DNA from: Membranihabitans marinus | GTDB taxonomy: Bacteria > Bacteroidota > Bacteroidia > Chitinophagales > Saprospiraceae | Length of the DNA stretch: 60,273 nucleotides | Assembly (NCBI RefSeq): GCF_021729155.1 | Contig: NZ_JAJQYA010000030.1 | Span: forward strand, 1-60,273 | Direction of reading: 5' to 3' | Shown here: positions 1-60,273 of the stretch, in pieces | Layout: every line of letters starts with the position of its first letter | Position numbering within the stretch: the stretch's first letter is position 1 | Notes under the pieces: model-generated | Databases searched by the model: none | What the model was told of the DNA's origin: nothing | The model's input: the letters and a program-made list of their open reading frames with translations, nothing else | Made by a program: the position numbers and the translations under genes

Positions 1-359
1 CTGTAATCTAAAGTCTCTGTGATAACATCACTTAATCTCTCCCAATCTGATAAAACTCCAGAAGGCTCACAAATGACCTCTTCTACTGGCAAGTGCTCTG
101 GTAATTTTCCGCGTCCTGGATGGTTTTTCTTTTCTTCAGGTAAAACTTCATCTTCTGCCTCAATATTTGGGGCAGGATCTTCCTTAACAGCACTGGCAAA
201 CAGGGAGAGTTGGTCGGGGGATTCTTCTTTAAATCGCTCCGATTTACTGCCATAAATCAGTCGCCTTAATTGAGCTAACTCTTGTTTAACTAATTCATAC
301 TTTTGTTTTAGAAGGGTATTTTCTTCTCTTAATTCTGCTATAATTGGGGCTTCGTTCAC
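1..359 (-). CDS. tnpC: IS66 family transposase TnpC, N-terminal part (runs off left edge)
   Basis: Reading leftward from a GTG at 359, an uninterrupted frame of about 119 codons leaves the window at base 1. It begins with a leucine/glutamate-rich coiled coil (residues about 5-35, ELREENTLLKQKYE) followed by YGSKSERF and an acidic, proline-containing stretch. This is the usual N-terminus of the IS66 DDE transposase (leucine zipper, then zinc-finger region). It starts 21 bp after the tnpB stop, the normal tnpA-tnpB-tnpC order. The DDE catalytic domain lies outside the window, so intactness cannot be judged. Confidence 0.85.
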   Translation of the reverse strand, partial: MNEAPIIAELREENTLLKQKYELVKQELAQLRRLIYGSKSERFKEESPDQLSLFASAVKEDPAPNIEAEDEVLPEEKKNHPGRGKLPEHLPVEEVICEPSGVLSDWERLSDVITETLDY

Positions 360-380
360 ACCTTTAAAATACGCAAAATT

Positions 381-740
381 CTACTTTTTTCCAACCTTAT
401 TGTAGCGTTTTTTTCGTTGAATTCCATCCCATTTTATACCACTTATCATTAGCACCAACAACTCCCAGTCCACTTCTAATGCAGTAGTTTTTCCATCACT
501 TTTTGGAAGATCAAAAGTACCTTCTTCCAAGCGTTTATAATACAACATAAAGCCTCCCGATTCCCATACCAACATCTTCATCCGATCTCGTCGTCGATTT
601 ACAAATATATATACACTGCCATCCATTGGATCTTTCCCCCACTCATTAATCACAATACCACTTAATCCATCAAAACCTTTGCGCATATCGGTAGGGTGTT
701 TACGCAGATAAAATTGATGTTGTGGTGTTAAACCTATCAT
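381..740 (-). CDS. tnpB: IS66 family accessory protein TnpB
   Basis: This 119-residue protein has the family hallmarks: an N-terminal YLRKHPTDMRKGFDGLSG stretch, then GSVYIFVNRRRDRMKML and a W-E-x-G-G-F-x-L-Y-Y-K-R-L-E-E-G-x-F run. TnpB is a small conserved IS66 protein needed for transposition of these elements, with unknown biochemical role. Its start overlaps the tnpA stop by 4 bp (ATGA), implying translational coupling. Length is typical and the frame is intact. The C-terminus ends in a lysine-rich tail just before tnpC. Confidence 0.95.
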   Translation of the reverse strand: MIGLTPQHQFYLRKHPTDMRKGFDGLSGIVINEWGKDPMDGSVYIFVNRRRDRMKMLVWESGGFMLYYKRLEEGTFDLPKSDGKTTALEVDWELLVLMISGIKWDGIQRKKRYNKVGKK

Positions 741-976
741 ATGGGTATACGGATCTCTAGTTCTTCGCCAATCTTAATGATCATCTCTCGATTAACGGTC
801 TCTTTCTTTTTTATCGATAGTGGTACAAAGGTTGACTTTTTACCTTTCGACAACTCGCGATTACGCCTTAAATAATAGATTACTGATTCTAATGATATTC
901 CTTCACTCTGTGCAAACTCCCTACGTGTTAATCCAGATTCTTCATATCGTCTAGCAAATTCTTCGTATTTATTCAT
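737..976 (-). CDS. tnpA: IS66 family protein TnpA (small HTH protein)
   Basis: This 79-residue protein starts MNKYEEFARRYEESG and contains a helix-turn-helix-like segment (SGLTRREFAQSEGISLESV, residues about 14-32) followed by YYLRR. This is the short TnpA of Bacteroidota IS66 elements, presumed to be DNA-binding. It is the first gene of the tnpA-tnpB-tnpC operon and overlaps tnpB by 4 bp. It is at the short end for the family but has no internal lesion. Confidence 0.85.
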   Translation of the reverse strand: MNKYEEFARRYEESGLTRREFAQSEGISLESVIYYLRRNRELSKGKKSTFVPLSIKKKETVNREMIIKIGEELEIRIPI

Positions 977-1122
977 TTACTTCTTTTGAAGCAAATTTAT
1001 AGCCTTTTTATACCCTGATCAATACGTAGTTAGTTGATGGCTTACAATAGTTTAGTGGCTATAAATACAGACCATTGCAAAACCGCAATTCTAGTGCGGC
1101 TCGAAGAAGAATTTAAAAGATT

Positions 1123-1230
1123 GATTTGGCGGGATTTTTGCGTTGTCAATATTCTAATATAAAGCAGTTATCTCTTTCAATTTTCTGCCCTTATTTAATT
1201 AGAAAAATTGGGCAAAAAGTGTGACAAATC
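1123..1230. repeat. 108-bp MITE-like element, copy 1
   Basis: The ends form an imperfect 19-bp inverted repeat, GATTTGGCGGGATTTTTGC at the left and the complement of GATTTGTCACACTTTTTGC at the right (14 of 19 positions match). A second copy of exactly the same length lies at 32030-32137. The interior is AT-rich and non-coding. Similarity continues to the right for about 110 bp in both copies, so this may be one end of a longer repeat rather than a free-standing MITE. Confidence 0.55.
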
Positions 1231-1371
1231 CAGAATCATCATAATCTCCCCCCCATTCAAATTATTCAATCTGTTCATGTCCGTGATTTAAACTGAGGTA
1301 TGGATGATTCCTGCCGACAGAAATGAATTCCTTCGTCCCTTCAGGACTTTTTTCTAGGAAGGCATCCTTTT

Positions 1372-1390
1372 CATAGGGTTGCACCCTATG
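1372..1390. repeat. Perfect 8-bp hairpin with TGC/GCA loop (dispersed hairpin family)
   Basis: CATAGGGT and ACCCTATG flank a 3-base loop. A CCTTCAGGAC box lies just to the left. The same hairpin with a GAA loop occurs at 31465-31483, and hairpins with different stems in similar surroundings occur at 31989-32009 and 37984-38002. Confidence 0.7.
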
Positions 1391-1510
1391 CTATTAAACT
1401 ACGTCCACTTCGACCAAGCTCAGTGCACCGCTTTCAGGACTTCTTTGTCAAGCTGGTTTAGCGTAATTACACTTCAATTCGGCAGCGAAATTACCCTCCA
1501 ATGGGGGGTT

Positions 1511-1619
1511 GTCTGACTTGTCAGACGGGGTGGTTCGATTGATAAAAATAAATTTTATTATTTCCTACAAAATTTCCAAACCAACCCGTCAGTAAACTGA
1601 CACCCCTCCATTGGAGGGG
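1511..1619. repeat. Cluster of three small hairpins upstream of the 46-bp array
   Basis: Three perfect stems lie in a row: GTCTGAC/GTCAGAC (1511-1526), GTCAG/CTGAC around TAAA (1588-1601) and CCCCTCC/GGAGGGG around ATT (1603-1619). The block recurs before the second array (6523-6631), where the middle stem has changed to GACAG/CTGTC with the same TAAA loop, so it stays paired. Confidence 0.7.
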
Positions 1620-1630
1620 ATTAAGACTAT

Positions 1631-1941
1631 CGAATTACATTGCTGTCATGCCGGAGCACAGTGGCTAAAAACCCATCGAATTACATTGCTGTCATGCCGG
1701 AGCACAGTGGCTAAAAACCCATCGAATTACGGTGCAGTCACGCCGGAGCACAGTGGCTAAAATCCTATCGATTTACAGGGCAATCACGCTGGAGCACAGT
1801 GGCTTAAAACCCATCGAATTACGGTGCAGTCACACCGGAGCACATTTGCTAAAATCCTTACGAACTACAGAGCAGTCACGCCGGAGCACAGTGGCTTAAA
1901 ACCCATCGAATTACGGTGCAGTCACGCCGGAGCACAGTGGC
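1631..1941. repeat. 46-bp tandem repeat array A (six full units plus a partial)
   Basis: Units start at 1631, 1677, 1723, 1769, 1815, 1861 and 1907, always exactly 46 bp apart. Each carries a CGAATTAC-type block, a CAGTCACGCCGGAGCACAGTG-type block (a few substitutions) and an A-rich spacer. From the third unit on, two unit variants tend to alternate. 46 is not a multiple of three, so the reading frame rotates and the array is not coding. There are no unique spacers, so it is not CRISPR. The last unit runs directly into the three-hairpin module. Confidence 0.95.
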
Positions 1942-2035
1942 TCCGGTTCCCTCATCAAATGCCTATTTAAGGCATTTGGCTCTTCGAGCTTCATTCGGTC
2001 ATCTTCATCGTTGACTGAATTCAAGACTCTGGCAG
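1927..2035 (+). repeat. Three-hairpin module, copy A, with tail
   Basis: Hairpin 1 is CCGGAGC/GCTCCGG around ACAGTG (1927-1946). Hairpin 2 is CAAATGCC/GGCATTTG around TATTTAA (1956-1978). Hairpin 3 is GCTC/GAGC around TTC (1979-1989). A tail containing CGTTGACTGAATTCAAG and CTCTGGCAG follows. Loops and linkers are shared with copies B, C, D and E but stem sequences differ, see findings. About 240 bp of degraded, AT-rich repeat sequence continues to 2270. Confidence 0.85.
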
Positions 2036-2273
2036 AATTACGGACTGAGTATCCAATCAAATACCTGCAAATTTTTCTACTTTTTCATAGCACTAAAAAA
2101 AAGACATAGGATTCTAATTTTCAAGTATTAACCAATAGCCAAAACATTTTAAGCGAAGTATAACGTCAAACAAGTCCAACGATTACCGTTAATTACAAAT
2201 CTATTTCGTAAAAAATATCATTTTAATCTCTATAGCAATGTCCTAACCTTCGATATATGAAAGAATATACTTG

Positions 2274-3233
2274 TTAAACTAGAGAATAATTTTGTTCCTT
2301 CCCAGCTAGATAATCACTGATGATATTGTTAGCCGTTCCCAGAAGTTGTAAACGCGCATCTAAGGTAGCCCAAGCCATATGACTGGTAACTATACAATTG
2401 TTCAAACTCAACAAAGGATGATCTTGTTCTGGGGGTTCTACTTGTAATACATCTAAGCCTGCCGCCTTAATTTCCTTTTTATTCAAACTGTTGTACAATG
2501 CATCCTCATCTATTAATCCTCCCCTAGCGGTATTGATCAATATGCCCGATGACTTCATATTAGACAAAAAACCTTCATCCACCATTTGAGACGTATCTTC
2601 AGTTAAAGGGACATGAAGAGAAATAATATCTGATTTTTCAACTAAATCTAATAAAGCTACAGACTCTATCCATGGATATTTAATATTCTCAGGACTCCTA
2701 GTATAGGAGCAGACATCCATACCATAGGCATGAGCGATTTCTGCCACAGTATTTCCAATATTACCCATACCAATGATGCCCATTTGCTTATTTCGCAACT
2801 CCATCATAGAAGGAGCATAAAAACAAAACTTGGGTTCATTCGACCAAATCCCATCTCGAGACATTTGCCAATGGTAATGAACTTTATTGGTTATAGCTAA
2901 TATCAAGGCAAATACATGTTGTGCTACACTATGGGTAGAATAACCCGATACATTAAAGACTTTTATTCCCCTTTCTTTACAGGCATTTAAATCAACGTTA
3001 TCATATCCAGTGGCCAATACTTGTATCATTTTTAGATTGGGCAATTGATCTAATTCTGTCTTGGTTATTTTATACTTATTAATGAGTAATATCTCAACAT
3101 CTTGGTGATTTTTAATCAATAGAGATACATCGGTAGAATTCAAAATAACAGCATCCTTTAACACAGATATATCTTGCAAATTAATATCTCCAGTGGTTAC
3201 TGTATCGGATTCTAAAAGGACAATTTTAGGCAT
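2274..3233 (-). CDS. D-2-hydroxyacid dehydrogenase (glycerate dehydrogenase-like)
   Basis: NAD(P)-dependent oxidoreductase of the D-isomer 2-hydroxyacid dehydrogenase family, expected to be cytosolic and to interconvert a 2-keto acid such as hydroxypyruvate with its D-hydroxy acid. The Rossmann motif GMGNIG is at residues 155-160. The catalytic Arg is in NTARGG (R237), the Glu in VEPP (E266) and the His in SHMAWA (H285). The S-H-x-A-W-A-T form and the 319-residue length fit glycerate/hydroxypyruvate reductases better than SerA or lactate dehydrogenase, but the substrate is inference. It is a single gene with long spacers on both sides; repeat copy A ends just beyond its 3' end. Confidence 0.9.
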   Translation of the reverse strand: MPKIVLLESDTVTTGDINLQDISVLKDAVILNSTDVSLLIKNHQDVEILLINKYKITKTELDQLPNLKMIQVLATGYDNVDLNACKERGIKVFNVSGYSTHSVAQHVFALILAITNKVHYHWQMSRDGIWSNEPKFCFYAPSMMELRNKQMGIIGMGNIGNTVAEIAHAYGMDVCSYTRSPENIKYPWIESVALLDLVEKSDIISLHVPLTEDTSQMVDEGFLSNMKSSGILINTARGGLIDEDALYNSLNKKEIKAAGLDVLQVEPPEQDHPLLSLNNCIVTSHMAWATLDARLQLLGTANNIISDYLAGKEQNYSLV

Positions 3234-3865
3234 ATTTAATTCAATCTATTTGATGGGAAAGATACACATATGCCATTAAATCTTCAATAATATTTACAAT
3301 TTTATAATATAAGTCCCTCTATATTCAATATTCATGGATAATTATTTTAATAAATCACATACCATTATTCCCAGATTTTGAACCAGTTATATTATCCCTT
3401 GACATATTTAAAATGTTAAACCAATAATCTTTGAATAACACGAAAAATACATGCTAAAGATTTTTCAAACTACGCGGGGAAAATACAATACCATTACGAT
3501 GTATTAATCACATAATAGAAAAAATTATATATCGAAGGTTTATCTTTTAAAAATCAACACAATGAAGTATTGATACCAATATCTAAGGATTATATTTAGC
3601 GAAAAGGATACTCTATGGCCATGTTCTTAAATCAGCCTAATATACTTTGAATAATATAGTGAAGTTTTTACTGAGACTAAGAAATTTCTTATATAAATAT
3701 GTTTATATAACAACTTAAAGTATGGAAATTCAATAATCATCAGTACCAAAACATTAAAAGCCATACTGGATTTCTATTAAAAGAATCAAGTACAGCCATA
3801 ATGTATTTTGAAATCAACAATCACTTTATATCTCTAATGATAAAGAGGTCTGAAAAGTGGATTGA
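3234..3865. other. AT-rich spacer, nothing recognised
   Basis: About 630 bp between the dehydrogenase and the DUF547 gene. It is strongly AT-rich with no reading frame of note, no clear hairpin and none of the dispersed repeats seen elsewhere in the window. Confidence 0.6.
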
Positions 3866-4561
3866 TTAATTATTAAGTGCCCAATCATACTCTTTGAAAG
3901 TTATCGTCGTGCCTTTATCTACCTTGGTGGAAGAGTATTTATTGATATAGGATAACACATCACCAAAATCTTCTTTATACCAATTCATCAATTGTGTTAC
4001 TTCTGCAGAATTCTTAGTTATGGTATTGAATTTGGGATTATTAATAAACTTCTTAGTTTGACTTTCTAATTGATTTTGGACTTTATTACCTACATAGGCA
4101 TTGTTCAATAAAGGAGGACAGGATTTTGCAGCACAATTTACAGCAAAATGAATCCTAGCATCTTTAAATTTTTTGCGAATGATTTCGTGTTCAATATGAT
4201 TTAAAGATATTAGGTCTCCATTATATTTAATCCATTTCTTTTCCCAAGGATTGCCATTTTCGATATCCTTTATCGATTTAACTGGCCAGTGATTAACGAT
4301 CAACTGAACGGTTGACAGGTTGTATAGGTTTATCCAAAATGCCAACTCATCGTTGGTATTCAAGCTACCTGCATTAACCTTGGACCAATCTTCAGATAAT
4401 TGTTTTAGATCACCACTATACTCAGACTTTATCTTTTGATAGTTGACTTTTCCTGTACTCGATACAGATTTTGTAAGAATAAGATCCCATTTATTAAAAT
4501 CTACCTGGGCCATTAGCGAAGAATATGTAAAAACTAAGAAAAATAATAAATTGATTTTCAT
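3866..4561 (-). CDS. DUF547 domain secreted protein
   Basis: A 231-residue protein with a cleavable signal peptide (MKINLLFFLVFTYSSLMAQ), so probably periplasmic. The rest is one DUF547 domain, recognised by AFWINLYN (residues about 74-81) and HFAVNCAAKSCPPL (about 138-151), the most conserved parts of the family. DUF547 has no established enzymatic role; a distant cysteine-protease-like fold has been discussed for related proteins but no activity should be assigned. It stands alone in its transcription unit, about 90 bp downstream of the TerB-like gene on the same strand. Confidence 0.85.
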   Translation of the reverse strand: MKINLLFFLVFTYSSLMAQVDFNKWDLILTKSVSSTGKVNYQKIKSEYSGDLKQLSEDWSKVNAGSLNTNDELAFWINLYNLSTVQLIVNHWPVKSIKDIENGNPWEKKWIKYNGDLISLNHIEHEIIRKKFKDARIHFAVNCAAKSCPPLLNNAYVGNKVQNQLESQTKKFINNPKFNTITKNSAEVTQLMNWYKEDFGDVLSYINKYSSTKVDKGTTITFKEYDWALNN

Positions 4562-4652
4562 AATGTGAGTATTTATTCATTCAATACTCCTTATAAAGAA
4601 TGAATTCCACTAAATGATACAAAATTCATTAGCTTTAACAAATCTATAACAT

Positions 4653-5144
4653 TTAAGATATTTCTTCATCAATGCTCGGAGGTTCAACAGTATGAATCAT
4701 TTTTAAGTCAACTACTTGATCTTCCTTAGATCCAATAGCACCCCAACCTAAGAATCCACCAGTAGAACGAGCTACGTGTTTAGCAAAACTTAGAAAGCTT
4801 TGGTATAATTCATAAGCCAAAGTTTTATTTTCGATTTTAGAGAAGATGTCGTTTAAATGTGCTAATCTCAATTTAATGAGATTTGAAGTCTTTTCACTAT
4901 CAGCTCTAAACTCAGAGACCAATTGATCTACATCATCACTAAAAGTAAGTCCTACTTGCTTATAATATTCACTTAATGCTTTGGGCAAATTATAGGATCT
5001 AATTTTGGTAATTTTATTAGCCCATTCCGTTTCACTATCTTCAATTTTTCCGTCAGCTCCAGCGATCAACACAGTTATATCTGATATTGCCTTGATCAAT
5101 TGAAGATATTCTGACTCAGTAATGCCCTTAAATTTTTCGTTCAT
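4653..5144 (-). CDS. TerB-like domain protein of unknown function
   Basis: This 163-residue protein without signal peptide is mostly helical. Residues 24-40 (VLIAGADGKIEDSETEW) carry the A-D-G-x-I-x-x-x-E signature of TerB/TerB-like folds, where the acidic residues can bind a metal. The family is linked to tellurite resistance and stress in some bacteria, but most members are uncharacterised and no other ter genes are near. The C-terminus contains a glycine-rich STGGFLGWGAIGSKED stretch that could associate with membranes or fold back. It is divergent from the SH3 lipoprotein at 5267. Confidence 0.6.
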   Translation of the reverse strand: MNEKFKGITESEYLQLIKAISDITVLIAGADGKIEDSETEWANKITKIRSYNLPKALSEYYKQVGLTFSDDVDQLVSEFRADSEKTSNLIKLRLAHLNDIFSKIENKTLAYELYQSFLSFAKHVARSTGGFLGWGAIGSKEDQVVDLKMIHTVEPPSIDEEIS

Positions 5145-5166
5145 GGTTGAATTGTTGTTTAAAACA

Positions 5167-5174
5167 CAAATTTA
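5167..5174 (-). promoter_or_regulatory. Candidate Bacteroidota -7 box for the TerB-like gene
   Basis: On the minus strand TAAATTTG matches TAnnTTTG, 23 bp upstream of the ATG at 5144. The nearest upstream TTTG is only about 13 bp away, shorter than usual, so the -33 box is uncertain. Confidence 0.4.
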
Positions 5175-5266
5175 AATTTATATTGGACAAAATACCTTTC
5201 TTATTTTAAAAAATATTATCAATTTTGTAGCAACTAAGCCATAAAAAAACCACAACAACAAATCAG

Positions 5267-6163
5267 ATGAGATTTAATCTTTTAATTTCAATTTTTTCCT
5301 TACTTATCTTTATTCAATGTAAGAACAGCGGATCAGAACCAGAAGAAAACACAGTTGCAGCTGAAGTCGAAGTTGATACAACTCAATACGCAAAAATATT
5401 GGTAAATAATTTAAGAATGCGGACTACTCCAGATTTACAGGGTCAGCAACTAGCTCAAATTCCAGAAGGGCAAATCGTACCCCTAACTGGGATGAAATCA
5501 CATGAAAAGGAATCTATATCTATCAGAGGTGTTTCCGAGCCGAGGCACTGGTACCAAATCATATTCAATCGCGATACTGGTTGGATTTACGGAGGAGGTA
5601 TGGAAATAATTACACATGACAACATTGCCTTAGAAGCCATCAATGACCACCTTATAATCCCTGGCGAACGAGTAGGTATGATTACTGCAGAAGACAATGA
5701 GGCTTCTTTGATCGAAAAAATAGGTGGAGAAAATATTCAGCGCAGCCAACTGAACATAGGTGAAGGCGAGAAAGTAATGGGCAATATAGTTTACCCAGGA
5801 ACAGATAACGAATTATTTGTTTATTGGGAAAATGAAAATTTCACCAATTTAAATCAGATTGTCATTCGCAATCCTGATGGAGATTGGAAAACGGCCGAAG
5901 GTATTAAAATAGGAATGTCCATAGAAAAAATTAATGCTATTAACGATCAAACATTTCAGTTAATGGGATTTGAGTGGGACTATTCAGGTCGGGTCATTAA
6001 CTGGCAGGGAGGTAAATTAGACGACAGGTTGAAATTGTCATTTGAACACCACGGTGATATTTCTGTATATCCCTTTCTTCAAGGGGATAAAATTATTTAT
6101 TCCAACAACAGCAGTCTTATTAAAGTTAAACCTACGGTAGTTGAGATTGAGGTTTCATTTTAA
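5267..6163 (+). CDS. SH3-domain lipoprotein
   Basis: A 298-residue protein with a lipoprotein signal (MRFNLLISIFSLLIFIQC; lipobox ends at Cys18), so membrane-anchored and facing the periplasm or cell surface. Residues about 40-122 form a bacterial SH3 (SH3b) domain with the usual LRMRTTPDLQGQQLAQIPEG start and HWYQI...TGWIYGG end. These domains often bind peptidoglycan or peptides. The C-terminal 170 residues are not recognised but look like a compact beta-rich domain. Several Bacteroidota lipoproteins share this plan. It is the last gene before the second large repeat block. Confidence 0.8.
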   Translation: MRFNLLISIFSLLIFIQCKNSGSEPEENTVAAEVEVDTTQYAKILVNNLRMRTTPDLQGQQLAQIPEGQIVPLTGMKSHEKESISIRGVSEPRHWYQIIFNRDTGWIYGGGMEIITHDNIALEAINDHLIIPGERVGMITAEDNEASLIEKIGGENIQRSQLNIGEGEKVMGNIVYPGTDNELFVYWENENFTNLNQIVIRNPDGDWKTAEGIKIGMSIEKINAINDQTFQLMGFEWDYSGRVINWQGGKLDDRLKLSFEHHGDISVYPFLQGDKIIYSNNSSLIKVKPTVVEIEVSF

Positions 6164-6304
6164 TCGGTAATCCCTTAGGTTTAATAATTGAGTATTCTAA
6201 GATAAAACCAAATTGTTATTCCGATAATTTTACAAATGCTTCATCTCGATCAGCTACCGCATAAATAAGTAAAATTAGTTTATTGAATACTGCTTTTAAT
6301 TTGA

Positions 6305-6420
6305 CAAGTCAAAACTACAATTGCTGTAATAATATATTTCCATTGAGGGAAGACGACCACTGTGACGTGGGTGGATTGGCTACCATGCCGATACATGACT
6401 ACATCATCAATCTAAAGCTA
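6305..6420. repeat. Dispersed repeat segment with GGAAGACGAC box
   Basis: A stretch with CTGTAATAATAT, GGGAAGACGACCACTGTG and GGCTACCATGCCGA matches the region at about 60022-60115 and, in part, 17690-17715. It opens repeat block B. No coding sense is apparent. Confidence 0.55.
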
Positions 6421-6642
6421 GAAATTTAAAGCTATGTCGTCCCTTCAGGACTTGTTTATCAAGCTGGTTTAGCGTAATTACACTTCAATTCGACAGCGAA
6501 ATTACCCTCCATTGGAGGACGGGCTGACTTGTCAGACGGGGTGGATCGATTGAAAAAAATTAAATTTTATTATTTCCTGCAGAATTTCCTATTCACCCCG
6601 ACAGTAAACTGTCACCTCTCCACAGGAGGGGAATATGACTAT

Positions 6643-6906
6643 AGAATTATATTGCTGTCATGCCAGAGCACAGTGGCTAAATCCTTACGAACTACAGAGC
6701 AGTCACTCCGGAGCACAGTGGCCAAAAATCTTTCGAATTACGGGGCAGTCACGCCGGAGCACAGTGGCTAAAAATCTTTCGAATTACGGGGCAGTCACGC
6801 CGGAGCACAGTGGCTAAAATCCTTACGAACTACAGAGCAGTCACGCCGGAGCACAGTGGCTAAAATCCTTACGAACTACAGAGCAGTCACGCCGGAGCAC
6901 AGTGGC
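6643..6906. repeat. 46-bp tandem repeat array B (five full units plus a partial)
   Basis: Units start at 6643, 6688, 6734, 6780, 6826 and 6872. All are 46 bp apart except the first (45, one A missing). Sequences are near-identical to array A, with the same two unit variants. Preceded by the same small-hairpin cluster as array A and followed by the same three-hairpin module. The two open frames that cross it are artefacts of the repeat. Confidence 0.95.
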
Positions 6907-7000
6907 TCCGGTTCCCTCGCCATTGATCCATTTAGGATCAATGGTGCTTCGCACTTCGCTCGGTCATCTTCATCGTTGACTGAATTCAAGACTCTGGCAG
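6892..7000 (+). repeat. Three-hairpin module, copy B, with tail
   Basis: Hairpin 1 is CCGGAGC/GCTCCGG around ACAGTG (6892-6911). Hairpin 2 is CCATTGATCC/GGATCAATGG around ATTTA (6920-6944), a completely different stem from copy A with the same loop core. Hairpin 3 is GTGC/GCAC around TTC (6944-6954). The tail is nearly identical to copy A. Confidence 0.85.
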
Positions 7001-7001
7001 C

Positions 7002-7936
7002 AATACTGCCTCGATCTCCTCTTAAATACCAATAAATATTTCTACTTTTTAATAGTACTAAAAAAGAAATATTAGATTTTAAGTATCAAGCATCATTGAA
7101 AAGGCTAAATACTTAAAACGAAGTACACCTTCTAATAAATCCAAAGATGACCGTGATTTGTGAATGTATTTAGTTTTACGTCCTTGATCAAGGTTTACAC
7201 CACTGTGGCCACAAAGATTTGTACAAAGGACAGAAATAGTGTAGCGACTATAGCTTTTGTCATGCCATGGTTCGATCATTTCTTCGTTGACTAACTTTAT
7301 GGCTCTGGCAGCAAGACTACCTAGATCTCCTCTTAAATACCATAAAATTTTTCTACTTTTTCATAGTACTAAAAAAGAAATATTAGATTTTAATTATCAA
7401 GCATCATCGAAAAGGCTAAATACTTAAAACGAAGTACACCTTCTAATAAATCCAAAGATGACCGTGATTTGTGAATGTATTTGGTTTTTCGTCCTTGATC
7501 AAGGTTTTTCACCACTGTGGCCACAAAGATTTGTACAAAGGACAGAAATAGCGTAGCGACTATAGCTTTTGTCATGCCATGGTTCGACCATTTCTTCGTT
7601 GACTAACTTTATGGCTCTGGCAGCAATACTACCTAGATTTCCTCTTAAATACCATAAATTTTTTCTACTTTTTCATAGTACTAAAAAAGAAATATTAGAT
7701 TTTAAGTATCAAGCATCATCGTAAAGGCTAAATACTTAAAACGAAGTACACCTTCTAATAAATCCAAAGATGACCGTGATTTGTGAATGTATTTGGTCTT
7801 ACGTCCTTGATCAGGGTTTTTCACCACTGTGGCCACAAAGATTTGTACAAAGGACAGAAATAGCGTAGCGACTATAGCTTTTGTCATGCCATGGTTCGAT
7901 CATTTCTTCGTTGACTAACTTTAAGGCTCTGGCAGC
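7002..7936. repeat. Three tandem ~312-bp direct repeats
   Basis: Units start at 7002, 7313 and 7625 (spacing 311, 312), and a fourth diverged unit begins at 7937. They are highly similar throughout. Each contains on the minus strand a short frame beginning MTKAIVATLFLSFVQIFVATVV, a hydrophobic, membrane-like segment followed by a basic tail. It is 61 codons in units 2 and 3 (7390-7575, 7702-7887) and frameshifted by a 2-bp loss in unit 1. A diverged copy in the opposite orientation lies at about 37790-37930. Whether the peptide is made is unknown. Confidence 0.85.
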
Positions 7937-8175
7937 AATACTACCTCGGTCTCCTCTTAAATACCTCTAGAATTTTCTACTTTTCCATAGTACTAAAAAA
8001 GAAACTTATGATATTAGTATTTAAGTATCATCGAAAAGGCTAAGAATATTCAAACGATATGGAACTTTAAACGATTTGAAATATTAAACGATGTGAAACT
8101 TTAAGCGATGTGAAACTTTAAACGATGTGAAACTTTAAAACATCCAAAGATTACCGTTAATTATCATTGCATTTC
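7937..8175. repeat. Diverged fourth copy of the ~312-bp repeat with five 17-bp tandem repeats
   Basis: The left part matches the ~312-bp unit. In the middle, five 17-bp units of the form AAACGATGTGAAACTTT run from 8052 to 8136 with few substitutions. The right part (CATCCAAAGATTACCGTTAATTA) resembles the end of repeat block A near 2185. Non-coding. Confidence 0.8.
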
Positions 8176-8300
8176 GTAGAATTATAAATACTTTACTTAG
8201 AATCCCTTTGAAGAATAGAATCTTCTTCAGTAAAACTTACCTAAGTTCGTCTTCCTTTAAATCTTAGACAGGCCGTATTGTTTATAAACCAAAATTTCGA

Positions 8301-9593
8301 TTACAACCACATGGACACCAATTCGGGAAAGAAAAACACCAACAATAAGATGACCAATTGAATCGAAATAAATGGAATAATTCCTCGATATAAATGGGTG
8401 GTTTTAACCTGTGGAGGTGCTACGCCTTTGAGATAAAATAGGGAAAACCCAAATGGTGGTGTTAAAAACGAAGTCTGTAGATTGAGAGCTAATAAGATTC
8501 CAATCCATATTAAATCGATATCATATGCATTTAATATGGGCAGTATAATAGGAACAATGATGAATATGATTTCAACAAAATCAATAAAAAATCCGAGAAT
8601 AAAAACGATCATTAAAATAAATGCGACCAATTGAATAGAGGTTAGATCAGCATTTCGAATTAAAGTTAGAATTAAATCATCACCGTGTAATCCCCTAAAT
8701 ACTAAAGAAAATGTAGTGGCACCCAATAAAATAAAGAATACCATAGTCGTCAATCGAGTCGATTCCTGTCCAGTAACCATAAGCGTCTTCCAAGAAAATT
8801 TCCCGGCCAACATAGTTAATATTATGGCCCCAAAAGCACCCACAGCTGCAGCTTCTGTAGGAGAAGCGATTCCAGCAAATATACTACCCAAAACTATGAC
8901 CATCAACAATATAGGCATGACAAGGGCTATTATCGTTTTTTTGGTACTGATTTTAGTTTCATCTTCCTTCTGCTCCAAAACAGGAGCCCACTCTGGCTTG
9001 ATTTTGGCAATGATCAACACATATATTATATAAGACAATACAATCAATCCACCAGGAAGTAATGCCGCTTTGAATAAGTCGCCAACGGTGATATTCAATA
9101 CACTACCCAAAAGAACCAATACTATCGATGGCGGAATAATCTGCCCCAGTGTACCAGAAGAAGCAATAATGCCGGTTGAAAGTGGGATATTGTATTTGGC
9201 CTTTATCATGGTCGGTAAACTAATCAATCCCATGGTCACTACCGTCGCTCCTACGATGCCAGTAGAAGCCGCCAAAAGGGTTCCAACCACAATTACACTG
9301 ACTCCTAACCCTCCATGAACCTTTCCGAAGAAATGAGCCATTGTTTCCAATAGCGTAGCCGCGAGCCCGGACTTTTCTAGCATGATGCCCATAAACACAA
9401 ATAGAGGCACAGCTAATAAAACATAATTACTTAAAATACCCATCATCCGCGATGGAAGAAAATTAAAGAAATCCGGACCTAGGGTGAAATATCCAATTAT
9501 ACTCGATACTCCAGCTAGTGTAAAAGCTACAGGAAAGCCCAACAACAATAAAACAAAAATGATAACTACCATCAAAAGTGCTATGGACTCCAT
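8301..9593 (-). CDS. dctM: TRAP transporter large permease (DctM)
   Basis: A 430-residue, very hydrophobic inner-membrane protein with about 12 predicted helices. It is the large subunit of a tripartite ATP-independent periplasmic transporter, which moves carboxylates or similar acids using an ion gradient. Signature segments include PLFVFMGIMLEKSGLA, the STGIVGATVVTMGLISLPTM run and SGTLGQIIPPSIVLVL, all typical of DctM. Its ATG overlaps the dctQ stop by one base (TAATG). No DctP binding protein lies in the operon or elsewhere in the window, so the substrate cannot be inferred from context. Confidence 0.95.
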   Translation of the reverse strand: MESIALLMVVIIFVLLLLGFPVAFTLAGVSSIIGYFTLGPDFFNFLPSRMMGILSNYVLLAVPLFVFMGIMLEKSGLAATLLETMAHFFGKVHGGLGVSVIVVGTLLAASTGIVGATVVTMGLISLPTMIKAKYNIPLSTGIIASSGTLGQIIPPSIVLVLLGSVLNITVGDLFKAALLPGGLIVLSYIIYVLIIAKIKPEWAPVLEQKEDETKISTKKTIIALVMPILLMVIVLGSIFAGIASPTEAAAVGAFGAIILTMLAGKFSWKTLMVTGQESTRLTTMVFFILLGATTFSLVFRGLHGDDLILTLIRNADLTSIQLVAFILMIVFILGFFIDFVEIIFIIVPIILPILNAYDIDLIWIGILLALNLQTSFLTPPFGFSLFYLKGVAPPQVKTTHLYRGIIPFISIQLVILLLVFFFPELVSMWL

Positions 9594-10135
9594 TAAGCGC
9601 TGGTATTAGATGAATGAAACAATGATATGTCTTTGCCGCGAATCACTAGAATACATTTCCAGATCAATAAACAGGCATAACACAAGAGAATAACAAATGC
9701 GAGAACAACTGCAAACTTAATAAGATACCTCATCGCCAGTCCTCCAGGATCAGCACTACCTTCATTGATGGCCCAAGAATACATGGCATACTTGTAACTA
9801 GACCGTATGACTATATAAGTCCATGGAATTAAAAAAACAGCCGTACCAAGAAGGTTAATCCAAGCTTGAACTTTCTTGGATAGATTGTTGTAAATTAAAT
9901 CTACCCGTACATGTCCGTCGTAATGAAAAGTATAGGCCCCTCCGATTAGAAATATTAAGGCAAAAATATGCCATTCCAATTCGGTTAACCAAGCTTCAGA
10001 GTGAAAGAAGAAATAACGCAATATTACATCTAACACTAAAATAAAAACCAGTAAGATATTGCATACACTCGCAATCTTACCACAAAACATAAATACGGCA
10101 TCAAACTTTTTAAGTCCGGTCTGGGTATTAATCAT
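9593..10135 (-). CDS. dctQ: TRAP transporter small permease (DctQ)
   Basis: A 180-residue protein with about four membrane helices (residues roughly 15-40, 50-70, 90-110 and 135-165). It has the DctQ features VLVFILVLDVILRY and W-L-T-E-L-E-W-H near residue 70. The small permease packs beside DctM and helps dock the solute-binding protein. It is the first gene of a two-gene dctQ-dctM unit. A strong bidirectional terminator lies about 30 bp upstream of its start, so its promoter must be in the short gap or it is reached by readthrough. Confidence 0.9.
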   Translation of the reverse strand: MINTQTGLKKFDAVFMFCGKIASVCNILLVFILVLDVILRYFFFHSEAWLTELEWHIFALIFLIGGAYTFHYDGHVRVDLIYNNLSKKVQAWINLLGTAVFLIPWTYIVIRSSYKYAMYSWAINEGSADPGGLAMRYLIKFAVVLAFVILLCYACLLIWKCILVIRGKDISLFHSSNTSA

Positions 10136-10162
10136 TTACCAATAAAAATTTGAACATATATA

Positions 10163-10192
10163 CAAAAAAAAGCCCCAATTAGGGGCTTTTTT
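10163..10192. terminator. Intrinsic terminator after the TPR gene
   Basis: GCCCC AATTA GGGGC flanked by A7 and T6 gives a symmetrical hairpin working on either strand. On the minus strand it closes the TPR gene that stops at 10217 and separates it from dctQ, which starts at 10135. Confidence 0.9.
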
Positions 10193-10216
10193 GCAAAATA
10201 AAATTTTACTTATTTA

Positions 10217-11542
10217 TTAGTCCTGAGATTTAAAATAGGACTCAGCTATGGTTTCACCTCTTTCAATTTGCTCTAATCGAGCTGAGAAGATATCAGAAAC
10301 ATCCATTTGGTTTTTTCTAGCATAAATTTCTTTAAGTGCAATCAAGGTATTTCTATCACTTGGATTTACACGTTCTGCTTTTTGAAAATAAGGAAGTGCT
10401 TGATCAAAGATTTTATCTACTTCTGCTTTAGTTGAATCGTATTTTTTCATACCTGCAGAACTCAAGTCATCAGCCAATTCTTGCAACTGCTGTGTACCTT
10501 GAGCCGCTTTATTATAGAATAGTGCTCCAATACTGTAAATAGCATCTACATTGTCAGGATCCAATTCCAATCCTTTTTCAAAATATACTTTAGCACTGTC
10601 AAAATACGAATTTGCTTTAGCTGCATCAGTATCCATGGTTTCTTGAAACAAACGGTCATATACCGATCCAGTAGTGGAATACAATGAAACGTTTTTAGGA
10701 TCTTTTTTAATCGCCTCTTTCAATTTAGTCTCCAATGTACCGATTTCATTATTTTGTAATGCGTGATTGATCTCAGCATACAAAAGCGATAAATCATCAG
10801 GATATTTTTCTCTTCCTTCTTCCAAAATAGCTGAAGCTGTTTCAGGGGATTCGCTCAAAGCAATCTTGTATAGACCTTCGTAGAGAGAAGGATCGTCATA
10901 GTTGTTGTCTTTTAACTGCGTATAATACGGTTTTGCCAAAGAAAACTGCTCTCCAATCAGTGCAGAATATCCCGCTAAAAACAACTGGTTATTTTTGGCT
11001 TCTTCACCTTGTAATGGACTATCAATTCCGTTTTCAGATAAAAGGGCATCTATATCCAAAACATTTTTAAATATATTGTAGGCCCCCATTGCATCACCGG
11101 CTTGTAATACGGTTATCCCTGAATTACTCATGGATTGTACCAAACCAGCCATACCTTCTAATGCCAATTTTGAATCTCTTGATTTATCCGCCAATTCAAA
11201 CCCTTTCTTATAAGCCATATAAGCCTTATTGGCCTCTTGTAAATATTGAGACTTATAGTTTTCATCCATTAATGAATTTTTATAATCCAATTCTAAGAAT
11301 GCACTATAGATGTCTCCCATCTCTATCCATACTTCAGACAACTCTCCCATTTCTTGGTCTCTAGCAGCTACTCCTACTAACTTGACCGCATCTTTCAATT
11401 CGTCTACTTTTGCATTATCCAATTCAAAAGCGCTTCGATTTCTCTTTGCTTGTTTAAAGGCCTTCTTTGGATTGGTCTCCTGTGCATCGGCGGTAACCAA
11501 ACCAACCACTGCTAAAAATAGAACAACTAATAATCGTTTCAT
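10217..11542 (-). CDS. Periplasmic TPR-repeat protein
   Basis: A 441-residue protein with a signal peptide (MKRLLVVLFLAVVGLVTADAQ), so exported. The mature part is helical with several tetratricopeptide repeats, clearest at residues about 275-375 (the Y-F-E-K-G-L-E-L-D-P-D-N-V-D-A-I-Y segment) and again near 385-410. TPR proteins act as assembly scaffolds. It lies directly upstream of the TRAP genes but is separated by a terminator. Periplasmic TPR partners of TRAP systems exist in spirochaetes, but nothing else supports such a role here. Confidence 0.8.
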   Translation of the reverse strand: MKRLLVVLFLAVVGLVTADAQETNPKKAFKQAKRNRSAFELDNAKVDELKDAVKLVGVAARDQEMGELSEVWIEMGDIYSAFLELDYKNSLMDENYKSQYLQEANKAYMAYKKGFELADKSRDSKLALEGMAGLVQSMSNSGITVLQAGDAMGAYNIFKNVLDIDALLSENGIDSPLQGEEAKNNQLFLAGYSALIGEQFSLAKPYYTQLKDNNYDDPSLYEGLYKIALSESPETASAILEEGREKYPDDLSLLYAEINHALQNNEIGTLETKLKEAIKKDPKNVSLYSTTGSVYDRLFQETMDTDAAKANSYFDSAKVYFEKGLELDPDNVDAIYSIGALFYNKAAQGTQQLQELADDLSSAGMKKYDSTKAEVDKIFDQALPYFQKAERVNPSDRNTLIALKEIYARKNQMDVSDIFSARLEQIERGETIAESYFKSQD

Positions 11543-11639
11543 GTAGATAATATTTTTGATTAATTCACTTATTTGACCGTAATAATATACTAATAATGGT
11601 TATAGATTTAAAAATATATTGTTACGACTATGTTAAATT

Positions 11640-14141
11640 TTACTCTTCGCTCTCAGTGAAGTCCACATCGGTGATCAAATCACTTTCCTCGTCCTCATCT
11701 GGTTGAATAACGGTTACATCGGCTATCTTATCGCCTTTGTTCAATGAAATCAATCGAACTCCTTGAGTCGCTCGTCCCATTACTCTTACCACATCTAGAG
11801 CCAATCTTATGGTCAGTCCAGATCGATTGGTAATAACTAAATGATCGGTATCCACAACTGCTTTAATAGTGATTAGCAACCCGGTCTTTTCATTAATATT
11901 CATGGTTTTTACACCCTTTCCTCCCCGGTTGGTAATTCGATATTCTTCGATTCCAGTTCTTTTACCGTTACCATTTTCAGACAAAACTAAAATCGATGTT
12001 TCGGAATCGTCTGAATCTACGCATACCATACCTACCACTTGATCTTCATCATTGGCCAGAGTAATACCTTTCACCCCTGCAGCATTTCGACCCATAGATC
12101 GAACTTTTTGTTCGTTAAATCGAATAGCTCGTCCCAATTTATTGGCGATAATAATTTCCTTATTGCCATCGGTCAATTTGGCTTCGATTAATTGATCACC
12201 TTCGTTAATGGTAATGGCATTGATACCGTTTACTCTAGGTCGAGAATAAGCCATCAATGAGGTTTTCTTAATCAAACCATTTCTTGTACAAAATACAATA
12301 AAATTATTTTCTAAGAAATCCTTATCGGTCAAATCTTGAACAATAATGTAAGCTTTTACATTATCCTCTTTCGGCATTTGAAGAATATTCTGTATCACTC
12401 GTCCCGAAGCATTTCTATTGGCTTCCGGAATCTCGAATACCCGCAACCAATAACACCTACCCTGTTCGGTAAACAAGAGTAAATAATTATGTGCATTGGC
12501 TACAAAAATATGTTCGATAAAATCGGCGTCCCGAGTCTTGCTGCCCTTGGATCCTTTTCCACCTCTGCCTTGAACCTTATACTGATCTGATTTGGTCCTC
12601 TTAATATAACCGAGATGAGATATAGAAACCATCATCTCTTCATTGGGTATCAAGTCTTCTATACTGATTTCTCCATCGGCGAAAGTAATCTGAGTACGTC
12701 TTTCGTCACCAAACTTATCGCGTATTTCATGTAACTCTTCTACTACGATTTCTTTTTGCAATTCCACACTGGCCAAAATTTCTTGGAAGTATTGAATTTT
12801 CTTCATCAATTCATCGTATTCCGCTCTTAACTTCTCGATCTCCAGACCTGTTAATTTCTGAAGACGCATTTCCAAGATAGCCTTGGTCTGAAGTTCAGAT
12901 AGGCCAAATCGTTCCATTAAAGCAGTCTTGGCTTCATCTACAGTATTGGACCCTCTAATTATTTTGATTACTTCATCGATATTGTCTACGGCAATGATTA
13001 ATCCCTCGACAATATGAGCCCGTTCCTGAGCTTTGCGAAGATCATATCTCGTTCGTCGAACGATAACTTCTATTCTAAACTCAATAAATTCTTCGATCAA
13101 GGATTTAAGAGACAATATCTGAGGTCGTCCTTTGACCAATGCCACGTTATTGACCCCATAAGAACTCTGCAATTGGCTGTATTTATACAATTTACTCAAT
13201 ACAACCTGAGCCATGGCGTCTCGTTTGACTTCTACCACGATACGTATCCCCTCGCGATCCGACTCGTCTCTTATTTCAGAAATTCCTTCAACTTTCTCAT
13301 CGCGACGCAGCTCACTCATTTTTATAACCAGTGAACTCTTATTGACTTGAAAAGGAATTTCAGTAATAATAATGGTTTCACGGCCTTTGCCATCGGTAAT
13401 GATTTCCGCTTTACCTCTTACAACGACACGTCCTCGTCCCGTTTCGAAAGCTTCCTTCACGCCCTCCAATCCATATATAATACCACCAGTCGGAAAATCC
13501 GGAGCCTTGATGTGCTCCATCAACCCTTCGGTATCAATATCGGGATTTTTAATAGTCGCGATAACGCCATTGACAACTTCGGTTAAATTATGGGGCAACA
13601 TATTCGTCGCCATCCCCACGGCTATCCCTGAGGCACCATTGATCAACAAATTGGGAATCCGAGCTGGCAAAACCGTCGGTTCCTTCAGTGAATCGTCAAA
13701 GTTAAAAGCAAAGTCTACGGTTTCTTTCTTGATGTCTGAAAGCATTTCATCGGCTATTCTAGCCAACTTGGCTTCGGTATAACGCATGGCCGCAGCACTA
13801 TCACCATCAATATGGCCAAAGTTACCTTGACCGTCAATCAATGGATATCGCAATGACCAATCCTGAGCCATCCTCACCATAGCTTCATACACCGATGAAT
13901 CTCCATGGGGGTGGTACTTACCCAAAACCTCCCCTACTACTCTAGCGGATTTTTTGTGACCTCTTGAATAAACCAAGCCCAAATCTTGCATACCGTACAG
14001 TATCCGCCTATGCACTGGCTTTAAACCATCTCTAACATCCGGTAAAGCCCTTGAAACAATAACCGACATTGAATAATCAATGTAGGCTGTTTTCATCTCA
14101 TCCTCTATGTTAATAGGTATAATCTTTTGTGTATCTGCCAT
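11640..14141 (-). CDS. gyrA: DNA gyrase subunit A
   Basis: The 833-residue breakage-reunion subunit of gyrase, which introduces negative supercoils with GyrB. The catalytic tyrosine is Y121 in AAMRYTE. The quinolone region reads [19 protein letters not shown], with Ser82 and Glu86 at the positions of E. coli Ser83 and Asp87; Ser at the first site is the usual susceptible form. The C-terminal pinwheel domain carries the GyrA-box-like QGRGGKG near residue 550, supporting gyrase rather than ParC. The acidic tail is usual for Bacteroidota. It is a single gene divergent from ubiE. Confidence 0.98.
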
Positions 14142-14172
14142 TTAAATGGTATTCATGTTTATTTAAGCGATG

Positions 14173-14180
14173 CAAATGTA
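14173..14180 (-). promoter_or_regulatory. Candidate gyrA promoter -7 box
   Basis: TACATTTG on the minus strand is an exact TAnnTTTG match, 32 bp upstream of the gyrA ATG. The -33 region holds only a weak TTA. Confidence 0.5.
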
Positions 14181-14215
14181 TTAAAAATAAATAGTATCTA
14201 ATATATATAACTTAC

Positions 14216-14244
14216 TTGATTTGTTTACAAGTTGAATATTTTTG
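14216..14244 (+). promoter_or_regulatory. Candidate ubiE promoter
   Basis: TTG at 14216-14218 and TATTTTTG at 14237-14244, with an 18-bp spacer, fit the Bacteroidota sigma-A consensus. The predicted transcript would start about 35 bp before the ubiE ATG. It is back to back with the gyrA promoter. Confidence 0.6.
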
Positions 14245-14284
14245 ACTTTCTTTACGGAATATCCAAAGAATTATAAATTTTTCC

Positions 14285-15016
14285 ATGGAAAAACAAATTA
14301 AACCATACGATTCTGTCCCTAGCGGTAAAAAAGAACAAGTTACTACAATGTTTGATAATATTGCTGGTGGATATGATTTCCTCAATCGATTCCTCTCTGC
14401 AAGGTTCGATGTAAAATGGCGAAATACCCTGACCCAACTCATCCTTTCCCACAATCCGGAAAAGATTTTAGATGTTGCTACAGGTACAGCCGATGTCGCT
14501 TTAACATTGGCAGAAAAATCGAAGACGGTTAGTATAAAAGGTGTAGATATTTCAAAAAACATGTTGAAATATGGTCAAATTAAGGTTGACAAGAAAAATT
14601 TGGGGAATCGAATTACCTTAAATGTAGCCGACGCTGAAAATTTAGATGAAGCAGACGACAGCTACGATATTACCACGGCTTCTTTTGGGGTAAGAAACTT
14701 TGAAACCCTGAAGAAAGGCCTGGCTGAAATGTATAGAGTAACCAAGCCCGGAGGTATGATATACGTCTTAGAATTCTCCAAACCAAAAATATTTCCACTC
14801 AAACAGGGATATAATTTTTATTTTAAAAAAATACTTCCGACAATCGGTCGTTTAAAATCCAAAGATCCAAAAGCATATACTTATTTATACGAATCGGTAC
14901 AGGCTTTTCCAGATCGAGAAAACTTTTTAACCATTCTACAAGAAGTAGGATTTAACAATGTTCAATTAAAAGAACTCACTTGGGGAATATGTCATATATA
15001 CTTTGGAAAAAAATAG
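14285..15016 (+). CDS. ubiE: Demethylmenaquinone methyltransferase (UbiE/MenG)
   Basis: A 243-residue class I SAM-dependent methyltransferase that adds the last methyl group in menaquinone synthesis. The family's first signature, YDFLNRFLSARFDVKWR (residues about 30-46), and the SAM-binding VATGTADVAL (about 63-72) are clear. The second signature TTASFGVRNF (about 129-138) and the RVTKPGGMIYVLEFSKP motif follow. Because Bacteroidota use menaquinone, the MenG role is the likely one. It overlaps the 3' neighbour porT by about 28 bp, an arrangement often seen in this phylum. Confidence 0.95.
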   Translation: MEKQIKPYDSVPSGKKEQVTTMFDNIAGGYDFLNRFLSARFDVKWRNTLTQLILSHNPEKILDVATGTADVALTLAEKSKTVSIKGVDISKNMLKYGQIKVDKKNLGNRITLNVADAENLDEADDSYDITTASFGVRNFETLKKGLAEMYRVTKPGGMIYVLEFSKPKIFPLKQGYNFYFKKILPTIGRLKSKDPKAYTYLYESVQAFPDRENFLTILQEVGFNNVQLKELTWGICHIYFGKK

Positions 15017-15699
15017 CCTTTGTCCTTTTGGTCTCAAGCTTTGTATGCGCATCAGGTAAAGCACAAAATGGCCATAGCAATTACCGCAACAAGCAATTCA
15101 AGGATTATTATTTTGGGATTTCGTTCGGACTACATAAATCCAACTTAAAAGTATTGCACGGTTCATCGTTTCAAGATCAAAATAGGGTTAAACTCATAGA
15201 ATCCTATGAAAATCCCGGTTACGATATCAAGGTTATAGGTAATCTCAAGGTCGGAGAATATTGGGACTTTAGACTATTACCCGGCTTTTCCTTTGGACAA
15301 ATGGAATTGATGTATCAAAAAAACCAAACCGCAGTAGAAGCACCTGTCAGCCTGGAATATGTATATGGGGAACTTCCCTTTCACATCAGATACAAATCTC
15401 ATCCCTATAAAGATATGAGGGTGTATGTATTTGCTGGAGCAAAATATTGCTTTGACATCTCGAGTAAATCGAGGACCCAAAGTGAAGCCAATGAACTCAA
15501 TATCTCAGCATCGGATTATGCCCTTGAAGGTGGAATAGGATTTCAGTTTTTCTTTCCCTATTTTATACTTTCTCCTGAAATCAAAATTTCTAGAGGCATA
15601 TCCAATATCCTAATCAATAATATCCCCGGACAAGATGCTGGATTACTTCAACGTGCCCTGTCGCAAATGCTGACGCTTTCACTTCATTTTGAGGGCTAG
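14989..15699 (+). CDS. porT: PorT-family outer-membrane protein (gliding/type IX secretion)
   Basis: A 236-residue exported protein with signal peptide (MSYILWKKIAFVLLVSSFVCASGKAQ). The rest is beta-rich with alternating hydrophobic strands ending in LSLHFEG, consistent with a small eight-stranded barrel. Its size, the N-terminal F-K-D-Y-Y-F-G-I-S-F-G-L-H segment and the position directly after ubiE match PorT of Bacteroidota, required for type IX secretion. I chose the ATG at 14989 over an in-frame TTG at 14980, as it is preceded by GGGG. The call rests partly on gene order. Confidence 0.75.
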   Translation: MSYILWKKIAFVLLVSSFVCASGKAQNGHSNYRNKQFKDYYFGISFGLHKSNLKVLHGSSFQDQNRVKLIESYENPGYDIKVIGNLKVGEYWDFRLLPGFSFGQMELMYQKNQTAVEAPVSLEYVYGELPFHIRYKSHPYKDMRVYVFAGAKYCFDISSKSRTQSEANELNISASDYALEGGIGFQFFFPYFILSPEIKISRGISNILINNIPGQDAGLLQRALSQMLTLSLHFEG

Positions 15700-15744
15700 T
15701 TAGATATTTTCATTGGGTAAAAGCATAGATAGGTAGTAATAACC

Positions 15745-16335
15745 TTATGGTTTTTCTATATTTATAAACTGATGGCATGCTTCTAGTAATTCCGGGAAAA
15801 ATAAATTAAATTCCCTATTTAAATCTTGTTTCATCTCCATCATTACGTTGGAAGCCTGATAGAATCCTGTTTCAAACTTCGCCCGCTTATCAATCCTTTC
15901 AAAAGTCCGATCTATGCCCTCCACACTGGTATAAGAGTTGAGAAATTGATGCTGGACCATAGACATTACCGTTTTTTCGAGTCGAATGGGTATATATTTT
16001 TTGTGATTTAATATGCCATCATACTGCATGGTTGAAAATTCTGAAAAATTAAGGGTAGAATAATTCGACCAATTTTCAAATAAAAAATAATCAAAAAAAA
16101 CATCTAAAACCACACTGGCATATTTTTTAAAATAGGGATGCATTTGTTTTACCAATTCTTTATTAATAGGGTGTTGATCGGTAAACTCATCAATAAAGCG
16201 ATGTAGATTAACGCCTTTCTGAAATTTTTCTGGCAATGCGCGCACCTCTTTTATCGTCATCATATCGGTGAGAAAATTGCTAAAACGCAAGTCGTCTTGG
16301 TTATCTGATAAAAATAAATGGGCTAAGTAATTCAT
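15745..16335 (-). CDS. Acyl carrier protein phosphodiesterase (DUF479/AcpH family)
   Basis: A 196-residue protein beginning MNYLAHLFLSDNQ, the near-invariant start of the AcpH family, followed by SNFLTDMM, G-V-N-L-H-R-F-I-D-E-F-T-D and LDVFFDYFL. These enzymes hydrolyse holo-ACP to apo-ACP and 4'-phosphopantetheine; the His and Asp residues in HRFID and DVFFDYF fit an HD-like metal site. A longer frame starts at 16386 but would add 17 residues not seen in the family, so the start is set at 16335. Divergent from ychF. Confidence 0.85.
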   Translation of the reverse strand: MNYLAHLFLSDNQDDLRFSNFLTDMMTIKEVRALPEKFQKGVNLHRFIDEFTDQHPINKELVKQMHPYFKKYASVVLDVFFDYFLFENWSNYSTLNFSEFSTMQYDGILNHKKYIPIRLEKTVMSMVQHQFLNSYTSVEGIDRTFERIDKRAKFETGFYQASNVMMEMKQDLNREFNLFFPELLEACHQFINIEKP

Positions 16336-16364
16336 TCTGTTAGTGAATATCGATGTAATAAATA

Positions 16365-16372
16365 TATATTTG
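16365..16372 (+). promoter_or_regulatory. Candidate ychF promoter -7 box
   Basis: TATATTTG is an exact TAnnTTTG match, 29 bp before the ychF ATG. A TTAG about 21 bp further upstream could serve as the weak -33 element. Confidence 0.5.
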
Positions 16373-16401
16373 CGCGATAATATCAAAACACAAAAGCAAC
16401 C

Positions 16402-17499
16402 ATGGCATTACAATGTGGCATCGTCGGATTACCAAATGTAGGAAAATCAACTTTATTTAACGCATTAACCAATGCAAAAGCATTGGCAGCGAATTTTCCC
16501 TTTGCAACCAAAGACCCCAATGTGGGCATTATTACAGTACCTGATCCCCGATTGGATAAACTGGCTGAACTCGTTCATCCAGAACGCGTACTGCCCACAA
16601 CAGTAGAGATCGTAGATATAGCTGGATTAATTAAGGGAGCCAGCCAGGGTGAAGGATTGGGCAATCAGTTTTTAGCCAATATTCGGGAGGTAAATGCCAT
16701 AGTCCATGTTGTACGTTGTTTCGAAAATGACAATATTATTCACGTAGATGGCAATGTAGATCCAGTTAGGGACAAAGAAATTATCGATACAGAATTGTTG
16801 CTTAAAGATATGGAGACGGTCGAAAAAAGAATGGACCGCCTTAAGAAAAATGCTAAAACAGGAAATAAAGATGCCGTTAAATTGGTGGATACGGCTACCT
16901 TGATATTAGAACATTTGGAAAGTGGCAAACCGGCAAGAACCCTAGAATTGTCAGAAGACCAAAACCTATTTCTCAATGAATTAATGCTACTCACAGCAAA
17001 ACCCGTCCTCTATGCTTGCAATGTCGATGAAAATTCGGTAAAAACGGGAAACAAGTTTACCGAAGCTTTTATGAAGAGTATAGCCGATGAACAAGCGGAA
17101 GTCGTCCTTATATCAGCTGGAATTGAAGCCGAAATTATCCAATTGGATGATGAGGAAGAACGCATGATGTTTCTAGAAGAAATGGGATTAACTGAGCCCG
17201 GCGTCAATCGATTGATTCGATCTTGCTATCAGTTGCTCAATCTAATCACTTATTTCACCGCAGGGGTAAAAGAAGTTCGTGCATGGACGGTTTTAGAAGG
17301 GACCAAGGCTCCGCAAGCTGCAGCTGTCATTCATACTGATTTCGAAAAAGGATTTATCAGGGCTGAAGTTATCCATTATGAAGACTACATGCAATATGGA
17401 TCAGAATCGGCAGTTAAAGAAGCTGGTAAATTGGGTGTTGAAGGCAAAGAATACGTAGTATTGGACGGAGATGTAATGCATTTCAGGTTTAATGTATAA
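16402..17499 (+). CDS. ychF: Redox-regulated ATPase YchF
   Basis: A 365-residue OBG-family P-loop protein. The P-loop GLPNVGKS is at residues 9-16. The G3-type DIAGLIKGASQGEGLGNQFLA follows, and the base-recognition motif is NVDE (in ACNVDEN) instead of NKxD, which is why YchF prefers ATP to GTP. The C-terminal TGS domain ends with GKEYVVLDGDVMHFRFNV, the usual terminus. YchF binds ribosomes and modulates oxidative-stress responses. Single gene, full length. Confidence 0.98.
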   Translation: MALQCGIVGLPNVGKSTLFNALTNAKALAANFPFATKDPNVGIITVPDPRLDKLAELVHPERVLPTTVEIVDIAGLIKGASQGEGLGNQFLANIREVNAIVHVVRCFENDNIIHVDGNVDPVRDKEIIDTELLLKDMETVEKRMDRLKKNAKTGNKDAVKLVDTATLILEHLESGKPARTLELSEDQNLFLNELMLLTAKPVLYACNVDENSVKTGNKFTEAFMKSIADEQAEVVLISAGIEAEIIQLDDEEERMMFLEEMGLTEPGVNRLIRSCYQLLNLITYFTAGVKEVRAWTVLEGTKAPQAAAVIHTDFEKGFIRAEVIHYEDYMQYGSESAVKEAGKLGVEGKEYVVLDGDVMHFRFNV

Positions 17500-17603
17500 A
17501 TGGTTACAATTTATGTATCCGTGTTTTATCTAGCGTGGTTAAATGTTCTTTCTTTTGTCATATCCCTAGACCTTGGGGTTCATAATATGACCGAGTGAAG
17601 ATC

Positions 17604-17626
17604 CAAATACCTTAAATAGGCATTTG
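17604..17626 (-). repeat. Degenerate three-hairpin module, copy F (hairpin 2 only)
   Basis: On the minus strand CAAATGCC, TATTTAA, GGTATTTG repeats hairpin 2 of copy A with one change. The change gives a G-T (G-U in RNA) pair in this orientation and an A-C mismatch in the other. It is followed by CTTCACTCGGTCAT as in the other copies. The remaining 17500-18067 spacer holds other decayed repeat fragments, including a GGAAGACGAC box at 17690. Confidence 0.65.
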
Positions 17627-17738
17627 AGTCGCTGCATTCTAAGTCTTTACACTGATGAGCGCAGTTGAATTGTGGCAGTCAAAGTGAAGGAAGACGACTA
17701 CTGTGCAGTGGATGTGAATGAGAATAGTGTACAGCACC

Positions 17739-17795
17739 ATAGAGACACAACTGACTAGCCTTAAAAAAGACTACTTCATTCAGTTGTTTCTCTAT
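17739..17795. repeat. Long inverted repeat in the ychF downstream spacer
   Basis: ATAGAGACACAACTGA pairs with TCAGTTGTTTCTCTAT (15 of 16 positions) around a loop of about 25 bases. It has no T-tract, so it is not a standard terminator. Function unknown. Confidence 0.6.
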
Positions 17796-18067
17796 GATAA
17801 ATAAAAATATAACCGACTGTTACAAATGAATTTGGTATAAATAGTTATAACCTAGCTCTGACAACCATCAACTATTGATGCCTACATCTTCATATTTTGA
17901 CTTAGACCATAGAATGACAAGACCATACCTGCGATCGTCATTAGCCATCGTTTAATATTCATACTATATATAATATTATTTTTTTTATTTCAACATTGGT
18001 CCTAGCCGTACAGACTATTTCCATTTTATTTCAACATCACCTTATTGTTTACTTTGCTTATCTCGTC

Positions 18068-18751
18068 TCACTTTGACTCTTTTACCACCACACTCTCCTT
18101 TTTCAATCCATCCATATTAACAGTAAGCCCAAGACTTATGATTGTATTCTTAGGTTTACTCCAGTTTTGATTGTTCATAAGTTTTTTATTTCCAAAATCC
18201 ATAAGACTTTCCTCAAATTGAGCAAAGACAGAATAATGATTCAATCGCCATCCCAATCCAGTCATATACCGCCAATCCTGTCTAATTTGATTTCCTCCAT
18301 ATAATTTCTCAAAATCTTTGTCGAAATGAAGGGCGTAATTAAACGATGCTCCTGCATAAAAGTAGAAGGGATTCATTTTTTCTAAGGTAATCTTCAATGG
18401 AACCTGCGCGTAATGGTTATATATTGATTTATTAATCTCTTCACCAAATGAGCCAATTCTGGCATCAACCTTACTCCCCACTAAACTATACTTAAGCCCA
18501 GTGTGAATGGATAACCATTTATTCTGAACAATGGCAAAATCAGCTCCAAGATTTACCCCTATAGCCATGGGTAATATATTATTACGGTAATTGTCCCATA
18601 TCCTAGGTATAAACTGATTAGGGCTGTTTACCCCATCTAGATAAGGTTCAACATCGCTTCCCGTCAATGCGAGACTAAATTCAAAACGAGATTGACTCTG
18701 AGATAGCTGTGACATCATCATTAACCCAATAACTATTATTAATTTTTTCAT
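18068..18751 (-). CDS. Outer-membrane beta-barrel protein
   Basis: A 227-residue exported protein with signal peptide MKKLIIVIGLMMMSQLSQSQ. The mature part alternates short hydrophobic strands rich in Tyr, Phe and Gly (WLSIHTGLKYSLVG, PFYFYAGASFNYAL, SVFAQFEESLMDFG) and resembles porin-like OmpW/outer-membrane-barrel (PF13568-like) proteins. It ends in a short charged extension (VVVKESK) rather than an aromatic residue. The start was moved from 18793 to the ATG at 18751, because it directly precedes the signal peptide. It lies 52 bp downstream of a lipoprotein gene on the same strand, probably one operon. Confidence 0.65.
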   Translation of the reverse strand: MKKLIIVIGLMMMSQLSQSQSRFEFSLALTGSDVEPYLDGVNSPNQFIPRIWDNYRNNILPMAIGVNLGADFAIVQNKWLSIHTGLKYSLVGSKVDARIGSFGEEINKSIYNHYAQVPLKITLEKMNPFYFYAGASFNYALHFDKDFEKLYGGNQIRQDWRYMTGLGWRLNHYSVFAQFEESLMDFGNKKLMNNQNWSKPKNTIISLGLTVNMDGLKKESVVVKESK

Positions 18752-18803
18752 GATTATTATATATTTAAAAATGGCTGGGCAGAACCCAGCCACGATATTT
18801 TAA

Positions 18804-19859
18804 TTAATTACAAGACTGCCAAAGTTGGGCCCATATTTCTGGATTACCAGTAATAACCCCTTGCGAAGTTCCCCCCGCATATACCAATTTTAAATCTGGA
18901 ATTCCAAGATTTGGATTATAAGAATTAAGTACAATGTGTCCAGCATCTTCGGGTTCAAAAGTTTGTTTTGCGATGCTATTTCCATAATTCACTATTTTTT
19001 TACTAAATGAAATTTTAACTTTGGATTTTATCGTTTGACCATTAAAGACTAGATTAAAATCTTCTGTCTCAATATTGCTTGCTTGGTGGTAGTGAACATT
19101 GCTATAATTTACCCATTTATAGCCACCAAATAGCTTGCCCTTCCTTTTACGAGTTACTGTTTGTAATAAAACTTGTGGTCGATAAAGCCCTCTCTGCGAA
19201 TCCCTAATATCATTTAAGCTCACTTTAAATTCAACTTCTCTTGTAATGTCAGGATTGAAAGCTCGAGCGGTATAGCTGGTGGAACAATTTCCTCTTAATG
19301 TAAATTCAGATTGATTGCCATCAGCATCTAAATAATCTGAATATTGTCCGAGTTCACTTTCGTCTATATTCGTTACTTTATTCTCCATTTCTAAAGGGAA
19401 TAGATATAGCTTATTTTTGTATATTTTCAATAATTCATTTCCCACTTTGACCAAGCCTTTATCGTTGGCTATGGAAGAAAAACCTTCAAATGCATATACT
19501 GGATGCATCCGCTCTTGTGTATCAAAATACCATATTTCATCTTCATGGAGATCGATAAAATTCCAATAGGCTTCACCGTCACCTTGTTCTTCTATACTTT
19601 TCAAAACTTTAATTTTGTCTTCAAATGCTTGACTTGCACTTATAAATCTTGGATTTATATCATGACCAGTTATTTCGCCAACTTGCATTTGTCTATTGAA
19701 AGACTGCATGGCTTCTTCATTCTCAAAGCTTAGATAAGTTGTTGTAGAATTTGACGATTTCAGTAAAGGACCTTCTTTGCTACAGCCCATAAACAAGGGG
19801 AATAAAGCTAGTAAAACACTTGAACGCAATAGCCTAATTGACTTTTTGACTGTAAACAT
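18804..19859 (-). CDS. Lipoprotein of unknown function
   Basis: A 351-residue protein with a lipoprotein signal (hydrophobic core LLALFPLFMGC, Cys at about residue 26). The N-terminal third is helical and acidic (LSFENEEAMQSFNRQM). The central and C-terminal parts look beta-rich, with W/Y-containing strands (GKLFGGYKWVNYSNVHYH). I recall Bacteroidota lipoproteins with a similar FENEEAF-like start, but cannot name a family with confidence. Probably co-transcribed with the barrel protein 52 bp downstream, so both may act together at the cell envelope. A 770-bp AT-rich spacer lies upstream. Confidence 0.6.
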   Translation of the reverse strand: MFTVKKSIRLLRSSVLLALFPLFMGCSKEGPLLKSSNSTTTYLSFENEEAMQSFNRQMQVGEITGHDINPRFISASQAFEDKIKVLKSIEEQGDGEAYWNFIDLHEDEIWYFDTQERMHPVYAFEGFSSIANDKGLVKVGNELLKIYKNKLYLFPLEMENKVTNIDESELGQYSDYLDADGNQSEFTLRGNCSTSYTARAFNPDITREVEFKVSLNDIRDSQRGLYRPQVLLQTVTRKRKGKLFGGYKWVNYSNVHYHQASNIETEDFNLVFNGQTIKSKVKISFSKKIVNYGNSIAKQTFEPEDAGHIVLNSYNPNLGIPDLKLVYAGGTSQGVITGNPEIWAQLWQSCN

Positions 19860-20563
19860 AATTTCAAGTTTAAATAATTAAAAACATTAAGTTAATTATA
19901 TTTTCAATAATGCAAACAATTATATTTAATATTTTTTAAAAACTAATTAAAAAAGACAAAATAAACTAAATAAACTAGTAAAAAATTAGATAAACTTCAC
20001 TAGCTCTTCAATACTCGAGTCTAAACATAGTTACGCCTATCAATATTTATATAAAAAAGAATAAATGGAGTAACTTCCGCCCTGAAAACAAGCAAATTCA
20101 ACAAGATCAGTATTTTAATTTACAATACAAGATCATTAAGTTAAATTAATTTATTTAAAAATACATATATTAATGTATATATTAAAATACATACAACATT
20201 TAATAAATCATGATATTTGGCATAATCACCTCGAGAAAAGGGTGCAATTTTTAAAAAATGCAAACAAATAAAATATTTATTCTATAGGATTTCATGATTT
20301 ACCAGAATAATTATCAAGATCAAGGATAGAAATTAGGCGGATTAGAATCTTTATTTCAAACTATACGATGATAGCAAAAACTGGAATACAAACTAATACA
20401 TTTGGTAAAATAGAGGGAGAGAAAATTATAGACTAAAGTGGAGGATGAAATCAAAAAATATTGAACAATTAACATTTGTATGTCGTACAATATTCAACAT
20501 AAATCCTCATTCAAAAGTGGGACAAACCATATTTATCGCCACATAAAAAAAAATTATATACCT
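19860..20563. other. AT-rich spacer, nothing recognised
   Basis: About 700 bp of very AT-rich sequence without coding potential, dispersed repeats or clear structure. It separates the lipoprotein unit from the sulP terminator. Confidence 0.6.
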
Positions 20564-20600
20564 AATAAAAAAAATAGCGAATACAAATGTACTCGCTATT
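20564..20600 (-). terminator. Intrinsic terminator after the first sulP gene
   Basis: AATAGCGA and TCGCTATT, extended inward by TACA/TGTA past one mismatch, form a hairpin. On the minus strand it is followed by eight T. It lies about 30 bp after the sulP stop. Confidence 0.85.
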
Positions 20601-20631
20601 CTCAATTCGAACTGTTTAATACTAGGGTATA

Positions 20632-22314
20632 TTAATTTTCAGCCATGGTAAACGACTTCATCGACAAAATGTGATTGGGAACTCGCTGTCCTTTCTCTAC
20701 TTCCACTGGTGAGACAATACTAGCATTTGGATCTACTACTGAAGTAACATAATGTCTTGTATTTTCCATTTTATACTCCTTTCGGAAACCTACCAAATCT
20801 ACCTCAATTCCCATATCCTTGGAACCAAAATTGTAGAAATTCTTAATGAGCATCAATACATCGTGGTCAATATATATGGTATTAGAAGCATCAATAACCA
20901 ATTTACTGGACTTAGGCAAGTGAGCAAAAGTTTGCTTAATGGCAGCTTTATTTAAAAAAGATACCTCTTGTGCCAATTCCATATGAATGGTCTCCCCCTC
21001 CTTAAATTCATCTCTTTTGAAGAAGTAAGCCAACTTGAGATTACCTTTAAGAATAAAGAAGATACTTACGGCTAGTCCAACCCCTACTCCAACGAGTAAG
21101 TCTGTGGCAATAATGGCTACAACAGTGACTACAAAGGGAATAAATTGGAATTTTTTACTGTTGTTCCACATGTGAACAAATACCTTTGGACTGGCTAATT
21201 TAAATCCTATAGAGAACAATATAGCCGCAAGTGAAGCCAATGGAATTTTATTGAGCAAATGAGGGATGGAAACCACTGCAATCAATAGGAAAAAACCGTG
21301 TGAAATGGCTGCCAATTTTGTTCTACCACCAGAATTTACATTTGCTGATGTACGAACAATCACAGAGGTTACAGGAAGTCCACCTATAAAACAACTAACC
21401 ATATTTCCAATACCTTGAGCTTTCAACTCCGTATTGGTGTTGGTATATCTTTTCAATGGATCCATTTTGTCCGCTGCCTCAATACATAAAAGAGTTTCTA
21501 TACTGGCAACTGCAGCCAAAGTCAATGCCACTATCCAAACTTGTGGATTTGAAATAGCTGTAAAATCGGGAACTGCAAATTGACCCAAAAATTCAGAGAA
21601 TGAACTTGGCACAGGTAGACTTACCAAAAATCTTTCACTGATGTATAAGCTTGAACCAGTTATTCTAAAACCTTCATTGATCAATACTCCAGTTAATACA
21701 GCAACAAGTGCTCCGGGAATAGCTTTGATCTTTTGTAAAGTCTTGTTTTTCTGAAATAGAATAATTACAGCCAAGGAAGCCAATACAACAACCAAGGCTC
21801 CTGGATGCATAAAATTGATACTCTGAACTATAGATCCGATGACAGGTATATCGCCACTGGAACCGATGTTGAAAAATTGATTTTCATGAATGGAATTATA
21901 CCCTACAGCATGTGGTATTTGAGAAAGGATAATAATAATACCAATGGCAGCTAGCATCCCTTCAATCACATTTGAGGGAAGATAATTTGAAATAATACCG
22001 GCTTTGGCAAATCCCAATAATAATTGAATTCCCCCTGCAATTATACCGGCAAGCAAAAAGGCTTCAAAAGATCCTAAAGTTGCGATGGCCGTCAGAATAA
22101 TCGCCGTTAATCCTGCCGCTGGTCCTGACACACTAAGTTGAGAATTACTTAAACTCCCAACCACAATTCCACCAACTATACCGGCAATAATCCCAGCGAA
22201 TAATGGCGCCCCACTAGCCAGTGCTATACCTAAACACAGGGGCAATGCAACGAGAAAAACGACCGATCCAGAAAGCAGATCAGATTTTAGATATTTTGTG
22301 CTAAATAAACTCAT
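20632..22314 (-). CDS. SulP family anion transporter with STAS domain (first of three)
   Basis: A 560-residue inner-membrane carrier with 10-14 predicted helices and a cytoplasmic STAS domain from about residue 435. The N-terminus DLLSGSVVFLVALPLCLGIALASGAP and the QLSVSGPAAGLTAI segment are SulP signatures. Members carry sulfate, bicarbonate or other anions, often with sodium. Divergence from the other two SulP proteins here is large, so these are not recent duplicates. It sits 60 bp downstream of a Usp-like gene on the same strand, a pairing that suggests regulated transport. Substrate not decidable from sequence. Confidence 0.93.
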   Translation of the reverse strand: MSLFSTKYLKSDLLSGSVVFLVALPLCLGIALASGAPLFAGIIAGIVGGIVVGSLSNSQLSVSGPAAGLTAIILTAIATLGSFEAFLLAGIIAGGIQLLLGFAKAGIISNYLPSNVIEGMLAAIGIIIILSQIPHAVGYNSIHENQFFNIGSSGDIPVIGSIVQSINFMHPGALVVVLASLAVIILFQKNKTLQKIKAIPGALVAVLTGVLINEGFRITGSSLYISERFLVSLPVPSSFSEFLGQFAVPDFTAISNPQVWIVALTLAAVASIETLLCIEAADKMDPLKRYTNTNTELKAQGIGNMVSCFIGGLPVTSVIVRTSANVNSGGRTKLAAISHGFFLLIAVVSIPHLLNKIPLASLAAILFSIGFKLASPKVFVHMWNNSKKFQFIPFVVTVVAIIATDLLVGVGVGLAVSIFFILKGNLKLAYFFKRDEFKEGETIHMELAQEVSFLNKAAIKQTFAHLPKSSKLVIDASNTIYIDHDVLMLIKNFYNFGSKDMGIEVDLVGFRKEYKMENTRHYVTSVVDPNASIVSPVEVEKGQRVPNHILSMKSFTMAEN

Positions 22315-22374
22315 TTTTTATATTTTTATATGAATTACTAAAAGATTTATTATCAATGGATTACTATCTTATTT

Positions 22375-22854
22375 TTAGAATAGATCTGAAATTGAAAATT
22401 GAAGATTTGAAATATCGAATTCATTTTCAGAAAGACATACCTCAAGGGTATTGTCTATACACTTTACGATGTAACTGGTCGGATCGAAACTTCCTTTTCG
22501 ATTAAAGTTGCCCAATCTTTCTGTGGGGATAATAGCTGACACTATCTTGTGTTGCTCGACAAAACGCTTGAAAGCAAGATTGTTGGTTCCCAAAAAGAGT
22601 TCAATTTTTATAGTGTTGATTTCCGAATCGTGCTCCAACAACAGTATATCTAATTGTTCCATAAAGCCTTCATCAGTTAGGTTTTGAATGACGGCTTTTT
22701 GTGAAAAATTAATCTGATCCCAATAGTTTACTGGCATTGAATATCCATGAACAAGAACAATATCCAATACTTTGTTGGGGTGGTTTAAAACTGCATATTC
22801 AATCAGCTGCAAAGACTGGTTACTAAAATCACTGGGTATTAAGATTTTCTCCAT
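22375..22854 (-). CDS. Universal stress protein-like
   Basis: A 159-residue cytosolic protein beginning MEKILIPSDFSNQSLQLIEYAV, the typical first strand and helix of Usp domains (ILIPxDFS). The VDIVLVHGY-like second strand follows (LDIVLVHGYSMP). The ATP-binding G-x-x-G-x(9)-G-S motif is not clear: G-N-F-N-R-K-G-S-F-D-P-T-S is the nearest equivalent, so nucleotide binding is uncertain. It is the first gene of a usp-sulP unit and lies downstream of the two-component genes. Confidence 0.75.
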   Translation of the reverse strand: MEKILIPSDFSNQSLQLIEYAVLNHPNKVLDIVLVHGYSMPVNYWDQINFSQKAVIQNLTDEGFMEQLDILLLEHDSEINTIKIELFLGTNNLAFKRFVEQHKIVSAIIPTERLGNFNRKGSFDPTSYIVKCIDNTLEVCLSENEFDISNLQFSISDLF

Positions 22855-22913
22855 GGTGGCTGTTTATTTTGATGTCAAAATTACTGGCCAACCATTAGAG
22901 AGAAATAAGAGGA

Positions 22914-22931
22914 AAATTAGAGTCAAATTAG
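22914..22931. promoter_or_regulatory. Candidate OmpR-type direct-repeat site upstream of usp-sulP
   Basis: Two AAATTAG heptamers start 11 bp apart (22914 and 22925), 60-77 bp upstream of the usp ATG; a third copy lies at 23060-23066. OmpR/PhoB-type regulators bind tandem repeats with about 11-bp period, and such a regulator is encoded just upstream. The link is inference, and the AT-rich setting raises the chance of coincidence. Confidence 0.3.
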
Positions 22932-23083
22932 AAAATTCAACTCAGGTTTGTATTTTTTGTGAATTTCAAAAATTAAGAATTATTCGTTTAATAATTGAAA
23001 ATGAGGCCATATTCAATCTACATTTTGTTATTTCAACAAAGAAGATTGATATTAGAATGAAATTAGAAAATTCTAAAGACCCT

Positions 23084-24457
23084 CTAAGTAAACTGATTGG
23101 GGAGCAAAATTTTGACAATTGTACCCTTGCCCACTTGGGAACTCAGACGGAGTTGACCGTGATGCATTTTTATAATTCGATAGGCCAATGGCAGTCCAAA
23201 ACCAAATCCCCCTATGCCTCTGGCATTAGAACCTCTATAAAAAGGTTCGAATATATTTTTCAAATCATCTGGGGGGATACCGATACCGTCATCAGATATC
23301 ATGACGCGTAACCCTTTCTCTTGACTAACCAGTTTGATTAGAACCTTTTCATTGTTTGAAAACTTACAAGCGTTGTCGAGAATATTGTGAAAGGCCACTT
23401 CTAAGAGTTTGCGATTGCCCATGACAATAATTTTGGATTCATCGGCTGGCAAATCATTGAAGCCCAGAGAAATTTTATTATTGGGATTGGCTTGATCCAA
23501 TCGCTGTTTCACATCAATTATGACTTCATCTATTCTTACTGGACTTACGGGAAAACCTTTATTTTCATAATCGGTATGAGCCAACCTCAATAATCCATTA
23601 ACCAAATTATCGAGTCTCAAGGCTTCGGTTTCTATTCCTTTTAATACATCGACGTAATGTTCCCCACTGCGTTCTTTATTAAGAGCTACTTCAATTTGAC
23701 CTAAAATTGCAGTTAGGGGATTTCTGAGTTCGTGGGAAGCATTATTGACAAAATTACTCTGCAATTCAAATGATGTTTCGAGGCGATCTAACATATCGTT
23801 AAATGTAACGGTGAGCTCACCTACTTCATCTCTATTTTTGGGTTCTTCTAGTCTCGAATGCAAATTTGTAGCGCTAATTGTATTGACCTTGTGGACTATC
23901 CTACTGATGGGCGACAATGCTTGATTGGCCATATTTCTACCCAATAGCCAAGTTATCAGCAAACTAAACATAAAGCTCACTGTCAATATCTTCCTTAAAT
24001 TCAACAACATCCCCCTACCATATACATCGTGAGCTGATAGAATAATGATAAAATCACCTTGATTATCATGATAATATATACCGGAGAAAAAGGTATCTTT
24101 TATCCGAACATTCGATTCTCCCTTATTCATAATTTCATCAATGAATACAGGATCGTAATTGGAATTTAGGCACTCCTCGTGAATCACATTATTATTGGAA
24201 TCCAGTTGAAAGATTACTTCATTTTCGAAGGGCAATGTTTGAAAATGTTTTCTTCTGATTTCTTCATAAATTTCTACACTTAATTCATCCTCTCCCAATA
24301 GGGTTTGGGCGGCAATGGTCACTCGCTGTTGCAATCGATTATAAAATTCCCTCTCAGTGTATTGACGGGCAAAATGATAGATCAGTAAAAATTCTAGAAT
24401 TTGAATCAGGGTAGTCAATAAAACAAAGACTAAAGTAAGCTTATTTTGAAGTTTCAT
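23084..24457 (-). CDS. HAMP-domain sensor histidine kinase
   Basis: A 457-residue membrane kinase. Transmembrane helix 1 spans residues about 8-29, a periplasmic sensor region about 30-150, helix 2 about 155-173 and HAMP about 175-228. The phospho-acceptor is H242 in NNASHELRNPLTAI. The ATPase domain shows a DNACKFS N-box, a DDGIGIPPDDL G1-box and GGFGFGLPLAYRI. It resembles the heavy-metal/CusS-like group. Its stop is 230 bp from usp, and its start is 8 bp after the regulator stop. Confidence 0.95.
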   Translation of the reverse strand: MKLQNKLTLVFVLLTTLIQILEFLLIYHFARQYTEREFYNRLQQRVTIAAQTLLGEDELSVEIYEEIRRKHFQTLPFENEVIFQLDSNNNVIHEECLNSNYDPVFIDEIMNKGESNVRIKDTFFSGIYYHDNQGDFIIILSAHDVYGRGMLLNLRKILTVSFMFSLLITWLLGRNMANQALSPISRIVHKVNTISATNLHSRLEEPKNRDEVGELTVTFNDMLDRLETSFELQSNFVNNASHELRNPLTAILGQIEVALNKERSGEHYVDVLKGIETEALRLDNLVNGLLRLAHTDYENKGFPVSPVRIDEVIIDVKQRLDQANPNNKISLGFNDLPADESKIIVMGNRKLLEVAFHNILDNACKFSNNEKVLIKLVSQEKGLRVMISDDGIGIPPDDLKNIFEPFYRGSNARGIGGFGFGLPLAYRIIKMHHGQLRLSSQVGKGTIVKILLPNQFT

Positions 24458-24465
24458 AGACTATG

Positions 24466-25149
24466 TTATTCTTTCATAATATACCCCATTCCAATAACGG
24501 TTTGAATTAGTTTGTTGTCGTATCCTTTATCTACCTTGTTTCTCAAATAATTTACATAAACATCAACAACATTAGTACCCATATTAAAATTGATATCCCA
24601 TACATTTTCCAAAATATCAATTCTAGACATGACTTTATTTTTATTGATCAACAAATATTCGAGTAATCTAAATTCTGTTGATGTCAATTTTATTTCTTGG
24701 CCTGCTCTCTGAACACTTTTTGCATTTCGATCCAATTCGAGATCGGCTATATCCAAGATATCAGATTGCTGAACACCATTGCCTCTCCTCCGTGTCAATG
24801 CGCGCAATCTAGCAATAAGTTCTTTAAATTTAAACGGTTTTGTAAGATAATCATCAGCTCCATTGTCAAGACCACTAACCACACTATCGGTATTGCTCAA
24901 TGCAGTAAGTAAAAGAATAGGAATTTCGTGTAATTTCGAGGAACGAATATGTTTTAAGATTTCAATACCATCCATTCCAGGTAAAATGATATCGAGAATA
25001 ATGATATCTATATTTTTTTGTTCCAATAGGGCAAGACCTTGATGACCATTGTATGCAAGAAAAACTTCATATCCTGCTTCTTGCAAACCCTGCTGGATAA
25101 AAGCAGCTACATTTTGTTCATCTTCTATAAGTAATACAGTTTCAGACAT
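24466..25149 (-). CDS. OmpR-family response regulator
   Basis: A 227-residue two-domain regulator. The receiver domain contains the acidic pair E9-D10, phospho-acceptor D53 in ILDIILPGMDG and K in LTKPF. The winged-helix DNA-binding domain follows, with LTSTEFRLLEYLL and the N-V-V-D-V-Y-V-N-Y-L-R-N-K-V recognition region. The frame extends to 25242, but the extra 31 residues are hydrophobic and atypical, so MSETVLLIEDE at 25149 is the likely start. It is followed after 8 bp by its kinase, the normal CusRS-like order. Confidence 0.95.
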   Translation of the reverse strand: MSETVLLIEDEQNVAAFIQQGLQEAGYEVFLAYNGHQGLALLEQKNIDIIILDIILPGMDGIEILKHIRSSKLHEIPILLLTALSNTDSVVSGLDNGADDYLTKPFKFKELIARLRALTRRRGNGVQQSDILDIADLELDRNAKSVQRAGQEIKLTSTEFRLLEYLLINKNKVMSRIDILENVWDINFNMGTNVVDVYVNYLRNKVDKGYDNKLIQTVIGMGYIMKE

Positions 25150-25331
25150 AGAGATGATAAAATATTTATATGTGTTTATTAAACAAAAATAGAAAGCGAC
25201 AAAATTATATTTTTGATTGATAAATAATAGCTTACAAAACATTAAAATATCATTAGAAAATCTTAATGTTGGTGATTTAATATTGACAACCAGATTAATG
25301 ACCTAGTGTCTACTTCTTATACAAGGGTATT

Positions 25332-26591
25332 TTATTCAGGTAAGATCTCCCGATGCAGTGGGCAAGTCATACAATGAGAGCCACCACGAGCTCGAGATAA
25401 CTCAGCGGAAGGTAAGGTGATGATTGTCCTCTCAATCGAGTCTATGTCAAAATTAGGACTTTGTGCTTGTTTCAATAATTCCCTAGCCGGCATTATTTTA
25501 AAACCCAACTTTTTAAATCCTAATTCAGTATGTGTATTTCTATCATAGGTAAGGGCTACTCCTGGTTTAATCACCACTAAATTACAACCATCTGTCCATT
25601 GTTCCCGCTCTTGGTACGGACTCAAGCCATTTCCAGAAAAAACAAACTGGGTGTGTGGATTGACCTGTCTTAAAATATATTCTTTTACTGAACCGAAGTC
25701 CAATACTTTTCCATTCCTATAATTTACTTGCACACTGGAACCAATACCCTCATAGATTAAGGGTTTATAATTGACCAATACATCATCTGAAACCCATGTC
25801 ATCACCGTATCAATATGCATATAGGTTCGGCTAGGAGGAATATTAATCTGGACAACCTTTTCAACCACTTTTCGTTTGAACAATTCCTGTTTTAATCGTC
25901 CAATGGTGTATGCATTGGATCGTTCACTACAGCCCACAAGCAATGTGTCGGTATCCAGCATCATAATATCTCCCCCCTCTATGGCAATTGGTTCACCCAT
26001 CTTTGAAGGCATAAACAATTCCCCATTATTTAAATTTATAATCTTATCGGTATTGACTAGGGGTTTAAAAATTTCATGATTGTAAAAAATAAATTCTACT
26101 ATAAGATTCTCTCTATGTCTAGCCCTCTTAGCGGCTTTGGTCAATATTAAATGATCATTGACCATGACGGCAATATCTCTGGTAAATATAAAATTGGGAA
26201 TAGGATCAAATAGAAAATGGTCTCTCTTCTTATGGTAACCAGTGATCAAAGTTTGAGCTAAATCGACATCGGATAATTCCTCCAAATAAGTCAAATACAA
26301 AGGAGGTAGTCCTTCAGACTGTAGTATTTCACCTAAAAATAAATGCTTATTATCTCCTTCTTTTACCAAGGATTCGCATAGTAAATCCTCAATCTCAATA
26401 ACATTTTCAAGTCCTAAAAACAATGCCAATACATCTACAAAAACCCGATGCTCTTCCAACATTTGAGGATAAAATACAATATCATCAAAAAGTAAATCGT
26501 CGGATTGCTTGGGACTAACACGAGCTATTCCACTATCTGGCCGGTGAATTAACACCATTTTCAAAGATCCAATTTCTGATTGAACTAACAT
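25332..26591 (-). CDS. arcA: Arginine deiminase
   Basis: The 419-residue cytosolic guanidino-group modifying enzyme that hydrolyses L-arginine to citrulline and ammonia. The catalytic cysteine is C407 in GGSHCMTCPL. The other active-site blocks are visible: FTRDIAVMV, EGGDIMMLD and MHIDTVMTWV. Length and motif order match ArcA. The usual partners arcB, arcC and arcD are absent, so it may serve arginine breakdown, citrulline production or acid tolerance rather than the complete ATP-yielding pathway. Single gene. Confidence 0.95.
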   Translation of the reverse strand: MLVQSEIGSLKMVLIHRPDSGIARVSPKQSDDLLFDDIVFYPQMLEEHRVFVDVLALFLGLENVIEIEDLLCESLVKEGDNKHLFLGEILQSEGLPPLYLTYLEELSDVDLAQTLITGYHKKRDHFLFDPIPNFIFTRDIAVMVNDHLILTKAAKRARHRENLIVEFIFYNHEIFKPLVNTDKIINLNNGELFMPSKMGEPIAIEGGDIMMLDTDTLLVGCSERSNAYTIGRLKQELFKRKVVEKVVQINIPPSRTYMHIDTVMTWVSDDVLVNYKPLIYEGIGSSVQVNYRNGKVLDFGSVKEYILRQVNPHTQFVFSGNGLSPYQEREQWTDGCNLVVIKPGVALTYDRNTHTELGFKKLGFKIMPARELLKQAQSPNFDIDSIERTIITLPSAELSRARGGSHCMTCPLHREILPE

Positions 26592-26711
26592 ATTTCAATA
26601 TATTCAATACACTCAAAATAAGCAATATTTCTGTCATACTGAAATATTAAAACACTATAAAAATATAATTCACCAGAGATTCACATTAAATAAAATCAAT
26701 TTAACTACCAA

Positions 26712-27101
26712 TTATTCATAAAACAACTCTGGTTTACCATCTACACATATCACCGATGAAGGAGGTGTAACTACAGCACAGTCATCGTAAACTCCATATT
26801 CGATGTTGTATTTTCTTTGAGCTTCCGTATATTTTTCTACTAGAGCAAAAAGAGTTGCGGTATCCATTTTTATCGAATAGGGAATATATGCAGCTGGACC
26901 GCCGCAGGCCTTAGACCCTATAGGTCGAAACTGCCAATCGGCCTCATTGTCACAAACTTGATTATCGACGAGATTGTCTACTTCTTCCAATTGTTCGACT
27001 AAGAGCTTTAGATCAGTCTCTTGTACACTTAATTCACTGGTCTGGTTTTTGTCACATGCGGTAAAAATCAATACTAAAAACAGAAAAAAATAATTATACA
27101 T
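26712..27101 (-). CDS. Small Bacteroidota lipoprotein
   Basis: A 129-residue protein with lipobox IFTAC (Cys16). The mature part has a short helical acidic region (LKLLVEQLEEVDNLVD) and then the conserved-looking block CDNEADWQFRPIGSKACGG-PAAYIPYS, ending in CAVVTPPSSVICVDG. Four cysteines in the mature part could form disulfides. I recognise this as a recurring type of small Bacteroidota lipoprotein with no known function. Single gene between arcA and oxyR. Confidence 0.7.
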   Translation of the reverse strand: MYNYFFLFLVLIFTACDKNQTSELSVQETDLKLLVEQLEEVDNLVDNQVCDNEADWQFRPIGSKACGGPAAYIPYSIKMDTATLFALVEKYTEAQRKYNIEYGVYDDCAVVTPPSSVICVDGKPELFYE

Positions 27102-27223
27102 CTTTTAAAAATTAAAAGTTGATTAAAAAAATATATCTAACAAATACAAGACGAAGATAAATTTGAATCCGTTGGTATATTCATAATTTTTTCAATAATG
27201 AGCTTGACATTTTTGATAAAAGT

Positions 27224-28165
27224 CTACATCCATTCGACCACCTTCCCCCTATTTTTTTTCAACATAAAATCCGGCAGTGACTTCCGAATCTCATTTCGCA
27301 AATACTCAATCAATCGTTTTTTGGCATAATTTCTATAAGTGGCCACACTCACTTCCCTCACTGGCGCATCACCAGCAATCCATTTGACCCGATTTCGATG
27401 TTCGGGTTGGATATTACCGATTAACAACTCTGGAATCAAAGTAAATCCTCCTTGTAAATCCACCATCTTGATTAGGGTTTCAATGGCTCCACTTTCAAAG
27501 GTAAATTGACGATGTTCAGAATGAAAACTATCGCGACCACAGAGGTTTAGAGTCTGATCTCTAAAGCAATGTCCAGTTTTTAATGTCCAAATATCGTTTC
27601 TATTTAAATCCTTTTGTGGAATTTTTTCCAAATCCATAAACTCGTGATTTTCCGAAACATATACAGCAATTTCTTCGTAATATAGAGCATCGCATTCAAT
27701 TTGGTCATCGTGGATGGGTGTCACTAAAATTGCAGCATCAATGGTTTCCTTTTTTAAAGCTTCTATCAACTGCATGGTCATCATTTCGTGAACATTGATA
27801 ACGAGTTTGGGGAATTTTTTATTGAATTCTACAATAAAGAGGGGCAGTAAATAAGGAGATACCGAAGGGATAATACCGAGTTCAAGCACCCCTTCAATCT
27901 TATTTTGAAAAGAATCTAAGACATCGTGAAGATGATCTCGTTCAGAAAGAATTATCCGTGCTTGTTGAATAAAAGCCAAACCAATATCCGTGGGTTTAAC
28001 CGGCTTTTTGGACCGGTCAAACAAAATAATATTCAAATCTCTTTCCAACTTCTTAATCTGCATGGACAAAGTAGGCTGAGTAACAAAACACTTATCTGCG
28101 GCTAATTGAAAATTACCATAGGTGTGTAAGGCGATGACGTATTCTAATTGTGCAAATGAAAACAT
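27224..28165 (-). CDS. oxyR: Hydrogen-peroxide sensor OxyR (LysR family)
   Basis: A 313-residue LysR-type regulator. The N-terminal HTH is seen in FQLAADKCFVTQPTLSMQIKKLERDL (two segments, residues 19-44). The redox cysteines are C200 and C209 in GHCFRDQTLNLC, the same nine-residue spacing as E. coli C199 and C208, which strongly supports OxyR over a generic LysR. It is divergent from ahpC-ahpD. A large dyad in the shared 105-bp region is a probable binding site for control of ahpC and of its own gene. Confidence 0.95.
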   Translation of the reverse strand: MFSFAQLEYVIALHTYGNFQLAADKCFVTQPTLSMQIKKLERDLNIILFDRSKKPVKPTDIGLAFIQQARIILSERDHLHDVLDSFQNKIEGVLELGIIPSVSPYLLPLFIVEFNKKFPKLVINVHEMMTMQLIEALKKETIDAAILVTPIHDDQIECDALYYEEIAVYVSENHEFMDLEKIPQKDLNRNDIWTLKTGHCFRDQTLNLCGRDSFHSEHRQFTFESGAIETLIKMVDLQGGFTLIPELLIGNIQPEHRNRVKWIAGDAPVREVSVATYRNYAKKRLIEYLRNEIRKSLPDFMLKKNRGKVVEWM

Positions 28166-28179
28166 AGTTGGTATATATA

Positions 28180-28225
28180 ATATCTATAACAATATCAAAA
28201 TAATCAATATTGTTTATAAAGATAT
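28180..28225. promoter_or_regulatory. Dyad operator between oxyR and ahpC (candidate OxyR site)
   Basis: ATATCTATAACAATAT (28180-28195) is mirrored by ATATTGTTTATAAAGATAT (28207-28225), an inverted repeat of about 16 bp with small insertions, around an 11-bp centre. OxyR dimers/tetramers contact AT-rich dyads of about this size. It overlaps the TTG of the ahpC promoter. Confidence 0.6.
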
Positions 28226-28238
28226 TTAATCATATTTG
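28210..28238 (+). promoter_or_regulatory. Candidate ahpC promoter
   Basis: TTG at 28210-28212, an 18-bp spacer, and CATATTTG at 28231-28238 (7 of 8 to TAnnTTTG), 33 bp before the ahpC ATG. The TTG lies inside the right arm of the dyad, fitting activation by OxyR at the -35 edge. Confidence 0.6.
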
Positions 28239-28270
28239 CACCATCAAATTTTCAAATAAAAAAAACAGAT

Positions 28271-28840
28271 ATGAGTAACCGTGTATTAAACGTGGGAAGC
28301 AAATTTCCAGCATTCAACAAAATCGCTTGTGTAAGCTTAGAAAAAGGTAAAGAATTTGCAAATGTAAGCAACGAAGACCATCAAAAAAATGACCAATGGA
28401 TGGTAATGTTTTGGTGGCCAAAAGATTTCACCTTTGTATGCCCAACTGAAATCGCAGAATTCAATGCTGCTTATGAAGAATTCAGAGATAGAGACACTCA
28501 ATTGTTGGGAGCATCTACAGATTCTGAATTTGTACACTTGGCTTGGAGAAACGACCACGACGATTTAAGAGGTCTTAAATTTCCAATGATTGCCGATACC
28601 AGCAAATCACTAGCTGAAGAATTGGGTGTATTGGAAGCCGAAGAAAAGATTGCTTTAAGAGCCACTTTCATCGTAGATCCTCAAGGCATTATCAGATGGG
28701 TAGCTGTTAATGACTTAAATGTAGGTAGAAATGTAAAAGAAGTAATCCGTGTATTGGATGCCCTTCAAACTGATGAATTATGTCCTTGTAATTGGGAAAA
28801 GGGAGAAGAAACATTGACAGCTGCATTGGCTGCTAACTAG
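28271..28840 (+). CDS. ahpC: Alkyl hydroperoxide reductase AhpC (peroxiredoxin)
   Basis: A 189-residue typical 2-Cys peroxiredoxin that reduces H2O2 and organic peroxides. The peroxidatic cysteine is C57 in FVCPTE. C-terminal C171 and C173 form an ELCPCNW motif, the three-cysteine pattern of the AhpD-dependent mycobacterial type rather than the AhpF-dependent enteric type. The ahpD homologue follows after 17 bp, confirming the electron donor. Probably OxyR-activated. Confidence 0.97.
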   Translation: MSNRVLNVGSKFPAFNKIACVSLEKGKEFANVSNEDHQKNDQWMVMFWWPKDFTFVCPTEIAEFNAAYEEFRDRDTQLLGASTDSEFVHLAWRNDHDDLRGLKFPMIADTSKSLAEELGVLEAEEKIALRATFIVDPQGIIRWVAVNDLNVGRNVKEVIRVLDALQTDELCPCNWEKGEETLTAALAAN

Positions 28841-28857
28841 TAATTTAAAATAAGACT

Positions 28858-29430
28858 ATGTTACAAGAAGTAAAAAATGACATTATAGAAAATTTGGGCT
28901 TGGACCAACAAAACGATTTGTTGGATTTCTTAGTAGATGGTTCAAGTAGATACATCAAAGACATTAAGCTCAACTTTAAGACGGCTTTAGATGTCGAACA
29001 TATGACGGCCAAGGAGGCCCACCTAACAGGATTAGCAATTGCTGTAAATAATAAGAGCAGTAAACTAATCAGCTTTTTTCAGAAGAAATGTGCTGAATTG
29101 GAAGCTACAGAAGCTGAAATCGCTGAAGTCATTGCCTGTGCTTCTTTACTCAGTGCCAATAATATCTTTTATCGGTTCCGCCACTTTGTAGATTCCGATA
29201 AATACGATTCTATTCCCGCTAAGATTAGAATGAATATTATGGCTAAACCAGTTTTGGGTAAAGAATTTTTTGAACTTATCAGTCTAGCTGTATCCGCTGC
29301 CAATGGATGTGAAATGTGCGTTAAATCACATGAAAAATCTGTAAAGAGTTTCGGTTCAGGAGAACAAAGAATCTTCGATGCCATACGGATTGCTTCCGTT
29401 GTAACCAGTATTGATAAATTACTACTGTAA
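28858..29430 (+). CDS. ahpD: AhpD-family alkylhydroperoxidase
   Basis: A 190-residue carboxymuconolactone decarboxylase-fold protein. The redox motif is C151-E-M-C154 with H158, and E139 lies 12 residues before the first Cys, as in the proton-relay Glu of mycobacterial AhpD. It is expected to reduce AhpC, itself recharged by a dihydrolipoamide system. Second gene of the ahpC-ahpD operon, closed by a strong terminator. Confidence 0.93.
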   Translation: MLQEVKNDIIENLGLDQQNDLLDFLVDGSSRYIKDIKLNFKTALDVEHMTAKEAHLTGLAIAVNNKSSKLISFFQKKCAELEATEAEIAEVIACASLLSANNIFYRFRHFVDSDKYDSIPAKIRMNIMAKPVLGKEFFELISLAVSAANGCEMCVKSHEKSVKSFGSGEQRIFDAIRIASVVTSIDKLLL

Positions 29431-29457
29431 GAATTAAGCTACTTAAAACATGTTCAC

Positions 29458-29490
29458 AGCACTGCTTTATCACAAGGCAGTGCTTTTTTT
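29458..29490 (+). terminator. Terminator of the ahpC-ahpD operon
   Basis: AGCACTGC and GCAGTGCT pair around an 11-base loop, followed by a T-tract. It lies 28 bp after the ahpD stop. Confidence 0.92.
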
Positions 29491-29698
29491 ATATAATAAA
29501 TCATTACCAGCGATTCCGCAATATCCATACCGATATTTACATCGATACAAATACATATATTCAGATTTATATTTCCAAAATTGCAAAAACACACTGCAAT
29601 TAATTGGAAACAGATGTTTGTAATAATAAAAATAATATCTCGAAACAGCTATAACCATATAAATACCTATCTTCGATTCTTCACTTTAAATTATCGAG

Positions 29699-30769
29699 AT
29701 GTCTAATATTCCAAGCCGAAGAAATTTTATTAAGCAAACCTCAGTGTTGGGCAGTATTGCTCTTACTACATCTTCATTCAATATTATCACGACGGTCAAT
29801 CCTCCCTCTGGACCTACCATTGGACACGGAGATTATAAGTATAAGGTAGATAGGGAATGGAGTAAAATTGATGTTGCAAAATTTCCGGTAAACAACTGTC
29901 ATGAAATGGTCATGGATCGTCAACATCGCTTGATTCTTCTCACTGATCATCCCAAAAACAATATTCTGATCTACGATAAATCAGGAAAATACATAGATAG
30001 TTGGACTTTAAATTTTCCCGGAGGACATGGATTAACCCTAAAAGATGAAGGAGGAGAAGAATATCTATATATCACCGATGCTGGAAGTGGAAAAGTGGTC
30101 AAAACTGACTTAAAAGGCAGGATGGTTATGGAAATTCAACATCCTTGTCAATCTGGAGTCTACCCCGAAAATGGCATATTCCACCCGACTGAAACCGCTA
30201 TCGCTCCCAATGGTGATATTTATATCGCTGATGGCTATGGAGATCAATTTGTACTGCGATATAATGCACAAGGTGAATTTATAAGTAAATTTGGAGGCAG
30301 TAGTTTTTTGCAACCGGACAAATTCAAACAAGTTCACGGAGTAGCTATCGATGACAGAGATACCGACAATATTACTTTACTGTGTAGCGCTAGAATTAAA
30401 AATGAATTTAAAAGATTCTCTCTCGACGGGGAATACATAGAATCCTATTATATTCCCGGTGCTTTTGTTAGTCGACCGGTAATCCACGATAAAATGTTAT
30501 ATGCCGGTGTATGTTTTGGAATGACAGAAGACAATTATCAAATGCAGCTCAATCGAGGATTTGTCACTATTTTAGACCAAAACAACGTGGTGGTATCCAA
30601 TCCTGGGGGAAGTAAACCAAGGTATAAAAATGGAAAGCTAAAGCTAGTGCTTCAAGATCAACCCATATTTAAACACTGCCACGACGTTTGTATCGACAAT
30701 GATGAGAATTTATATGTCTGTCAATGGAATGCTGATAAAGTTTATCCTTATAAATTAATCCGTGTCTAA
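29699..30769 (+). CDS. Exported NHL-repeat beta-propeller protein
   Basis: A 356-residue protein with a twin-arginine-type signal (SRRNFIKQTS, R7-R8, then a hydrophobic stretch LGSIALTTSSF). The mature part is a six-bladed NHL-type propeller: successive blades have HPTETAIAPNGDIYIADGYG, HGVAIDDRD and CHDVCIDNDENLYVCQWN. Related proteins include peptidyl-alpha-hydroxyglycine lyase-like propellers and sugar-lactone binders, but no active-site set could be fixed. Tat export hints at a folded or metal-bound protein. Single gene followed by a mobile-element graveyard. Confidence 0.8.
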   Translation: MSNIPSRRNFIKQTSVLGSIALTTSSFNIITTVNPPSGPTIGHGDYKYKVDREWSKIDVAKFPVNNCHEMVMDRQHRLILLTDHPKNNILIYDKSGKYIDSWTLNFPGGHGLTLKDEGGEEYLYITDAGSGKVVKTDLKGRMVMEIQHPCQSGVYPENGIFHPTETAIAPNGDIYIADGYGDQFVLRYNAQGEFISKFGGSSFLQPDKFKQVHGVAIDDRDTDNITLLCSARIKNEFKRFSLDGEYIESYYIPGAFVSRPVIHDKMLYAGVCFGMTEDNYQMQLNRGFVTILDQNNVVVSNPGGSKPRYKNGKLKLVLQDQPIFKHCHDVCIDNDENLYVCQWNADKVYPYKLIRV

Positions 30770-30793
30770 GACTGTCCTCTATATAACATACTA

Positions 30794-30932
30794 CTACCAG
30801 AAACGCTTCATGTAGGTATTCACCGTGTTCCGGGATATGCCTAGAATGTCGCTTATTTTACGATTACTGTGACCGCCTAAGTGTAATGTGATAATTTGTT
30901 TAAGGTCCAATAAGATCAAGTGTATTTGCCAT
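30794..30932 (-). pseudogene. IS21 family transposase IstA, 5' remnant
   Basis: From an ATG at 30932 the minus strand reads MANTLDLIG. After a frameshift of one base it continues LKQIITLHLGGHSNRKISD then ILGISRNTVNTYMKRF to a stop at 30794. This is the N-terminal helix-turn-helix of IstA. The catalytic domain and istB are missing, so the element is dead. Confidence 0.8.
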
Positions 30933-31064
30933 ATCTAACCGCTTTTTTGCGACAAGATACTTGTACTTGATCTTTCAAAGTGGCCGGGAAAACTGGTCAG
31001 CCGGTGGCACAAAACGAACCGCTATGGAATGAATTGAACCCCAAAAATGGCACAAAACGATCCG
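30933..31064. mobile_element. IS21 element end with terminal repeat copies
   Basis: Two near-identical direct repeats, TGGCACAAAACGAACCG (31005-31021) and TGGCACAAAACGATCCG (31048-31064), lie upstream of the istA remnant. IS21 ends typically carry several such transposase-binding repeats. Confidence 0.65.
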
Positions 31065-31207
31065 TAATATCCACCGAGTTGAAATTAATTATTTTTAGAT
31101 CTACAGATAATATTACCATGGTTTTCACAATATCTAATTGCAAATATCATGACAAATCAATGTAAATACATCAGTGATTCAGATCAAAGCCATAGATTAT
31201 CGGATGA

Positions 31208-31274
31208 CGAATTACAGGGCAGTCACGCCAGAGCACATTTACTAAAATCCAATCGATTTACGGGGCAGTCACGT
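31208..31274. repeat. 46-bp repeat unit, short copy (one full, one half)
   Basis: A unit starting at 31208 is followed 46 bp later by a half unit at 31254. The half unit breaks off after CAGTCACG, directly before the hairpin element at 31279. The same junction occurs at 60126-60152. Confidence 0.8.
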
Positions 31275-31278
31275 TTTA

Positions 31279-31348
31279 ACGTAGAGACGCAATGCCTTGC
31301 GTCTCCCAAAACCACCTAATTGAGACGCAAGACATTGGGGCTCTACGT
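31279..31348. repeat. ACGTAGAG...CTCTACGT hairpin element, copy 1
   Basis: The outer arms ACGTAGAG and CTCTACGT enclose an inner perfect hairpin GAGACGCAA/TTGCGTCTC and a second copy of GAGACGCAAG. A second element with the same plan and the same right flank (TCAAAATGCATTAAAATATCAC) is at 60152-60219. Non-coding, mobile-looking repeat. Similar GTAGAGACGC motifs are, from memory, common in several bacterial groups. Confidence 0.8.
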
Positions 31349-31464
31349 CGTCAAAATGCATTAAAATATCACGCGTAGACGCAGTGAAAATTCGCTGCCG
31401 AATTGAAGTGTAATTACGCCAAATCAGCTTGATAAAAAAGTCCTGAAAGGACGAAATATGTCAG

Positions 31465-31483
31465 CATAGGGTGAAACCCTATG
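31465..31483. repeat. GAA-loop hairpin, CATAGGGT stem
   Basis: Perfect 8-bp stem CATAGGGT/ACCCTATG around GAA, flanked by GTCCTGAAAGGACGAAATAT boxes at 31439-31458 and, in part, 31508-31524. The same boxes surround the 37984 hairpin, which has a different stem. Confidence 0.75.
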
Positions 31484-31548
31484 AATTAATTGTCATCTTG
31501 AAAAGAAGTCCTGAAAGGACGACATAAAAGATTAAGGGGAAATCCTCA

Positions 31549-31627
31549 CGATTTACATTGCAGTCACGCCGAAGCCAGTGGATAAAATCTTTCGAATTAC
31601 GGGGCAGTCACGCCGGAGCACAGTGGC
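31549..31627. repeat. 46-bp repeat units leading into copy E region
   Basis: Two units start at 31549 and 31593 (spacing 44, a 2-base loss). The last unit is followed by the TACCCACC linker and then by three-hairpin modules on both strands. Confidence 0.8.
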
Positions 31628-31660
31628 CTACCCACCCGAAACACGGAGGTGAACGAGCAA

Positions 31661-31725
31661 GGTGCTTGCACCAGAGCCCGTAAATGGGGCTCTGGCGAGT
31701 GAAGTCATGCCCACTGTGGCATGAC
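31661..31725 (-). repeat. Three-hairpin module, copy E (minus strand)
   Basis: In minus-strand order: hairpin 1 GTCATGCC/GGCATGAC around ACAGTG (31704-31725), linker TTCACTCG, hairpin 2 CCAGAGCCC/GGGCTCTGG around CATTTAC (31671-31695), hairpin 3 GGTGC/GCACC around AA (31661-31672). The loops and the linker match copies A-D while every stem is different. Confidence 0.8.
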
Positions 31726-31766
31726 GAGATTCCATTATATTCGATGACGAGATGAAGTCTACCCAC

Positions 31767-31829
31767 CCACGACACAGTGGTCGTGGCTCCCTCATCGTAG
31801 ACCTATTTAAGGTCTACGGTTCTTCGAAC
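31767..31829 (+). repeat. Three-hairpin module, copy C
   Basis: Hairpin 1 CCACGAC/GTCGTGG around ACAGTG (31767-31786), linker CTCCCTCAT, hairpin 2 CGTAGACC/GGTCTACG around TATTTAA (31796-31818), hairpin 3 GTTC/GAAC around TTC (31819-31829), then TACATTCGGTC. Confidence 0.85.
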
Positions 31830-31865
31830 TACATTCGGTCGTGAGCTTCATTCAGGCTAACCCAC

Positions 31866-31934
31866 CCGAAACACGGAGGTTTCGGTTCCCTCATCAAAGG
31901 TCGATTTACGACCTTTGGTTGCTCTTCGAGCAAC
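31866..31934 (+). repeat. Three-hairpin module, copy D
   Basis: Hairpin 1 CCGAAAC/GTTTCGG around ACGGAG (31866-31885), linker TTCCCTCAT, hairpin 2 CAAAGGTC/GACCTTTG around GATTTAC (31895-31917), hairpin 3 GTTGCTC/GAGCAAC around TTC (31918-31934), then TTCATTCAGTCATC. Confidence 0.85.
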
Positions 31935-31988
31935 TTCATTCAGTCATCCTTCGGGCAACTACGTTCAGTCAGGGATGATATGTCATAG

Positions 31989-32009
31989 CCGTGGTTTGAA
32001 AAACCACGG
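31989..32009. repeat. GAA-loop hairpin, CCGTGGTTT stem
   Basis: Perfect 9-bp stem CCGTGGTTT/AAACCACGG around GAA, preceded by ATATGTCATAG as the 31465 hairpin is preceded by ATATGTCAG. Confidence 0.7.
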
Positions 32010-32029
32010 TATTGGCATCAAACAATGTT

Positions 32030-32137
32030 GATTTGGCGGACTTTTTGCATTGTCAATCTGCTGACACGAAGAGATCATATCTTTTCATTCCTTGTAATGA
32101 TATATTAAGATAATTTGGACAAAAAGTGTGACAAATC
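32030..32137. repeat. 108-bp MITE-like element, copy 2
   Basis: Same length and ends as 1123-1230 (GATTTGGCGGACTTTTTGC at the left, ACAAAAAGTGTGACAAATC at the right). The interior has drifted, but the right flank still matches (CTGTTAATATTCGCG and GGTATGGATAATTCCTGCCGA). Confidence 0.55.
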
Positions 32138-32318
32138 CTTTCATATCATTTAATCTGTTAATATTCGCGAATCAAACTAAGGTATGGATAATTCCTGCCG
32201 ATAGTAATGAATGCCTTGGTTCTTTCAGGAATAATATATAAAAATGACCGCCATGACTGAGTATTCTATTATAAAATTAATTAAGCTGTTCATTTTACAA
32301 AAAGTTGATCTCGATTAA

Positions 32319-32597
32319 TTACTGCTTAAAGACGTATTTGCTTGGTCGCTGACCATTGATTTTATTGACATACTTTGTATAAATCGCAATATTACTGTCA
32401 TGTATAAATTCATTAGGCATAAGTACAATTCTACTCTTGACATTATTGGGAGTATTAATTGGCCTCTCTGTTTGAGTAATTTGCGTTTGCAAAGAAATAT
32501 ATCCGCTCTTTTGCGTTCCGGATTTATTGGGTCAGCTTTGTACGGAATATCCACATATAGAATCCCACCATGCTCCCAATACGGATTTTTTTTCCAT
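32319..32597 (-). pseudogene. Broken small gene of unknown function
   Basis: The minus strand starts MEKKSVLGAWWDS at 32597, continues in a second frame (ILYVDIPYKADPINPERKR), and ends in a third segment QITQTERPINTPNNV...NEFIHDSNIAIYTKYVNKING to a stop at 32319. The three pieces join into one sensible protein of about 90 residues through two frameshifts. I do not recognise the family. Loss of frame in the middle of a repeat-rich strip fits a decayed accessory gene. Confidence 0.55.
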
Positions 32598-32845
32598 TAT
32601 TAATATTTTATGTAAAGGTATATCTAATAGAAAAATTCACATTTGATATAGAACAAATTCGGTTTTATGGACTTCTAATTCTGCTTAATGTTTCTAGAGT
32701 AATTCCCAAATATGAGGCATATATCAGTTAATAGTTTATTCTGATTCATTTTTTCTATTTGGTAAATAACGACCATGTGTATGGTGTCGTAGCATCCCGC
32801 ATGGTGCTATAATTTTATATAAATTGTTGTAGACAGTTATTTTAA

Positions 32846-33346
32846 TCAAGTATAAAAAATTGGATTGTTATTACCTATTGTTCCGCCTGTTGCTAGCATC
32901 AAAAATCTTGAAAAAAAGTCGATTGGCTGTATGGCATCCCAGTGTTCTGCTAATGTACCGTTTTCTAACCTGAAAGCATCCATTATGATAAAGCCTTTAT
33001 TTTCATTGCCCCTATGTTTTGCTTTCATTGTAGTATGACTGTGTAAGATGACGAAATCTCCATCGGCAAAAATTTTCTTCACATCAAATGAATATTCAGG
33101 GAAACGTTTAACCATTGTTTTTACATATCTCACCAATCCTTCAATCTCATTAGGAATGGCTCTGTTATGCTGAATGTAAGAACCTCCACCAAATGTTTTT
33201 AAGGTGTACTCAAAATCGTGTTCATTCATCAAGTGTTGAAAAAAATCGACTACTACTTTTACGTTTTTGACTTCTCGCTCAGTCCAGTAGTCTTGTACGT
33301 AATTGTCGAATTTGATTTGTGGTGCTTTTGAATTTGAAATGATCAT
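32846..33346 (-). CDS. SnoaL-like / NTF2-fold protein
   Basis: A 166-residue cytosolic protein. Residues about 28-150 have the SnoaL-like (ester cyclase) pattern: VVVDFFQHLMNEHDFEYTLKTF, Y-I-Q-H-N, a fold-typical FPEYSFDVKKIFADGDFVILHSHTT, and a terminal AEHWDAIQPI. The H-N and E-H-W-D residues line the pocket in this family. Members range from polyketide cyclases to steroid-isomerase-like and unknown stress proteins, so no substrate is assigned. Isolated gene between broken mobile elements, probably accessory. Confidence 0.8.
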   Translation of the reverse strand: MIISNSKAPQIKFDNYVQDYWTEREVKNVKVVVDFFQHLMNEHDFEYTLKTFGGGSYIQHNRAIPNEIEGLVRYVKTMVKRFPEYSFDVKKIFADGDFVILHSHTTMKAKHRGNENKGFIIMDAFRLENGTLAEHWDAIQPIDFFSRFLMLATGGTIGNNNPIFYT

Positions 33347-33455
33347 AATTATTTTATTTTTAGAAGTGATTGTTTGTAGTTATTATCAAAAGCGTCCAAA
33401 AATAAATAGAAAGGACATGGTGTAGTTTTCCCTATCTTAGGGTTAAAATAAAACA

Positions 33456-33785
33456 ACACCCACGTCTAAACCTAAGATAAGACTTTTTGCTCAAATGTTA
33501 GGATTAATTGTTCCATCCAAATTTGCGAGAGTAGTCAAAAATCATAACACGGTCAAGTTTAGAAAAGGGATTGATACGTGGACTCATTTTGTATGTATGG
33601 TGTTTATGTAGTAGGCTGATGTAAGCTCCTTGAGGGATATTAGTAATGGAATCCGGAGTGCAACAGGCAATCTAAATCATCTGGGTGTCAGAAAAGCTCC
33701 GAGCCAGTCTTCCTTGAGCTATCAAAATAAGCAGCGCACATATGAAGAGTTCAAGGATCTTTATTTACGCTTTAGGAAAAATTAG
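33456..33785 (+). pseudogene. IS4 family (DUF4372-type) transposase, 5' remnant with stops
   Basis: The frame reads LFAQMLGLIVPSKFARVV, then TWTHFVCMVFM, two adjacent TAG stops, then ADVSSLRDISNG, LNHLGVRKAPSQSSLSYQNK and QRTYEEFKDLYLRF to a stop at 33783-33785. This is the N-terminal domain of the IS4-type transposases with a DUF4372 region. The two stops sit where the family has Gln residues (CAG to TAG). The DDE domain is absent. Confidence 0.85.
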
Positions 33786-33865
33786 AATCATCCCTCCAAC
33801 CTTGACGTCAGTTTACCAGCCGACTCAAGCGTAAAATATTTACCACGGTTGGAAGTGTTATCCCA

Positions 33866-34060
33866 CTTTGGATATCCTTGATTGATTGGGAGAAATTCCA
33901 AAAAAAGGAGCTATTAAGATGCAAGATGTATTCTTTGCTAGGAAAGTGTAAACTATATGACATCTACCCAGCGGAATGGCTAAAAAATACGTTAGAGAAA
34001 ATCTCATCTTATCCTGTGAATCGAATTCATGAACTTTTGCCTGGAGAATCCTCATTGTAG
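33866..34060 (+). pseudogene. IS66 transposase TnpC, C-terminal remnant
   Basis: The frame ending at 34060 reads MYSLLGKCKLYDIYPAEWL, then KNTLEKISSYPVNRIHELLPGES. This is the usual C-terminus of Bacteroidota IS66 TnpC (MYSLLGTCK...LL-P). The rest of the gene is missing. It overlaps the last 34 bp of crtY on the other strand, so this IS fragment supplies part of the crtY 3' end. Confidence 0.8.
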
Positions 34061-34761
34061 AATTTATACGTAGTTGCTTGGTCGCTTACCTTTCTAACCA
34101 CTTCCCAAATATGGATATTTAAAGCTATTAATATAAAACCATACAAACTATCTTCGATGGGAATAGTGAAAATTCGCAAGCCAAAGTTTTCGATATCATT
34201 GTACCAAACAATGGGATTTGCCAAAAAACTTCCTGTCAACAAACCATTACTTATTAGGAAAAATGGGAAAATCACTGCGTAAGTTATTCCTATCAACCCC
34301 AATGATACTTTCTTTATAGAAAAATAAAGAGCAAGTAGAAAGCCAAATAGCCCGGTGTAAAAGGTATAGGATTGGTCGTAACCCAATATTAAAAAAGTCA
34401 AAGCCGATAACCATAGTAAAGTTAGGGTCAAAGTATGAGACCTGTTAAACTGAAATTTTTGAAGCAAATATTTTAAGGCAAAATAGGTAAAGGTACAGGC
34501 ATATGGGATACAAAGAAAAAACAATACTTCTTCAACTGGGAGATTACCTATATTCCAACCCGTTAAATAATCTGGATTAAAACCCCAAACACCAAGATCT
34601 GTAAAAATGGCATCCCAAATTAAAAAAGGAAGACCAACGATAAAATTTGCTAAAAAAAAAGATTTCCATTCTTTATAAAAGGCTCGTGGGGAATAAAAAC
34701 TAGCTAAAAAAGGAATAAGTATACATGAAATATCGATAATTAAATACAGGTATGACCTCAT
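34027..34761 (-). CDS. crtY: Lycopene cyclase, CrtYcd-type fused domains
   Basis: A 244-residue protein with about seven membrane helices, built from two repeats of the CrtYc/CrtYd lycopene cyclase domain. Signature residues are NLPVEEVLFF (PVEE at 75-78) in the first half and the matching IPIEDSLYGF near 200 in the second. It converts lycopene to beta-carotene. It is the last gene of the crt operon and overlaps crtZ by 4 bp. The final residues (NEDSPGKSS) are read through an IS66 remnant, so the tail may be non-native. Confidence 0.9.
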   Translation of the reverse strand: MRSYLYLIIDISCILIPFLASFYSPRAFYKEWKSFFLANFIVGLPFLIWDAIFTDLGVWGFNPDYLTGWNIGNLPVEEVLFFLCIPYACTFTYFALKYLLQKFQFNRSHTLTLTLLWLSALTFLILGYDQSYTFYTGLFGFLLALYFSIKKVSLGLIGITYAVIFPFFLISNGLLTGSFLANPIVWYNDIENFGLRIFTIPIEDSLYGFILIALNIHIWEVVRKVSDQATTYKFYNEDSPGKSS

Positions 34762-35216
34762 TTCATATATTGTTTAAAATACCTCAAAGGCACATACAAC
34801 ATTCCAAAGCATTCTCCATCTTCCTTATTTAAATGTTTATGATGCACCTTATGTCCTTTGCGCAGTCCTCGTAGATATGGTGATTTAATCTTATCAAACC
34901 ATTTAAACCGTCTATGTATCAACACATCGTGAACTAAAAAATATGCAATACCATAGAGTAAAATACCTAAACCTATAAAAAACTTATAATTTAATTCAGG
35001 ATTAATCCCAACGTAAAACAAGTAAATGCTGGGAATGGCAAAAAGAACGAAGAACAAATCATTTTTCTCGAATATCGCATTTTGTCGTGGCTGATGATGA
35101 TCGCGATGCAAATACCATAGAAAACCGTGCATAACATATTTATGAGTAAGCCAAGTTACTGCTTCCATTGCTAGAAAGACCAATAATGTCAGTAAAATAT
35201 AATTCAATATCATCAT
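34758..35216 (-). CDS. crtZ: Beta-carotene hydroxylase (CrtZ-like fatty acid hydroxylase superfamily)
   Basis: A 152-residue integral membrane di-iron oxygenase. The histidine boxes are H25KYVMH30, H37RDHH41, HDVLIH and HKVHH near residues 120-130. It hydroxylates the ionone rings of beta-carotene, giving zeaxanthin. It overlaps crtY by 4 bp and the upstream small gene by 4 bp. Length and motif order match CrtZ rather than larger sterol desaturases. Confidence 0.92.
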   Translation of the reverse strand: MMILNYILLTLLVFLAMEAVTWLTHKYVMHGFLWYLHRDHHQPRQNAIFEKNDLFFVLFAIPSIYLFYVGINPELNYKFFIGLGILLYGIAYFLVHDVLIHRRFKWFDKIKSPYLRGLRKGHKVHHKHLNKEDGECFGMLYVPLRYFKQYMK

Positions 35217-35677
35217 TCCTTATCGATTTTATTTATAGTATCCCTAATTACCTCCTTGTATTCTTCAGACAATGTCGACGAATTTAAGTTTCGCATGATA
35301 AATTCCTTGTCTGAGCTGATGTTTTCGCTATAACCCAAAAAAGAAGGCAGATTACTCTGAATTAAAAATCGTACATATCTACCTTCAATATCATTGGGAT
35401 ATTCTTCTATATAGGATTCTAATTCCAATTTCCCCTCCTTAAAATACTTCAACTTTAGATGAGGCATCATAGTAAATTCTGCTTGCTGCATATGGGCGGA
35501 AGCCAAATACGGCAGACTATATGAACATTCAATATTTTGATATGTTTTTATAAATTCTTTCAATTCTAATTTAGAATTCACTTCATGATAAGACATTCTT
35601 AAAGTATTCATATCTTCACAATTGTCAATATTTGACATCATCCACACAGAAAGAAGCAATATTATTTTATAATACAT
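35213..35677 (-). CDS. Protein of unknown function embedded in the carotenoid operon
   Basis: A 154-residue protein with an N-terminal hydrophobic segment (MYYKIILLLSVWMMSNI) that may be a signal peptide. The rest is helical, with IECSYSLPYLASAHMQQAEF and a G-K-L-E-L-E-S-Y-I-E-E-Y-P segment of TPR-like look. It overlaps crtB by 11 bp upstream and crtZ by 4 bp downstream, so it is translated with them. I recall similar small genes near crtZ in other Bacteroidota, but not a function. Confidence 0.75.
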   Translation of the reverse strand: MYYKIILLLSVWMMSNIDNCEDMNTLRMSYHEVNSKLELKEFIKTYQNIECSYSLPYLASAHMQQAEFTMMPHLKLKYFKEGKLELESYIEEYPNDIEGRYVRFLIQSNLPSFLGYSENISSDKEFIMRNLNSSTLSEEYKEVIRDTINKIDKE

Positions 35678-36503
35678 TCATTTGGTATCTTATATAAGCC
35701 TTATTTAATAAAAACAGTTTTCTGTAATTAGATATTCTTATTCGATGGGTTATAATTTGCTCAGACGATTTCTTAGAAAGCTTATTGAGCAAAGATAAAT
35801 AATATTTATACGATATATAAACCCCAAATCGACAACTGATAGGCAATTTTTTTATCCCCATCAAAGCAATTTCTAAATCATGATGAATATCACTTACTAT
35901 CCTATCCTTTTCTGTATTTGAAAAAGCTAAAAAGTCAACACCGGGAAAATAAACCCTGCCTAATTTCTGAAAATCATCTTTTATATCTCTTAAAAAATTT
36001 ACTTTTTGAAAAGCCGATCCCAAACTCATTGCATAGGGCTTAAGCATGTCGTATTGTTGTCGATCTCCATCGACGAAAACTTTTAAACACATTAGTCCTA
36101 CTACATCAGCAGAACCGTATATATATTGATTGTATTCCTCGTCACAAGAATAGGTTTTTTTCTCTAAATCCCATTTCATACTTAATAGAAAGTCATCCAC
36201 CAAATTACTTAAATCGAATTGGTGCACTATATGTTGAAATCCATTTAATACCGGATTTAAACTAAACCTTTCTTCTAGAGCTGACCGATAATCATTTTCA
36301 AAACGCAATAAAAGTTGACGCTGATCGAATTCATCGAAGCTATCTACTATTTCATCAGCCAACCTCACAAAACCATAAATGGTATAAATATAAGGCTGTA
36401 TTGATTTATGCAACATTCGTATACCTATAGAAAAAGAAGTACTGTAAGACCTGGTAATTACCCGGCCTACATCATAACTTACATTATCAAAAATCTCTTT
36501 CAT
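35667..36503 (-). CDS. crtB: Phytoene synthase
   Basis: A 278-residue squalene/phytoene synthase that condenses two geranylgeranyl-PP into phytoene. The first aspartate-rich motif is D50EIVD54 (in VRLADEIVDSF); the second is near residue 170 (KVNFLRDIKDDFQKLGRVYFP). SYSTSFSIG at 19-27 is the usual N-terminal substrate-binding signature. It is the first gene of crtB-orf-crtZ-crtY. The desaturase crtI, usually the next or previous gene, is not here. Confidence 0.95.
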   Translation of the reverse strand: MKEIFDNVSYDVGRVITRSYSTSFSIGIRMLHKSIQPYIYTIYGFVRLADEIVDSFDEFDQRQLLLRFENDYRSALEERFSLNPVLNGFQHIVHQFDLSNLVDDFLLSMKWDLEKKTYSCDEEYNQYIYGSADVVGLMCLKVFVDGDRQQYDMLKPYAMSLGSAFQKVNFLRDIKDDFQKLGRVYFPGVDFLAFSNTEKDRIVSDIHHDLEIALMGIKKLPISCRFGVYISYKYYLSLLNKLSKKSSEQIITHRIRISNYRKLFLLNKAYIRYQMNVL

Positions 36504-36616
36504 ATTGAATTCTTTATAGGTGATGAAGAAAATTACCTGAAATTTAATCTAGTTGAAATTTCAAACCTAGACAATGTCAACTCCGCATAATAAAATGGCC
36601 TAATTACATTTTCACT

Positions 36617-37417
36617 TTATAATCTATATCTCAAATTCAAAGGCTGGAATAATGTATTACTCTGTATATAATTATTGCCTATGACACAGAGATAATGGTC
36701 GACAAAACCATTGACTTCAGTAGACATAGTTACAATTCCATCGTACTTAATTTCTCCCTCTATAAGCCATACTATTTTTTCATTGATTGTCTCAAGATTC
36801 TTATTCCTTAAACCATCTGAATCAAGTATTTCAAATCTCGTTGGAATTAAAAATCTACCATCAACACAATCCTTAAGGGTAATACAATCATCGGTTTTAT
36901 CGGTACAGCTAGGATAAAATTTTAATAAATTTGGCCCGTCTCCTTCAGTATAAATAGTGGTAATATGAAACTGATAATAAACATAAGAAAACAATGCTTG
37001 AAAGGATTTACCTCGATAAATTTCTGTTTGCTTTATGATATAATTCAATCTCAATCCACCTGCGATATCCAAGTAATCAATATATGGTTGAATTATAAGT
37101 AAGTTAATTGCTATAAAAGATATATTATAGTCGTCAAAATAAATTTTTGAACCATGATTATCATAGTATAGCTGATCAAATTGTAAAATAGATATAATTG
37201 GATCAAGAAAAAACAAATCATAAATACCAGATAGAAAAAAGTGGCTAGCTGATTTTTCAAATTCGAATTCTTCCATCTTCACCTGATAATACTCACTACT
37301 TAGATATGTATTCTTTACATCTATAGCGATAGTATAACTCGGTAAGTTAATTAAACAAACCACAGAGATCGAAGAAGATTCTCCATCTACCACAACTAGA
37401 TTTTGGAATTGCACCAT
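36617..37417 (-). CDS. Hypothetical protein
   Basis: A 266-residue protein, rich in Tyr, Ile, Phe and Asn and without signal peptide or membrane helix. Possible blocks are a central CTDKTDDCITLKDCVDGRF with three cysteines and the beta-rich C-terminus (VNGFVDHYLCVIGNNYI). I do not recognise a family. It lies 110 bp upstream of crtB on the same strand, and is flanked on the other side by a long spacer. It could be a lineage-specific gene. Codon usage looks more AT-rich than crtB. Confidence 0.55.
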   Translation of the reverse strand: MVQFQNLVVVDGESSSISVVCLINLPSYTIAIDVKNTYLSSEYYQVKMEEFEFEKSASHFFLSGIYDLFFLDPIISILQFDQLYYDNHGSKIYFDDYNISFIAINLLIIQPYIDYLDIAGGLRLNYIIKQTEIYRGKSFQALFSYVYYQFHITTIYTEGDGPNLLKFYPSCTDKTDDCITLKDCVDGRFLIPTRFEILDSDGLRNKNLETINEKIVWLIEGEIKYDGIVTMSTEVNGFVDHYLCVIGNNYIQSNTLFQPLNLRYRL

Positions 37418-37740
37418 ACATTATAGAAAACTGTGTAAAATTAAATTCTTTCTTTCTACAAAAACATCCGATTATGAAAAAAATAACACCTACTGATTTA
37501 GATTTTTATTTCCCTCGAAATCACAAATTCAATACTACCCTAGTTTCTTACACGGAATAATATAACCATATTATGTCAAATATTATAATTTATTTTTAAT
37601 ACAATAAAAGAATTATTCCTTCACATAATCCCTATCACATCCATATATACATTGCTATAATTGCAATAATTTAGAATTAAAACATAATATTGAAAAACAA
37701 TTTTAACCATAGGGAACTCAATGACAATACATTGATAAGG
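37418..37740. other. AT-rich spacer
   Basis: About 320 bp without genes or structures; the dispersed repeats begin at about 37740. Confidence 0.6.
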
Positions 37741-37789
37741 ATATTTTTAATACGAAAACTTTCTGGTTCAGGCCTTTGATATTGCAAAA

Positions 37790-37930
37790 AGTCCTTCAAA
37801 TCATTCCTTTAACTTCGTCTTTGAGTCTCACTAGTTATACGTCTCTGCGATGGTCTGTTTTTATAGCCGTTACGCTAATTATGACCTGTGTGTGGATCTT
37901 GGTGGCCACGGTAGTGAATACACATGACCA
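37790..37930 (+). repeat. Diverged copy of the ~312-bp repeat
   Basis: TATAGCCGTTACGCTAAT and GTGGCCACGGTAGTGAAT align with the complement of the tandem unit near 7205-7255. The short frame there reads IAVTLIMTCVWILVATVVN, similar to AIVATLFLSFVQIFVATVVK of the tandem units: the hydrophobic segment is kept though the DNA has drifted. Confidence 0.6.
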
Positions 37931-37983
37931 TGGGTGTAAATACCAATGTTATACAATAGTCGTGAAGGGACGAAATATGTCAG

Positions 37984-38002
37984 GGCAGGACGAAGTCCTG
38001 TC
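37984..38002 (+). repeat. GAA-loop hairpin, GGCAGGAC stem
   Basis: GGCAGGAC pairs with GTCCTGTC around GAA, with one G-T pair. It is flanked by GGGACGAAATATGTCAG on the left and GTCCTAAAGGGACGACATA on the right, the same boxes as at 31465. Degraded pieces of the three-hairpin module follow to about 38330 (GCATTCGGTCATC, GGTGAACGAGCATGAC). Confidence 0.7.
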
Positions 38003-38430
38003 TTAGGATTTGTTACCAAGAAATTGAGTCCTAAAGGGACGACATAACATTATTAAGTAAAAATCTGCAGATTTACTGTGCAAGCACTTCACTCGTTCAC
38101 ACCGTTATCGTAGGTGGGTTGGCTTGCATCATAAATATTTTAGATTGAGACTTATTATTTTGTTTATGATAGCAATAATTTAACTAATTATAATGAAGCG
38201 TCGTCATGCCACAAGGGGTGAACGAGCATGACTGAACATGACTGCATTCGGTCATCCATTAAAGGTATTTGGTCAATACGTGACTTCATTCAGTTATATT
38301 CGGTCATGGTCGGTCACAAAAGATATTAGCCAGAAAGAAAATTTATGTTCAATCAAAAGAAAGAAATAAGATCCAATGATACTGCATTGGTAAAGATCCC
38401 TGCCCTCCTATAAATAAATAGCCATCTTAT

Positions 38431-39234
38431 TTATTGATAAGATTCAATAGATTTTCTAACACTACCGTGCAATTCCAATAATCGCAATGCTTCCTTGTAA
38501 TCTATGTTGAGGCTTTGTTGAATCATTTTTGCCCCTCTATCCACCAATTTATCATTACTCAACTGCATATCGACCATTCGATTATCTACCACTCTTCCCA
38601 ACCCGATCATCACTGTAGTACTGATCATGTTTAAAATCAACTTTTGCGCCGTACCTGACTTCATCCGAGTACTTCCTGTAACCACTTCCGGCCCGACCAC
38701 CACTTCTATAGGGAAATCAGCATTTTCAGAAATAGGTGCGCCTATATTACAAGAGATACTACCGGTGGCAATATTATTTTCTCTACACATCTTTAAACCG
38801 TGCACCACATATGGTGTAGTCCCACTCGCAGCAATACCTACCACAACATCTTTGTCTGATATTTGATATTCACTTAAATCATTCCATGCCTGCATCACGT
38901 CATCTTCAGCACTTTCTACAGAACTTTGGATAGCTTTTTCTCCTCCAGCAATTATTCCAATAACATAATCTCTCGGCACTCCATAGGTTGGAGGACATTC
39001 ACTGGCGTCCAATATTCCCAATCGCCCTGAAGTTCCTGCACCTATATAAAATAATCTCCCCCCCTGCTTCATCTTTTCAATAATCTTGGAAATCAAAGGT
39101 TCTATCTGAGGCAGTACCTTATTTACAGCCAATGCAACCTTCTGATCTTCACTATTAATGATTTGTAATACTTCTAATACCGACTTTTTTTCCAAGTCAT
39201 GGTGCAATGAGGATTGTTCCGTAGTCTTTATCAT
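38431..39234 (-). CDS. murQ: N-acetylmuramic acid 6-phosphate etherase
   Basis: A 267-residue SIS-fold cytosolic enzyme that cleaves the lactyl ether of MurNAc-6-P to GlcNAc-6-P and D-lactate in cell-wall recycling. The phosphosugar loop is GAGTSGRLG (65-73). The catalytic Glu lies in DASECPPT (E79), and E-S-A-E-D-D (near 108-113) holds the second acidic residue. VTGSTRMKSGTAQKL is the family block. It has its own promoter after the sulP terminator. The sugar kinase at 54492 may work in the same salvage route. Confidence 0.97.
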   Translation of the reverse strand: MIKTTEQSSLHHDLEKKSVLEVLQIINSEDQKVALAVNKVLPQIEPLISKIIEKMKQGGRLFYIGAGTSGRLGILDASECPPTYGVPRDYVIGIIAGGEKAIQSSVESAEDDVMQAWNDLSEYQISDKDVVVGIAASGTTPYVVHGLKMCRENNIATGSISCNIGAPISENADFPIEVVVGPEVVTGSTRMKSGTAQKLILNMISTTVMIGLGRVVDNRMVDMQLSNDKLVDRGAKMIQQSLNIDYKEALRLLELHGSVRKSIESYQ

Positions 39235-39259
39235 AGTATGATTTCTGTTATAAGTCTAG

Positions 39260-39267
39260 CAAAGGTA
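39260..39267 (-). promoter_or_regulatory. Candidate murQ promoter -7 box
   Basis: TACCTTTG on the minus strand matches TAnnTTTG, 26 bp upstream of the murQ ATG. It lies just downstream of the sulP terminator, giving murQ its own start. Confidence 0.55.
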
Positions 39268-39270
39268 CAT

Positions 39271-39304
39271 AAAAAAAGAGGAGATTCTCATCCCCTCTCT
39301 TTTC
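39271..39304 (-). terminator. Terminator after the second sulP gene
   Basis: On the minus strand AGAGG pairs with CCTCT around a GA-rich loop and is followed by seven T. It is about 70 bp after the sulP stop. Confidence 0.75.
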
Positions 39305-39372
39305 AATATTTTATCAAATTAATACAACTTCCTACCTAAATATTAGGAAAATACCACGGTAGAAATACAACT

Positions 39373-41052
39373 TTATGCGTGCTCTAACAACATATTAGAT
39401 TTTTCCTGTTGCTTAATAAACTCAACACAATCTTCAAAATGGATAAACATTTTGTCTTCCAAATGCAATTCTGGAAACAATTTTATCCGTTTCAATTGAT
39501 CGGCCACTTTATCGTTCATCCCTGTAAAGTATACCTTACCTCCTTTACGCTTTATTTCAGCAATAATATCTTCTAATGCATAAATTCCAGATTGATCGAC
39601 AAAAGGCACTTTCTCAAACCTAAATATCATATGATCAATTCCTTTGACTTCATCTAAAAACTTCTTTAAGGTAGAACTAAATCCGAAAAAGATGGGGCCA
39701 TATAAATGTTTTATGTAAACCTTATTTAAAAACTCAGAACTCAACTGTTTCTCGTCTTCCCAAACCCTCTCTATTTTATTGTCCGCTTCCATTTGATCTA
39801 AATTCTCCACAGTAGTTTCCTCTTCTGATATTTCACTCATTTTCTTCATAAACAAGAAAGTAGCTAGAATCATACCTATGGCAACAGCTTGAAGTAAATC
39901 TACAAATACAGTGGCCACCAATACTATTAACATAATGACAGCATCAGACTTAGGCACATCCTTAAGGTGTCTAAATCCTTTGTAGTCAATGATACCGATT
40001 CCTACAGTAATCAAAATACCAGCCAAAACAGCCAATGGAATTTCTGAGGCGAATGATCCTAAGCCCAACATAATAACCAACAATAACACACTATGCATCA
40101 TACCTGAAATTCTGGTTTTTCCACCTGCATTGATATTCACCACAGTTCTCATTGTAGCTCCAGCACCTGGGATACCTCCAAATAATGCTGCACCCATATT
40201 ACCAATACCTTGTCCTAATAATTCCTTATTGGAATTGTGACTCGTCTTAGTAATATTATCAGCAACCACAGAAGTAAGTAAGGAATCGATGGCTCCCAGT
40301 GCAGCCAATGTTATAGCTGGAACAATCACTAAACTCAAATCACTTAATCCAATATTCAAAAAAGATCCTAATTGAACTTGAGGTAATCCACTGGGAATAT
40401 TACCAATTTTAGGGACCTCCCATCCCAAAAATATAGTTACAATAGGCATCACAATGATAGCTACAAGTGTAGAAGGTACTTTTTTGGTAATTCTGGGAAA
40501 TAAGTAAATGATAGCAATGGTTAAACCGGCAATTATAACTGCAGACACGTTAATATCGGTTACTGCTGTTTGAATATTGAGAATAATATCGGTTATCTTT
40601 TTGGGAGAACTCTTGCCAAAGAATGGAAATATTTGTAGTAATATAATAATTACACCAATCCCCGTCATAAAGCCAGAAACTACAGGATAAGGTATATATT
40701 TAATATACTGTCCCACTTTCAGCACACCCAACAAGACTTGAAATAATCCAGCCAACAAAAACGTGAGTAAGATTAGTCCCAGAGCTTGCTCCAAGCCACC
40801 ATTTTCACTAATTAATGTAGCGACCAATACCGCAGAAACTACTGTCATTGGCCCGGTAGGCCCAGAAACCTGAGTATTCGTACCTCCAAATAATGCGGCC
40901 AAAAACCCTAAAATAATAGCTCCATATAATCCAGCTTCTGCTCCCATACCGGATTGCACACCAAATGCCAAGGCTAGAGGCAGAGCAACAACACCGGCAG
41001 TAACACCACCAAAAATATCGTCTTTAATATATTTAAAATTGAAAATTTTCAT
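39373..41052 (-). CDS. SulP family anion transporter with STAS domain (second of three)
   Basis: A 559-residue carrier. Starts DDIFGGVTAGVVALPLALAFGVQSG and has the NTQVSGPTGPMTVV signature. The membrane domain runs to about residue 400, followed by an acidic linker (ISEEETTVENLDQMEADN) and a STAS domain (about 450-545) with FVDQSGIYALEDI. Similar proteins from marine bacteria act in bicarbonate uptake, but sulfate is possible. Upstream lies a small membrane protein that may be a companion. Confidence 0.93.
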   Translation of the reverse strand: MKIFNFKYIKDDIFGGVTAGVVALPLALAFGVQSGMGAEAGLYGAIILGFLAALFGGTNTQVSGPTGPMTVVSAVLVATLISENGGLEQALGLILLTFLLAGLFQVLLGVLKVGQYIKYIPYPVVSGFMTGIGVIIILLQIFPFFGKSSPKKITDIILNIQTAVTDINVSAVIIAGLTIAIIYLFPRITKKVPSTLVAIIVMPIVTIFLGWEVPKIGNIPSGLPQVQLGSFLNIGLSDLSLVIVPAITLAALGAIDSLLTSVVADNITKTSHNSNKELLGQGIGNMGAALFGGIPGAGATMRTVVNINAGGKTRISGMMHSVLLLVIMLGLGSFASEIPLAVLAGILITVGIGIIDYKGFRHLKDVPKSDAVIMLIVLVATVFVDLLQAVAIGMILATFLFMKKMSEISEEETTVENLDQMEADNKIERVWEDEKQLSSEFLNKVYIKHLYGPIFFGFSSTLKKFLDEVKGIDHMIFRFEKVPFVDQSGIYALEDIIAEIKRKGGKVYFTGMNDKVADQLKRIKLFPELHLEDKMFIHFEDCVEFIKQQEKSNMLLEHA

Positions 41053-41204
41053 AGTTTATGTATTTTAATGACAATGGCTCAATGAATAAATAGCCATTGT
41101 GGTTAGTGATATATATAATTAGAAGGTATACCTAGAGAGGTATAATAGGCACATAGAGCCAACACCATTTAAAGTGCAGCCTACACGTATGAAACCAAAC
41201 GGAA

Positions 41205-41555
41205 TTATCCTATATATTCAGGAGGTGGTAGGAGTACTTGGGTTACAAATTCACAGAATGGACTAAAATCAAAAAAATTAGAGGATAAGATTTTTCCCGA
41301 AACATAAGCAGGAGCTTCGAGATCTACATAGTCATGTAGCAACTCTTCCTCTGCCGCTAATAGAGAAGCAAAGAGATTTAATTCTTCTACTTCTTCATCG
41401 GCAATTAAAAATACGAACTCTGTATTATTTGAATTGTTACTGACATTTAGAGTTAGGTAGAAAAAGGTAATGGCCTGACTGACCAAAACCAAAGCCATAG
41501 TGGCTGCGAAGAATTTACCTCCAAATTTCACAATTCTATTCATTCCATGATTCAT
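41205..41555 (-). CDS. Small membrane protein upstream of sulP
   Basis: A frame opens at 41708, but the first 51 residues are atypical. A TAACTTTGCACC promoter-like box lies directly before the ATG at 41555 (complement of 41561-41568), implying a start at 41555 or 41543. The 116-residue product has one membrane helix (FAATMALVLVSQAITFFYLTL), then an acidic stretch (FLIADEEVEELNLFASLLAAEEELLHD) in two pieces, and ends PPPEYIG. No family recognised. It is 150 bp upstream of sulP on the same strand. Confidence 0.6.
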   Translation of the reverse strand: MNHGMNRIVKFGGKFFAATMALVLVSQAITFFYLTLNVSNNSNNTEFVFLIADEEVEELNLFASLLAAEEELLHDYVDLEAPAYVSGKILSSNFFDFSPFCEFVTQVLLPPPEYIG

Positions 41556-41560
41556 CAACG

Positions 41561-41568
41561 GTGCAAAG
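41561..41568 (-). promoter_or_regulatory. Promoter-like box just before the small membrane protein
   Basis: TAACTTTG followed by CACC is a classic Bacteroidota -7 element. It ends only 5 bp before the ATG at 41555, so transcripts would be nearly leaderless or start at the ATG at 41543. Confidence 0.45.
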
Positions 41569-41917
41569 TTAATATTTTCTCTGTCATGATCTTTAATTCC
41601 ATGATAGTTTAAAAATGAATTAACATAAAAAATTAAAAAAAGATGTGAAAATCGCAAAAAAAATTCCCACAGAAACTGTGAGAATTTTGATGGACTACAA
41701 TAATTCATGGTTTAAAACTTGCTAGAGAGTACCAAACTAGAACTAATCTTTAATATTATTACTGTCTATCATATTTACCAATAATAATATATAAACGACT
41801 TTCATAGTTCCTTTTATATAATTTATTTTTTTATTTTAAAATTTTTTTAATAATTTATCGACATCACAGAGATTAGCTTCATGCAACCCTCTAACAACCA
41901 ATATTTTACAACACATC

Positions 41918-42718
41918 TTAATGAGATAAAAAATACAATTCACTCATAAAAATCAACAATCCCGTCACCAAAGTAAACCATCCAAACCCTTTGCGAAGCA
42001 CTTTTCCCGGCAAATTTTTGCCGCGATTAGAGCCGAGAAATATTCCCAATACTGCTACTGCAGTAAATGGTATTAGAAAAGACCATTGAATATTCTGGTG
42101 ACTCACATCGCCCAGAAATCCTATTAAAGACTTAGCGGCGATAATAAATAGAGAAGTTCCGATAGCCTTTTTAAAAGGAATATTGGTTAAAATTACCAAT
42201 GCTGGAATAATGAGAAAGCCTCCTCCTGCTCCCACTAATCCTGTCAATATGCCGACCAATATCCCTTCCAACCAAATAAAAAAATATTTATAGGGGGAAT
42301 CTTGTAAATTTCCAACCTTTGATTTCGAAGGAGTTCTTATCATACTGTAGGCGGCAGCTATCATAAGACCGCCAAACAATATCATTATTGCAAAATTTTT
42401 AGTGATATGGAAGGAGAAAATATTGAACAAATGATCTGGCAGTAAGGGTATCAATTTATATCTGGTGAAAAACACAGAAATCACAGCGGGGATGCCGAAA
42501 ATAATAGTCGTCTTAAAATCAACCCCACCGCGCATGGCATATTTAATTCCTCCAACCAATGAACTGGTTCCTACAATAAATAAAGAATAGGCCGTCGCCA
42601 AAACTGGATCTAATTGAATAAAATAGACGAGAACTGGAACAGCTAGAATAGAACCTCCCCCTCCAATAATTCCAAGTACAAAACCAATTATCAAAGCAAA
42701 TACAAAGCCTATAACCAT
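41918..42718 (-). CDS. TauE/SafE family sulfite/organosulfur exporter
   Basis: A 266-residue inner-membrane protein with about eight helices in two repeats. Each repeat carries a glycine-rich signature: GIIGGGGSILAVPVLVY at the N-terminus and GLVGAGGGFLIIPALV in the second half. The family exports sulfite, sulfoacetate or related compounds. The frame begins at 42787, but the extra 23 residues are polar and atypical, so the ATG at 42718 is preferred. It is the only sulfur-specific family here and lies between two SulP genes. Confidence 0.88.
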   Translation of the reverse strand: MVIGFVFALIIGFVLGIIGGGGSILAVPVLVYFIQLDPVLATAYSLFIVGTSSLVGGIKYAMRGGVDFKTTIIFGIPAVISVFFTRYKLIPLLPDHLFNIFSFHITKNFAIMILFGGLMIAAAYSMIRTPSKSKVGNLQDSPYKYFFIWLEGILVGILTGLVGAGGGFLIIPALVILTNIPFKKAIGTSLFIIAAKSLIGFLGDVSHQNIQWSFLIPFTAVAVLGIFLGSNRGKNLPGKVLRKGFGWFTLVTGLLIFMSELYFLSH

Positions 42719-42817
42719 CTTAATCCAATTTTCTCTAAAGGTATTTAATCGATGTACAAGGAAATTGTTTTCATAAAAAACAATCAAGAATTTATATTAA
42801 TAAATAAAAACGTCAAA

Positions 42818-43510
42818 CTATCGACAAAGGTCGTCGATACAGGTTAAATACATATCAATATACATTCCTAAATTTTTTCTCTTGTATTGCATTATCCACC
42901 GAGGGTGAGGCAATGTTATGATCTGGTCAAACCATTGGTGAGTCTTATTCCATTCCTTTAATATTTTATTGTTTTTTCCCTGCCCTATACATACGGCAGC
43001 AGAAGAATAAGCAGCACCCTTAATTTGACTGTCTAAAGTTGTCATCACAAATTGGGTTATTTCTTTAAAAACCTCACTATCATCGTAATAATTAAAATTT
43101 TTATTATTCTTCAGTAAACCCAGTGGACAGACAGCAGTAAAATAATGTTGTTTGTAAAAATTTTCAACCGAACCATATTCTTCCAGGACAGTATAGATAA
43201 ATTGAGAAGATAATTCATGTTTTTTGGGAAAGGAATTGGAAATACCACAGGCTATCTCCAAATTTAGAGGATCTGTAAAACCAATTCCAGTCATACCAGA
43301 ACCCCAGCGACCTGGATTAATACCAAACCAAAAGTATCGCCGTTCAGTATCCCCATAGTATTTATCGTAAAACAACTTCATGACGCGTTGTGTCTCAGGC
43401 TGTCGAATATTCATTATCCATTCAATTTCAGAGGGCAAATTTTGAGGAGGATGGAGGTTATTGTAAAATGTCATTACTCTATCACCAAATATATTTTCCA
43501 TTATCATCAC
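42818..43510 (-). CDS. DUF4918 / SMUG2-like uracil-DNA glycosylase
   Basis: A 230-residue protein of the uracil-DNA glycosylase superfamily. The catalytic-pocket motif is GINPGRWGSG (63-72), followed by TGIGFTDP, and the second motif LPHPRW (200-205, H202) inserts into DNA. This combination matches single-strand-selective SMUG2/DUF4918 glycosylases, which remove uracil or its oxidised forms. It begins on the base before the stop-end of the zinc-ribbon gene, so the two are likely co-translated. Confidence 0.85.
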   Translation of the reverse strand: MMIMENIFGDRVMTFYNNLHPPQNLPSEIEWIMNIRQPETQRVMKLFYDKYYGDTERRYFWFGINPGRWGSGMTGIGFTDPLNLEIACGISNSFPKKHELSSQFIYTVLEEYGSVENFYKQHYFTAVCPLGLLKNNKNFNYYDDSEVFKEITQFVMTTLDSQIKGAAYSSAAVCIGQGKNNKILKEWNKTHQWFDQIITLPHPRWIMQYKRKNLGMYIDMYLTCIDDLCR

Positions 43511-43879
43511 TTATTGAACATAATCTTGTCTTTCTACCAAGGCACAATAGTCATTTTCTAATAAAATATATCCTTGATCATAGCAAAAGTAATATATATG
43601 TCCTTTTTGAGTCTTATATATATTGGTAAAGTAATTAAAATCGAATTTAGCTTTAAGCAGGGTTTTACGATGAACTCTTGTTTTACCTGTGGGATTGAGG
43701 GATTTCAATATCCTCCTATTCCGACCTAAGATTCTATTAATCTGACGTACTAGATTGTTTTGGCTTCTATTGAGTTGATTGTTGTAGGTAGACCGACAAT
43801 CCGCATCACAATATTTTTTATCAGCACGCCCTATTAGAATTTTTCCACATTGTAAACAATTGGCCATAGCACTATCCAT
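43511..43879 (-). CDS. Zinc-ribbon protein of unknown function
   Basis: A 122-residue basic protein. The N-terminus holds a four-cysteine zinc ribbon (C-x2-C ... C-x3-C: NCLQCGKIL, then KYCDADCRSTYNNQ). A long basic helix-rich part (LVRQINRILGRNRRILKSL) and a Y/F-rich tail (HIYYFCYDQGYILLENDY) follow. Starts at M1 or M5. This small protein recurs in Bacteroidota with no known role. The abutting DUF4918 gene hints at a DNA-binding partner, which is inference. Confidence 0.75.
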   Translation of the reverse strand: MDSAMANCLQCGKILIGRADKKYCDADCRSTYNNQLNRSQNNLVRQINRILGRNRRILKSLNPTGKTRVHRKTLLKAKFDFNYFTNIYKTQKGHIYYFCYDQGYILLENDYCALVERQDYVQ

Positions 43880-44076
43880 TTTTTTAAACGAAACGACCAG
43901 TTATTACAATATACAAATTAAATTACAACTATTTAAGTCCTTAACAATCAATTCAGTGATGTATATATCTTTATAAAATTCATTTTTGGCTAAAATATTT
44001 ATCTTACTTTTAGGATTTGAAGCGAATCAAAAGCTTCCCAACAAGAATATAGTTTTAGGTTTAAACTAAAGACAAT

Positions 44077-44595
44077 ATGATTTTAAGACTCATTATTTTT
44101 ATTTCTTTTATTTCCACATACATGGTAAATGCACAAAATTTTGTTGCTGATGCAACGACTAAATGGGACAATAGTTATGAATACATCATGGAAATTGCCG
44201 AAATCATGCCCGATGAATTGTATGATTTTCGACCTACTGGAGAAGAAATGAGTTTTCAAGAGCAACTCATTCATATGGCTGGCAATATGGTTAGGCTATC
44301 ACATGCTTACCTCAGCTTTTCCGAGTTAGAACCACCAGAAAGAATAAAGGCTGAAAATGCCGATCCCAGTGAGGTAAAACAGTATTTAAAAGCCGCTTAT
44401 TCGTTTTCCCGATCGGCGATAGAGAGTCAAGATGAGACTAGTTTAAATAAAATGGCAAATAACTTTTTTGCTGGTCCAAAATCAAGAAGACAAATCATTT
44501 TTTTAATGAATGACCATCTAGCCCATCACCGAGGTCAAGTCATTGTTTATCTCAGGCTCAATCAATTGAAGCCCCCCTCATATAAAGGGTGGTAA
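44077..44595 (+). CDS. DinB-family protein, secreted
   Basis: A 172-residue protein with signal peptide (MILRLIIFISFISTYMVNAQ) and a DinB four-helix bundle. The metal-binding histidines are seen in HMAGNMV (about H67) and D-H-L-A-H-H-R-G-Q (about 148-156). The exported DinB/DUF664-like proteins of Bacteroidota may be metal-dependent thiol transferases, but activity is unproved. It is 40 bp upstream of the oxidoreductase on the same strand, probably one operon. Confidence 0.85.
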   Translation: MILRLIIFISFISTYMVNAQNFVADATTKWDNSYEYIMEIAEIMPDELYDFRPTGEEMSFQEQLIHMAGNMVRLSHAYLSFSELEPPERIKAENADPSEVKQYLKAAYSFSRSAIESQDETSLNKMANNFFAGPKSRRQIIFLMNDHLAHHRGQVIVYLRLNQLKPPSYKGW

Positions 44596-44635
44596 CCAAA
44601 GTATATTAATTTAATCAAGACCAATTCTTTACCAC

Positions 44636-45649
44636 ATGAAGACATTAGAAACTGTAAATTGGGGCATTATAGGTGTAGGTGATGTTTGTGAAGTAAAAAG
44701 CGGACCTGCCTTTTCAAAAATTCCGCATTCCAATTTAGTTGCCGTTATGCGTCGCAATGGAGACTTAGCTAAAGACTATGCCCGTAGACATAATGTACCC
44801 ATGTGGTTTGACGATGCAGCCGCATTGATCCATCATCCCGACATCAATGCCATCTATATCGCCACTCCTCCTCACATGCATCTTCACTATACCGAGCTTG
44901 CCGCAAAAGCCGGAAAGCCAGTTTATGTTGAAAAACCAATGGCTCGAACCTATGAAGAATGTAAAGCCATGACTAATATCTGCAAGCAATACGACCTTCC
45001 TTTATTTGTCGCATACTACCGCAGAATGTTACCCCATTATCTCTATGTAAAATCACTGATCGATGACCAAGTTATTGGCGATATTCGATATGTGCAAATT
45101 CAATTAATTCAATCCATCAATGAAAATGATTTAGATCCAGGCAAACTAGAAAAAAATTGGAGAATCGACCCAGATATTGCCGGTGGAGGCTATTTCTATG
45201 ATTTGGCTTCTCACCAATTAGATTATTTGGATTATTTATTGGGCCCCATTCATCAAGTTAGGGGGTTACACAGCAATCAAGCCGGTCTATATTCAGCGGA
45301 AGACATCGTATCGGGACATTTTGGATGGAATCAAAATATTATCGGTCAAGGCATTTGGTGCTTTACTGCCTCAAAAAATGCACAAAAAGATGTTACCACC
45401 ATTGTCGGTAGCAAAGGCAGTATATCATTTTCTTACTTCTCTACCACTGAAGTGATTTTAACTAGTGAAAACGGTGAGGTGAGTCGTAAATCATTCGACC
45501 AACCTCAACATATACAGCAACCTTTGATCGAAACCATAGTCGATGAATTGCGCGGCAAAGGTCAATGTCCAAGTACGGGTGAATCGGCTACTAGAACCAA
45601 TAGAGTAATGGAAGATTTATTGAAACAGGGATTGCATTTTAATCAATAA
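44636..45649 (+). CDS. Gfo/Idh/MocA family oxidoreductase
   Basis: A 337-residue NAD(P)-dependent dehydrogenase. The Rossmann motif is GIIGVGDVCEVKSGP (residues about 10-24). The conserved EKPMA (about 97-101) contains the catalytic Lys. A C-terminal domain with GGGYFYDLASHQLDYLDYLLG follows (His near 187). Substrates in the family are sugars or inositols. No signal peptide. It is the second gene after a DinB gene. Confidence 0.92.
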   Translation: MKTLETVNWGIIGVGDVCEVKSGPAFSKIPHSNLVAVMRRNGDLAKDYARRHNVPMWFDDAAALIHHPDINAIYIATPPHMHLHYTELAAKAGKPVYVEKPMARTYEECKAMTNICKQYDLPLFVAYYRRMLPHYLYVKSLIDDQVIGDIRYVQIQLIQSINENDLDPGKLEKNWRIDPDIAGGGYFYDLASHQLDYLDYLLGPIHQVRGLHSNQAGLYSAEDIVSGHFGWNQNIIGQGIWCFTASKNAQKDVTTIVGSKGSISFSYFSTTEVILTSENGEVSRKSFDQPQHIQQPLIETIVDELRGKGQCPSTGESATRTNRVMEDLLKQGLHFNQ

Positions 45650-45669
45650 TTTTCTTAATCGATATGGAA

Positions 45670-46314
45670 TTAGCTATTCCGCTTTTTCTTCCATATAAAT
45701 ACGCGCTCGTCGTCGGTCTTTAGTCGCTTCCAGTGATAGCGTTTTTCTATATAGTCTAAAGTCTTTTCATGATAAAAGACAACATGGGTAAAATCGCGAG
45801 TATAATGCCATGATTTAAACTGTTTAGGAGTTTCCCAAAGTGCTGTCATCATAACAATATAGCCCCCAGGCTTAACCAATTTATCGATAATTTTAAGCTC
45901 TTTCTTCGGTTTGAAAAAATGCTCAAAACACTCCGTAGCAAAAATAAAATCATATTCCTTTAATTTTATCCCCTTGGGATAGAATATAGGATCATAATCA
46001 TAGGTTTTAATTCCGTATGTAGTTAACAATTTGGACAGCGTAGGCCTGTAACCACATCCGTAATCTAGTCCATTCATGGAATCGTCAATATAATCCAAAC
46101 TCGGTTGAATGGCCCGATTTAAAAACTCTACATATCCGGGAAATTCTTGGCCATTGTCGTGAGACAAATATCTTTCTTTTTCACTTTCTTGGTCCGGTAA
46201 ATGTTTTTTATCAACAAATATCAAAAAACAGTTTTTACACCAATAGTATTTTCTCTTATCCTTACCTACAACCGGCTGGATGGCTTTTTTTTCTAAACAA
46301 AGTGGACAAGACAT
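45670..46314 (-). CDS. Class I SAM methyltransferase with N-terminal zinc ribbon
   Basis: A 214-residue protein. N-terminal C-x2-C (CPLC) and C-x2-C (WCKNC) form a zinc ribbon. A methyltransferase fold follows, with the SAM loop LDYGCGYRP (about 83-91) and FATECFEHFFKP, then the GGYIVMMTALWETPK strand. Similar bacterial proteins methylate small molecules or sugars; substrate unknown. It lies 22 bp downstream of sulP3 on the same strand, so is likely co-transcribed. Confidence 0.85.
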   Translation of the reverse strand: MSCPLCLEKKAIQPVVGKDKRKYYWCKNCFLIFVDKKHLPDQESEKERYLSHDNGQEFPGYVEFLNRAIQPSLDYIDDSMNGLDYGCGYRPTLSKLLTTYGIKTYDYDPIFYPKGIKLKEYDFIFATECFEHFFKPKKELKIIDKLVKPGGYIVMMTALWETPKQFKSWHYTRDFTHVVFYHEKTLDYIEKRYHWKRLKTDDERVFIWKKKRNS

Positions 46315-46336
46315 AACCTAAATATATTTTATGAAA

Positions 46337-47866
46337 TTAGATTTTATCGACCATGACCTTGTAGGTAGGATCTTCTATCACGTTAACGTCTATTAATGCG
46401 TCTGCATTTTTGATCAGCTTGCGACAATCATTACTTAGATGCTTTAAATGTACCTTTTTTCCTACTTTTAAATACCGTTCTGTCAATTTATTTAAAGCGT
46501 CAATAGCAGACATGTCTACTACTCGACTCTCTGAAAAATCAATTACGATTTCCTCAGGATCATTTAAAATGTCAAATTTACTTGCAAATATAGCAGTAGA
46601 ACCAAAAAATAATGGTCCATATATTTCGTAGTGTTTTTTGCCATTGTCGTCAATATACTTTCTGGCTCTAATGCGCTTGGCATTATCCCATGCAAATACC
46701 AATGCGGCAATAATGACTCCTACTAATACAGCCAATGCTAAATTGTGCAAGAATATAGTGACTACCGCCACAGTAATTCCAACAAATAGATCTGCCGTCG
46801 GTATTTTCCCTATCATTTTAAAACTTACCCATTCAAAGGTTCCTATTGCAACCATGATCATTACTCCGGTCAATGCCGCCATAGGTAATTTTTCTATTAA
46901 ACTAGAACCAAACATTATAAATACCAATAGCATAATAGCTGCCACAATACCGGACAACCTGGCTCTAGCCCCAGAAGAAATATTAATCAAACTCTGTCCC
47001 AACATAGCACATCCTCCCATACCAGAGAAAAATCCAGACAAAATATTAGCCGTACCTTGAGCCACACATTCCTTATTGCCGCGACCCCGTGTCTCAGTAA
47101 TTTCATCAATAATATTTAAAGTCAATAAACTTTCAATCAAACCTACTCCGGCCATAATTAAGGAATAGGGTGCAATCAATATTATCGTTTCCAAATTAAA
47201 TGGAACCATTGGAATATGAAACGGTGGAAATCCTCCTTCTATGGAAGCCAAATCTCCAACAGACTTGGTATTAATACCAAAAAACATCACTATACCGAAA
47301 ACAACTAATATAGCTGCTAGAGAAGAGGGAACAGCTTTAGTCAATTTGGGCAATGCCCAAATAATAACCATAGTAACCAATACCAATCCCAATATTATAT
47401 AGAGCGGACTACCAGTCAACCAATCGCCTTCTTCGTTTTTGAATTGATCGAGCTGAGACATGAAAATGATGACAGCCAATCCATTGACAAAACCATAGAC
47501 TACAGGCTGGGGCACTAATCGCATAAATTTACCCAGTCGAAACACTCCAGCCAAAATTTGCAAAACACCTGCAAAAATCACAGTGGCAAATATGTATTCC
47601 GGTCCATGACTGATGGATAATGAAACTATAACCACCGCCACAGCACCAGTTGCTCCCGATATCATACCTGGACGTCCACCGAGAATAGAAGCCACCAATC
47701 CCATCATAAAAGCGGCATACAAACCCGTCAATGGAGATAGTTCAGCCATAAAAGCAAAGGCTATGGCTTCAGGGATCAATGCTAATGCAACGGTAAGTCC
47801 CGCTAATATCTCAATTTTGTAATCTACTTTTTGAGAAAAATCGAATAAGTTTAAAACTTTTTTCAT
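46337..47866 (-). CDS. SulP family anion transporter with STAS domain (third of three)
   Basis: A 509-residue carrier. Starts YKIEILAGLTVALALIPEAIAFAF and has the MISGATGAVAVVIV signature. Membrane part to about residue 395, STAS domain about 400-500 with VVDMSAIDALNKL. Shortest of the three and the most divergent in its N-terminus. Followed by a methyltransferase gene. A dyad ACCTAATTTTAGGT at about 47924-47937 lies in the region upstream of its start. Confidence 0.93.
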   Translation of the reverse strand: MKKVLNLFDFSQKVDYKIEILAGLTVALALIPEAIAFAFMAELSPLTGLYAAFMMGLVASILGGRPGMISGATGAVAVVIVSLSISHGPEYIFATVIFAGVLQILAGVFRLGKFMRLVPQPVVYGFVNGLAVIIFMSQLDQFKNEEGDWLTGSPLYIILGLVLVTMVIIWALPKLTKAVPSSLAAILVVFGIVMFFGINTKSVGDLASIEGGFPPFHIPMVPFNLETIILIAPYSLIMAGVGLIESLLTLNIIDEITETRGRGNKECVAQGTANILSGFFSGMGGCAMLGQSLINISSGARARLSGIVAAIMLLVFIMFGSSLIEKLPMAALTGVMIMVAIGTFEWVSFKMIGKIPTADLFVGITVAVVTIFLHNLALAVLVGVIIAALVFAWDNAKRIRARKYIDDNGKKHYEIYGPLFFGSTAIFASKFDILNDPEEIVIDFSESRVVDMSAIDALNKLTERYLKVGKKVHLKHLSNDCRKLIKNADALIDVNVIEDPTYKVMVDKI

Positions 47867-48305
47867 CTTTAATAATTGCTGTAAACGATATTAAATTACC
47901 TTATTGACCCTCTTAATTTTAGACCTAATTTTAGGTTATTTTTATATTTAAATTTCACTTTAAATACCATGTATTAGGGTCTTCTAATCAAAAGGTTAAA
48001 AATCCAAGCTGCAAAAGTAAAAAATTTTGACTAAAACCATATTTATTAATGATTAATTACGCAGCTAAGGCATTAAATACTAATTATTAAAACAAAATAT
48101 TCTAATTGAGAACAACTTGAGTTTCAAAAATCAATGTTTTTCAAGAATTTATAGGATTCAAAATCCGTTGATAATCCAATACAATTACCTACTCAATTGC
48201 CATAAAAACAAATTGAAAAACAAGAGTTAAAACCCAATACCCGTATTAAATAAATTTCGTGGAATCATTACTCATATAGTATATTTTTATAATATTTGTA
48301 ATTAA
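47867..48305. other. AT-rich spacer with small dyad
   Basis: About 440 bp between divergent sulP3 and meaB. The only structure noted is the palindrome ACCTAATTTTAGGT (47924-47937), about 60-70 bp upstream of the sulP3 ATG, which could be an operator. Nothing else recognised. Confidence 0.5.
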
Positions 48306-49268
48306 ATGAAACGGCAAGCAATTATCGACATAAAAGAAAAACTAATCCGTGGAGATCGCAAAGCTCTATCCAAGGTCATTACCATGGTAGAAAGCAGTCT
48401 GTCCAAGGATAGGGATTCCGTAGCACAGCTGTTCGATTTACTGCTTGATGTCAGGAGGCAAAGCGTGAAAATTGGCATTACTGGCTCTCCTGGTGTGGGC
48501 AAAAGCAGTTTTCTCAATACCCTCTTGCAACAACCCTACTTTATGAACAAGACTGTTGCCGTCTTAACTGTAGATCCCTCCAGCAGTTTATATGGAGGAA
48601 GTATTATGGGAGATAAAACCAGAATGTCTGATGTCATGGACATGAAAAACATTTTCATTCGCCCCAGTCCGTCTAAAGGCGATCTCGGTGGGATGAATAC
48701 TAGAACATGGGAAACGGTTAAAATATGTGAATATGCTGGCTTTGATTATATTTTTGTAGAAACGGTAGGGGTTGGTCAATCTGAAATAGAAATCACCCAT
48801 TTAGTGGACCATGTATTTATGCTGTTGCAACCTGGTTCTGGCGATGAAATCCAAGGAATTAAGAAAGGAATAATGGAAGTAGTCGACAGTTTTGTAATCA
48901 GCAAATCCGATTTAGATAAGGATTTGGCTCATCAATCACAACAACAACTCAAAAATATAATAGGACTAATATCCAGTACTGGCAAGACAGGTAAATCCAT
49001 CTATAAGGTTTCCAACTTGAGTGGTGAGGGCTTTGCCCCTATAGCGAAATCCATTGCTTCGATACAGAGTAAAGACACGGAAGATTATTCGTATTGGCTA
49101 AAAAAACAATGGCAGCAATGGATCTTAGAACAATTTACTAATCATCCGGCAATAGCTGATATTTCAACTCAAGTCATCGACCAAGTTAACCGCGGAGAAT
49201 TATCCCACACCGATGCCCTTATTAAACTCCAAGAAAAATTCATTCAAACATGTTTCAAAAAATATTAA
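48306..49268 (+). CDS. meaB: MeaB/ArgK family GTPase (methylmalonyl-CoA mutase chaperone)
   Basis: A 320-residue G3E-family GTPase. The P-loop is GSPGVGKSS (60-68). The further blocks are LTVDPSSSLYGGSIMGDKTRM, ETVGVGQSEIE and the base motif SKSD. MeaB protects and loads cobalamin-dependent methylmalonyl-CoA mutase. No mutase gene is in the window. It overlaps the M23 peptidase by 19 bp. Confidence 0.95.
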   Translation: MKRQAIIDIKEKLIRGDRKALSKVITMVESSLSKDRDSVAQLFDLLLDVRRQSVKIGITGSPGVGKSSFLNTLLQQPYFMNKTVAVLTVDPSSSLYGGSIMGDKTRMSDVMDMKNIFIRPSPSKGDLGGMNTRTWETVKICEYAGFDYIFVETVGVGQSEIEITHLVDHVFMLLQPGSGDEIQGIKKGIMEVVDSFVISKSDLDKDLAHQSQQQLKNIIGLISSTGKTGKSIYKVSNLSGEGFAPIAKSIASIQSKDTEDYSYWLKKQWQQWILEQFTNHPAIADISTQVIDQVNRGELSHTDALIKLQEKFIQTCFKKY

Positions 49269-50893
49269 GCTTTACTTTATTCTTCATCTTTATTCAGGTA
49301 TCGGCCCATAGTCAATCAACTCCGTGGATATCACCTATTCAGGGTCAAGTACTATTATCGGGGACTTTTGGGGAATTGAGGGGAAGTCATTTTCACGGAG
49401 GCATTGATATCAAGCCCAATATTGGGGGACATCAACCTATACTAGCTGTCGCCGATGGCTATATACAAACCATAAAAATCAATGGTGGATCATATGGCAA
49501 TGGACTTATCGTCGCCCATAAAAACGGGATGAAATCCCTATATGGTCACATGAATCATTTCGAAGAAAAAATAGACTCTGTAGCTCGGTCTATACAGCAA
49601 AGAGATACTAGTTTTGCCATCAATGTGGAGTTGGATTCTACCGTACTACCAGTATCTCAGGGTGATGTAATAGGTTATATGGGAAACACAGGCTATTCTT
49701 TTGGACAACATCTTCATTTTGAGGCACATAATCGGGAGGGAGACATCATCAATCCCCAACACCTCATCCCGGCATTAAAGGACGATAAGAGTCCATTTTT
49801 TAAAAATCTACGAATTAACTACTTGGATGCCAATGGTCGAGAATACAAAGATAAAACCCTCCGAATTAACAATCCCAGCCCGGGAAAATATGCCAATACC
49901 AATATTACTGTCAATGCTTTCCAAATTTCATTAGCCATAGAAGTAATAGATTTACACAACTTAACCCATAACAAAAATGGAATATACAGTTTGGAAATGT
50001 ATGTCAACGATTCCTTGTATTTCGCTACGGCATTTGATTCATTGACCGCTACCCAACGAAAATATTATCCCAGCCAAATCGATTATTTAACCAACGAGGA
50101 AAGATCTACTCCCCTTTTGCTTCTAAAAGAATATACGGAGATCGATCAGATGATAAAACTCAATCCACACCGTCCTAAAAATATAAAAATGATTGCCACT
50201 GACTTCCAAGGCAATACTTCTACATATACCTGTGATATTCATCAGCAGGATCCTGTAAAAATCGATTACCAGAAGATCTATAACTACCTCATAGAACCGG
50301 GGAAAAACAATAAGATAAAATTAGATTTATATGAAATAATATTCCCCAAAAATACCTTTACTCATCCCAGTAAACTATATGTTTTTGAAGAAATGAATAT
50401 AACAGACAATGAAGAACAATGGCTTTTGCATTTGGACAAGGACAAGATGCCCCTATACCGTGATTTTGTAATCTCTTTCAAAGATAATCGCAGCTTGGAA
50501 GAAAAAGCAAAATGGACATTAGCTCAATACAAAGGAAACAGTATACGACCGTTGATACATACCGTTAGAAAAAAAGATAGTTTTATAGCACAAGCCTCGT
50601 CATTGGGGGACTTTACCTTGGTACAGGACACTATTCCCCCCACAATTGAAAAATTTCACGCGACGAGTAATCGATGGACTTTTACTTTAAAAGACAATTT
50701 ATTTCCCTTTTCTTCCTTGACCTATTATGCCAAAATAGACGATGAGTGGACCCTTATGCGAGAAGTTTACAAAAGCAATCAACTCATTCTCGAAGGAATA
50801 AATAAATTGGTGGATGGACAACAACATCTATTTACCTTGCGCGTCATAGACAATTGTGGCAATGAATTATATTTTGAAAAGTCGATACAGTAA
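49250..50893 (+). CDS. M23 family metallopeptidase
   Basis: A 547-residue exported protein (signal peptide MFQKILSFTLFFIFIQVSAHSQ). The LytM/M23 domain is at about 25-170 with zinc ligands H49 and D53 in HFHGGIDIK and the second site in GQHLHFEAH (about 152-160). A large C-terminal part of unknown fold (about 370 residues) may anchor or regulate it. M23 enzymes cut peptidoglycan cross-links; some are inactive adaptors, but the metal ligands here look complete. Overlaps meaB by 19 bp. Confidence 0.9.
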   Translation: MFQKILSFTLFFIFIQVSAHSQSTPWISPIQGQVLLSGTFGELRGSHFHGGIDIKPNIGGHQPILAVADGYIQTIKINGGSYGNGLIVAHKNGMKSLYGHMNHFEEKIDSVARSIQQRDTSFAINVELDSTVLPVSQGDVIGYMGNTGYSFGQHLHFEAHNREGDIINPQHLIPALKDDKSPFFKNLRINYLDANGREYKDKTLRINNPSPGKYANTNITVNAFQISLAIEVIDLHNLTHNKNGIYSLEMYVNDSLYFATAFDSLTATQRKYYPSQIDYLTNEERSTPLLLLKEYTEIDQMIKLNPHRPKNIKMIATDFQGNTSTYTCDIHQQDPVKIDYQKIYNYLIEPGKNNKIKLDLYEIIFPKNTFTHPSKLYVFEEMNITDNEEQWLLHLDKDKMPLYRDFVISFKDNRSLEEKAKWTLAQYKGNSIRPLIHTVRKKDSFIAQASSLGDFTLVQDTIPPTIEKFHATSNRWTFTLKDNLFPFSSLTYYAKIDDEWTLMREVYKSNQLILEGINKLVDGQQHLFTLRVIDNCGNELYFEKSIQ

Positions 50894-51061
50894 ATTTTAG
50901 AATAAAAAAAATAAAGTTATTACACACACAAACTACTCAATAACAGTTATTTAAACTATAGCATCGAGGAATAATTCAATCTTTTGAAAACCTTCTGGAT
51001 AAATTATGCGTTAAATCTTCGATATTTGTACATATTTTGGAAATTAAATAAAAATTTTAAA

Positions 51062-51382
51062 ATGGCTTTCGAATTAACAGATACAAACTTCCAAACTGAA
51101 GTTTTGGAAAAAGGTGGCTTAACCGTTATTGATTTTTGGGCAGAATGGTGTGGACCATGTAAAATGATCGGTCCAATCATTGAAGAACTGGCAACAGATT
51201 ATGATGGTAAAGCTCTGATAGGTAAGGTTAATGTTGACCACAATCCTGACTTATCTATTAAATACGGTATCAGAAGCATTCCTACAATCTTATTTGTGAA
51301 AGATGGAGAAATCGTTGACAAATTGGTAGGTGCAACTACGAAACAAGTATTAGCTGGAAAAGTAGAACAGCATTTATCTTAA
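51062..51382 (+). CDS. trx: Thioredoxin
   Basis: A 106-residue thioredoxin. Redox motif W29-C30-G-P-C33 in FWAEWCGPCKM, with cis-Pro in SIPTILFV. A longer frame starting at 50984 adds 26 residues of non-thioredoxin sequence, so the ATG at 51062 is preferred; GATATTTG at 51021-51028 resembles a promoter just upstream. A terminator follows. Confidence 0.95.
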   Translation: MAFELTDTNFQTEVLEKGGLTVIDFWAEWCGPCKMIGPIIEELATDYDGKALIGKVNVDHNPDLSIKYGIRSIPTILFVKDGEIVDKLVGATTKQVLAGKVEQHLS

Positions 51383-51408
51383 AATATCGAGATAAAAGTA
51401 AAATATAG

Positions 51409-51447
51409 AAAAGCCTCTTACAGTTGATTCATGTAGAGGCTTTTTTA
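51409..51447 (+). terminator. Terminator of trx
   Basis: AAAGCCTCT and AGAGGCTTT pair around a 16-base loop and are followed by a T-tract. It lies 14 bp before the DUF58 gene. Confidence 0.9.
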
Positions 51448-51460
51448 TATATTTGAAAGT

Positions 51461-52390
51461 ATGGGATCAATAGAAAAATACGCATTACACAGTGTTGAAA
51501 ACTTTGAATTACTTGCTAAGCAAGTGGTTGAAGGTTTTATCATTGGTTTGCATCAGAGTCCTTATCACGGATTTTCTGCCGAATTTGCAGAACATAAACT
51601 TTACAATCCTGGTGAGACTACGAAAAATATAGATTGGAAGGTCTATGGCCGAACCGACAAAATGTTTAATAAAAAATACGATGATGAAACCAATCTTCGA
51701 TGTCAATTTGTCATCGATATTTCTTCGTCTATGGCACTTGACAATCGGCTCAAAGGCATGCAGAAACTGAGTAAATTGCAGTGGTCAGCACTGGGAACTG
51801 CCGCTATGATTTACCTTTTGAAAAAGCAGCGAGATGCCTTTGGCCTTACTTTATTTGATGCCGAGGTCAGTCAGCACACTCCTGCTTCAGGCAGTCTAAA
51901 ACAAGCGAGATTGCTATTGTCTTATCTTGAAAAATTCTTCTCAGAAGAACCAGTCAAATCCAAGTCCACCGATATAGCCAAATCTCTTCACGAAATAGCT
52001 GAACGAATCAACAAACGATCGCTGGTCGTAATATTCAGTGATTTTTTTGACCATATGGATGAATTGGAACCCATTTTTGCTGCCCTACAGCATTTAAAAT
52101 ACAATAAAAATGAAGTCATTATCTTCAATGTAGTGGACAAACAAAAAGAGGTAGCTTTTGATTTTCCCAATAAGCCCATTCAATTTGTGGATTATGAAAC
52201 CGGTGAAAAAGTAAAATTGCGACCCGGTGAAATAAAAGAATTATACAATGAACATATGACGTCTTTTATGAAAAAGCTAGAATTAAAATGTCTTCAGTTT
52301 GGGATTGACTATCAATTGGCGGACATCAATTCGGATTTTAACGATGTCTTACGGGCATTTCTTCTAAAACGAAAAAGAACGAGAATATGA
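51461..52390 (+). CDS. DUF58 domain protein
   Basis: A 309-residue protein. The DUF58 signature YNPGETTKNIDWKVYGRTD (about 47-65) is followed by a vWA-like domain with FVIDISSSMAL (D-x-S-x-S metal site). DUF58 proteins usually work with MoxR AAA ATPases in envelope or chaperone functions; no moxR lies here. It overlaps the PPK2 gene by 4 bp. Confidence 0.9.
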   Translation: MGSIEKYALHSVENFELLAKQVVEGFIIGLHQSPYHGFSAEFAEHKLYNPGETTKNIDWKVYGRTDKMFNKKYDDETNLRCQFVIDISSSMALDNRLKGMQKLSKLQWSALGTAAMIYLLKKQRDAFGLTLFDAEVSQHTPASGSLKQARLLLSYLEKFFSEEPVKSKSTDIAKSLHEIAERINKRSLVVIFSDFFDHMDELEPIFAALQHLKYNKNEVIIFNVVDKQKEVAFDFPNKPIQFVDYETGEKVKLRPGEIKELYNEHMTSFMKKLELKCLQFGIDYQLADINSDFNDVLRAFLLKRKRTRI

Positions 52391-53133
52391 TTTATTTAGA
52401 CAAAATATCTACAGAAGCTCCCAAAGATCTCAGCAAAAAAAAGATAAAGGAGAAAACCGAAAAAATGGCTGAGGAAATAGCTGAATTGCAAATCACCTTG
52501 TTGGCCGAACAAAAACACAGTCTATTGGTGGTCTTACAGGGCATGGATGCCAGCGGTAAAAACAGTTCTGCCAAAGCGGCCTTCGAACAATGCAGTCCAG
52601 AAGGTGTGGATAGTTATTCTTTCAAAGCACCCACAGAAGAAGAACTGCAGCACGACTTTCTTTGGCGAATACACAAGCAGGTCCCTAGAAAAGGATATAT
52701 CCAACTCTTTAATCGATCCCATTATGAAGATATCTTAATCCAGCGTGTACATAAATGGATCACAGAAGAACAGGTTCATCAACGTATGCAAGCCATCAAT
52801 GCATTTGAGACTCTATTACAACACGACAATCAAACCACGATTTTAAAATTTTATCTCCACCTCTCTCAAGAGGAACAACAAAAAGAATTGCAGGAGAGAA
52901 TAGATGATCCGAGTAAAAATTGGAAACACAATGCCAATGATTGGGAAGAAGCCAAGCATTGGGATGAATATCGCAAAGCTTATGAATATGCGATAAATGA
53001 AAGTGTCATTCCATGGCATATAATACCTGCCGATAACGCCTGGTACAGAAATTATTTGGTGACAAAAACCATTTTGGAAACCTTACAAGGTTTGGATATG
53101 GTTCGTCCTACATTGAAAGATAGAAAGAAATAA
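52387..53133 (+). CDS. Polyphosphate kinase 2 (PPK2) family
   Basis: A 248-residue kinase. Walker A is GMDASGKNSS (52-61), Walker B is the FNRSHYEDIL segment (about 108-117) and the lid module contains the R/K residues around QRVHKWI. PPK2 enzymes phosphorylate nucleoside mono- or diphosphates with polyphosphate; class is not decidable from inspection. It overlaps DUF58 by 4 bp and is 6 bp from the S4 gene. Confidence 0.93.
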   Translation: MIYLDKISTEAPKDLSKKKIKEKTEKMAEEIAELQITLLAEQKHSLLVVLQGMDASGKNSSAKAAFEQCSPEGVDSYSFKAPTEEELQHDFLWRIHKQVPRKGYIQLFNRSHYEDILIQRVHKWITEEQVHQRMQAINAFETLLQHDNQTTILKFYLHLSQEEQQKELQERIDDPSKNWKHNANDWEEAKHWDEYRKAYEYAINESVIPWHIIPADNAWYRNYLVTKTILETLQGLDMVRPTLKDRKK

Positions 53134-53139
53134 CCGGTC

Positions 53140-53529
53140 ATGATAGAAACCCGAATAGACAAGTGGCTTTGGGCTACCAGAATATTCAAATCTCGTACAC
53201 AAGCCAATACCGCTACCAAAAAAGGCCATATATTACTCAATGGTGACAAGGCAAAGCCTTCATCCACGGTCAAAGAAGGCGATGAATTATTGGTTAAAAA
53301 AAATGGATACAATTACGAATTTAGAGTCGAAAAAATAATTGACAAACGCGTATCTGCCACCATAGCAGTGAATTGCTATAAAAATATTACCCCAGAAGAT
53401 GAATTAAGAAAATTTGACACCAACTACATCGGCAAGGGAAAAATAGAAACTAGGGAAAAAGGCTTGGGTAGACCTACCAAAAAAGACCGTCGTAGTTTAG
53501 ATGAATTTAAGGGATGGGACGAATTTTAA
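53140..53529 (+). CDS. S4-domain RNA-binding protein (Hsp15-like)
   Basis: A 129-residue basic protein. The S4 fold is at the N-terminus (RIDKWLWATRIFKSRTQANTA), then GHILLNGDKAKPSSTVKEGDEL. The basic C-terminal tail (RPTKKDRRSLDEF) is as in Hsp15, which rescues stalled 50S subunits. Overlaps the next gene by 16 bp. Confidence 0.92.
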   Translation: MIETRIDKWLWATRIFKSRTQANTATKKGHILLNGDKAKPSSTVKEGDELLVKKNGYNYEFRVEKIIDKRVSATIAVNCYKNITPEDELRKFDTNYIGKGKIETREKGLGRPTKKDRRSLDEFKGWDEF

Positions 53530-54449
53530 CCCCAATTCTATTTATTATTGTCATTCAGTATCTTTCGATTGATTCTACCCACAGTCAGACAGTAGATGAA
53601 GCCATGATCGAACAAATCCAAGCGGTGTTGATCATGGATTCCATTACCATTCGAGCATCGTCCACAGATGTTTCGTCCTTTATTAGGCGAAGCATGGAAG
53701 ACAGTACTTTTTATTCCGCCTTTAAAAATTTGAGAACTGCCAACTATGATTTTGAATCCAACCTCCTATTTTACAGTAAACGAGGGGAAACAAAAACCAC
53801 TTATTACTCATTGCGCAGGCAGGAAATATTAGATTCCTTAAGGCAAAATACAATATTAAAAGAAACCGTCCACCCCAAATATTATAAACGAAACGGTGAA
53901 TTCAGATACTATACTGCGGTACTCTACAATAGACTCTTTCTAACGCCCTCTCCCACTCCTGTGTATATCGATAATTCCAAAGGCGAAGAGAGTTCAACTT
54001 CTAGAATGGAAGGCTATATAGAATCTTTAAAAAGACTGATATTCATGCCTGGTCATGAGGTCAATATACCATTGACTAAAGACAAATTCACTATATTTTC
54101 AGCCCCCCTAAAGGATTATTATGATTATATATTATACGTTGATACTTTGGAACAGGGAAGAGAAGTCTACACTTTTCACGTAAAACCCAAAGTCGATTGT
54201 CCATTTAACCAAATAGCCATTCATTCCTTGAAAACACATTTTGATAAAAAAAATTATCAAATTATGGGCAGAGAAATAGAATTAAAGGACAAAACACTTT
54301 TGTACTCATACGATGTAAAAATGAAAATAAATATTACAGAACATCAAAATAAGTACTACCCATCTCGAATTTCTTACCATGGCCAATGGAATATTCCACT
54401 TAAAACAGCCGAAATTTCTGATTTTTATTTTAATATTGTTGGTTTTTAA
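53514..54449 (+). CDS. Secreted protein of unknown function
   Basis: A 311-residue protein with an N-terminal hydrophobic segment (ILTPILFIIVIQYLSI), probably a signal peptide. Body rich in short strands (FYSAFKNLRTANYDFESNLLF in two pieces, KTAEISDFYFNIVGF end). Resembles the uncharacterised family of Bacteroidota secreted proteins found downstream of S4/Hsp15-like genes; not further identified. Overlaps the S4 gene. Confidence 0.6.
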   Translation: MGRILTPILFIIVIQYLSIDSTHSQTVDEAMIEQIQAVLIMDSITIRASSTDVSSFIRRSMEDSTFYSAFKNLRTANYDFESNLLFYSKRGETKTTYYSLRRQEILDSLRQNTILKETVHPKYYKRNGEFRYYTAVLYNRLFLTPSPTPVYIDNSKGEESSTSRMEGYIESLKRLIFMPGHEVNIPLTKDKFTIFSAPLKDYYDYILYVDTLEQGREVYTFHVKPKVDCPFNQIAIHSLKTHFDKKNYQIMGREIELKDKTLLYSYDVKMKINITEHQNKYYPSRISYHGQWNIPLKTAEISDFYFNIVGF

Positions 54450-54491
54450 GAACAGGTAAAGACAAGTTGTCTCCCCATAAATAATTAATAA

Positions 54492-55334
54492 ATGATTCTT
54501 ATTCTTGAATGTGGGTCAACCAAAAGTGACTGGAGTATAATTTCTAAAAACGGACTTGAACAGCGTTTTACCACTCATGGTATCAATCCGTCTACTCTTT
54601 CTCTTGAATTATTAGAAGACCATATTCGTGCAGGAATAATGGAGATCAAAGATCCAAAAGCGATAGCCAAAATATTCCATTACGGTGCCGGAGTGTCGGG
54701 TAAGGAACAACAAAAAATACTAGAATCGATATTTGCCAAGTTCCTACCTGGTGTACAGATAGAAATCAACAACGATGTACTAGCTGCGGTTAGATCGACG
54801 ATTGGTGACAGTGAAGGCATAGTATGTATTCTGGGTACTGGGTCGAATTCATGTTATTTTGACGGTGAAAAAATTGCAGCCAACTACAATGGTTTGGGTC
54901 ACCTTATAGGAGACGAAGGCAGTGGTGTGGATTTAGGTATTCGAATGATAAAACTATACAATAGCAATTCATTGCCTAGAGAAATAGCCAGTGAATTGGA
55001 CGAAGAACTACAAGATCGGTCGAAGTTTATTAATAAATTGTATAATCATCCCAAACCAAATCGATATTTGGCTACATTTGCTAAATTTGCAGGCAGTCAT
55101 AGGAATTATCCAGTGGTAAGTGATGAAATTAAAGATGCTTTTTCATGTTTAATTAAAAATTATTTATCAAAATATCCTAAAATTGCCGTACTTCCCGTTA
55201 ATTTTGTGGGTTCTATTTCTACGCACTTTAAGGAGTATTTAGTAGAAGTCATGGAAAGCAAAGGATATAAAGTAGGGAAAATTATTCTAAAACCAATGGT
55301 TGAACTGGAGTCATACCATAAAAAGGATTTATAG
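54492..55334 (+). CDS. BadF/BcrA-type N-acetylglucosamine kinase-like
   Basis: A 280-residue ASKHA-fold kinase. Phosphate-1 motif ECGSTKSDW (6-14), phosphate-2 GTGSNSC (about 116-122), and GHLIGDEGSGVDLG (about 137-150). Such proteins phosphorylate N-acetylglucosamine or related sugars. It lies 3 bp before pfkA, an order common in Bacteroidota. It could feed GlcNAc-6-P into the same pool as murQ. Confidence 0.9.
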   Translation: MILILECGSTKSDWSIISKNGLEQRFTTHGINPSTLSLELLEDHIRAGIMEIKDPKAIAKIFHYGAGVSGKEQQKILESIFAKFLPGVQIEINNDVLAAVRSTIGDSEGIVCILGTGSNSCYFDGEKIAANYNGLGHLIGDEGSGVDLGIRMIKLYNSNSLPREIASELDEELQDRSKFINKLYNHPKPNRYLATFAKFAGSHRNYPVVSDEIKDAFSCLIKNYLSKYPKIAVLPVNFVGSISTHFKEYLVEVMESKGYKVGKIILKPMVELESYHKKDL

Positions 55335-55337
55335 CTT

Positions 55338-56324
55338 ATGAAAACACGAAATATAGACAGAATAGCAGTTCTTACATCTGGTGGAGATGCACCGGGAATG
55401 AATGCCGCCATAAGAGGTGTAGTTAGAACAGCTGCCTTTCACAATAAACATGTCTATGGAATATACGGAGGATATGAGGGCATGATTAAAGGATCCATTA
55501 AGCGTATTGAAACCAATGATGTGGGGAATATTATCCATCGCGGTGGAACTATGCTTAAAACGGCGAGAAGTAAGGACTTTTATACTCCAGAAGGCCGACA
55601 ACGCGCCTATGAGTCACTTCAAGCACACGACATAGATGCTTGTATCGTTATTGGTGGTAATGGAACTTATACTGGAGCAGATGTTTTCTCTAAAGAATTC
55701 GATTTCCCCATGATGGGCATTCCTGGAACCATTGACAACGACATTTTCGGAAGTGATTTTACCATAGGATTTGATACTGCATTGAATACAGCAGTAGATG
55801 CTGTAGACAAGATTAGAGATACGGCAGATAGTCACAGTAGAGTTTTCTTTATTGAAGTAATGGGGCGACATTCAGGTTATATAGCTTTACATGCTGGTAT
55901 CGGAAGTGGAGCGACAGGAATACTGATTCCCGAAGCAGATAAAACCATTGAAGAATTAGTGGCCCAAATTAAAAAAGGTCATAAAAGAGGTAAGCTCTTT
56001 AGTTTAGTGGTAATAGCAGAAGGGAATAAAAATGGAGGAGCCACAGAAATTGCAAAAGCAGTGAATGAATTATATGCAGAAATAGAAACCAAGGTATCTA
56101 TTATAGGTCATTTACAACGTGGAGGAGCACCTTCATGTCACGACAGAGTATTGGCCTCTAGACTCGGAGCTGCAGCAGTTAGAGCTTTATTAGAAGGAAC
56201 ATACAACAAAGCTGTTGGCATTATCAATAATCAAGTAGTATATACGGAATTTGAAAAAGCCATTAGCGAAGCCAAAAAACCAAAACAATCACTTATTCAA
56301 ATGGCTGAAATACTATCCATGTAA
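55338..56324 (+). CDS. pfkA: 6-phosphofructokinase
   Basis: A 328-residue glycolytic kinase. ATP loop SGGDAPGMNAAIRG (about 14-27), GGNGTYTGA (Asn where E. coli has Asp103, Gly at the ATP-type position), PGTIDND catalytic Asp, and the effector/F6P segment EVMGRHSGYIA. The allosteric arginine and glycine pattern indicates the ATP-dependent rather than the PPi-dependent form. It overlaps cutA by one base (TAATG). Confidence 0.95.
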   Translation: MKTRNIDRIAVLTSGGDAPGMNAAIRGVVRTAAFHNKHVYGIYGGYEGMIKGSIKRIETNDVGNIIHRGGTMLKTARSKDFYTPEGRQRAYESLQAHDIDACIVIGGNGTYTGADVFSKEFDFPMMGIPGTIDNDIFGSDFTIGFDTALNTAVDAVDKIRDTADSHSRVFFIEVMGRHSGYIALHAGIGSGATGILIPEADKTIEELVAQIKKGHKRGKLFSLVVIAEGNKNGGATEIAKAVNELYAEIETKVSIIGHLQRGGAPSCHDRVLASRLGAAAVRALLEGTYNKAVGIINNQVVYTEFEKAISEAKKPKQSLIQMAEILSM

Positions 56325-56641
56325 TGAAAGCCAATACCATCCTCATCATCTATACGACTATTGACCGTCAATCTACTGGTCAAGAATTGATTCGTACTTT
56401 ATTGAATGAGAGAATAATAGGCTGTGGATTGACCACCCAAGCTAATAGCCAATACCATTGGATGGGTGATATAATCTCTGACAAAGAGTGGGTGTTGTGG
56501 ATGAAAACCATATTGCCCCTAAAAGAAAAAGCCATAGACCGGCTTGGGGAACTCCATCCCTATGATATTCCCTGCATCCTCAACTACACAGTGGAAGCAA
56601 ATAGCTCTTACGTAGAATGGTTGGAACAGCAGGTAGAATAA
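56324..56641 (+). CDS. cutA: CutA-like divalent-cation tolerance protein
   Basis: A 105-residue trimeric PII-like fold protein. Starts TILIIYTTIDRQSTGQELI, with IGCGLTTQANSQYHWMGDI and ELHPYDIPCILNYTV near the C-terminus, the CutA1 signatures. Linked to copper tolerance in E. coli, though function is debated. Overlaps pfkA by 1 bp. Confidence 0.92.
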   Translation: MKANTILIIYTTIDRQSTGQELIRTLLNERIIGCGLTTQANSQYHWMGDIISDKEWVLWMKTILPLKEKAIDRLGELHPYDIPCILNYTVEANSSYVEWLEQQVE

Positions 56642-56675
56642 TAGGGAAATAAGAAAAACTAATAGAGGATTCCCA

Positions 56676-56708
56676 TTGATGAGGATGGATTTATATTTTT
56701 TATCTTTG
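56676..56708 (+). promoter_or_regulatory. Candidate promoter of the amidohydrolase gene
   Basis: TTG (56676-56678), 22-bp spacer, TATCTTTG (56701-56708, exact TAnnTTTG). It lies 29 bp before the ATG. Confidence 0.55.
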
Positions 56709-56736
56709 TTTTTTTTACTTTTTAAGCGAAACCAGA

Positions 56737-59700
56737 ATGAAGAATATAGTACTCTTATCGTTGTTGTTGATATCCATCCAATCTGGCTATACCCAATCAG
56801 ACACTTCTAAATGGAATGTCAATAAGCCACCATTAAATTTAACGACTCATACCTATACATGGACAGAAGGGACTTGGATGGATATTGACATTAGTCCTGA
56901 TGGATCCACAATAGTTTTCGATATTCTGGGCGACATATACACCCTACCTATATCAGGAGGCAAGGCCACTCCGATTAGGGAGGGATTTTCTTGGGATATT
57001 CAACCCAAATACAGTCCTGATGGAAAAACCATCCTCTTTACCAGTGATGCCGGTGGAGGGGACAATATATGGATGATGGATAGCGATGGGAAAAACCCAC
57101 ATATGGTTACCAAGGAATCGTTTCGCTTATTGAACAATGGCGAATGGATGCCTGATGGCAATTATTTTGTAGCGAGAAAACATTTTACATCAGGTCGTTC
57201 TTTGGGTGCTGGAGAGATGTGGTTGTATCACAAAGAGGGCGGAAAAGGTATCGGTTTGACTACGAGAAAAAATGATCAACAAGATGTCAACGAACCCAGT
57301 GTTTCTCGAGATGGAAAATACCTATACTACAGTGAAGATGTTTACCCTGGAGGAAGTTTTCAATACAATAAAGACGTCAATAAAACCATTTATTGCATCA
57401 AGCAATACTCGTTTGAAGAAGGGGAATCCAAAACATTAATCAGCCTATCAGGCGGTGCTTCTAGACCACAAATTAGTCCCGATGGTAAATATCTGGCCTT
57501 TATCCGACGAGTGGACAATAAAACCGTCTTATATAAATATCATATTGAGTCTGGCCAAATGTATCCGATCTACGACGATTTGTCTAAAGATCAACAAGAA
57601 GCTTGGGCCATTTTTGGCACCTATCCCAGTTATGATTGGACTCCGGACGGAAAACACATTGTGATATGGGCCAAAGGAAAATTGTTTAAGATTGATGTAA
57701 ACACCTACCGGGCAAGTGAGATTCCTTTTGAAGTACATGCAGAAAAACAAATAGCGGAAACACTGCAATTCAAAAACAACGCATTTGACACGGAATTTAC
57801 CGCAAAAGTGATTCGCCATGCCATCACTACCCCAGATGAATCCACTCTAATCTTTAGTGCTTTGGGAAAATTGTGGTCAAAAAAACTACCCAATGGTCGT
57901 CCACAGATCCTCCTAGATACAGAAGCTTTTTTATTCGAGCCCGCCATTTCCAATGATGGGAAAACCTTAGCTTTTGTGAGTTGGGACGACAAGGAGAAAG
58001 GGAAACTTTGGACCATGAGCTACCCCAATGGGCAACCCAAAGCCATAACCAAAGCAAAAGGAATTTATCGGACTCCAAAGTTTTCTAATGATGGCAAAAA
58101 CATAGTTTTCAAAAAAGAAAGTGGCAATATCCACCAGGGTTATACGTACACACAAAATCCAGGCGTATACCTAATAGATACAGATGGAGGTGAAGTCAAA
58201 TTGATTACTGAAAATGGGGATTTTCCAATGTTTTCGGCTGATGACAAATATATTTATGTTCAACAAGGCGGCTATTTATTTGGCAGTACCACTAAGAGTT
58301 TATACAGAGTATCCGTTGACGGAGGACAAACAGAAGAAATTCTCACATCGAAATACGCTCAACGAATTGTTCCGAGTCCAGATGGTCGATGGGTAGCTTG
58401 GTCGGAACTATACAAAGTCTATGTTGCTGCGCTTCCTCCCAATCATCAGCGTATAGATGTCGACAAGCCGAGCATTGCATTTCCAATGGCGCAAGTGGCA
58501 CGAGACGCCGGCATCAATATTCATTGGTCGGTCAACAGTGATAAATTGTTTTGGATGTTGGGCGACCAATATTTCAGTGATTCATTAACAGAGCGATTTA
58601 AATTTTTAAATCAACAAGTAGATTCACTCCCTCCTATGGACTCCGTTGGAATATCTGTGGACTTAGAGGTCAAAAGCGATCAACCCAATGGAATATTAGT
58701 TCTTAGAAATGCTAGAATTATCACAATGACTCAGGATAGTGTGATTGAAAATGGGACCATCGTTATCGAAAACAATATCATTAAAAATGTAGGTCGATCG
58801 GGCAAAGTATCTATTCCAGCCAATGCCCATATCATTGACTGCAAAGGCAAGACCATCATGCCGGGCATGGTTGATGTTCACGGTCATTTGGGAGACTTTA
58901 GATATGGTTTAAGTCCACAAAAGAATTGGTATTACTGGGCTAATCTAGCCTATGGTGTAACCACAGCCCACGATCCTTCAAGCAACAGTGAAATGATATT
59001 TTCACATTCGGAAATGATTAAAGCAGGAGAAATGGTTGGTCCAAGACTTTTCTCTACTGGCACAATATTATATGGGGCAGATGGAGATTTCAAGGCTGTG
59101 ATCAACGATATAGAAGATGCGCGATCAGCCATTCGAAGAACCAAAGCCTACGGTGCATTTAGTGTCAAATCCTACAATCAACCGAGAAGGGACCAACGTC
59201 AACAAGTGATCAAGGCAGCGGCAGAAGAAAATATTCTAGTCATGCCAGAGGGAGGATCCACTTTTCATCACAACCTCAATCAAGTAGCCGATGGACATAC
59301 TGGGATAGAACACAATATTCCCATTGCCCCACTCTATGATGATGTACTTTCCTTTTGGGCCAGCAGTAAAGCGGCCAATACTCCTACGCTGATAGTCAGC
59401 TATGGATCTTTGAGTGGAGAGAATTATTACTACCAGAAATACGATGTATGGGAGAATCATAAATTGAAGCAATTCACCCCCAACTTTGTAATTGATTCAA
59501 GAAGCAAACACAGGACAATGGCTCCAGATGAGGAGTATGACAACGGACATATCTTGGTGGCCCGGACATTGAGTGAAATGCAAAAAAGAGGTATAAAAGT
59601 CAATCTAGGAGCACATGGTCAATTGCAGGGTCTAGGTGCGCATTGGGAATTGTGGATGTTGGCATCTGGAGGGATGTCAAACATGAATGCTCTGCGTTCA

Positions 59701-60006
59701 GCGACCATTAATGGAGCTGAATATTTGGGTATGAGCCATCAAATTGGAAGTATTGAAGCCAATAAATTGGCAGATCTTCTTATCCTCAACAGTAATCCAT
59801 TGGAAGATCTTCACAATAGCAGAGATTTGGAATATACCATTATCAATGGACGGGTATTTAAATCAGAAAATATGGAGGAAGTTTGGCCCAGAAAAAATCC
59901 AAGTCCCAGCTTTTATTTTCAAGAAGAAGGAAGTGGGTATACCGGCACGCAGACCATGGATGAAATCCACAGTAGCATGCACCAATGCGGTTGTGGAATG
60001 CATTAA
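56737..60006 (+). CDS. Exported PD40-propeller amidohydrolase
   Basis: A 1089-residue exported enzyme (signal peptide MKNIVLLSLLLISIQSGYTQ). Residues about 30-600 are a TolB-like/PD40 propeller: many blades read SPDGKTILFTSDAGGGDN or SPDGKYLAFIRR. Residues about 645-1060 are an amidohydrolase domain with metal ligands in GMVDVHGH (H713, H715), and ADLLIL near the end. The C-terminal tail HQCGCGMH has two Cys and two His, perhaps a metal site. The propeller may select peptides or act as a lid. Substrate unknown. Confidence 0.9.
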   Translation: MKNIVLLSLLLISIQSGYTQSDTSKWNVNKPPLNLTTHTYTWTEGTWMDIDISPDGSTIVFDILGDIYTLPISGGKATPIREGFSWDIQPKYSPDGKTILFTSDAGGGDNIWMMDSDGKNPHMVTKESFRLLNNGEWMPDGNYFVARKHFTSGRSLGAGEMWLYHKEGGKGIGLTTRKNDQQDVNEPSVSRDGKYLYYSEDVYPGGSFQYNKDVNKTIYCIKQYSFEEGESKTLISLSGGASRPQISPDGKYLAFIRRVDNKTVLYKYHIESGQMYPIYDDLSKDQQEAWAIFGTYPSYDWTPDGKHIVIWAKGKLFKIDVNTYRASEIPFEVHAEKQIAETLQFKNNAFDTEFTAKVIRHAITTPDESTLIFSALGKLWSKKLPNGRPQILLDTEAFLFEPAISNDGKTLAFVSWDDKEKGKLWTMSYPNGQPKAITKAKGIYRTPKFSNDGKNIVFKKESGNIHQGYTYTQNPGVYLIDTDGGEVKLITENGDFPMFSADDKYIYVQQGGYLFGSTTKSLYRVSVDGGQTEEILTSKYAQRIVPSPDGRWVAWSELYKVYVAALPPNHQRIDVDKPSIAFPMAQVARDAGINIHWSVNSDKLFWMLGDQYFSDSLTERFKFLNQQVDSLPPMDSVGISVDLEVKSDQPNGILVLRNARIITMTQDSVIENGTIVIENNIIKNVGRSGKVSIPANAHIIDCKGKTIMPGMVDVHGHLGDFRYGLSPQKNWYYWANLAYGVTTAHDPSSNSEMIFSHSEMIKAGEMVGPRLFSTGTILYGADGDFKAVINDIEDARSAIRRTKAYGAFSVKSYNQPRRDQRQQVIKAAAEENILVMPEGGSTFHHNLNQVADGHTGIEHNIPIAPLYDDVLSFWASSKAANTPTLIVSYGSLSGENYYYQKYDVWENHKLKQFTPNFVIDSRSKHRTMAPDEEYDNGHILVARTLSEMQKRGIKVNLGAHGQLQGLGAHWELWMLASGGMSNMNALRSATINGAEYLGMSHQIGSIEANKLADLLILNSNPLEDLHNSRDLEYTIINGRVFKSENMEEVWPRKNPSPSFYFQEEGSGYTGTQTMDEIHSSMHQCGCGMH

Positions 60007-60021
60007 ATTGACAAGTTTAAC

Positions 60022-60115
60022 TACTGTCACAGTAATAATAATATTGTCTTTAAGGAAGCGTAGCCACTGCGCCTAGGTTAGACAGGCTACCATACCGAGA
60101 CGTGATTGTTTTGAT
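60022..60115. repeat. Dispersed repeat segment, second copy of the 6305-type
   Basis: ACTGTCACAGTAATAATA, TTAAGGAAGCGTAGCCACTG and GGCTACCATACCGAGACGTG align with 6305-6405. It precedes a half unit of the 46-bp repeat at 60126. Confidence 0.55.
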
Positions 60116-60151
60116 ACATTACTATCGATTTACGAGGCAGTCACGCAAATT

Positions 60152-60219
60152 GTAGAGGCGCAAAATCTTGCGTCTCCCGAAACCACCTAATTGAGTCGCA
60201 AGGCATTGCGTCTCTACGT
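60152..60219. repeat. ACGTAGAG...CTCTACGT hairpin element, copy 2
   Basis: Same plan as 31279-31348: GTAGAGGCGC at the left, CTTGCGTCTC inside, CTCTACGT at the right, and the same flank TCAAAATGCATTAAAATATCAC. In both places the hairpin is fused to a half unit of the 46-bp repeat broken after CAGTCACG. Confidence 0.8.
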
Positions 60220-60273
60220 CCTCAAAATGCATTAAAATATCACATCTCGACACAATGAAATTTTCCATAGGAT

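Follow-up and report, generated by a model that had tools for sequence, protein, structure and literature searches.

Repetitive extragenic palindromes are among the closest described systems to the element considered here. GTAG-type REP/BIME repeats with their RAYT (TnpA-REP) are bound and cut as folded single-stranded DNA, according to the available text of PMC8266576. In the part of PMC3733652 that covers them, a REP is one hairpin behind the GTAG tag, G.T pairs are frequent and head-to-head dimers dominate most families. The same part describes CGTC REPs from some Bacteroidetes, which have no known transposase, stems of 8–9 bp, loops of 4–5 bases and a tag that is sometimes CCTC; each is a single stem-loop with an unpaired tag and a CCA-like tail, and clusters are rare. 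Several hairpins per unit and amplification in single lineages characterize the mitochondrial double-hairpin and repetitive hairpin elements of Allomyces and sponges, presumed in the available text of PMC2800124 to be mobile.

The window, that is the whole analysed stretch of 60,273 nucleotides from Membranihabitans marinus, contains five copies of a module composed of M1 (hairpin 1) and M2 (hairpins 2 and 3). Like GTAG REP/BIME, it is a short palindromic intergenic repeat with many copies and mosaic clusters. Unlike them, it has three hairpins, an enclosing helix with GA steps and little wobble, holds no GTAG among its conserved bases and occurs in carriers devoid of the Y1 gene (see below). 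Its neighbours are mostly arranged head-to-tail: among 188 pairs lying within 400 bp, 158 are on the same strand and 30 on opposite strands, in contrast to both REP types, of which the CGTC class also rarely forms clusters. CGTC REPs resemble the module in stem and loop sizes, in the absence of a dedicated transposase and in the CCTC that precedes hairpin 2 in many copies here (PMC3733652, same part), but, as far as a comparison by description goes, the bases behind CCTC in the module pair across two hairpins, and the three hairpins with their enclosing helix have no counterpart in that class. Mitochondrial elements share with it the several hairpins per unit and the single-lineage amplification, while in sponges, as the available text of PMC2800124 has it, stems are conserved and loops vary, which is the reverse of the module, and the genomes are those of organelles.

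Recognition of a shape in one strand is also typical for attC, with its R and L boxes read by an integrase, for CTX phage attP and for the ends of IS200/IS605. The module differs from them, with motifs compared at the level of general knowledge and genes judged by eye, in having no recurrent recombinase or transposase gene alongside. Titles and abstract openings, searched mostly outside subscription journals, contained no description of a three-hairpin element of this kind.

Architecture of the repeat

Five intergenic three-hairpin copies (A–E) had been proposed in the first-pass annotation, and all of them are in place, with the stems and loops ascribed to them; the loop TTC of hairpin 3 had been claimed for A–D only, and copy E has AA there. 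The hairpins, however, are not independent: the layout is that of hairpin 1 plus a three-way junction, and the bases around hairpins 2 and 3, previously taken for a fixed linker, form a further covarying helix that encloses both hairpins and is built of 2-bp steps with TC/TC between them (GA/GA on the opposite strand). The element is real and larger than first seen, and the whole repeat unit, M1 followed by at least one M2, takes about 80–95 bases. A supposed fragment at 17604–17626 gave no model match, but by eye it resembles a degenerate minus-strand M2 with a tail at 17588–17597. The features registered in the window are:

1629–1942, plus strand: 46-bp tandem array ending inside copy A, its units holding the 5' arm and loop of hairpin 1
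1927–1946, plus strand: copy A, M1, hairpin 1 CCGGAGC/GCTCCGG with loop ACAGTG
1947–2001, plus strand: copy A, M2 (enclosing helix, hairpins 2 and 3, tail), model match of 77.5 bits
6345–6374, minus strand: M1-like remnant without M2 (pattern listing and sequence)
6657–6907, plus strand: 46-bp tandem array ending inside copy B (repeat search)
6892–6911, plus strand: copy B, M1 (from the sequence)
6912–6966, plus strand: copy B, M2, model match of 79.5 bits
17588–17630, minus strand: probable degenerate M2 (by eye), which has a CACTCGGTCA tail and a single mismatch in hairpin 2
17686–17714, minus strand: M1-like remnant without M2 (pattern listing and sequence)
31650–31703, minus strand: copy E, M2, model match of 59.6 bits, enclosing pairs AC/GT and GC/GC
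31704–31725, minus strand: copy E, M1, GTCATGCC/GGCATGAC (inverted-repeat search)
31767–31786, plus strand: copy C, M1, CCACGAC/GTCGTGG (inverted-repeat search)
31787–31841, plus strand: copy C, M2, model match of 72.1 bits, outermost pair C-G, not T-A
31866–31885, plus strand: copy D, M1, CCGAAAC/GTTTCGG with loop ACGGAG (inverted-repeat search)
31886–31946, plus strand: copy D, M2, model match of 69.7 bits, hairpin 3 of 7 bp

An independent inverted-repeat search returned seven perfect inverted repeats with 7–9 nt arms in the cluster 31650–31934. Copies A and B have the 5' arm and loop of hairpin 1 in common with the 46-bp tandem array that ends there. Within the window and the further stretches examined, the 55 bases of copy A M2 are found unchanged at 6 places, and 10 identical copies of copy C M2 were counted, itself included. 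TTC..TC, ATTTA and TC..TCA are conserved across the alignments, and CCCACC stands upstream of hairpin 1 in many copies.

Covariation of paired positions

The earlier proposal that the paired shape is kept as the sequence drifts is borne out by alignment statistics both in the own genome and in other genera. In a 29-row alignment from several genera, each of the 17 modelled pairs shows changes on both sides, including some whose partners are about 40–50 bases apart. Thirty copies of the own genome, picked by a script that required TC..TC flanks and a perfect hairpin 2 stem of 6 bp or more, had 97.3% of pair cells paired against a shuffled mean of 65.8% (reached by 0 of 500 shuffles), and their covariation score was 0.814 against at most 0.142 in every slid register. 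Since hairpin 2 and the flanks were fixed by the picking rule, freer evidence comes from the dinucleotides of the enclosing helix and from hairpin 3. For 53 distinct rows of relatives, which were fitted to the model, the corresponding values were 94.1% against 63.0% and 0.792 against at most 0.134. Only one of five measures, the number of further pair types, did not exceed shuffling: it was reached by 494 of 500 shuffles for the 30 own rows, by 352 for the 29-row alignment and by 18 for the 53 relatives' rows. Pairing and covariation of the module are not due to chance.

The inner enclosing step is paired in 99.0% of the relatives' 53 rows, its first pair being AU in 29, GC in 12, CG in 6 and UA in 1. 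The outermost pair is T-A in 125, C-G in 17 and unpaired in 11 of the 153 in-register rows. A recurrent TC/GT form of the outer step with a T.T mismatch (18 of 218 rows) counts against the explanation favoured below; this count, like that of triloops, omits 29 gapped rows of 247 distinct ones, and some of the remaining 218 are out of register. Hairpin 1, when forced into a 7-6-7 geometry that throws 8-bp and other-loop forms out of register, showed 64% pairing in 63 own arm pairs, whereas shuffling gave 42% on average and 49% at most.

Copies, cassettes and carriers

The covariance-model search suggested earlier was carried out and gave 326 M2 matches in 606 kb of the own genome, a sequence chosen for its matches. 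Among 316 M2 with context (7 of 323 at edges are omitted), 183 stand directly behind a perfect 7-bp hairpin 1, 53 directly behind another M2 and 58 behind a 5–6 of 7 hairpin 1 match, the latter being the best of 15 geometries and partly chance. The same M2 is found with different M1 and different flanks. M2 behaves as a cassette with sharp ends at the outermost pair, located mostly directly behind M1 or another M2. Neither an empty site nor a target duplication was seen in the 40 of 759 candidate rows examined, which rather resemble gain or loss of modules within clusters.

Matches to the M2 model were registered in 50 of 398 genomes of the family Saprospiraceae (27 of 112 genera), where 14 candidates were scored per genome and single weak matches may include false ones; in a phylum-wide draw the own genome alone matched among 395. 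Copy number varies widely, from none detected in most relatives to at least 32 in genome G001 and 326 in the sampled part of the own one; per-genome counts are lower bounds, as 14, 57 or 150 candidates were scored depending on the survey. Genome G068 was not counted as a carrier, its matches (L079, L085) lying within an apparent CRISPR-like direct repeat, and G066 is a weak carrier outside the 50 positives.

Several interpretations were tried and rejected. As for a protein-coding repeat, the recurrent ORFs that make up the largest group, 38 in 33 stretches, look by eye like reading frames passing through repeats. Phage or plasmid cargo found no match, either with the pattern against viral contigs or with the DNA of copies C–D against plasmids and phages. 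For copies C, D and E an intrinsic terminator, a stem with a T run behind it, was dropped: the sole terminator-like site in 31500–32100 is outside the modules. Carriers without RVT_1 (reverse transcriptase; 9 of 16) and without an IS91/Helitron-like Y2 transposase (12 of 16), the own genome being among both, go against a retroposed and a Y2-type element. No common mobile, recombinase or transposase gene was seen among the neighbouring gene groups listed (two groupings of 40 groups each, families judged by eye from first residues).

Proposed folded strand and competing explanations

Structured RNA is what covariation this strong would normally be taken to indicate. In the present case, however, the 247 distinct own copies have 3656 Watson-Crick, 43 G.T, 69 A.C and 101 other pair cells (83 gapped cells set aside), and this scarcity of wobble pairs favours DNA over RNA. 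Among alleles with exactly one mismatch in hairpins 1–3, 28 have A.C and 9 G.T on the plus strand (p 0.0026), or 37 and 15 if the enclosing steps are included (p 0.0032), so that wobble appears tolerated where the minus strand reads G.T; the 28:9 asymmetry stands without control for mutational strand bias, which could mimic it. Triloops are TNC on the plus strand (GNA on the minus) in 66 of 90 own 55-base copies and in 20 of 24 from relatives, where hairpin 3 was undefinable in 6 of 46 rows. On the minus strand, the pair beside the inner GA step agrees with Y-GA-R in 212 of 215 Watson-Crick pairs of the own genome and in 41 of 48 from relatives; in the other 7 the X position is C or T, against the rule. 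The minus strand is thus indicated by the triloops, the GA steps and the asymmetry of mismatches. DNA energies give it no preference: the means are −12.4 (plus) and −12.2 (minus) kcal/mol, the minus value is lower in 30 of 140 in-register copies, and the enclosing helix is predicted for 4 copies on the minus strand and for none on the plus strand.

These observations suggest that the folded strand itself, possibly as single-stranded DNA, is what is kept and copied. With nearly an even chance, in our estimation, the module is an interspersed, non-autonomous repeat in which the fold of the minus strand is what is retained, most likely as single-stranded DNA. The minus strand would be exposed in this form during replication, repair or transfer, and M2 would make a three-way junction that runs through N-GA-NN-GA-NN, a linker of 3 bases, hairpin 3 (frequently with a GNA triloop on a closing C-G pair), hairpin 2 and NN-GA-NN-GA-N, with hairpin 1 next. 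A candidate protein recognizing loops, GA steps and the junction and not the stem sequence would explain free drift of stems with pairing kept, and dispersal may proceed by strand transfer or templated copying. Counting against this reading, besides the T.T form above, are the DNA energies, the exceptions to Y-GA-R, the candidate rows examined, which gave neither empty sites nor target duplications, the GC-skew comparison described below and a search for a partner enzyme that found none. It is a doubtful, though conceivable, extension that folded single-stranded cassettes, bearing a ladder of 2-bp steps and G.A pairs, a three-way junction and a GNA mini-hairpin, spread behind a docking hairpin by an undescribed enzyme or host pathway. 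Such a ladder closing a three-way junction and such a mini-hairpin are known mainly from oligonucleotide chemistry.

The same minus strand might act as RNA, either a multi-copy structured non-coding RNA or an mRNA-end element, which we consider unlikely, though less so than the other rivals. Of 140 copies, RNA parameters predict the inner enclosing step for 51 on the minus strand and 2 on the plus strand, and the minus mean is the lower one (−19.6 against −18.6 kcal/mol); tandem GA steps are common in RNA, and the gene end nearest to the module is 3' in 215 of 311 cases (5' in 96). Structured RNAs, however, usually show several per cent wobble, while only 43 (plus) or 69 (minus) of 3869 cells are of this kind; GNA triloops are favoured by DNA rather than RNA; between tandem genes the plus strand of the module coincides with theirs in 89 cases and opposes it in 62, that is, without a minus-strand bias; and the Rfam check proposed earlier was run and no module overlaps a match at the curated (gathering) cut-off. 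Less probable still is that the module belongs to the REP class, or descends from it, and is moved by a Y1 transposase that is present or was recently lost. The habit of numerous intergenic palindromic copies in mosaic clusters at 3' gene ends is shared, and one of three Y1 genes of the own genome (L109:4160–4612) has M2 about 0.65 kb upstream and 1.9 kb downstream. This gene, however, is directly preceded by other repeats of the CCTGAAAGGG type, not by M1/M2; Y1 is as common as 70 of 100 relatives irrespective of M2; and Y1_Tnp is absent in 6 of 17 chosen carriers, including G067 (99% complete), G015 (97%) and the weak carrier G066, being present in further carriers G000, G001 and G002. Each of the Y1, Y2 and reverse transcriptase genes is missing from some carriers, and the previously noted poor fit to REP/RAYT holds, which the three hairpins, the enclosing helix and the lack of conserved GTAG reinforce.

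It seems improbable that the repeat serves the host by binding a protein of the nucleoid, of repair or of segregation, was amplified by recombination and is kept for this role. Preservation of the fold in many genera of one bacterial family only would suit it, but the wide differences in copy number do not, nor does the sole locus compared (L082 against window 2316–4507), where a module present in G001 is absent from the window. Most improbable is stem covariation as a mutational by-product of template switching in imperfect palindromes, with no selection for shape. Perfect stems with few wobble intermediates are what the available text of PMC8794818 proposes for this process. Against it, most relatives inspected retain the loops, the linkers and the order of the modules, and all four modelled enclosing-helix pairs covary. 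The arms of this helix are made up of 2-bp steps interrupted by TC/TC and have two hairpins lying between them, so that it is beyond repair by hairpin-primed copying. That the helix covaries refutes pure template switching, which may still help to keep hairpins 1–3 perfect.

If the fold is indeed retained as single-stranded DNA, the module may illustrate how, in nature and across many genera, selection acts on the folding of DNA, because strong covariation is combined here with scarce wobble and with motifs, in loops and mismatches, that DNA favours. As a repeat family it also has hundreds of matches in one genome and no recognized mobilizer, so that the spread of such repeats can be tested in named strains: both M. 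maritimus C281 and M. marinus DP5N28-2 have matches to the module pattern.

Strand of the module did not track GC skew of its stretch, a weak proxy (Spearman −0.04, 69 stretches): stretches with positive skew had 111 plus and 68 minus modules, those with negative skew 55 and 54. In the Rfam comparison of 31100–32050, sub-threshold mir-1005 (E 0.6) and Vax2os1_2 (E 0.15) alone overlap modules, and the same intergenic stretch contains at 31439–31483 another repeated hairpin, matching Acido-Lenti-1 RNA (RF01687), which is a separate sequence overlapping no M1 or M2.

Layout and enclosing helix of the repeat

Re-reading the sequence bore out the three-hairpin module that the first-pass annotation had reported at five places of the window:

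1927-1989, plus strand, copy A
6892-6954, plus strand, copy B
31767-31829, plus strand, copy C
31866-31934, plus strand, copy D
31661-31725, minus strand, copy E

Each copy consists of M1 (hairpin 1), followed directly by M2, which carries hairpins 2 and 3. In copies A and B M1 is the final unit of a 46-bp tandem array, whose units repeat its 5' arm and loop. A resembling array was seen in another stretch (L020, 3960-4175), where four M1 units with 43-bp spacing end in one M2. A 312-bp tandem repeat (window 6960-8043, 3.5 copies, 93% matches) starts inside the end of M2 of copy B.

The linker had been considered fixed. TTCCCTC is indeed present, but alignment of 30 M2 copies showed that the linker and the tail TTCGGTCA are the arms of a helix enclosing hairpins 2 and 3, so that M2 on the plus strand reads TC-CC-TC-AT (hairpin 2)(hairpin 3) TNY-AT-TC-GG-TC. 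Its inner dinucleotides co-vary: among 218 rows, not all of which were in register, AT/AT was counted 80 times, GC/GC 39, AC/GT 22 and GT/AC 6, with CC/GG and TC/GA being rarer. For the outer step the same rows, some likewise out of register, gave CC/GG 59, CT/AG 59, AC/GT 5 and a recurrent TC/GT form with a T.T mismatch (18 rows). The outermost pair was T-A in 125 of 153 in-register rows, C-G in 17 and unpaired in 11. Over all modelled pairs of the 30 own M2 copies ("own" meaning the genome of the window) 97.3% of 480 cells were paired, and the covariation score was 0.814 versus a shuffled mean of 0.224.

Distribution, placement and turnover

The window corresponds to contig C23 in an assembly of 78 contigs that totals 5.40 Mb. 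The M1+linker string occurs there at 88 places with no more than 2 mismatches (reversed control, 0) and at one place among 39 other genomes searched alongside, so that the primary sequence is nearly confined to one species. The covariance-model search that the first-pass annotation had proposed gave matches across the own genome and other Saprospiraceae genera. Model R1 of M2 found at least 150 matches in the own genome (every candidate scored matched) and 326 (E ≤ 0.01) in 606 kb of it, composed of the window and 80 stretches selected for containing matches. Among 100 relatives, own genome counted, 7 matched R1, G068 doubtfully and G066 weakly. The broader model R2 matched 50 of 398 family genomes (27 of 112 genera) and, in a phylum-wide draw of 395, none beyond the own genome. 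All 18 stretches found by a pattern scan of a named genome collection are titled Saprospiraceae, Saprospirales or Membranihabitans. One relative, G002, is of the same genus as the window by computed kinship, and its stretch L074 shares two blocks (1715 and 1248 bases) at 100% identity with L247 of M. maritimus C281, which places the window in Membranihabitans. Directly upstream of 53 matches in relatives, hairpin 1 had all 7 pairs in 27 cases, which comprise 17 distinct 5' arms, and at least 6 of 7 pairs in 34 (best of six geometries in both cases). In stretches L085 and L079 of G068, where model matches are weak, a direct repeat GTCGTAATCCTAACTATACTGGAACACCGACTCC with differing stretches between looks CRISPR-like by eye.

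None of 323 modules lies inside an ORF, under a rule discarding module-containing ORFs shorter than 250 aa. Module-bearing gaps were convergent in 32 cases, tandem in 44 and divergent in 7; for all neighbouring ORF pairs of the same stretches the numbers were 56, 241 and 46. Identical M2 units were found after M1 alleles that differ from each other, and their right flanks were unrelated; the left neighbour of M2 (n = 316) was a perfect hairpin 1 in 183 cases, a 5-6/7 match in 58, another M2 in 53 and something else in 22, several of the latter having degraded M1 or M2. M2 therefore looks like a cassette, with M1 as its usual left neighbour. In six groups inspected, identity between M2 copies often stops a few bases from the outermost pair. 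Positions turn over, since a gap bordered by one and the same pair of genes contains M2 in L082 of related genome G001 and lacks it in the window (2316-4507). Another dispersed repeat (AATTGTCAGAACATGATGG...; L109 3175-3290, 3535-3660 and 6210-6330) twice abuts an apparent truncated M2 tail, so that repeats of different families appear chained together.

Strand and type of molecule

Pair cells of 247 distinct own copies comprised 3656 Watson-Crick, 43 G.T, 69 A.C and 101 other combinations. Single-mismatch alleles of hairpins 1-3, read on the plus strand, were A.C in 28 cases, G.T in 9 and other in 32 (28 versus 9, p 0.0026), which implies tolerance of wobble pairs that would be G.T or G.U on the minus strand. 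Tandem G.A in pyrimidine-GA-purine context and C-GNA-G mini-hairpins are unusually stable DNA structures. Among own copies that are 55 bases long, the triloop of hairpin 3 reads TNC on the plus strand (GNA on the minus) in 66 of 90 and is closed by C-G in 81 of 90. In relatives the same triloop type was counted in 20 of 24 and, with all loop lengths taken, C-G closure in 30 of 40. Read on the minus strand, the TC/TC steps become tandem GA. For the pair flanking the inner one, the pyrimidine-GA-purine pattern holds in 212 of 215 Watson-Crick pairs of the own genome and in 41 of 48 from relatives.

Predicted folding energies of 140 copies were mixed. With RNA parameters the inner enclosing step forms in 51 minus-strand and 2 plus-strand copies, mean energy being lower on the minus strand. 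With DNA parameters it forms in 4 and 0, the means are -12.2 (minus) and -12.4 (plus) kcal/mol, and the minus strand is favoured in only 30. Thus, mismatches, triloops, GA steps and RNA energies support the minus strand, while DNA energies do not agree. Scarce wobble, the triloop type and no orientation bias to genes argue moderately for DNA over RNA.

Origin of the fold and known repeat families

Template switching (PMC8794818) may help to perfect hairpins 1-3. The arms of the enclosing helix, however, consist of 2-bp steps that lie some 40-50 bases from each other and have two hairpins in between. Hairpin-primed switching cannot keep such a helix, which needs either selection for the folded shape or a copying agent that requires it. 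Y1 transposase is present in G000-G002 and absent in 6 of 17 carriers checked, RT is absent in 9 of 16 and Y2 in 12 of 16; each is unnecessary for the presence of the repeat, and carriers may have lost them after its spread. We therefore adopted the reading, to which we give roughly an even chance, that the repeat is a folded, probably single-stranded DNA that would be read by a putative shape-specific protein.

As far as their cited descriptions go, REP elements are single tagged hairpins with frequent G.T pairs and Y1 linkage (PMC3733652, PMC8266576), CGTC REPs share with the M1/M2 repeat the lack of a transposase but are single tagged hairpins (PMC3733652), and sponge hairpin elements keep stems and vary loops (PMC2800124). 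By these descriptions none matches the M1/M2 architecture, which we file among interspersed palindromic repeats.

One own Y1 gene (L109:4160-4612) stands directly behind repeats other than M1/M2 (L109 4060-4160), which by eye look Acido-Lenti-1-like; L109 gave no match to this family (RF01687) at the curated cut-off. Matches to RF01687 recur in the own genome, and the family could be a DNA element of REP type, not an sRNA:

Window 31439-31483, minus strand, Rfam model match
Window 31508-31529, minus strand, sub-threshold match
L148 15129-15173 and 15354-15398, matches
L154 9940-9984, match

Window 1-970 resembles, by eye, accessory genes of an IS66-type transposon.
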